From a virus: a DNA stretch of 22,325 nucleotides. Below are positions 1-22,325 of this stretch, piece by piece. The notes beneath the pieces were generated by a model. The model saw nothing but the letters and a program-made list of their open reading frames with translations. It had not been told where the DNA came from and searched no databases. The position numbers were made by a program, and so were the translations under genes. The stretch lies in the IMG/VR virus record IMGVR_UViG_3300032298_001112, positions 1-22,325 of that record. The stretch is one strand, 5' to 3'. Each line of letters begins with the position of its first letter. Position 1 is the stretch's first letter.

Positions 1-2
1 AG

Positions 3-968
3 GAACCTGAATTTATTAAACCATATTTTGGTTTACGTTTATTTCCAGTATGGCACGTTGGTACAGATTATTTATCTGAAATTGCTAAAAATTGGTATGA
101 TTATTTAATATCTAAAGGTGTTGTATTTCATTGGGAAACTAAAGTAGAATCTATTGATTTTAAAAATAACCGAGCTTACACACATAATGCCGATATCACA
201 TATGATGAACTTATTTTCGGTGTAGGCAAATCAGGTATTGACTTTGCTCAAGAATTAGCAAACGAATACAAACTCCCAGATGAACCTAAATCAGTACAAA
301 TTGGTGTTCGATTTGAAGCACCACAAGAACACTTCCAAAAACTAATCGATATTTCATATGACTTTAAGTTGTATAGAAAATTTGATGATGAAGGAGTATC
401 ATTACGTTCATTCTGTACAAATAATAATGCTGCTTATGTTGCTGTAGAGGAAACATATGGAGATCACAGTTACAATGGTCACGCTAAAAAAGATGAAGCT
501 TATAGAAACAACATGACTAATTTTGGTATCTTGATGGAAATTAATGGTATTGAAGATCCGTTTACTTGGTCACGTGAAGTTGTAAATAAATTACAATCAA
601 ACGGAACTGGTTTATATTATAGTCCATCTCGTACACCATCAACTACATCTGAAGGTAATGATGTGACTTCAACTCAAATTAGTTTAGATACACTCACTCA
701 TGTTGTAGAACCAGCAATGGGTGGTTATTTTAAATATGTTATGGACTTTATTATGGATATGAAAAAAGTATTCCCTACACTTGGAGATGATTGGGGTATG
801 TATATTCCTGAAGTAAAATATCTATCACCTGAGGTAAAAGTAGATTATAATAATCTTAGTCTAGTAGATTATCCTAACGTACATTTCGTAGGTGATGCTT
901 TAAGTGCACGTGGTATTACAGTATCAGGAGCACAAGCAATTTATGTAGCAGAAAGTTTTTTAAAATAA
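3..968 (+). CDS. FAD-dependent dehydrogenase, COG2509-like (5' truncated by window edge)
   Basis: The frame is open from base 3 with no start codon in the window, so at least 321 C-terminal residues of a longer protein are visible and the N-terminal dinucleotide-binding part lies upstream. The visible part has a GVGKSG segment after a strand reading DELIF (about 212-239), a GVRFEAP segment, then SFC followed by a long middle domain, and near the end a GDALSARG motif (891-914) that resembles the C-terminal FAD-contacting segment of flavoprotein oxidoreductases. This order fits the uncharacterised FAD-dependent dehydrogenases of COG2509; the substrate is unknown. It ends 5 bases before the kinase gene, so the two are probably co-transcribed. 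Its position beside phage head genes suggests an auxiliary metabolic gene. A TTG at 369 could be read as a start but lies inside this continuous domain. The family call is from remembered motifs, not a search. Confidence 0.72.
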   Translation, partial: EPEFIKPYFGLRLFPVWHVGTDYLSEIAKNWYDYLISKGVVFHWETKVESIDFKNNRAYTHNADITYDELIFGVGKSGIDFAQELANEYKLPDEPKSVQIGVRFEAPQEHFQKLIDISYDFKLYRKFDDEGVSLRSFCTNNNAAYVAVEETYGDHSYNGHAKKDEAYRNNMTNFGILMEINGIEDPFTWSREVVNKLQSNGTGLYYSPSRTPSTTSEGNDVTSTQISLDTLTHVVEPAMGGYFKYVMDFIMDMKKVFPTLGDDWGMYIPEVKYLSPEVKVDYNNLSLVDYPNVHFVGDALSARGITVSGAQAIYVAESFLK

Positions 969-973
969 AAGTT

Positions 974-1504
974 ATGAAAATCGGATTTTGTGGAACAATT
1001 TCAGTTGGTAAAACAACACTAGTTAATGCATTAAGAGAATTACCTGAATTTGCAGACTATGAATTTAGAACAGAGCGTTCAAAATATTTACGTGATTTAG
1101 GTATTCCATTAAACACTGACTCAACATTAAAAGGTCAATTTGTATTTTTAGCTGAGCGTTCAAGTGAATTATATTTAGATAATGTAATTACTGATCGTAC
1201 TGTTATTGATGTAATGGCATTTACGCGTTTAGCACATTCAATTCCATATTATATAGGTGATACGTTAAACGAAGTTGCCGCTCATTTATTGCGCGAATAT
1301 GACTATATTTTTTACGTTTCACCTAATGGTGTTGAATTAGAGGATAATGGAGTACGTGCTATAGATGCAGAATATCGAATGGAAATCGATCAAGAAATTT
1401 GTAAAATTATCGAAAAACACAAAACTAAAATCCCTCATTTTGCTCGACTATCAGGTACTACCGAGGAGAGAATTAAGAAATTGAAACAAGTAATGGGTCT
1501 CTAA
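974..1504 (+). CDS. NadR-like P-loop ATPase/kinase (AAA_28 type)
   Basis: This 176-residue protein starts with a strand and a perfect Walker A, GTISVGKT (residues 7-14). A DR pair at 74-75 sits where small-molecule kinases of this fold carry their DRT/DRS motif, and a lid-like segment with GVR and EYR lies at about 126-135. This pattern matches the AAA_28 family, whose best-known member is the C-terminal ribosylnicotinamide kinase domain of NadR in NAD salvage. Phage copies are usually stand-alone domains of this size. I infer a nucleoside or nucleotide kinase role, possibly in NAD metabolism, but the substrate is not visible in sequence. It follows the FAD dehydrogenase by 5 bases, and its stop codon abuts a promoter-like element. 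No Shine-Dalgarno sequence precedes the start. Confidence 0.75.
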   Translation: MKIGFCGTISVGKTTLVNALRELPEFADYEFRTERSKYLRDLGIPLNTDSTLKGQFVFLAERSSELYLDNVITDRTVIDVMAFTRLAHSIPYYIGDTLNEVAAHLLREYDYIFYVSPNGVELEDNGVRAIDAEYRMEIDQEICKIIEKHKTKIPHFARLSGTTEERIKKLKQVMGL

Positions 1505-1518
1505 TATTTATAAATAAA
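1504..1518 (+). promoter_or_regulatory. Candidate late promoter, ATATTTATAAATAAA
   Basis: The core TATTTATAAATA (1505-1516) is a perfect palindrome and contains the T4 late-promoter box TATAAATA at 1509-1516. The same 15 bases recur at 6711-6725. If TATAAATA is centred on -10, transcription would start about 5 bases before the ATG at 1527, giving an almost leaderless message. Because the core is palindromic, the direction cannot be read from it alone. Confidence 0.6.
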
Positions 1519-1526
1519 ATTAGACA

Positions 1527-2477
1527 ATGAAAAAATCTCGTTTACTCGAAATCATACGTGAAGAAGTAACCGGAGCCCTAGATGAAATCCTTTACTCAGG
1601 CCCAGCTTCTTTAAAAGAACCTAAAGTTCAACAAGCTCTTTCAAAAATGCAAGGTGCTGAAAAAGCAGATGCTATAAAAGGAATTACAACTGGAGCAAAT
1701 CCTCTTAACCTCGAAGAAAAAATAAAAAAAATAGCTGAAAAATACCAACTTGATGAAGAAACCATCAATGAAATGGCTAGTATTAAACAGTTAAAAAGCG
1801 AATTAGCAAGACAAGGAAAAGAAGCCGAATTAAAAGCGGTTACTGATGCAGAACGTGCTGCTTTAGATACTTTAAAAGCAGACCCTACAATTACCTCAGA
1901 TGGACGATTAAAAGGATACGTTCCTACACTTAAAAAAGAATTGTTAAATACACATAATATCAAATTACAAGATTTATTATCTAAAGTAGCTGGTAAAGCT
2001 GAAGATGATGGTGTTAAATTTAGCAGCGATATTGCTACTAATACAATTGAAAAAGATGCTGCCAATCAATTAACTGGAAAAGAACCAGGACAACGTGGTA
2101 GAAAAGCAGATCCTAACAAACCTGAAAAACCAGCTTCTACAGGTAAAAAAGGAAGACCAGCAGGTGAACCTAAAGCAAAAGTAGCTACTCGTACACCTGG
2201 AGATGATGGATTTGATAAAATAGAATATTCAGATGTAGATGGTGAAGATAAAGAAGCAACACAAAATATAGGTAGTGATTCAACCGCAAAAGAATTAGGT
2301 ACTTTAGCTACAGGTAAAGAAGACACATTCAACAGAATTTTAGGTTTAGTTACAAAATATAAAGATGATAAAGCTAAAGTTGATGCTTTTATTTCTAAAG
2401 CCGAAAACGAATATAAACTCCCAGTTTCATTATTAAAACAATTAAAACTCGCCGCTGGTAGAGATGTTGAAATATGA
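1527..2477 (+). CDS. Unknown phage protein with basic AT-hook-like linker
   Basis: I do not recognise this 316-residue protein. It is highly charged and mostly helical in composition. The first 20 residues form a likely amphipathic helix (LLEIIREEV). Residues 62-115 are rich in K, E, A and L and could form a coiled coil. Residues 186-218 form a basic, Pro/Gly-rich linker with two cores, RGRKADP and KKGRPAG, that resemble AT-hooks. The C-terminal 60 residues are again helical. No signal peptide or membrane segment is seen. It follows a promoter-like element and overlaps the next gene by four bases (ATGA at 2474). Lying two genes before the large terminase, and possibly DNA-binding, it could be a packaging or virion protein; T4 keeps its small terminase just before gene 17, but length and sequence give no direct support for that role. 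Confidence 0.7.
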   Translation: MKKSRLLEIIREEVTGALDEILYSGPASLKEPKVQQALSKMQGAEKADAIKGITTGANPLNLEEKIKKIAEKYQLDEETINEMASIKQLKSELARQGKEAELKAVTDAERAALDTLKADPTITSDGRLKGYVPTLKKELLNTHNIKLQDLLSKVAGKAEDDGVKFSSDIATNTIEKDAANQLTGKEPGQRGRKADPNKPEKPASTGKKGRPAGEPKAKVATRTPGDDGFDKIEYSDVDGEDKEATQNIGSDSTAKELGTLATGKEDTFNRILGLVTKYKDDKAKVDAFISKAENEYKLPVSLLKQLKLAAGRDVEI

Positions 2478-2839
2478 TCCAAGATAAAACATTCCAACTA
2501 AAGCTATCCCATCTTATTATAGGTGGGATACTTTTATTGTTACTAGTATTTTTATTTAAATGTGATGTTGAAAAACCTACACCAACTGACAAATACGAAA
2601 AACAAAAACAGGAAATTGAGCGACTAAAAAATAATATTGAAGTATTAAAATTTGGTCAAAAAGTTTTAAACAAACAACTCGATCAACAAAATCATATTGT
2701 TGATTCATTAAATATAGAAATTAAACACACCGAAAAAGAGCTACAAACAACACGCACCTATTATGGCAACAAAATTAAAGATCTTACTAGTGCTTCTAAT
2801 ACTGAGCTCGAGCAGTTTTTCTCAGACCGTTACAGATAA
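2474..2839 (+). CDS. Small membrane-anchored coiled-coil protein, possible i-spanin
   Basis: This 121-residue protein has a short N-terminal tail, one strongly hydrophobic segment (about residues 13-28, including GGILLLLLVFLF), then a long polar helix rich in K, E, Q and N from about residue 38 to the end. That layout, an N-terminal signal anchor followed by a periplasmic coiled coil, is that of Rz-type inner-membrane spanins, which help disrupt the outer membrane at the end of infection. It begins inside the stop codon of the previous gene (ATGA). Its last 77 bases are read in another frame as the start of the next gene, as in many Rz/Rz1 pairs. No endolysin or holin is visible in the window, so the lysis role is an inference from topology and overlap. 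It could instead be a host membrane modifier. Confidence 0.65.
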   Translation: MIQDKTFQLKLSHLIIGGILLLLLVFLFKCDVEKPTPTDKYEKQKQEIERLKNNIEVLKFGQKVLNKQLDQQNHIVDSLNIEIKHTEKELQTTRTYYGNKIKDLTSASNTELEQFFSDRYR

Positions 2840-3191
2840 AATTTGTTTTTCACACGATAAAGCACGAACTATTGCAATTGACCTTACACGAGGTGATTCA
2901 GCTATTGCTGAATTGAAAGTTGTAAACAAGATGGTATGGCAGTTAAATGAAAAAATTGACGCCAAAGATAGCACAATTAGTATTTACGTATCTAAAGAAA
3001 AAAATTATCTTAAGCAAGTAGCAGACTATGAAAAGATTGTTACTGTACAAGATACTGTAATTAAAGGATTAGAAAAAGACGTTAAAGATCTAACTCGCAA
3101 AAACACTAACTTAAAGAAAGGTATTAAATGGTTAGGTGGAGGATTCGTGTCTTCCATACTTATTCTTCTTACATTTACCATAATTAAGTAA
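2763..3191 (+). CDS. Secreted, C-terminally anchored protein, possible spanin partner
   Basis: The 142-residue product opens with a typical signal peptide: MATKLK, a hydrophobic core LLVLLIL, then SSSSFSQ with likely cleavage before Q21. Signal peptides ending in SQ or AQ are common in Bacteroidota. A coiled-coil-prone middle follows (about 40-118), and the C-terminus is a second hydrophobic helix (about 124-141, GGGFVSSILILLTFTII). There is no lipobox cysteine, so it is not a classical Rz1 lipoprotein. Two membrane-interacting ends joined by a coiled coil recall a spanin that bridges the envelope. The start at 2763 is required for the signal peptide, so the 77-base overlap with the previous gene is real dual coding. 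Its stop codon TAA shares its last base with the terminase ATG. Confidence 0.65.
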   Translation: MATKLKILLVLLILSSSSFSQTVTDKICFSHDKARTIAIDLTRGDSAIAELKVVNKMVWQLNEKIDAKDSTISIYVSKEKNYLKQVADYEKIVTVQDTVIKGLEKDVKDLTRKNTNLKKGIKWLGGGFVSSILILLTFTIIK

Positions 3192-4792
3192 TGGAAGAAA
3201 AAAGTTTAAAACAAGTTGTCCGCGAGGAGTATATAAAGTGTGCCCAATCACCGGCATATTTTATGAAAAAATACTGCCAGATCCAGCATCCGAAGCGTGG
3301 GCGAATGCCTTTTAACCTTTACCCATTCCAAGAAAAAGTACTTACTCTATTTCAAGAAAATCCTTACTCAATAGTACTTAAATCTCGCCAGTTAGGTATC
3401 TCAACATTATCTGCAGGTTATTCTTTATGGTTAATGATATTCCATGAAGATAAAAACGTACTTTGTATTGCAACAAAACAGGAAACCGCTAAAAATATGG
3501 TTACCAAGGTAAAATTCATGTATGAAAATTTACCTTCTTGGTTAAAATTTGCAAATAAACCCGACGAAGCAAACAAATTAACACTTCGACTACCAAATGG
3601 ATCTCAAATTAAAGCAGTTGGTGCATCTGCAGATGCAGGTCGATCAGAAGCCGTTTCTTTATTGATTATAGATGAGGCCGCCTTTATTCACAACATTGGT
3701 GAGATTTGGGCCTCAGCTCAACAAACCTTAGCTACTGGTGGTGGATGTATCGCTTTATCTACACCTTATGGTACTGGTAACTGGTTTCATAAAACATGGG
3801 TTGCTGCTGAAATGGGTGAAAATAGTTTCTTACCTATTAGATTACCTTGGCAAGTACATCCTGAACGAGATCAATCATGGAGAGACCAACAAGATGCTGA
3901 TTTAGGTATTCGAATGGCAGCTCAAGAATGTGACTGTGACTTTACAACATCGGGTGATACAGTATTCACCCCTGAAGATATTACTTTTTACGAACAATTT
4001 CACGTGAAAGAACCTCTAGAAAAACGTGGTATTGATCAAAATCTATGGATTTGGGAACCAGCGGATTATTCGAGGAGTTATCTGATCGTAGCTGATGTAG
4101 CGCGTGGCGATGGCAAGGATTATTCGGCGTTTCACATCTTTGATGTCGAAACATTCACTCAGGTAGGTGAATATAAGGGCCAAATTAATACAAAAGATTA
4201 TGGACATTTACTAGTAAGCATTGCAACGGAATACAACAATGCCTTATTAGCAGTCGAAAATCAAAGCGTAGGTTGGTCAACCGTACAAACCATTTTAGAC
4301 AGAGGTTATCAAAATTTCTATTATTCACCAAAAGGTGGAGCAAATAATGTAGATTCTTTCTTTGATCCTTATATGGATCACAGTAAAATGACCCCAGGCT
4401 TTACAATGTCGAATACAACTCGCCCCATAGCAATTGGAAAATTTCAAGAAGCTGTTATGGATAAAGGAGTTGTTTTTTATTCTGCTCGTTTAATGGAGGA
4501 AATGAAAGTATTTATATGGAGAAATGGCAGAGCAGAAGCACAACAAGGATACAATGATGACCTAGTAATGGCATTTTGTATTGGCTGTTACTTACGTGAA
4601 ACCGCATTTAAACTTAGAACAAGTAATATGGAAATGACTAAAAGTATGTTAAATGGTATAGGTAATTCTCGTACTACATATGCTGGAGGTTATTCCAATG
4701 GGCCTAGTTATGCTGATAAGTATAACAATAACCCATTTCAAATAGACAACCCTTACTCAAACGGCAAAGAAGACATTTCTTGGCTTATATAA
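3191..4792 (+). CDS. 17: Terminase large subunit, T4 gp17-like
   Basis: This is the 533-residue DNA-packaging motor, an ATPase joined to a headful nuclease. The ATPase domain shows a Walker-A-like SRQLGIST (65-72), Walker B LLIIDEAAF (157-165) and coupling motif ALSTPYGTGN (188-197). The nuclease domain has the three acidic clusters of gp17: D302 in ADVARG, E356 in AVEN, and D456/D457 in YNDDL. T4 gp17 reads SRQLGKT at its Walker A, so the usual lysine is isoleucine here, and the nearest lysine is K64 just upstream. I recall the same GIST variant in marine T4-like phages. The length is slightly under that of T4 gp17. It lies 8 bases before the portal gene, with which its product would dock. 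The N-terminus (KQVVREEY) resembles the helix that opens the protein encoded at 1527. Confidence 0.95.
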   Translation: MEEKSLKQVVREEYIKCAQSPAYFMKKYCQIQHPKRGRMPFNLYPFQEKVLTLFQENPYSIVLKSRQLGISTLSAGYSLWLMIFHEDKNVLCIATKQETAKNMVTKVKFMYENLPSWLKFANKPDEANKLTLRLPNGSQIKAVGASADAGRSEAVSLLIIDEAAFIHNIGEIWASAQQTLATGGGCIALSTPYGTGNWFHKTWVAAEMGENSFLPIRLPWQVHPERDQSWRDQQDADLGIRMAAQECDCDFTTSGDTVFTPEDITFYEQFHVKEPLEKRGIDQNLWIWEPADYSRSYLIVADVARGDGKDYSAFHIFDVETFTQVGEYKGQINTKDYGHLLVSIATEYNNALLAVENQSVGWSTVQTILDRGYQNFYYSPKGGANNVDSFFDPYMDHSKMTPGFTMSNTTRPIAIGKFQEAVMDKGVVFYSARLMEEMKVFIWRNGRAEAQQGYNDDLVMAFCIGCYLRETAFKLRTSNMEMTKSMLNGIGNSRTTYAGGYSNGPSYADKYNNNPFQIDNPYSNGKEDISWLI

Positions 4793-4800
4793 AATAGAAT

Positions 4801-6699
4801 ATGGCAGATACAGGATTATTTACACGATTAAGACGACTATTTTCAACTGATGTTATCATTCGAAACGAAGGAGATAACCAATTGAAAGTATTTGATATAA
4901 ACAAAATCCAAATTTCAGGTGAATACGAAACTAATGCGTTAGTAGATAGATTCAATCGTATCTATACTAACTCACACACCTCAATTTATGGATATCAAAG
5001 CAGCTTTAATTACCAAACTTTACGCCCCACACTTTATTCCGAATATGATTCAATGGATACAGATGCTATCATTGCTTCTGCCTTAGATATCTTATCTGAT
5101 GAAAGTACATTACGTAATGATATGGGTGAAGTGTTACAAATTCGCTCATCTGATGAAGATGTACAAAAAATTCTATACAATTTATTCTATGATGTATTAA
5201 ATGTAGAATTTAACTTATGGCCTTGGATTCGTAATATGTTGAAATATGGTGATTTCTTTTTAAAACTAGAAATTGCTGAAAAATTTGGTGTGTATAATGT
5301 AATTCCTTACAATGCATTCCATATTGAAAGACAAGACGGATACGATAAAGATCACCCAAATTCAGTACGTTTTCGCTTTGACCCCGATGGTATTTCATCA
5401 CCTTCAGATTATGGTTATTATAATGTTCCAAACTCTGGTGGTCAAGCAAATTCAATATATTTTGACAATTATGAAATGGCACATTTCCGTTTATTAACGG
5501 ATACTAACTTTTTACCTTATGGTAGATCATATTTAGAGCCTGCTCGTAAATTATTTAAACAATATATTATGATGGAGGATGCGATGTTGATTCACCGTAT
5601 TGTTCGCGCACCTGAAAAACGTATATTCTATATCAATGTTGGAAACATTGCACCTGCTGAGGTAGAAAACTTCATGCAGAAAACAATTTCCAAAATGAAA
5701 CGTACTCCTTATATTGACCAACAAACTGGTGATTATAACTTGAAGTACAACATGCAAAACCTACTTGAAGACTTCTACATCCCAGTACGTGGTAATGATC
5801 AAGCAACTAAAATTGATAATTTAGCAGGTTTACAGTGGCAAGGTATTGAAGACGTTACCTACTTACGTGATAAATTATTTGCTGCCCTTAAGGTGCCTAA
5901 AGCATTTATGGGTTACGAAAAAGATTTGACTGGTAAAGCTACATTAGCTGCTGAAGATATTCGATTTGCACGTACAATTGAACGTATTCAACGTATTGTA
6001 GTATCTGAGTTGACTAAAATTGCATTGGTTCACTTATATGCTCAAGGATATCGTAACGAAAGCATGACAAACTTTGAATTATCATTAACTACACCTTCAA
6101 TTATTTACGATCAAGAAAGAGTAGCATTAATGAAAGAAAAAGTTGATCTAGCTACTCAGATGATGGAAAATAAAATCCTTCCTACTGATTGGATCTATGA
6201 AAACTTATTCCATTTAAGTGAAGATCAATATGATGAATATAGAGACTTACTTTTACAAGATGCCAAACGTAAATTCCGTATTGCACAAATTGAAAATGAA
6301 GGTAATGATCCACTTGAAACTGGAAAATCTTATGGTACTCCACATGATTTAGCTTCTTTGTATGGTAGAGGCAGATATGAAGCAACTAATGTACCTTTAG
6401 GTTATGATGAAGATGCTGAATTAGGCCGACCAGAAGAAAAGGTAACCGATAAAAATACCCAAGATAATGCTCTTGGAAAAGACAGACTTGGAACAGACGG
6501 TATTAAAAAAGACGGAGATGAATCAAATTCAATTAAACCTCAATATAAAGGTAACAGTCCATTAGCTCTTGAAACTAAAGGTAAACCTAATCCTAACAAA
6601 AGAATGTTTAACGATATCAAAAACCAACACAAACAAATGATTTTTGAATCAGACATTAGGGGGAATTCACTATTAGATGAATCACAAATACGAGAGTAA
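4801..6699 (+). CDS. 20: Portal protein, T4 gp20-like
   Basis: This 632-residue protein forms the dodecameric ring at the unique capsid vertex through which DNA enters and leaves and on which the prohead is nucleated. Recognisable gp20 features are a DTDAIIASALDILSDE helix (about 86-101), WPWIRNMLKYGDFFLKLE (about 140-157), and the clip-to-stem region VPKAFMGYEKDLTGKATLA (about 365-383) followed by ARTIERIQR. It is about 100 residues longer than T4 gp20. Most of the excess is a hydrophilic, probably disordered tail from about residue 510 onward, rich in K, N, D and G. No Shine-Dalgarno sequence is present; the leader is AAAATAGAAT. The position directly after the terminase differs from T4, where sheath and tube genes 18 and 19 intervene. 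Confidence 0.93.
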   Translation: MADTGLFTRLRRLFSTDVIIRNEGDNQLKVFDINKIQISGEYETNALVDRFNRIYTNSHTSIYGYQSSFNYQTLRPTLYSEYDSMDTDAIIASALDILSDESTLRNDMGEVLQIRSSDEDVQKILYNLFYDVLNVEFNLWPWIRNMLKYGDFFLKLEIAEKFGVYNVIPYNAFHIERQDGYDKDHPNSVRFRFDPDGISSPSDYGYYNVPNSGGQANSIYFDNYEMAHFRLLTDTNFLPYGRSYLEPARKLFKQYIMMEDAMLIHRIVRAPEKRIFYINVGNIAPAEVENFMQKTISKMKRTPYIDQQTGDYNLKYNMQNLLEDFYIPVRGNDQATKIDNLAGLQWQGIEDVTYLRDKLFAALKVPKAFMGYEKDLTGKATLAAEDIRFARTIERIQRIVVSELTKIALVHLYAQGYRNESMTNFELSLTTPSIIYDQERVALMKEKVDLATQMMENKILPTDWIYENLFHLSEDQYDEYRDLLLQDAKRKFRIAQIENEGNDPLETGKSYGTPHDLASLYGRGRYEATNVPLGYDEDAELGRPEEKVTDKNTQDNALGKDRLGTDGIKKDGDESNSIKPQYKGNSPLALETKGKPNPNKRMFNDIKNQHKQMIFESDIRGNSLLDESQIRE

Positions 6700-6710
6700 G
6701 GAAATTCTAT

Positions 6711-6725
6711 ATATTTATAAATAAA
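6711..6725 (+). promoter_or_regulatory. Candidate late promoter, ATATTTATAAATAAA
   Basis: Fifteen bases identical to 1504-1518, lying between the portal stop and the ATG at 6741. The T4 late box TATAAATA is at 6716-6723. With that box at -10, transcription would start near 6729 and leave a leader of about 12 bases. Confidence 0.62.
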
Positions 6726-6740
6726 CAAATATTTACAAGA

Positions 6741-7604
6741 ATGCAAGTTAAACATTCAAAGTATAAAAATACGGGTATCCTCTTTGAACTTTTAGTTCGC
6801 CAGATCACCACAGACACACTGGATGGAAAGGATTCCCCGGCTAAAGATATACTTAAAAAATATTTCGTTAAGTCGGAATTGGGTCGTGAGTATAAGTTAT
6901 ATGAAACGTTACTTAAAAGAACATCATTAACTGAAGGTAAAGCAAACGTTGTAGTAGATACATTAATCGAATCTTCTAAAACATTAAATAGAGGAGCTAT
7001 TAAACGTCAAAAATATAATTTGATTAGCGAGATTCAAAAACACTATGATTTAAACGAGTTTTTTAATCACAAGCTACCAAACTATAAAATGTTTGCTGCA
7101 TTCTATACGTTAACTGAAATCGCAAGTGCTCAACATACTATTGATCCTGATCAAGCTATTAACAATAAAGTAACTATTTTAGAGCATTTAACCGCTGCTA
7201 AAATTACTGAAAGTAAAGTACGTGATGAGGTAATGGGTGAATTTGAAAAAGCGGATAAAGATGTTCGTTTTCTAGCGTATAAAATGGTATTAGAAAGTTT
7301 TAATACAAAATATAACGATTTACACCCCCGTCAAAAAGAAATTCTTAAAGAATTTATTACTTCGGTTGATAATAAACCACGTTTAAAAGAATTTTATACT
7401 GCTAAAGTAGTTGAAATTAAAGAAGAATTAACTGCATTAAATGCTCATACTAAAAATGAAGCAACCAAAATAAAAATCAACGAAATTATCAATATTATCC
7501 AAATACCAGCTAAAACAGCTAAAATTACTGATAATGATTTAGTTGACTTGTTACAGTATTATGATTTAATTAACGAGTTAGAAACTGTAAATGGAAAAAA
7601 TTAA
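6741..7604 (+). CDS. Unknown helical protein downstream of portal
   Basis: I cannot assign this 287-residue protein to a named family. It is soluble-looking, with no signal peptide or membrane span, and is rich in K, E, L, I and N with alternating helical stretches throughout. The N-terminus reads KYKNTGILFELLVRQITTD, a well-formed amphipathic helix that is the most motif-like part. It follows a candidate late promoter and overlaps the next gene by 14 bases, which suggests coupled translation. It sits between portal and prohead protease, where T4 has the small core genes 67 and 68, so a prohead core or internal head role is a reasonable guess, but sequence similarity to gp67 or gp68 is not apparent to me. 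Confidence 0.7.
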   Translation: MQVKHSKYKNTGILFELLVRQITTDTLDGKDSPAKDILKKYFVKSELGREYKLYETLLKRTSLTEGKANVVVDTLIESSKTLNRGAIKRQKYNLISEIQKHYDLNEFFNHKLPNYKMFAAFYTLTEIASAQHTIDPDQAINNKVTILEHLTAAKITESKVRDEVMGEFEKADKDVRFLAYKMVLESFNTKYNDLHPRQKEILKEFITSVDNKPRLKEFYTAKVVEIKEELTALNAHTKNEATKIKINEIINIIQIPAKTAKITDNDLVDLLQYYDLINELETVNGKN

Positions 7605-8094
7605 AGACATAATTCGCAAGAAACTAGCAGAAATGAGCGCTACCGGAATGGGTGGTGCTTCATTTACTTCTGGTCAAGGAATGAATTATGCTACCCCAAA
7701 GGCATTTAAAAAAACAAAAAATATTAAAGAAGGTCCCGGAGCAACTTTGGGAATGGGTCCAAGTGCTGGTCCTGAAGGTGTTAAAAATAATGCTTATGTA
7801 AAGCAGTTTAAATATACACTAGTACCTAAAAATCCTAAACCAAAGTCATTTGATATTAAAAAACTTTGGGAAGATGAAACACTAAACGAAATGAATGATG
7901 TTCAAAAAAGACGCATTGCTTCGTTAGACGAAATTGAAGAATTAATGAACGAAATTCAACCATTAGTTTCAAATGCAAAAAATGAAACAGTTGAATTATA
8001 TAGCGGGAATGCTGGTTCATATGATATCAATAAACCAATTGAAATAGTTTTAAGCTATTTAAAAGAAATAAAACAACTCTTATCAGAAAAATAA
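7591..8094 (+). CDS. Unknown head-region protein with capsid-like GGASFTxGQG motif
   Basis: This 167-residue protein has no family I can name. Residues 1-14 form a short charged helix ending in LAE (12-14), which fits the (L/I)xE cleavage pattern of T4-type prohead proteases. Next comes SATGMGGASFTSGQG (16-30) and NYATP, then a Gly/Pro-rich stretch to about residue 70. The C-terminal half (about 95-167) is helical and charged. Residues 12-33 align without gaps to residues 59-80 of the major capsid protein encoded at 11714. The gene starts inside the end of the previous one (14-base overlap), and its stop TAA shares a base with the next ATG. I infer an internal head or core protein that may be processed by the gp21-like protease. 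Confidence 0.72.
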   Translation: MEKIKDIIRKKLAEMSATGMGGASFTSGQGMNYATPKAFKKTKNIKEGPGATLGMGPSAGPEGVKNNAYVKQFKYTLVPKNPKPKSFDIKKLWEDETLNEMNDVQKRRIASLDEIEELMNEIQPLVSNAKNETVELYSGNAGSYDINKPIEIVLSYLKEIKQLLSEK

Positions 8095-9824
8095 TGAAAA
8101 AGACATTACAAGATCAGTATTTGTTAATCAAAGAAGGTAAAGGGCACATTGGTGTTTTCCTTACAGAGGCAAAACGCGAATTTCCTCATATTGTACGCAA
8201 TGCTGCTACGTTTGATGAAGCAGTAGCATCACTCAAAACAAAAAACATTATTTCAGAAAATGTACTTTCTGTAATACCTGCTATGATGGATCGTCCTAAA
8301 AAAGAATCTTACGAAACTGCTTTTGAAGCATTTTTAGCTGAAGCAAAAAAGAAAAATGAAGACGAGAAAGTTAAAGCAGAAGAGAAAAAAGTTTCTAAAC
8401 CTGTAGAAGAAGACCTTGAAAAAGCATTCAATTACTCAGATGAAAAAAACCCTGATAACATGATCTTTGATCAAATTATGACGGGTTACTATGCTGAAAT
8501 GAAAGATCCTAAAAATAGTGATAAAACGATGCAAGAATTAAAAGACATCGTATTTAAAAATTTATCAAAAGATCAAATTTATTATACTAAAAATGCTCAA
8601 TTTGGAGTTAAAGACTTAGGATATGTAACTGAAGCACCTGGTTTAGGTGAACCAAAAGAAGCTAAAGGTAAATACAAATTTTCAGGCTATGGTGACTTAA
8701 ATGAAGGTGTAGAAAAATTTATGTCAGATGTTAAAGATGCTATAACTAAAAAAGGTGATAAAAAATTCTCACCTGAAGAAATTAAAGCTAAATTAAAGCA
8801 AAAACGCGAAGAAGAACTTAAACGTAGAAAAGAATCAGGTGAATCACTTGAAGAACTTTCTGTTCGTAAAGCTATTCAAGAAATGATTGATAATGAAATG
8901 GAAGAAGCGTATCAATTAGTAAATATTAATCCACAAAAAAGCGATAAAGAAAGAGGTGAAAGAGAACCACAACCTTTTAAAATGTCCTATGTTGATCCTT
9001 CTGTAATAGATTCACTTACAAAAAATCAACATTTAAGAATCCTTAGAAGCCCATCTAACCCAGAAAATATTACGCTTGCTATTCGTGCTAGATTTGTTCC
9101 AACATCTGCTAAAAATGTAGGAAAAAATACAGATAATCTAGATAAACTCCCACTAGATATCCCATCAGATTTTAAAAACTTTTTAACTGATAAAAATAAT
9201 ATCACTGGAGAAAAACAACTTCCAACTAAAGAAGGAGTTACTGAATTATATAAAATTCTTAGTAATGCTACTTTGAACAAAAACGGTAGTCTTGTGTTAA
9301 AAGTTCCAAATCCAAATTATGAAAAAACAATGGAATCTTTACAAGAAAGTGTTGAAAAAGATTTAGCTGATATTAACAAAGAAGCAGAACATGAAGTTTT
9401 ACAAGCTAAATTAGATAAAATTGATGCTTTAATTGACCATAGACGTTCTAAACTTACTAAACTTGACGAAGATGAGGATATGAAAGCCTTAACTGACAAG
9501 AAAAAAGTTAAAGAACTTGAAAAAGACATTAAAAAATTAGAAGTAGCTCGTAAAAAAGTTGAAAAAATGATGTCGAAATTCAAAGGTAAAAAATCAACTT
9601 CTAAAGATGTAATTGATGAAGTAGAAGATGACGAAGAACTTCCACTTGAAACCCCAGCAGAAGCATCAGCTGAATATTTAGAATATAAAGAAGATGCTGA
9701 AAATCGTTACGATGCTGGAGAAAGTATTGATTCAATTCTTGACAACTATAATAATATTTCTCAAGATATGAAAGATATGCTTCGTAATGATCTAGAAGGT
9801 AAAATGGACGGAATGGATTATTAA
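8094..9824 (+). CDS. Large charged coiled-coil protein, possible prohead core component
   Basis: The 576-residue protein is not one I can name. Residues 1-55 form a compact-looking N-terminal part (YLLIKEGKGHIGVFLTEA, then FDEAVASLK). Residues 80-125 are K/E-rich. The central part to about 400 contains moderately conserved-looking segments and a likely globular region (about 285-400). Residues 405-500 are a long coiled coil dominated by K, E, L and D, and the last 75 residues are acidic. High charge, coiled coil and location between portal and protease fit a scaffold or core protein acting with the gp22-like scaffold, but this is inference from context. Its start overlaps the previous stop by one base, and it ends 2 bases before the protease ATG. 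Confidence 0.72.
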   Translation: MKKTLQDQYLLIKEGKGHIGVFLTEAKREFPHIVRNAATFDEAVASLKTKNIISENVLSVIPAMMDRPKKESYETAFEAFLAEAKKKNEDEKVKAEEKKVSKPVEEDLEKAFNYSDEKNPDNMIFDQIMTGYYAEMKDPKNSDKTMQELKDIVFKNLSKDQIYYTKNAQFGVKDLGYVTEAPGLGEPKEAKGKYKFSGYGDLNEGVEKFMSDVKDAITKKGDKKFSPEEIKAKLKQKREEELKRRKESGESLEELSVRKAIQEMIDNEMEEAYQLVNINPQKSDKERGEREPQPFKMSYVDPSVIDSLTKNQHLRILRSPSNPENITLAIRARFVPTSAKNVGKNTDNLDKLPLDIPSDFKNFLTDKNNITGEKQLPTKEGVTELYKILSNATLNKNGSLVLKVPNPNYEKTMESLQESVEKDLADINKEAEHEVLQAKLDKIDALIDHRRSKLTKLDEDEDMKALTDKKKVKELEKDIKKLEVARKKVEKMMSKFKGKKSTSKDVIDEVEDDEELPLETPAEASAEYLEYKEDAENRYDAGESIDSILDNYNNISQDMKDMLRNDLEGKMDGMDY

Positions 9825-9826
9825 TT

Positions 9827-10459
9827 ATGAGCAAGCAACTCTTAATAGAAACTAGACACTTTAGCCCAAAACCACTTTCATTGTTGGAAGGGATGAAAAC
9901 TAATGGAAATGTTTTCGTTGAAGGTATATTAGCTACTGTTGAAGTTAAAAATGGTAATGGCCGTTATTATCCTAGAGAATTGTGGGAACGTGAAATCGAC
10001 AACTTTGCACGTAAAATCCAACAGAGATCCACTGAAACATGTGGTGAATTAGACCACCCAGACTCACAAGTAATTAACCTTAAAAATGCATCTCATGCAA
10101 TACGTGAATTGTACTGGAAAGGTGATGAAATATGGGGTAAAGTAGAAATTTTCTCTGATATGGGTGACCTAGGTACTTCTTCAGGCCGCATAGCAGGTGC
10201 ATTAGTTAGAAATGGTTTATTAATTGGAATTTCTTCTCGTGGAATGGGTTCATTAAAACAAGTAGGTGAAATAATGGAGGTACAAGACGACTTCGAATTA
10301 TTAACTTGGGATTTAGTTTCTAACCCATCCAACCCAGATTCATGGATGAAAAACGGTGCATTAAATGAATCTCGTACTACATATTTAGACTCATACGCTA
10401 AAACAAATTCACTTATTACCGAAATTTTGTGTGCTAAAGGCACGTGTCCAATATTTTAA
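9827..10459 (+). CDS. 21: Prohead core protease, T4 gp21-like
   Basis: This 210-residue serine protease would cleave scaffold, capsid and core proteins during head maturation. Typical features are NGNGRYYPRELW (42-53), the catalytic His in GELDHP (H77), and the catalytic Ser in LIGISSRGMGS (S136 or S137), followed by a WDLVSNPSNP segment (161-170) usual for this family (peptidase U9/S77). The size matches T4 gp21 (about 212 residues). The start at 9827 lies 2 bases after the previous stop and lacks a Shine-Dalgarno sequence. The gene is followed within about 25 bases by a strong terminator, so it closes the transcription unit that carries the terminase and portal genes. Confidence 0.92.
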   Translation: MSKQLLIETRHFSPKPLSLLEGMKTNGNVFVEGILATVEVKNGNGRYYPRELWEREIDNFARKIQQRSTETCGELDHPDSQVINLKNASHAIRELYWKGDEIWGKVEIFSDMGDLGTSSGRIAGALVRNGLLIGISSRGMGSLKQVGEIMEVQDDFELLTWDLVSNPSNPDSWMKNGALNESRTTYLDSYAKTNSLITEILCAKGTCPIF

Positions 10460-10482
10460 AATATGCAAACCGGTGAAAAATT

Positions 10483-10509
10483 GCCCTCTTTTTGAGGGCT
10501 TTTTTTTTT
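10483..10509 (+). terminator. Rho-independent terminator after prohead protease
   Basis: A six-pair GC-rich stem, GCCCTC with GAGGGC (10483-10488 and 10494-10499), closes a TTTTT loop and is followed by ten T residues (10500-10509). Confidence 0.92.
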
Positions 10510-10552
10510 CTTTGCGACTTTAACGTGTTTGCTACATACATATAACTCGAAT

Positions 10553-10582
10553 ATGCCACCTCCCTCATATCTTATGTGGCAT
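10553..10582. repeat. Inverted repeat ATGCCAC / GTGGCAT
   Basis: Perfect 7-base arms (10553-10559 and 10576-10582) flank a 16-base spacer in the 188-base gap between protease and scaffold genes. No T-tract follows, so it is not an intrinsic terminator. It may be an operator or, if transcribed, a leader hairpin. The rest of the gap upstream of it (10511-10552) shows nothing recognisable. Confidence 0.5.
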
Positions 10583-10585
10583 CGA

Positions 10586-10593
10586 TATAAAAA
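10586..10593 (+). promoter_or_regulatory. Weak late-promoter-like box TATAAAAA
   Basis: The box matches TATAAATA at seven of eight positions, 54 bases before the scaffold ATG and downstream of a terminator, where a promoter for scaffold and capsid genes is expected. The window is AT-rich, so a chance match is quite possible. Confidence 0.35.
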
Positions 10594-10600
10594 ATTCTAT

Positions 10601-10620
10601 TACGTTTCTTAATAAACGTA
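10601..10620. repeat. Inverted repeat TACGTTT / AAACGTA before scaffold gene
   Basis: Perfect 7-base arms (10601-10607 and 10614-10620) surround a CTTAAT loop, followed by TTTTCCC, 27 bases before the scaffold start. If transcribed from the box at 10586, it would form a 5'-leader hairpin that could stabilise the message. The short T run makes a weak terminator or attenuator an alternative. Confidence 0.45.
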
Positions 10621-10647
10621 TTTTCCCAACAAAATAATTTAGGAAAA

Positions 10648-11685
10648 ATGGCAACAAACAGAGATTTGCTCAAAGAAGCAATTGCTGATGCTAAAGCTGT
10701 TAAAGAAACTGCTATCGCAAACGCAAAAGCCGCTCTAGAAGAAGCCTTCACACCTCAAATGCACGCTATGTTTGCCGCAAAACTTCAAGAAATGGAAAAA
10801 GAAGATGTTGAAGAAATGTACGGTAAATCTGAAGATGAAAAAATGGAAGAAACTAAAGACATGAAAATGGATGAAGTTGATGAAGTTTATGAAGCTGAAG
10901 ATGACAAACTAGAAGAACTTGATTTGGAAGAGCTTTTACGTGAGCTAGAACTAGAAGAAGGGGAAGAAGTTGAAGAAGCCTTAAACGAAGCCGAAGAAGA
11001 GGAAGAAGAATCTGAAGAAGAGGAAGAAGAATCTGAAGAGGGTGAAGACGAAGGTGAACCACTTGACCTCGAAGACATGACTGACGAAGATCTTAAATCA
11101 ATGATTGAAGATGTTATCAAAGACATGATTGAATCAGGCGAACTTGAAGCTGGCCACGAAGGTGGTGAAGAAGAGGAAGCCGAAGAAGTAGGAATTGAAG
11201 ATGAAGAAGAAATTAATCTAGAAGAATTGCTTCGCGAAATCGAAGAAACGGAAGAAATTGATTCTTTAGAAGAGGCTAAAAAGAAAAAAGAAGAGAAAAA
11301 AGAAGAGAAAGAAGAAGAAGACAAGAAAAAAATGAAAAAAGATCTTGACGAAGCTTATTCTGTAATTAATTCTCTTAAAGCTGAATTGAATGAAATTAAT
11401 TTGTTAAATGCTAAATTGCTTTATACAAATAAAATCTTCAAATCTAAAAACTTAAACGAAAACCAAAAAGTGAAAGTGTTAAGTTCTTTTGACAAAGCAA
11501 CAACTGTAGGTGAAGTTAAGATGGTGTTTGAAACTTTAAACGAGGGTATTAAAGTTAAAAAAGACACAATCAAAGAAAACCTAGGTAGTGCTTCAAAAGC
11601 AATGGTAACACCAAACGCTAAAAAACCAATCGTAGAGTCAAACGAGGCATTTGCAAGAATGCAAAAATTGGCTGGAATTATTTAA
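10648..11685 (+). CDS. 22: Prohead scaffold/core protein, T4 gp22-like
   Basis: This 345-residue protein has the form of the major internal scaffold that guides capsid assembly and is then degraded. The N-terminus is a helix ending in ALEEAFTPQMHAM (about 28-40), as I recall from gp22 of marine T4-like phages. Residues 80-215 are extremely acidic, with long Glu runs. A lysine-rich switch follows (about 211-230), then a C-terminal helical block (about 233-345, including LLNAKLLYTNKIF and VGEVKMVFETL) ending in FARMQKLAGII. The length exceeds T4 gp22 (about 269 residues), mainly through the acidic region. It lies between protease and capsid genes exactly as in T4. A weak AGGA lies 4 bases before the ATG. 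Acidic low complexity makes most of its length unreliable for homology search; the ends are more useful. Confidence 0.88.
   Translation: MATNRDLLKEAIADAKAVKETAIANAKAALEEAFTPQMHAMFAAKLQEMEKEDVEEMYGKSEDEKMEETKDMKMDEVDEVYEAEDDKLEELDLEELLRELELEEGEEVEEALNEAEEEEEESEEEEEESEEGEDEGEPLDLEDMTDEDLKSMIEDVIKDMIESGELEAGHEGGEEEEAEEVGIEDEEEINLEELLREIEETEEIDSLEEAKKKKEEKKEEKEEEDKKKMKKDLDEAYSVINSLKAELNEINLLNAKLLYTNKIFKSKNLNENQKVKVLSSFDKATTVGEVKMVFETLNEGIKVKKDTIKENLGSASKAMVTPNAKKPIVESNEAFARMQKLAGII
10993..11034 (+). repeat. Perfect 21-bp tandem duplication in scaffold acidic region
   Basis: Two identical 21-base units (10993-11013 and 11014-11034) each encode six Glu and one Ser. Identity even at the single GAG codon indicates a recent slippage or duplication event within the scaffold gene. 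Confidence 0.9.
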
Positions 11686-11713
11686 TTTTTTAAACAAAAA
11701 ACAAAAACAGAAA

Positions 11714-13429
11714 ATGTCAAACATTAATTCTCTTTTAGAAAGCGCAGCATCTGGATGGAAAAACATGCAGAGCGACGCAGCTCGTATGGCCTCAAAATGG
11801 GCTAAAACGGGTCTTTTGGAAGGATTGAGCACAGAAGTTGAAAAAAACAACATGGCTTTGATCCTCGAAAACCAAGCAAAACAACTTGTTGTTGAGCAAT
11901 CTTCTACAAACGTAGGTGGTGCTACTTTTACAGTAGGTCAAGGTGAACAATGGGCTGGTGTAGCTCTTCCATTGGTACGTAAAGTATTCGGTTCTTTGTC
12001 AACTAAAGAATTCGTTTCTGTACAACCAATGAATTTGCCTTCTGGTCTTGTATTCTTCCTAGATTTCCAATATGGTGATGCTAACGGTAAAGCTGCTCCT
12101 TCTGGTCCTTTTGGTCCTGGTGGTGACACTTATGGTGCTACTTCATCTATGTACGGTAATACTAACCCAGGAACTGCACTTGATGCTTCACAAGGTTTAT
12201 ACGGTGCTGGTCGATTTGCATACTCAATCAACCAATTCTCAGCTTCTGTATCTACAACTCGTGGAACTGCTCTTTGGTCTGATGTAGAGTATGATGCAAC
12301 TTTATCTGCCTCTGTTGCTGCTGGTAACTACTCAAAAGTTACAGTTACTATGCCAACAACCCCAGGTAAACTTCCAGATTACAAAGGTGTTCGCGCATTC
12401 ATATTAGCTTCAGGATCAGTTGCTGCTCCTCAAGCTGTACCAGTTTCTAACTTGTTACCACAATATACTACTACTAACGGTACTTCAACTGTAACCTTCA
12501 TTTACTCAGGTTCAGCAACAGGCCTTAACGGTGGTGTACCAGGTACAGGTTCAGGTGCTACTAACAACTATGTATTCTACAACGTTCAACCACAAGATAA
12601 CTACCGTGGTGATTTCGAAGATAACAGCGGTGCTGGTTACCCTAACGCTGATTCTACAGGTGCTGATCAATTAGCAATTCCACAAATCAATATCCAAATG
12701 AAATCTGAGGCTATTGTTGCTAAAACTCGTAAGTTGAAAGCACAATGGACACCAGAATTCGCTCAAGATTTGAACGCATACCAATCTTTGGATGCTGAAG
12801 CTGAATTGACTTCAATCATGAGCGAGTATATTGCATTGGAAATCGATCTTGAAGTATTGGATATGTTAATCCAAGATGCTAATGCATGGGATGAGTACTG
12901 GAACGTAGCAAACAACCAACAATTGAATTCTAACCAATCAGGTTATACTGATCTTGGTTTCTTCAACACACAAGGTCAATGGTTCCAAACTTTAGGTACT
13001 AAAATGCAGAAAGTTAGTAACAAAATTCACCAAAAGACTTTACGTGGTGGTGCAAACTTCATCGTAACTTCTCCAAGTGTAGCAACTATCCTTGAATCAA
13101 TCCCAGGATTTGCTTCATCTTCTGATGGTGATGTAACTAAAGCTAGCTATGCATTTGGTATCCAAAAAGCTGGTCAAATGAATAACCGTTACACAGTTTA
13201 TAAGAATCCTTATATGACTGAAGGTTTAATGTTAATGGGTTACCGTGGTTCACAGTTCCTCGAAACAGGTGCTGTATTTGCTCCATATGTGCCATTAATC
13301 ATGACACCTCTTGTGTACGATCCAGATACATTTACTCCACGTAAAGGTCTCTTGACTCGTTACGCTAAGAAAATGATCCGTCCTGAATTCTTTGGTCGTA
13401 TCTTTATCTCTAACTTGAACCTTCTTTAA
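11714..13429 (+). CDS. 23: Major capsid protein, T4 gp23-like
   Basis: This is the 571-residue HK97-fold shell protein. The ATG at 11714 is chosen over an in-frame ATG at 11651 that would overlap the scaffold gene and add 21 unrelated residues. The first 60 residues (helical, SLLESAASGWKNM and onward) look like the gp23 propeptide. Candidate cleavage points matching (L/I)xE or similar are E52 and E61, close to Glu65 in T4. The core follows with VGGATFTVGQG (67-77), a Gly/Thr-rich insertion around 100-310, AEAELTSIMSEYIALEID, and the conserved C-terminal part from about 490 (RYTVYKNPYMTEG, MGYRGSQFLETG, PYVPL, RPEFFGRIF). The leader is A-rich without a Shine-Dalgarno sequence. A strong terminator follows 25 bases later. 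Confidence 0.95.
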   Translation: MSNINSLLESAASGWKNMQSDAARMASKWAKTGLLEGLSTEVEKNNMALILENQAKQLVVEQSSTNVGGATFTVGQGEQWAGVALPLVRKVFGSLSTKEFVSVQPMNLPSGLVFFLDFQYGDANGKAAPSGPFGPGGDTYGATSSMYGNTNPGTALDASQGLYGAGRFAYSINQFSASVSTTRGTALWSDVEYDATLSASVAAGNYSKVTVTMPTTPGKLPDYKGVRAFILASGSVAAPQAVPVSNLLPQYTTTNGTSTVTFIYSGSATGLNGGVPGTGSGATNNYVFYNVQPQDNYRGDFEDNSGAGYPNADSTGADQLAIPQINIQMKSEAIVAKTRKLKAQWTPEFAQDLNAYQSLDAEAELTSIMSEYIALEIDLEVLDMLIQDANAWDEYWNVANNQQLNSNQSGYTDLGFFNTQGQWFQTLGTKMQKVSNKIHQKTLRGGANFIVTSPSVATILESIPGFASSSDGDVTKASYAFGIQKAGQMNNRYTVYKNPYMTEGLMLMGYRGSQFLETGAVFAPYVPLIMTPLVYDPDTFTPRKGLLTRYAKKMIRPEFFGRIFISNLNLL

Positions 13430-13454
13430 GATTTAAGTTGAATAAAACATGAAG

Positions 13455-13485
13455 AGCCTGGCGAAAGCCAGGCTTTTCTGTTTTT
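13455..13485 (+). terminator. Rho-independent terminator after capsid gene
   Basis: An 8-pair stem, AGCCTGGC with GCCAGGCT (13455-13462 and 13467-13474), closes a GAAA tetraloop and is extended by A-T pairs into TTTTCTGTTTTT. The GNRA loop makes the hairpin especially stable. Confidence 0.95.
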
Positions 13486-13490
13486 CTCTA

Positions 13491-13500
13491 ATATTTATTA
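13491..13500 (+). promoter_or_regulatory. ATATTTATTA element before phoH
   Basis: Fourth copy in order of similarity to the elements at 1504 and 6711, directly after the capsid terminator and 24 bases before the phoH ATG. It keeps only the left half of the palindrome; on this strand it does not match TATAAATA, while its complement contains AATAAATA. Confidence 0.45.
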
Positions 13501-13514
13501 GCAAATATAGTTAT

Positions 13515-14213
13515 ATGACAGATTTTAACAGAACTCCTGAAGCGCAGGAAGTATTTAAAGCAAAAAGAAAACCAAAAGGTCCGATTAAGTTCAACATTCA
13601 ATTGAATGAAGAACAAAAATCCGCTAAATCTAAAATTTTACATAATACAGTAACCATATTACGTGGTAAAGCAGGTTCTGGTAAATCTTTATTAGCAGCT
13701 AATGTAGCACTTGATTTGTTATTTAGTCGTGAAATTGAAAAAATTATTATTACTCGACCAACTGTAGTAGCAGGACAAGATATTGGTTTCCTCCCAGGAG
13801 ATGTTAATGAAAAACTTGCTCCATTTACTGCTCCTGTATATGAAAATATGCACCGTTTGTATAGTAAAGAAAAAATTGAAAAATGTATTTCTGAAGGTGA
13901 AATTGAAATTGTACCTGTATCATTTATGCGAGGTAGAAACTTTACTGATTGTTTAGTTGTAGTAGATGAAGCCCAAAACTTAACAGATAATCAAACTGAA
14001 CTCCTCTTAACCCGTATATGTTCAGGTAGTAAAATGATTTTTTGTGGAGATGCTGCTCAAGTTGACTTAAGAGATAAAAAATCATCTGGATTTGATGTTG
14101 TGTGTAAGCATATGAAAGAAGTACCTGGATTTGAGGTAGTTACATTAGAAAAAAATCACAGACACCCAATAGTAGACGACATTTTAGAGGTATACAAATC
14201 ATTTAGAGGATAG
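13515..14213 (+). CDS. phoH: PhoH-like P-loop ATPase
   Basis: A 232-residue PhoH-family protein with Walker A GKAGSGKS (51-58), a RPTV segment (81-84), GFLPGD (91-96), Walker B LVVVDEAQN (147-155), CGDAAQ (177-182) and a closing NHRHPIV (214-220). PhoH is an ATPase of uncertain function, linked to phosphate starvation in E. coli and possibly RNA-related, and is very common in marine and freshwater phages. The ATG at 13515 is preferred over 13449, because the longer version would translate through the capsid terminator hairpin. It lies between capsid and neck genes and is preceded by an ATATTTATTA element, so it probably starts a new transcription unit. Confidence 0.93.
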   Translation: MTDFNRTPEAQEVFKAKRKPKGPIKFNIQLNEEQKSAKSKILHNTVTILRGKAGSGKSLLAANVALDLLFSREIEKIIITRPTVVAGQDIGFLPGDVNEKLAPFTAPVYENMHRLYSKEKIEKCISEGEIEIVPVSFMRGRNFTDCLVVVDEAQNLTDNQTELLLTRICSGSKMIFCGDAAQVDLRDKKSSGFDVVCKHMKEVPGFEVVTLEKNHRHPIVDDILEVYKSFRG

Positions 14214-14215
14214 CC

Positions 14216-14226
14216 ATATTTATAAC
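14216..14226 (+). promoter_or_regulatory. ATATTTATAAC element before neck genes
   Basis: It lies 22 bases before the ATG at 14238 and immediately after the phoH stop. Its complement contains an exact TATAAATA (14217-14224), while the + strand gives only TATAACAA. It belongs to the same series as 1504, 6711, 13491 and 19740. Confidence 0.45.
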
Positions 14227-14237
14227 AAAATATTGCT

Positions 14238-15383
14238 ATGAATATTCCTATTTGGCCTGGCTCAAGTTCATTCCAACCCGGAGATACTCCATTTGGATTT
14301 TATGATAATGATCCACAATTTCAATCAGATGCTGATAAATTTGCAAAATTCGCTTCACAGCGTTTAGGATATCCTTTAGTTGAAGTTGAACTTCAAGACA
14401 TCAATTTTTACACAGCACTTGAAGATGCTGTAACAACTTATGGAAATGAGTTATATGCATACCAAGTAGCTGATAATTTATTAACCTTCCAAGGTAACCC
14501 AATGACCCTTGAACCAGCAAATAATAAGCTTGTTCAAGAAACTATGGCAAACGTTGTTTTACTTTCAAACCAATACGGAACTGAAGCTGGTGTTGGAGGT
14601 AAAGTAACCTATTACAGTGGTTCTATCCAATTAAAAAGAGGCCAACAAGAATATGATATGAATGCTTGGGCTGCTTCACAAAATATTACAGGAGGTATTG
14701 AAATTAAACGTATCTATTATGAAGCACCACCTGCAATCATGCGATATTTTGATCCATATGCTGGTACCGGTACTGGTATGATGCAAATGCTTGATAGTTT
14801 TGGTTGGGGTTCATATTCACCTGCTATTAACTTCATGTTAATGCCTATTAACTACGACTTACAAAAAATTCAAGCAATTGAATTTAACGATCAAATTCGT
14901 AAATCACAATATACATTCGAATTGGTAAATAACCAATTAAAAATATTCCCAATTCCTGTAGTACATTATCATGATTTATGGTTTCAATATGTTAAATTAG
15001 ATGAAACTAGATACCCATATGCTGATATTAGTGGAAGTTTAATTGTAACTCCTGGGGACGTACCATATGAAAACCCAATATATTCAAATATAAATTCAAT
15101 TGGTCGTTCATGGGTATTTGAATATGCTTTAGCTTTAACAAAAGAAATGTTAGGATATGTTCGTGGAAAATATTCTGTATTACCTATTCCTGGATCTGAA
15201 GTAACATTAAATCAAAGTGATTTGATTACTGCTGCTGCAAATGAAAGAACAGCACTAATTGATCGTTTACGATTATATTTAGATTCAACATCACGTAAAG
15301 CATTACTTGAAAAGAAATCAGCAGAAGCAGATTACCAAAATAATATATTGGCTGATGTTCCAATGACAATTTTTATAGGATAA
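14238..15383 (+). CDS. 13: Probable neck protein, T4 gp13-like
   Basis: This 381-residue protein starts with a Pro/Gly-rich stretch, then KFAKFASQRLGYPLVEVELQ and a helix around LEDAVTTYGNELYAY. That pattern (LGxPxVxVEL, then a helix with an acidic core) resembles the N-terminal part of head-completion protein gp13 in T4-like phages, which binds the portal after DNA packaging. A long middle domain and a C-terminal helix (about 325-365) follow. It is longer than T4 gp13 (about 309 residues). The main support is order: it is followed by genes that fit gp14 and gp15, the same order as in T4. An unrelated virion structural protein remains possible. It ends one base before the next start. Confidence 0.6.
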   Translation: MNIPIWPGSSSFQPGDTPFGFYDNDPQFQSDADKFAKFASQRLGYPLVEVELQDINFYTALEDAVTTYGNELYAYQVADNLLTFQGNPMTLEPANNKLVQETMANVVLLSNQYGTEAGVGGKVTYYSGSIQLKRGQQEYDMNAWAASQNITGGIEIKRIYYEAPPAIMRYFDPYAGTGTGMMQMLDSFGWGSYSPAINFMLMPINYDLQKIQAIEFNDQIRKSQYTFELVNNQLKIFPIPVVHYHDLWFQYVKLDETRYPYADISGSLIVTPGDVPYENPIYSNINSIGRSWVFEYALALTKEMLGYVRGKYSVLPIPGSEVTLNQSDLITAAANERTALIDRLRLYLDSTSRKALLEKKSAEADYQNNILADVPMTIFIG

Positions 15384-15384
15384 T

Positions 15385-15954
15385 ATGGCATTATTTGGAA
15401 CCCAACGTGATGTATCCCTTTTTAGACACCTCAATCGTGAATTGATGTGGGATATTATCTCCCAACAATGTGCTTACTACCAGTTAACTGAACAAACTAA
15501 AGTAAACATTTATGGTGAAGCTGCAGGTGCTAAATACTATAATGGTCCTGTTTTACTTAATGTTTTAATTGAAAGAGGTGACAACCAATCACCAGTAGAT
15601 GATTTTGGTGTAAGTTTTGATCGTCCTATGACATTCAGATTTTTACGAGATGATTTAGTAGGCAAAAACCCAGTTAATACGGGTGGTGGTCCTGATGTAG
15701 GTAACTATAATGGTACTCCTTATGGTGCAAATATTGTTCCTGAAGTAGGAGATATAATTATGTGGAATGAATCATATTGGGAAGTTGATAATGTAAATGA
15801 TAACCAATTATTTGTTGGAAAAGATCCACTCTACCCATACAATCAAAACCCAATCAACCCAGGATTGGAAAATTTTGGTTCAAATTTATCAATTATTTGT
15901 GTAGCACATTATGTCCCTTCAGATAAAGTTCAAATTACAAGAGAAAGATTATAA
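15385..15954 (+). CDS. 14: Probable neck protein, T4 gp14-like
   Basis: The 189-residue product begins with SLFRHLNRELMWDIISQQ, then a tyrosine-rich strand region, VNIYGEAAGAKYYNG, FGVSFDRPMTFRFLRDDL, and later PEVGDIIMWNESYWEVDNV. The plan, an N-terminal helix, a sentence-like YGE segment, FG-V and R-DDL strands, then a GDII-W-N-YWEV barrel segment, parallels gp14 of T4-like phages, which joins the portal-bound gp13 ring to the tail. It is shorter than T4 gp14 (about 256 residues). An AGGA lies 5 bases before the ATG, overlapping the end of the previous gene. It ends 2 bases before the gp15-like gene. Confidence 0.62.
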   Translation: MALFGTQRDVSLFRHLNRELMWDIISQQCAYYQLTEQTKVNIYGEAAGAKYYNGPVLLNVLIERGDNQSPVDDFGVSFDRPMTFRFLRDDLVGKNPVNTGGGPDVGNYNGTPYGANIVPEVGDIIMWNESYWEVDNVNDNQLFVGKDPLYPYNQNPINPGLENFGSNLSIICVAHYVPSDKVQITRERL

Positions 15955-15956
15955 AT

Positions 15957-17216
15957 ATGCCATCATCAAGAAAACCCAATCCTAAATCTCAATTAGAGAT
16001 ATCAACTAATCAGGTAGAACCTTATGTTTTTCCTGATACCGGGGAATCTTATGGTAATCCTAATATACCTTCTAATTTTAACCAATTTACAGCAAATAAT
16101 CAGAGCGGAATACCATTCAATCGTTCTGAACAAATGTCTGTTAAGGATGATACTTACAAACAGTTTGTTGTAGGATTACAAGATATTGATGAAGCAATAA
16201 TGTATTACTTTCAAAACGTAATACGACCATCTGTTTATCAAAATGGTGTACGAATTGAAGTACCTGTGATATATGGTTCACCTGAAAAATGGAAATCTGT
16301 ACAAAAAGATGGATATTATAAAGATAAAAATGGTGCTATAATGGCTCCACTAATTATGTTTAAAAGAGATACGATGGAAAAAAACCGTTCTCTTACAAAC
16401 AAATTAGATGCTAATCATCCTAACTTATATACTGCTTGGGCTAAAACATATAATCCAAAAAATGATTATTCAAATTTTAACGTATTAACAAACCGAGTTC
16501 CGGTAAAACAATTCGTTGTTAATGTAGTGCCTGACTATGTTAATTTAACGTATACATGTGCTATTCAAACATACTATGTTGAACAGATGAATAAAATAAT
16601 TGAAGCAATTAATTATGCTTCTGATTCATATTGGGGTGATCCTGAGCGTTTTAAATTTAAAGCATCAATTGATTCATATAGTACAGCTATTGAGGTATCT
16701 GATAATTCAAATCGTATTATAAAAGGTACATTTACTATTAAATTATTTGGTTACATTGTCCCAGACACAATTCAAAAAGATGTAACTGCTGTTAAAAAAT
16801 ATAATAGTAAAGCTCAAGTTGTTATTGGTTTAGAAACGGTTAATAATATAGCAGAAGTGAAACCACCAATTAAAAAAGTTTCCCCTATATTTATAGACGA
16901 TCAACAACTTGTAGTAAATTATATAGATCCTGCTGTGCTTCAATATTTAAACACTAACATACAAAAACTAGGAACAATCGTAAATTCAACCACAGTAACA
17001 TTTGCTAGTGGTTGGTTAACAGCTCCTACAGGACTCCCAGCAACATCATTAAATAATTTTTCTATATTTTGTAATGGTACTTTAATTGAAATTACCTCTA
17101 TAGTTTCATTTACTGAAAATGGAGGAACTACAACTCTTGTAATTGACCCATCAGTATTAGGATATGGTTTTAGTGCTGGAGATGAAGTAGTAGCAATAGG
17201 TAAGTTTAGTAATTAA
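15957..17216 (+). CDS. 15: Probable tail-completion/sheath-stabilising protein, T4 gp15-like
   Basis: In this 419-residue protein the region from about 65 to 275 follows the layout of gp15: a helix and YYFQNVIRP, RIEVPVIYGSPEKW, then APLIMFKRDTMEKN, a variable loop, VPDYVNLTYTCAIQTYYVEQMNKIIEAIN and finally GTFTIKLFGYIVPD. In T4, gp15 caps the tail tube and sheath and connects the tail to the neck. About 60 N-terminal residues rich in Pro, Asn and Ser, and about 140 C-terminal residues with a Val/Thr-rich beta domain, are additions not found in T4 gp15 (272 residues). The gene directly follows the gp14-like gene, as in T4. The added C-terminal domain is unexplained. Confidence 0.65.
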   Translation: MPSSRKPNPKSQLEISTNQVEPYVFPDTGESYGNPNIPSNFNQFTANNQSGIPFNRSEQMSVKDDTYKQFVVGLQDIDEAIMYYFQNVIRPSVYQNGVRIEVPVIYGSPEKWKSVQKDGYYKDKNGAIMAPLIMFKRDTMEKNRSLTNKLDANHPNLYTAWAKTYNPKNDYSNFNVLTNRVPVKQFVVNVVPDYVNLTYTCAIQTYYVEQMNKIIEAINYASDSYWGDPERFKFKASIDSYSTAIEVSDNSNRIIKGTFTIKLFGYIVPDTIQKDVTAVKKYNSKAQVVIGLETVNNIAEVKPPIKKVSPIFIDDQQLVVNYIDPAVLQYLNTNIQKLGTIVNSTTVTFASGWLTAPTGLPATSLNNFSIFCNGTLIEITSIVSFTENGGTTTLVIDPSVLGYGFSAGDEVVAIGKFSN

Positions 17217-17232
17217 TTAATTTTTTTTTAAA

Positions 17233-17376
17233 ATGGCAAAAGCAAAAGCACAAACAGCGATTTCATTTGTTAAAAAACCTCGCAAAAAAAGACCAGGAAT
17301 TCACGCAAAATCTAAAGTAAGTAAAAGTAAAAATAGTAAAAATTACGTTAAAGTATACGTAGCACAAGGAAAATAA
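17233..17376 (+). CDS. 47-residue lysine-rich basic protein
   Basis: A short gene placed exactly between two others (16 bases after the gp15-like stop, 1 base before the next ATG). The product has an alternating MAKAKAQTA start, a KKPRKKRPGIHAKSK core (14-28), a Ser/Lys run and an NYVKVYVAQGK end. I recall similar tiny proteins with RPG-HAK, SKN-NY and GQG signatures in other phages, but I know no function. About one third of residues are Lys or Arg, so nucleic-acid binding or an internal virion role is plausible. Nine T residues (17221-17229) precede the AAA before its ATG. Its clean fit between neighbours and its internal motif order support a real gene. Confidence 0.8.
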   Translation: MAKAKAQTAISFVKKPRKKRPGIHAKSKVSKSKNSKNYVKVYVAQGK

Positions 17377-17377
17377 G

Positions 17378-17764
17378 ATGTCATTAATTAAACCGGAACA
17401 GTTACGATCAGGATCATACAATATAACGGGTTCGTTATTTGGTACTTCATCCCTTGCTTTAACTGCTTCGTATTTTAGTGGTTCTATAACTAGTGCAATA
17501 AGTGCATCATATGCTTTAACAGCCTCATATGCTTTAAATGCTGGAGGAACTGGTACTCCATTTAGGATCTCCACAGGAAGCATTTCAGCTAGTGTAGATG
17601 TTGGACAAAATATCTTTATTATTACTAAAAATAATATACCTGTCTTAACAGTATCCCAAAGTGGAGTTATAATATTAGCTACTCAATCTCAGGAGCTTGT
17701 AGGTCCTGCTCCAAATGGTGGAATCTATTTTACCTCAGCATCATTCTATATTGGTCTTGATTAA
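17378..17764 (+). CDS. Short fibre-like protein with TASYA repeats
   Basis: This 128-residue protein has an N-terminal part made of imperfect Ser/Ala/Tyr repeats (about 20-55: GSLFGTSSLALTASY, SASYALTASYALNA), followed by a Gly-rich hinge and a likely beta-strand domain (about 60-128). Repeats of the TASYA type are typical of fibre and baseplate-associated proteins in T4-like phages from water samples. The same repeat style appears in the next two fibre genes. I infer a small virion fibre or connector subunit. It starts one base after the 47-residue gene, with AGGA 8 bases upstream, and is followed by a 43-base gap with no terminator. Confidence 0.7.
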   Translation: MSLIKPEQLRSGSYNITGSLFGTSSLALTASYFSGSITSAISASYALTASYALNAGGTGTPFRISTGSISASVDVGQNIFIITKNNIPVLTVSQSGVIILATQSQELVGPAPNGGIYFTSASFYIGLD

Positions 17765-17807
17765 GAATTACATATGTATAATAAAACAACTAAAATAAGA
17801 AAATAAC

Positions 17808-19241
17808 ATGGCAACTTGGAAAAAAGTCATTGTCTCGGGCAGTGCAGCAAACCTCTCAGCTTTACAAGTAGACAATTTAACTTCCGGTCAGGTAGTAATT
17901 GGTGGTGGTACAGGTAACTTATCAACTACAGCAATTAACGGTACTGGAAACATTGTAGCAACAACTGGTGCTACTGGATTAAACATGAGTGGTTCATTTA
18001 GTGGATCATTTCAAGGTAATTTTGTTGGTACTACTAACCTACCTGATTTAACCCAAGGTACTGGTATTACAGCATTTACTTATGATGGTGCAACTACAGC
18101 AACTGTAGCAGTAAGTGGTGCCTCTACTTTAAGTACAAATAATATTTCAAAGTGGACAGGTACAGCATTTGCTAACTCATCATTAACTGATAATGGTACT
18201 ACAATTACAGGTGCTACTTCATTACAGTTAACAGGAGCCAGCTCAGCATTGACTGGTTCATTTAGCGGTTCATTTAGTGGTAATGGTGCTAATTTAGTAG
18301 GAGTTACAGCAACTGCTATATTCCCAACTTCTCAAGTAACTAACATTACAAGTACTGATAAATTCTTTATTAGCCAAAGTGGTAATGAATATATTACTTA
18401 TGGTAACTTATTAACAGATTTAGCTGGTACTAATTTAACAGTTGAAGGTACAGATAGCTTAACACTAGCATCACAAATTTCAGTAACTGGAATTACAGCA
18501 TCTTTGGCAGGTACTGCAAGTTGGGCTGCAAATGCCGTAACAGCTCTACGCTCTAATGAATTTGTAGTTACTGATACAACCACTGGTACAGGCCCATATT
18601 ACGTAGTATTTACTGATGGAACTTCAGGAGCTCAAACTCCACGAGTTGATTCATCAGCATTAACATTTAATGCTACAACAAATACATTAACAGTAACATC
18701 ATCATTTGCAACCCAAGCAGTAAGTGCATCATTTGCATCTTCTGTTAATAACTTAACAAATGCTATTACCAACAATGCTGATAATAGAGTATTAACAGCA
18801 ACTGGTGGTGGTACAATTAATGGTGAAGGAAACTTAACATTTGACGGTACTACATTAACAGTAACAGGTAACCAAGTATTAACTGGTAACTTAGTAGTAC
18901 AAGGTACAGCTTCATTCCAACAAACAACTAACTTAGAAGTTGCTGACCGATTTGTATTATTCGCTTCAGGTTCAAATTCAGCAGGAGATGGTGGTATTGT
19001 TATTCAACAAGCTACTCAAAATGTAGGTGAATTATTTGCCTATGAAAACTCAGTTAACCGTTGGGGTTTCACATCTTCATTTAATGCTTCCAACCCTTCA
19101 TACACAGCAGCAGCTTTTGTAACTACTACAGAAGTAGGTACAGTAGCTCCAACAGCAGCCCCAATATATGGTGGTGCAAGTAATGGATTAGGTAATATTT
19201 ATGTTAGATCTACTACAGAAGAAATATTTATCTACTCTTAA
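17808..19241 (+). CDS. Tail-fibre-like structural protein
   Basis: This 477-residue protein is dominated by Thr, Ser, Gly, Ala and Asn, with beta-repeat composition and almost no Cys or Trp. It opens with [20 protein letters not shown], nearly the same as the start of the collagen-like fibre at 19821. Repeats include SGSFSGSFQGNFVG (about 61-74), GTASWAANAVTA (about 234-245) and ATQAVSASFAS (about 302-312). Segments such as NRVLTATGGGTINGEGNLTF (about 325-344) and GTTLTVTGN are classic phage-fibre beta-helix repeats. The C-terminal 120 residues (from about VADRFVLFASG) look like a distinct globular end. No chaperone domain is visible. It is followed 20 bases later by a terminator, so it ends the neck and fibre transcription unit. 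A role in host adsorption is inferred. Confidence 0.82.
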   Translation: MATWKKVIVSGSAANLSALQVDNLTSGQVVIGGGTGNLSTTAINGTGNIVATTGATGLNMSGSFSGSFQGNFVGTTNLPDLTQGTGITAFTYDGATTATVAVSGASTLSTNNISKWTGTAFANSSLTDNGTTITGATSLQLTGASSALTGSFSGSFSGNGANLVGVTATAIFPTSQVTNITSTDKFFISQSGNEYITYGNLLTDLAGTNLTVEGTDSLTLASQISVTGITASLAGTASWAANAVTALRSNEFVVTDTTTGTGPYYVVFTDGTSGAQTPRVDSSALTFNATTNTLTVTSSFATQAVSASFASSVNNLTNAITNNADNRVLTATGGGTINGEGNLTFDGTTLTVTGNQVLTGNLVVQGTASFQQTTNLEVADRFVLFASGSNSAGDGGIVIQQATQNVGELFAYENSVNRWGFTSSFNASNPSYTAAAFVTTTEVGTVAPTAAPIYGGASNGLGNIYVRSTTEEIFIYS

Positions 19242-19261
19242 TAAAAAGATTAAATTTAAAT

Positions 19262-19291
19262 GGGGTAGATTAACGTCTACCCCTATTTTTT
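19262..19291 (+). terminator. Rho-independent terminator after fibre gene
   Basis: An 8-pair stem, GGGGTAGA with TCTACCCC (19262-19269 and 19276-19283), closes a TTAACG loop and is followed by TATTTTTT. A TATAATTA sequence (19291-19298), seven of eight to the T4 late box, directly follows it and could serve the next small gene. Confidence 0.93.
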
Positions 19292-19303
19292 ATAATTAAT
19301 GTT

Positions 19304-19492
19304 ATGGGTATTATAGACAAAATTAGACCAAATTCTCAACCACAAGAGACACCATCAAATCAACTTTCACAACAAGAAATAGAGGTTTTACTTTCTATGA
19401 TTAGACGTACAACTTTCCTTGGAGAAGATTTAGAGCCTTTATATAATTTAGTTGTTAAATTGCAAGAGCAATATCTAGAACTGACTAAATAA
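19304..19492 (+). CDS. Small unknown protein, 62 residues
   Basis: A short soluble protein with a Pro/Gln-rich start (about 8-24) and a helical remainder containing EIEVLLSMIRRTTFLG and LEPLYNLVVKLQEQYLEL. I recall small phage proteins with a similar pattern, a hydrophobic helix, a F-G turn, then a LYNLVVKLQ-like helix, but no function is attached to them. It is the first gene after a terminator and stands 6 bases before another small gene, so the two form a pair. The compact helix-turn-helix design would suit a small assembly factor or tail accessory protein, which is only a guess. Confidence 0.7.
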   Translation: MGIIDKIRPNSQPQETPSNQLSQQEIEVLLSMIRRTTFLGEDLEPLYNLVVKLQEQYLELTK

Positions 19493-19498
19493 TAAAAT

Positions 19499-19735
19499 AT
19501 GAATTTATTTTCTGTAGATTTTTCCCACGCCGAATTAAATTTTATTCGACAAGCATTGGAAACCATTCCTATCCAAGGACGTGACGCTAAATTTTGTGCT
19601 TCTATCCAAATTAAACTTGAACATGAGTTAGAAGAAATTACTCAAATGATTAAAGCTGAAGAAGAAGCAAAAATGTTAGGTCTTCAACAAATCATCCAAC
19701 ATGAAGAAACAAAAACTTCAACCAGAAAAAGATAA
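19499..19735 (+). CDS. Small unknown helical protein, 78 residues
   Basis: The product begins LFSVDFSHAELNFIRQALETIPIQGRDAKF across residues 3 to 32, then a long Glu/Lys-rich helix (about 40-65), ending in a basic TSTRKR tail. The pattern of an early helix, an IQGRDAKF loop and a second helix resembles the preceding gene (helix, FLGEDLEP loop, helix), so both may be related small helical-hairpin proteins. No motif for binding or catalysis is evident. It lies 6 bases after its neighbour and is followed by an 85-base gap that holds a structured leader for the collagen-like fibre gene. Confidence 0.68.
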   Translation: MNLFSVDFSHAELNFIRQALETIPIQGRDAKFCASIQIKLEHELEEITQMIKAEEEAKMLGLQQIIQHEETKTSTRKR

Positions 19736-19739
19736 TAAT

Positions 19740-19749
19740 ATATTTATTA
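19740..19749 (+). promoter_or_regulatory. ATATTTATTA element before collagen-like fibre gene
   Basis: It is identical in its ten bases to the element before phoH (13491-13500). Here it stands 81 bases before the next ATG rather than 22-30, leaving room for a long leader. Its complement contains AATAAATA. Confidence 0.4.
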
Positions 19750-19812
19750 CCGTATTATAGGCTCGAGAGAGAAGTGGACACAGCATATTCTGTGTAACCA
19801 ACCGTAATAAAT
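19742..19812. repeat. Nested inverted repeats in fibre-gene leader
   Basis: Outer arms ATTTATTAC (19742-19750) and GTAATAAAT (19804-19812) are perfectly complementary over nine bases. They enclose an inner hairpin ACACAG / CTGTGT (19778-19783 and 19790-19795) with a CATATT loop. The structure ends 8 bases before the fibre ATG and is not followed by a T-tract suited to termination. It could be a structured mRNA leader or a protein-binding site. Confidence 0.5.
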
Positions 19813-19820
19813 TTTATTAA

Positions 19821-22325
19821 ATGCCAAACTGGAAAAAAGTCATAGTATCGGGCTCTAATGCTGCCCTGAATTCTTTAAATCTAATCAATGGAGCTACCAT
19901 AACTGGTTCAGTTAATGTAACAGGAAGTGATATCATTTTAGCTCAAGGAAGTAATTTAGTAACTCATCACGTTAAAGCAGCAGCTTCAAATGGTACTGAA
20001 ATTCTAAACAATACGGGAGGTACCGTCGCTTTATTCGGTGCTGGAGGTTCCTTAGGTACCACGTTTTATGGACAAGTAAATGGAACAACATTTTCAGGTT
20101 CACTTTTAGGAACAGCTTCATATGCAACTCAAGCTTTAACAGCATCTAATGCTTTAACAGCATCATTTGTCAATACACTTAATCAAAATGTACTAATCAC
20201 AGGTAGTACTACAATTGGTGCATCTAGTTTAGGAGCTTCAGAAAACACATTAACTTTAGGTGCCCGTGATACTGCTAATGAAGGTGGACAAATAGGATTT
20301 AATGCACCAGGTGGTACTTATACATCAGCTTCGTTTATTGACATTTATCAAAATAGACTTAGAATACTTAAAGGTACAAATGCCGGTAGCACTGGTGAAG
20401 TTGCCAGTTGGAATCTGCATAACCTACAAATGTCATTACCAGCATATAATAGCACTTCAGCATTTCCAGGAACAGCTGCAGCTTATTTAGCAACTGATTC
20501 TGGTGGAAATCTAATTACAGTATCTGGTATTGCTGGTTCTCAAGGTGCTACAGGTGCTCAAGGTATTCAAGGTATAACAGGAACACAAGGAGCAATAGGT
20601 ACACAAGGTGCCGTTGGAACACAAGGAACAACGGGTGCAACGGGTGCTCAAGGCACAACAGGTGCACAAGGAACTACAGGTACACAAGGTGCTGTTGGAA
20701 CACAAGGAACTATTGGTACACAAGGTACAACTGGAGCCCAAGGAGTAACAGGAACTCAAGGTACAACTGGAACAACAGGTGCACAAGGTACAACTGGTGC
20801 CACTGGTTCACAAGGAGCCACTGGAGCAACAGGATCACAAGGAGCAACTGGTACACAAGGAACTAATGGTACACAAGGAGCTGTCGGTACTCAAGGTACT
20901 ACTGGAGCCCAAGGTGTTACTGGTTCACAAGGAGCTACTGGAGTACAAGGAACAACAGGTGCTACTGGGGCTCAAGGTACTACTGGAGCAACAGGATCTC
21001 AAGGTGCAACCGGAGCCACTGGTTCGCAAGGAGCTACTGGAGCACAAGGAACTACTGGTACTCAAGGTGTTGTAGGTACACAAGGAACTACTGGAGCTCA
21101 AGGTATTACTGGGTCACAAGGAACCGTTGGTACGCAAGGAACTACTGGTGCTACTGGTTCACAAGGTACTACCGGAGCACAAGGTATACAAGGTGGTACT
21201 GGAGCAACAGGCTCACAAGGAACAACAGGTGCACAAGGTACCGTTGGTACTACTGGAGCGCAAGGAACAACTGGAGCACAGGGTACACAAGGTGTAACTG
21301 GTGCACAAGGTGCTACTGGTGCTCAAGGAACCACTGGAACACAAGGTGCTGTTGGTACACAAGGTACTACTGGAACGCAAGGTACTACCGGGACACAAGG
21401 AACAACAGGTGCACAAGGTACTACCGGAACACAAGGAAATGATGGTTCATTTGGTGGTGCTACCTTCGATTATACATTTGATACTTCAACAGCAGCATCA
21501 GACCCTGGTACTGGTAAAGTACGATTAAATAACGCGACTGAAAACACTGCTACTGCGATGTACATTGATTCTACTACAGATCAAGGTGCAAACATAGACT
21601 CATTTTTAAATACAATTAATGCTGTATCATCAGCTATAAAAGGATATGTTAGAATTGCAAACAGAACAGATGCAACTCAATTCCTATTATTCCAGATATC
21701 AGCGTTAACTAATAATACAGATTGGTGGACATTAACTGTCACTAACCAAGCATTCTCAGCAGCTTCTCCATTTACAAATAATGAAGATATTATAGTATCT
21801 TTTGTAACTACTGGTGATAAAGGTGCACAAGGAACTACAGGTACACAAGGTGCAACTGGAGCACAAGGAACAACTGGAACACAAGGTACAGTTGGTACAA
21901 CAGGTGCTCAAGGTACTACTGGTACACAAGGTACAGTTGGTGCTACTGGATCACAAGGTGCTACTGGTGCACAAGGTACAACAGGAACGCAAGGAGCTGT
22001 TGGTACACAAGGTACAACTGGTGCACAAGGCGCAACAGGTGCACAAGGAACTACTGGTACAACAGGTGCTCAAGGTACAACTGGTACACAAGGTGCTGTT
22101 GGTACTCAAGGAACAACTGGAACACAAGGAGCAACAGGTGCACAAGGTATAACTGGAACACAAGGAACAGTTGGTACTACTGGAGCACAAGGTACAACTG
22201 GAACACAAGGTACTGTAGGTGCTACCGGATCTCAAGGTACTACTGGAGCAACAGGTGCACAAGGAACTACTGGTACTCAAGGAGCCGTAGGTACTCAAGG
22301 AACTACTGGAACACAAGGTGCAACT
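19821..22325 (+). CDS. Giant collagen-like tail fibre (3' truncated by window edge)
   Basis: The frame is open for 835 codons to the window end with no stop. Residues 1-20 ([12 protein letters not shown] and on) match the start of the fibre at 17808 and may be a shared attachment end. Residues 21-235 are Thr/Ser/Gly-rich, including [20 protein letters not shown] (about 96-115). Residues 236-542 are 102 uninterrupted Gly-X-Y triplets, almost all of A, T, Q, S, V and I. Residues 543-664 are a globular insert opening with [20 protein letters not shown] and ending near VTTGDKG, a domain I recall from other collagen-like phage proteins. Residues 665 to the edge are a second Gly-X-Y tract of at least 57 triplets. 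The product is probably a long trimeric fibre for host binding. Several reading-frame shadows occur in the repeat but are artefacts. Confidence 0.88.
20526..21446 (+). repeat. Collagen-like Gly-X-Y tract 1 (about 102 triplets)
   Basis: A 9-base periodicity with GGT or GGA at every third codon; the common triplets are [15 protein letters not shown] and GAV. I see no proline and, until the final GND, no charged residue. Synonymous codons vary freely between units. Confidence 0.95.
21813..22325 (+). repeat. Collagen-like Gly-X-Y tract 2 (at least 57 triplets)
   Basis: It begins GDKGAQGTT after the 122-residue insert and continues in the same frame and register to the window edge. The triplet types are the same as in tract 1. 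Confidence 0.95.

Follow-up and report, generated by a model that had tools for sequence, protein, structure and literature searches.

A putative variant of the T4-type late promoter in a clade of T4-related aquatic phages

The late genes of phage T4 are transcribed from promoters that carry the box TATAAATA and depend on the proteins gp55, gp33 and gp45, a system that serves as the model of sliding-clamp-activated transcription. Searches in relatives of T4 usually look for the T4 box as such. An excerpt of PMC2988020 places the start of the T4 box at -13, about one helical turn before the transcription start, and gives the late consensus of the T4-related Aeromonas phage Aeh1 as a variant with a/gC at -13/-12. 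Rhodothermus phage RM378, which has T4-related capsid and terminase proteins, carries a single AT box, TATTTAAA, that is oriented with the genes on both strands and frequently stands few bases before an ATG.

Here we analyze a window of 22,325 bases, the whole of an IMG/VR record of a T4-related myovirus. Pfam and PHROGs matches identify a terminase, gp20 portal, prohead protease, gp23 capsid and PhoH. Among named phages, the terminase is closest to that of Flavobacterium phage immuto, at 56% identity, followed by Microcystis phage Mel-JY01 at 52%. A host of the Flavobacterium kind may be supposed. Based on sequence comparison, we consider it probable (about three chances in four) that a repeated element in this window, ATATTTATWA, is a late promoter, a variant of the T4 type, in a clade of T4-related aquatic phages. 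It shares with the T4 late promoter a single 8-bp TATA-like box, the lack of a -35 element, AT-rich DNA downstream and an association with structural genes, which in the box-carrying genomes are of T4 type as in T4. It differs in that the box reads TATTTATA, the ATG is often closer, and eight records searched gave no match to the gp33 and gp45 families. As in Aeh1, the box of a T4 relative would be altered, but in Aeh1 the change is at the first two positions and in the clade at the central two. The RM378 box has other last bases, and the annotated RM378 sigma matches phrog_1740. A search of open-licence PMC papers found no description of the clade box, which may still be published.

The copies considered in the window are as follows.

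1504..1518, + strand: late-box copy 1, ATATTTATAA followed by AT and AAA, for the gene at 1527
1505-1512, + strand: box TATTTATA of copy 1, with the proposed start region at 1516-1518
6711..6725, + strand: late-box copy 2, box at 6712-6719, 3' of the portal gene, for gene 6741
13491..13505, + strand: late-box copy 3, TATTTATT at 13492-13499, for phoH at 13515
14216..14230, + strand: late-box copy 4, box at 14217-14224, for the gene at 14238
19740..19749, + strand: late-box copy 5, TATTTATT at 19741-19748, for the fibre gene at 19821
17772..17781, + strand: diverged copy with one mismatch (ATATGTATAATAAAACA / ATATGTATAA), preceding the gene at 17808
15949..15958, - strand: ATATTTATWA match formed where the stop of one gene meets the start of the next

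Counted across the window, exact ATATTTATWA occurs five times on the + strand and once on the minus strand; 100 shuffled windows contained 0.75 copies on average and 4 at most, and none reached six. The first-pass annotation, which had proposed such a shuffled control, located all five + copies (starting at 1504, 6711, 13491, 14216 and 19740) correctly; it overlooked the minus-strand match and the one-mismatch copy. It placed four of them 22-30 bases before an ATG, and the distances from motif start are indeed 23 (1527), 30 (6741), 24 (13515) and 22 (14238), with 81 for copy 5 (19821). Gene 14238 matches PHROG head-tail adaptors (Ad2-like). Copy 5 and the sequence after it are also present in two related IMG/VR genomes, G003 (whose portal is 97% identical to that of the window) and G006, and the site orthologous to the one-mismatch copy is exact in G006 and has the identical one-mismatch form in G003. 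The conserved stretch 3' of copy 5 (19740-19820) has a possible small hairpin, ACACAG...CTGTGT, with altered versions in G003 and G006.

Conservation before orthologous genes was assessed in at least 80 loci from a portal-based IMG/VR scan. For each window gene, relatives with a matched N-terminus and upstream DNA were taken, and ATATTTATWA was sought within 60 bases upstream; many of the loci come from close relatives and so are not independent, and those without a usable ATG were left out (3 for gene 2474, 3 for gene 7591 and 1 for the fibre gene). Among the loci listed, both ATATTTATWA and TATTTATA precede gene 6741 in all 77 relatives, and motif positions 1-10 are 100% identical in 76 of the 77, those that could be anchored, with identity dropping to 32-82% in columns -10 to -2 before the gene. 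Exact ATATTTATWA also precedes gene 1527 in 23/25 relatives, phoH in 12/13 and gene 14238 in 4/6 of the loci listed. At the portal gene the listed loci gave ATATTTATWA in 3/77 and TATTTATA in 12/77. The motif was found upstream of none of the listed relatives of gene 974 (0/31), gene 2474 (0/36), gene 2763 (0/41), the terminase (0/55), gene 7591 (0/54), gene 8094 (0/61), the protease (0/37), the scaffold (0/26), the capsid (0/24) or gene 15385 (0/5), and genes from 17233 onward had no usable loci in this count.

Across 92 sites, the conserved unit comprises TATTTATW and a downstream AAA, at motif positions 1-10 and 13-15, with positions 11-12 variable; seeding the search on either half caused the remaining half to emerge. 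A conserved -35 element is absent, upstream columns reaching at most 0.50 bit in these 92 sites. The main form, TATTTATA, is identical to the T4 box at six of eight positions and differs only at middle positions 4-5, which are TT rather than AA. As the first-pass annotation had noted, copies 1 and 2 share 15 identical bases, ATATTTATAAATAAA, with TATAAATA inside them at 1509-1516 and 6716-6723. The weight it gave to that exact box is misplaced: among the loci listed, TATAAATA occurs before gene 6741 in 62/77 relatives, never without TATTTATA, and before phoH in 0/13, where TATTTATT is found in 12/13. TATAAATA spans motif positions 6-13, including the variable ones that TATTTATW (positions 2-9) avoids. 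We thus reject the idea that the functional unit is the exact T4 box, which copies 1 and 2, by this comparison of sequences, contain incidentally. Because the exact TATAAATA box is not what the sites conserve, the element is not a T4 late promoter proper. Applied to 96 kb of T4, the same method returned TATAAATA as the top word, before 16 genes versus 0.69 expected.

If T4 geometry is applied to TATTTATW, +1 would fall at motif position 15, inside the AAA, and an ATG that follows the 10-base element by 4 nt would itself be the start point. At 19 of the 92 sites (those no more than 45 nt from a called start) the start codon lies 0-6 nt from the element, most commonly at 4 nt (7 sites), so that near-leaderless late mRNAs are predicted. 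The distance from box end to ATG spans 1-33 nt in immuto and 4-31 nt in G003, and 14-34 in the part of T4 examined. For most of the genes with 0-6 nt spacing and an informative orthologue, protein conservation begins at these Met codons; several have no informative orthologue or match nothing but repetitive fibre sequences, and protein conservation does not confirm two of the starts, G001:8772 and immuto:1346.

Placement and orientation were examined in five IMG/VR genomes (G001, G002, G003, G005 and G006) and immuto. Gene-sense copies fall in noncoding DNA in 116 of 130 cases, although noncoding DNA is 4.8% of the sequence (binomial p 3e-135, for copies that are not independent and for noncoding fractions that are approximate, the gene models coming from a simple ATG caller). 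The equal frequency inside genes that the first-pass annotation had named as a possible refutation is therefore not observed. In each of five IMG/VR genomes TATTTATAA precedes 14-22 genes, and in immuto it precedes 15; control words of the same composition precede 0.6-2.5 genes on average. Chance occurrence in AT-rich DNA is rejected by the shuffles, the same-composition words and the noncoding concentration. The first-pass annotation had also raised the possibility that some copies fire antisense, and antisense or bidirectional promoters of the T4 late type would explain why (A/T)ATAAATA appears on the minus strand of every + copy (it had noticed this correctly for three copies, but the reading holds for all five) and why a 12-bp palindrome in copies 1 and 2 puts the T4 box on both strands. 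We consider this very improbable, given only 13 antisense copies in the same six genomes, 3 of them noncoding, against the 130 in sense. The window's single antisense match does not recur at the orthologous junctions: G001, G003, G005 and G006 have a different sequence there, the box stands upstream of gene 15957 in 0/2 relatives among the loci listed, and we judge the match, from these alignments, to be a chance product of the stop/start junction. Nearly all genes of the six genomes lie on the + strand, and orientation there is inseparable from genome strand; RM378, with genes on both strands, makes the separation possible for its own box. In the roughly 90 of 130 kb of RM378 examined, TATTTAA-type boxes precede 26/107 genes in the orientation of the gene, 13 of the 26 standing 5-9 nt from the ATG. 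Mel-JY01 lacks comparable enrichment (0 TATTTATAA and 2 TATTTATTA before 219 genes) despite its sigma-like protein, and the box is absent from the part of LR756508 examined.

The position of the element close 5' of start codons would also suit an RNA-level element, an AU-rich site for ribosome loading or processing in the mRNA leader, in hosts without Shine-Dalgarno sequences. An excerpt of PMC6847099 describes A-rich leaders that increase translation in Flavobacterium johnsoniae, with A at -3, -6, -12 and -13. The core of the element, however, is T-rich with a fixed sequence rather than merely A-rich, its distance to the ATG ranges from 0 to 29, which a ribosome-positioning site would hardly tolerate, and it is absent upstream of genes inside operons. 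Moreover, in every gap that contains both a terminator and the motif, the motif is downstream of the terminator (14/14), not before it. Terminators are not themselves enriched for the motif (14/50 gaps with a terminator versus 116/419 without). The window has a terminator hairpin at 13455-13474, directly 5' of copy 3, and contributed nothing to the 14 because the gene caller had phoH begin at 13449, a start that precedes the motif. We regard the RNA-level explanation as unlikely. Less likely again is an ordinary promoter for the main or another host sigma, or an operator, with no late specificity. TATAAT does lie within the extended form ATATTTATAATAAA, and the bases downstream are AT-rich, but the -35 is not conserved, and the Flavobacterium main-sigma promoter is given in the excerpt of PMC6847099 as TANNTTTG. 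A motif of this kind, GTTG-N20-TATATTTAG, similar to the Bacteroidota promoter, precedes early-looking genes of immuto at 67-74 kb, whose early timing is presumed. With structural-block boundaries drawn by us from the deposited annotation, the late-type box precedes 14/61 immuto genes in structural blocks versus 4/157 others (Fisher p 6e-6), the early-type motif precedes 0/61 versus 14/157, and no gene has both. Early-looking genes of G001 (101-107 kb) have a different repeated promoter-like sequence; at G001:101603-106850 it is found in front of 13 small genes and is flanked by a conserved AGGA on the upstream side and TATAATTAAAAA on the downstream side.

The late-promoter reading thus agrees with the earlier suggestion of a promoter related to but different from that of T4, in that TATTTATW is gene-oriented, has no -35 and is concentrated before structural genes. 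We propose that host RNA polymerase with a phage-encoded sigma, consisting of a -10-reading domain 2 and its own C-terminal domain, would read the box. The recognized site would be the single 8-bp TATTTATA (TATTTATT at some sites) without a -35 element, and transcription would start at the conserved AAA (positions 13-15), some six bases past the box. The logic would be that of the T4 TATAAATA promoter, with changed wording of the box. Most predicted leaders measure 0-15 nt, and at roughly one site in five the mRNA would lack a leader completely or almost completely. Shine-Dalgarno sequences are not used by hosts of the Flavobacterium kind, and a box that almost touches its gene may be possible for this reason.

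A candidate for such a sigma was identified. The gp55 family (phrog_234) gave weak matches (E 0.001-0.008) in four of eight records (G001, G003, G004 and immuto, where the protein is gp118, KNV73_gp118), and these sigma-like proteins are orthologous to one protein in G002 and one in Mel-JY01; phrog_12791 had no match in the eight records. The gene lies outside the window and is present in G003. Among 15 IMG/VR records behind the portal loci, the protein was detected in the four largest, the others being shorter. Sigma70_r2 matched one of three sigma-like proteins scanned (E 0.01). A structural model (pLDDT 75, pTM 0.44) predicts sigma domain 2 at residues ~7-115, and all 50 PDB fold matches listed are sigma factors or sigma complexes, including 4lup_A (Z 9.0, 2.4 A over 91 residues). 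Foldseek returned nothing at E below 0.001, a sequence search of solved structures nothing at E up to 1, and hhalign of the candidates against T4 gp55 was not significant. T4 gp55 has 185 aa and a C-terminal sliding-clamp epitope, whereas the clade proteins have ~235 aa and a different, helical C-terminal domain, confidently predicted (pLDDT 87). A fold search with this domain gave no clear PDB match (best Z 5.9, Fur); sigma domain 4 is absent among the matches listed, which excludes nothing. From the predicted structure, the sigma-like protein is perhaps a remote analogue of gp55. In G002 the gene has extra sequence between its two matched halves (G002:C1:52637-52804).

The gp33 and gp45 families (phrog_254 and phrog_223) had no match in the eight records, six of which are possibly fragments. 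The gp44 clamp loader family matched strongly in G001, G002 and Mel-JY01 and not at all in immuto. A protein near PolB in the same three genomes (G001:57947-58681 in G001), absent from immuto, might be guessed from its position to be the clamp, though it matches no clamp family; the immuto annotation has family A polymerases. If immuto carries out late transcription without a clamp, this would be a departure from T4. One speculative possibility, which we think doubtful, is that late transcription in the clade has become less tightly tied to the replication machinery, with a two-domain sigma replacing gp55 and gp33, no clamp or clamp loader in immuto, a reworded box and many leaderless late mRNAs. 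With its reworded box, diverged sigma and one cultured member without a detected clamp or clamp loader, this common aquatic clade lets the contributions of box, sigma and clamp be tested separately. The box may also serve as a rule for annotating late transcription units in comparable environmental phage contigs.

The scaffold/major capsid operon has no copy of the element in the window or, among the loci listed, in 26 and 24 relatives; this counts against the late-promoter reading, as a strong late promoter would be expected there. At 10483-10546 a terminator is followed by conserved GCGACTTT and CATAYATATAAC, then by a structured leader. The GCGACTTT/CATAYATATAAC region is perhaps a separate promoter class for the box-less operon. 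The leader itself (10525-10647), 5' of the operon, is a conserved structured RNA with three hairpins in 27 aligned sequences; in Rfam it found nothing above threshold, the single match being far under the gathering score. Hairpin 1 (10550-10559 pairing with 10573-10582) has five compensatory pairs and no breaks, and the covariation score was reached in none of 500 shuffles.

Follow-up and report, generated by a model that had tools for sequence, protein, structure and literature searches.

Upon expansion of the T4 prohead, the N-terminal "N-fist" of the capsid protein gp23 leaves the prohead interior, clamps neighbouring capsomers and ends at the outer face of the shell; facing the portal, the N-fists of five subunits are disordered. 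The N-fist comprises gp23 residues 66-91 (PMC7136217) and makes contact with four subunits, of which two belong to the adjacent capsomer (PMC9958956). In a different assembly system, a short motif (RIIK) found in the 80alpha scaffold and in SaPI1 CpmB was shown to bind competitively to the same site of the capsid protein (PMC5644958). The coupling of the transient core to the shell in T4-type proheads and the timing of expansion are poorly understood, since the proteins of the core are either degraded or lack order in structures. In this work, we analyzed a 22,325-nt stretch of viral DNA (the window) in which a small protein, hereafter A, carries a near-copy of the segment that follows the presumed maturation site of the major capsid protein (MCP). 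The gene order portal, X287, A, Y576, gp21, gp22, gp23 is fixed (Table 1).

Table 1. Features of the head gene region in the window
Feature	Coordinates	Strand	Basis
Portal, gp20 family	4801..6699	+	PF07230 E = 1.4e-66
X287, conserved neighbour, independent clade marker; immuto homologue immuto26A_198	6741..7604	+	
Protein A, 167 aa, encoded between X287 and Y576 and ahead of the gp21 protease	7591..8094	+	ORF
A residues 1-14, MEKIKDIIRKKLAE, presumed capsid-targeting propeptide, C-terminal L-A-E	7591..7632	+	T4 gp21 L/I-x-E rule (PMC9026906)
A residues 15-34, MSATGMGGASFTSGQGMNYA, mimic of MCP N-fist	7633..7692	+	Alignment; co-variation with own MCP segment
A residues 35-39, TPKAF, another conserved stretch	7693..7707	+	Family alignment
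A residues 103-165, helical hairpin by prediction, most conserved region in the family	7897..8085	+	Alignment, AlphaFold2
Y576, conserved core-region neighbour (LIKEGKG..FLTEAKREFP), without motif	8094..9824	+	
gp21-type prohead protease	9827..10459	+	Peptidase_S77 E = 4.2e-27; phrog_207 E = 9.6e-48
gp22-like acidic scaffold, without motif	10648..11685	+	Gene order plus composition; matches no family
MCP, gp23 family, 571 aa	11714..13429	+	PF07068 E = 3.6e-75; matches T4 gp23* structures
MCP residues 1-61, presumed maturation propeptide, C-terminal V-V-E	11714..11896	+	Position equals T4 gp23 residues 1-65 (PMC7136217)
MCP residues 62-81, QSSTNVGGATFTVGQGEQWA, N-fist region	11897..11956	+	Profile alignment with T4 gp23*

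A segment shared by the capsid protein and protein A

The initial annotation of this DNA had aligned A residues 11-34 with MCP residues 58-81 without gaps and had regarded the two proteins as otherwise unrelated. Both observations held: the alignment contains 12 identities, with the common consensus E-x-S-x-T-x-x-G-G-A-S/T-F-T-x-G-Q-G-x-x-Y/W-A, and BLASTP of A against MCP (12/26) confirmed that they are unrelated outside the motif. Together with its Glu, the motif spans 7630-7692 in A and 11894-11956 in MCP, within one codon of the positions originally given. Starting at LAE and VVE, the two 23-mers have 12 identities, where 100,000 shuffles averaged 2.0 and never exceeded 9; their Smith-Waterman score is 63, where 20,000 shuffles averaged 21.3 (sd 3.8) and peaked at 47. 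Among the 125 ORFs of the window, A alone matched apart from the MCP itself, with a score of 63; the next ORF reached 31, and the highest shuffled score was 37. The motif is real in both proteins.

Synonymous differences in the motif DNA had been taken as a sign that the segment is not a recent copy, and this was borne out. The aligned motif DNA of A and MCP is 56% identical in the window, the same codon being used at 7 of the 12 identical residues (7.1 expected from codon usage), and across phages the same-codon rate at identical residues is 0.504 versus 0.530 expected. Since codons agree no more than expected, recent gene conversion is rejected. A broader version, in which the A segment was copied from the MCP N-terminus and refreshed by recombination, would accommodate the ungapped alignment from the same Glu and the similarity within each phage. 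It is nonetheless very unlikely given these codon rates, a mean motif DNA identity of 62% and the lack of similarity upstream or downstream of the motif; an ancient common origin is conceivable and would leave the continuing co-variation described below unexplained.

Every motif-bearing locus retrieved with a DNA pattern has A in the same slot, the carriers being proteins of 69 to 357 aa or more with differing upstream domains. A mobile module present in many unrelated proteins is rejected, as every carrier occupies this one gene slot. No other head protein carried the motif in the window, in four large records or in a 41.6-kb immuto region. A repeat-rich 1,567-aa tail protein of G008 scored 48 against a shuffled maximum of 43, which we take as low complexity. 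Among cultured phages, tblastn with the short motif consensus gave no match, and the longer slot protein matched immuto phages only (E = 7e-6), in which the motif is degenerate. The TPKAF piece of A is retained even where the N-fist mimic is lost (immuto STTGAVGGYLTKNAF; L365, L371 and others). AlphaFold2 predicts helices at A residues 2-17, 103-139 and 147-165 and an unordered middle, with low confidence (mean pLDDT 58), and a fold search with the partial model gave no significant match.

As regards the position of the motif, the PF07068 score of the MCP (254 bits against a curated cut-off of 24.4) places it in the gp23 family. Its Glu61, invariant in a 29-sequence alignment, is the counterpart of the T4 gp23 maturation cut, E65, and the profile alignment with T4 gp23* begins 12 residues past the T4 cut, within N-fist residues 66-91. 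In sequence position the segment matches the T4 N-fist, of which it is the presumed counterpart, the AlphaFold model of the MCP being too poor to use (mean pLDDT 51). The MCP site, VVE, has Val at P3 throughout, a departure from the T4 L/I-x-E rule. In A, L-A-E closes a 14-residue helix resembling a capsid-targeting sequence and agrees with the L/I-x-E pattern of gp21 substrates; among the 129 related phages whose A matches their own MCP (see below), the P1 Glu aligns in 117 and is at most two residues off in 127, with L/I/M/V at P3 in 108/117. The earlier proposal that both copies follow a Glu that gp21 could cut is supported: this Glu fits the specificity of the enzyme, as part of LAE in A and as the counterpart of T4 E65 in the MCP.

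Co-variation of the two segments

The slot protein matches its own MCP segment in 129/166 related phages (60% identity over 20 residues), a fraction that is not a prevalence estimate, as the set was partly chosen by an A-type pattern. Co-variation across these homologues, proposed at the outset as a check, was strongly positive in clade, tree-pair and column tests: (i) own-versus-other similarity over 13 clades was 12.4 versus 1.7 +/- 2.0, and 0/2,000 clade permutations reached the observed value, with the same outcome (0/2,000) over 41 clades; (ii) in disjoint pairs of relatives of 30-70% identity, the own pairing was better in 56 cases and worse in 5; (iii) branch-disjoint tree pairs gave a sign-flip p of 0.00025 (0.0012 in the worst of 200 pairings), with null controls; and (iv) columns P2', P4', P5', P6', P11', P14', P17' and P18' agreed more within phages than between clades (permutation p 0.002-0.006). 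The signal is limited to the MCP window starting at the cleavage Glu, other MCP windows being null. A sign test on closest sister pairs was not significant (28:19, p 0.24), and single-trait tree tests pointed in the same direction, with too few independent changes for significance alone.

Switches of motif class are also paired, MCP TISSNSSFVSNGQGEN occurring with A TISSNSGFISGGEGEN in L416, GQSENW with GQSENY in L420, and TGTGASFAAGQGEQW with TGTGASFSPGQGEQY in L300. A matching A was found with 0/11 MCPs lacking the Phe core versus 129/155 of the others (Fisher 2e-8, not tree-corrected). Some coupling of segment lengths is visible, as (19,19), (21,21) and (18,18), but with a rho of 0.22 under a noisy regular expression for the end of the A segment. 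A chance likeness of two Gly/Ser/Thr-rich disordered linkers, co-varying from shared ancestry only, might be suspected from the low complexity and variability of both segments and from the strong clade structure. It is hardly credible when composition-keeping shuffles never reach the observed score, when the clade and tree-pair tests are positive and other MCP windows null, and when switches to quite different classes are matched; chance or a clade effect is accordingly rejected.

With X287, MCP body and protease taken into account, the A motif correlated with the MCP motif at r = 0.60 (p 0.002); it also correlated with the MCP body (r = 0.19, p 0.002), and did not correlate with the protease when the MCP body was controlled (r = 0.02, p 0.23), these Mantel-type p-values being optimistic on related sequences. 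The two segments co-vary at homologous positions, independently of DNA exchange, and the A motif goes with the MCP body, not with the protease. These values bear on the idea that the gp21 of this lineage reads some 20 prime-side residues, which both substrates must then match. Both motifs do start right after a Glu with a hydrophobic P3, as such extended recognition would require. T4 gp21, however, reportedly needs only L/I-x-E, and few other determinants are known in related proteases (PMC9026906); moreover, no other scanned head protein has the motif, although scaffold and core proteins are expected gp21 targets, and in some lineages it is present in the MCP only. We regard this explanation as unlikely.

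The coupling is not one of strict mutual dependence. The expectation that neither protein would have the motif alone fails in L099, L317, L318, L365, L371, L374 and L381, and several lineages combine an intact MCP motif with a shortened form in A or none. The A-MCP coupling is strong and, as these lineages keep the MCP motif without that of A, the mimic in A is dispensable.

A possible contact between core and shell

The presence of two co-changing copies suggests that both plug into the same shell socket. Our preferred reading, to which we assign a probability of roughly 0.57, is that A is a prohead-core protein whose N-terminus, made by gp21, imitates the N-fist of the MCP and docks into the same shell socket as the latter. 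The amphipathic N-terminal segment (a longer domain in relatives) would bring A into the core; gp21 would then cut A after Glu14 and the MCP after Glu61, and the fresh N-terminus of the product, A*, would imitate the N-fist and either dock in the N-fist sockets or compete for them, leaving the helical C-terminal part tied to the shell. Co-variation would follow since the socket is built by the MCP and both copies must track the same changes. Cleavage, retention in the virion, docking and the choice of sockets are what we infer here. Among the roles initially proposed for the motif (head targeting, shell binding or processing), shell binding is the most fitting, the MCP segment being the N-fist region, and a processing signal fits worse, as the motif does not track the protease.

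Docking would not be essential, given the lineages in which the MCP motif is intact and the A form shortened or absent. As the T4 N-fist lies outside after expansion, the N-terminus of A would have to cross the shell or stop at its inner face, which counts against docking. Alternatively, the uncut segments might both attach to one component of the core, for which the gp22-like scaffold is a candidate, and evolve in step with it and not with the shell. Both segments are placed in the prohead interior before maturation (PMC9958956), beside presumed targeting helices, as this would demand; however, it is the propeptide, ahead of the cut, that directs capsid targeting in T4 (PMC9026906), and the A motif correlates with the MCP body, so that a shared core-binding signal appears improbable. 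Returning to docking in N-fist sockets, a tentative and rather doubtful extension is that A* acts as a stand-in filling sockets that have no partner, for example those facing the portal or at pentons, thereby timing or stabilising expansion or fixing a vertex-specific internal structure.

If so, residue-by-residue coevolution of a core protein with the maturation arm of the shell would represent a new mode of core-shell coupling. The co-evolving pair of 20-residue segments points to a specific core-shell contact, in which the eight columns listed above would be implicated, and offers a testable handle across a widespread aquatic group of T4-like phages. Searching for core proteins that copy the maturation arm of the capsid protein can also serve as a general method.

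Comparison with known head proteins

The MCP segment resembles the T4 gp23 N-fist, exposed by the gp21 cut at E65, in sequence position, directly past the presumed maturation cut and before the N-arm; it differs in length (about 20 residues versus 25-26), in sequence and in having a copy in a second, unrelated protein. A shares with T4 gp67 and gp68 the slot between portal and protease, a gap of three genes here and two in T4. Homology of A to gp68 has no support (hhalign of the A family profile against T4 gp68 gave a probability of 0.4% and E = 0.15). No mimic was found in T4 gp67/gp68 or in the core proteins of two cyanophages and one Acidovorax phage (searches in T4, S-RIM8, P-SSM5 and ACP17, the N-fist boundary of S-RIM8 being a guess), and with none in gp67/gp68, T4 biology offers no direct precedent. 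T4 gp21 scored 38 in this search (95% shuffle value 32, maximum 41).

The targeting sequences of T4 IPI-III and Alt are likewise short N-terminal segments that precede the mature protein and close with a gp21-type site; there, however, the shared targeting sequence lies in the propeptide, whereas here the shared sequence is that of the presumed mature N-terminus, and it matches the MCP. P1 DarA is similar by description, as an internal protein that the prohead protease cleaves near the MCP cut and that stays attached to the inner shell, although an MCP-like motif is not described for it (PMC12810830). The RIIK motif offers the parallel of one short motif in two different proteins (PMC5644958). 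It is C-terminal and belongs to two scaffold-type proteins, in contrast to the present mimic of a capsid protein's post-cleavage N-terminus; A and the MCP are likewise two proteins with one short motif and may share a putative site on the capsid protein; the A motif co-varies with the MCP body.

The segment shared by A and the major capsid protein

The window comes from an uncultivated T4-like phage and carries a head gene cluster whose gp23-type major capsid protein (MCP) is closest, among cultured phages, to that of Flavobacterium phage immuto (56% identity).

Features of the window
Feature	Start or range	Strand	Remarks
316-aa protein	1527-2477	+	N-terminus MKKSRLLEIIREEVTGALDEIL, possible capsid-targeting-type helix resembling that of A
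TerL	3191		head cluster
Portal gp20	4801		head cluster
X287	6741		head cluster, followed by A
A	7591		head cluster
TPxAF	7693-7707		right after the putative N-fist mimic of A
Y576	8094		head cluster
gp21-type protease	9827		head cluster
Acidic scaffold	10648		head cluster
gp23-type MCP	11714		head cluster
835-aa open frame	19821-22325	+	collagen-like Gly-X-Y repeats, continues past window end; probably a tail fibre; its minus-strand and other-frame ORFs look like shadows of the repeat

The initial annotation had reported a motif common to the MCP and A, the 167-aa protein in the slot between the conserved genes X287 and Y576, and our analysis confirmed it: residues 11-34 of A and 58-81 of the MCP align without gaps, with 12 identities, and their Smith-Waterman score of 63 lies far above the expectation from composition (best of 20,000 shuffles, 47). 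No other ORF of the window matched the MCP motif comparably (next best, 31). An MCP-family profile places the region right after E61 opposite that following the E65 cut in T4 gp23*, T4 residue 77 falling opposite about MCP residue 64 and the T4 segment being some ten residues longer at its start. In T4, the N-fist (residues 66-91) touches four subunits (two in the adjacent capsomer), is disordered in the five portal-facing gp23 subunits and shifts outward from the prohead interior upon expansion (PMC7136217; PMC9958956); the motif segment of the MCP is thus, as judged by this alignment, its N-fist region. Ten records of 136-191 kb (L048, L365, L454, L446, L285, L132, L430, L252, L183, L023) each hold a single PF07068 (gp23-type) gene, and the profile detected no second, gp24-like gene in them; pentons may thus be built of gp23 itself or of a vertex protein that the profile misses.

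The first 14 residues of A are predicted to be helical and end in L-A-E, which fits the cleavage rule reported for T4 gp21, L/I-x-E (PMC9026906); they are followed by the motif, TPKAF, a predicted unordered stretch and a helical hairpin (mean pLDDT 58). Scanning viral contigs for A-type motifs with a degenerate nucleotide pattern gave at least 119 stretches; 77 new loci were inspected, and in each of them the protein with the motif lay in the same slot, between homologues of X287 and Y576 or beside whichever the contig has. Elsewhere the slot protein is highly variable (69 to >350 aa), and what precedes the Glu is either a short helix or a long domain. In slot proteins such as those of L120, L122, L144, L176 and L177, a helix of this kind and domains of ~80-230 aa replace one another, while the motif stays, as does the C-terminal helical part in most; such modularity upstream of the presumed cleavage Glu is unusual for a core protein. 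The long domains often contain GVKSTVTDIDPETGAISWDV, and the L074 slot protein (671 aa) has a segment, LRKVIREIIDTELGEIMYQGP, similar to the MKKSRLLEIIREEVTGALDEIL start of the 316-aa protein.

Co-variation of the two segments

MCP segments were paired with slot proteins in 250 loci of related phages, and 166 representatives (<92% MCP identity) were kept. The slot protein matched its own MCP segment (score >=40) in 129 of the 166, with a mean identity of 60% over 20 residues, a proportion that is not a prevalence because the set was partly gathered by the A-type pattern. The Glu was aligned in 117 of the 129 matched pairs and lay within two residues in 127, and P3 of A was L, I, M or V in 108 of the 117. 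Both segments switch together, as in L416 (MCP NNTISSNSSFVSNGQGENWA, A TNTISSNSGFISGGEGENHT), L420 (GQSENWA, GQSENYA), L300 (TGTGASFAAGQGEQWA, TGTGASFSPGQGEQYA) and L380 (ANTTGTGASFTPGTGEQYA, MSTTGTGASFTPGVGAQYA).

Whole clades, defined on X287 as an independent marker, were permuted. With 13 clades the observed own-pair score was 12.4, versus 1.7 +/- 2.0 under permutation, and was reached in 0 of 2,000 permutations, and likewise never with 41 or 74 clades; with just 4 clades, where the test is powerless, 156 of 2,000 reached it. The effect disappeared once the MCP window was slid off the presumed cleavage Glu. Own pairing was better by 56:5 among disjoint pairs of 30-70% identity and by 34:19 among closer ones. 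For branch-disjoint pairs on the X287 tree, the sign-flip p was 0.00025 (0.0012 in the worst of 200 pairings) and control windows were null; a plain sign test (28:19) was not significant, as many close pairs differ little. Column-wise, eight motif columns agreed more within phages than between clades (permutation p 0.002-0.006), and single binary traits, although underpowered, went in the same direction.

Exceptions were also found. An intact MCP motif accompanies slot proteins without the motif (L099, L317, L318) or with a shortened form (L362, L365, L366, L371, L374, L379; L381, L382). None of the 11 MCPs without the Phe core had a matching A at the score threshold, and L290, where A has the standard motif and the MCP has lost its own, is one exception, in motif presence, even for this direction. 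In immuto, the slot protein immuto26A_199 (73 aa) carries the shortened form STTGAVGGYLTKNAF, and the Phe-centred core is missing from the segment of the MCP as well. The clade L092, L093, L102 and L103, with the MCP segment QTDQGGFAA(A/N)GG(A/N)GAQWA and a slot protein without the mimic, is a third state of the pair. TPxAF is retained in slot proteins lacking the mimic (immuto, L283, L365, L371-type), which points to a separate function.

Cause of the co-variation and proposed role of A

Residues identical in A and the MCP use the same codon at a frequency of 0.504, versus 0.530 from random codon choice; recent DNA exchange between the motifs is thus rejected, and selection at the protein level is indicated. 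Recognition of A and the MCP by the same protease is disfavoured as the cause, since these two proteins alone carry the motif in the sequences scanned (the window, four records between 136 and 166 kb, and 41.6 kb of immuto), even though the protease would be expected to act on further core proteins. Besides, in Mantel tests the A motif followed the MCP body (r = 0.19, p 0.002, controlling for X287 and protease) but not the protease (r = 0.02, p 0.23, controlling for X287 and MCP body); because relatedness among the sequences makes such tests too favourable, this contrast counts more than the p-values. Both observations favour a putative docking site on the shell common to the two motifs.

From these sequence comparisons, we give somewhat better than even odds (about 0.57) to the following reading as a whole. 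A would be a core protein in which cleavage by gp21 unmasks an N-fist mimic; the mimic would then dock at the sockets that the MCP makes for the N-fist, or compete for them, and so anchor the helical part of A at the shell while the head expands or afterwards.

Among the open-access papers searched we found no earlier description of N-fist mimicry, the term "N-fist" turning up there only in work on T4. The nearest precedent for a capsid-binding motif common to two proteins comes from the 80alpha scaffold and SaPI1 CpmB, whose shared RIIK motif makes them competitors for a single site (PMC5644958). DarA of P1 is an internal protein that is cut by the protease and retained on the inner shell (PMC12810830). 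Neither of them imitates the maturation arm of the capsid protein itself, as the motif of A does.
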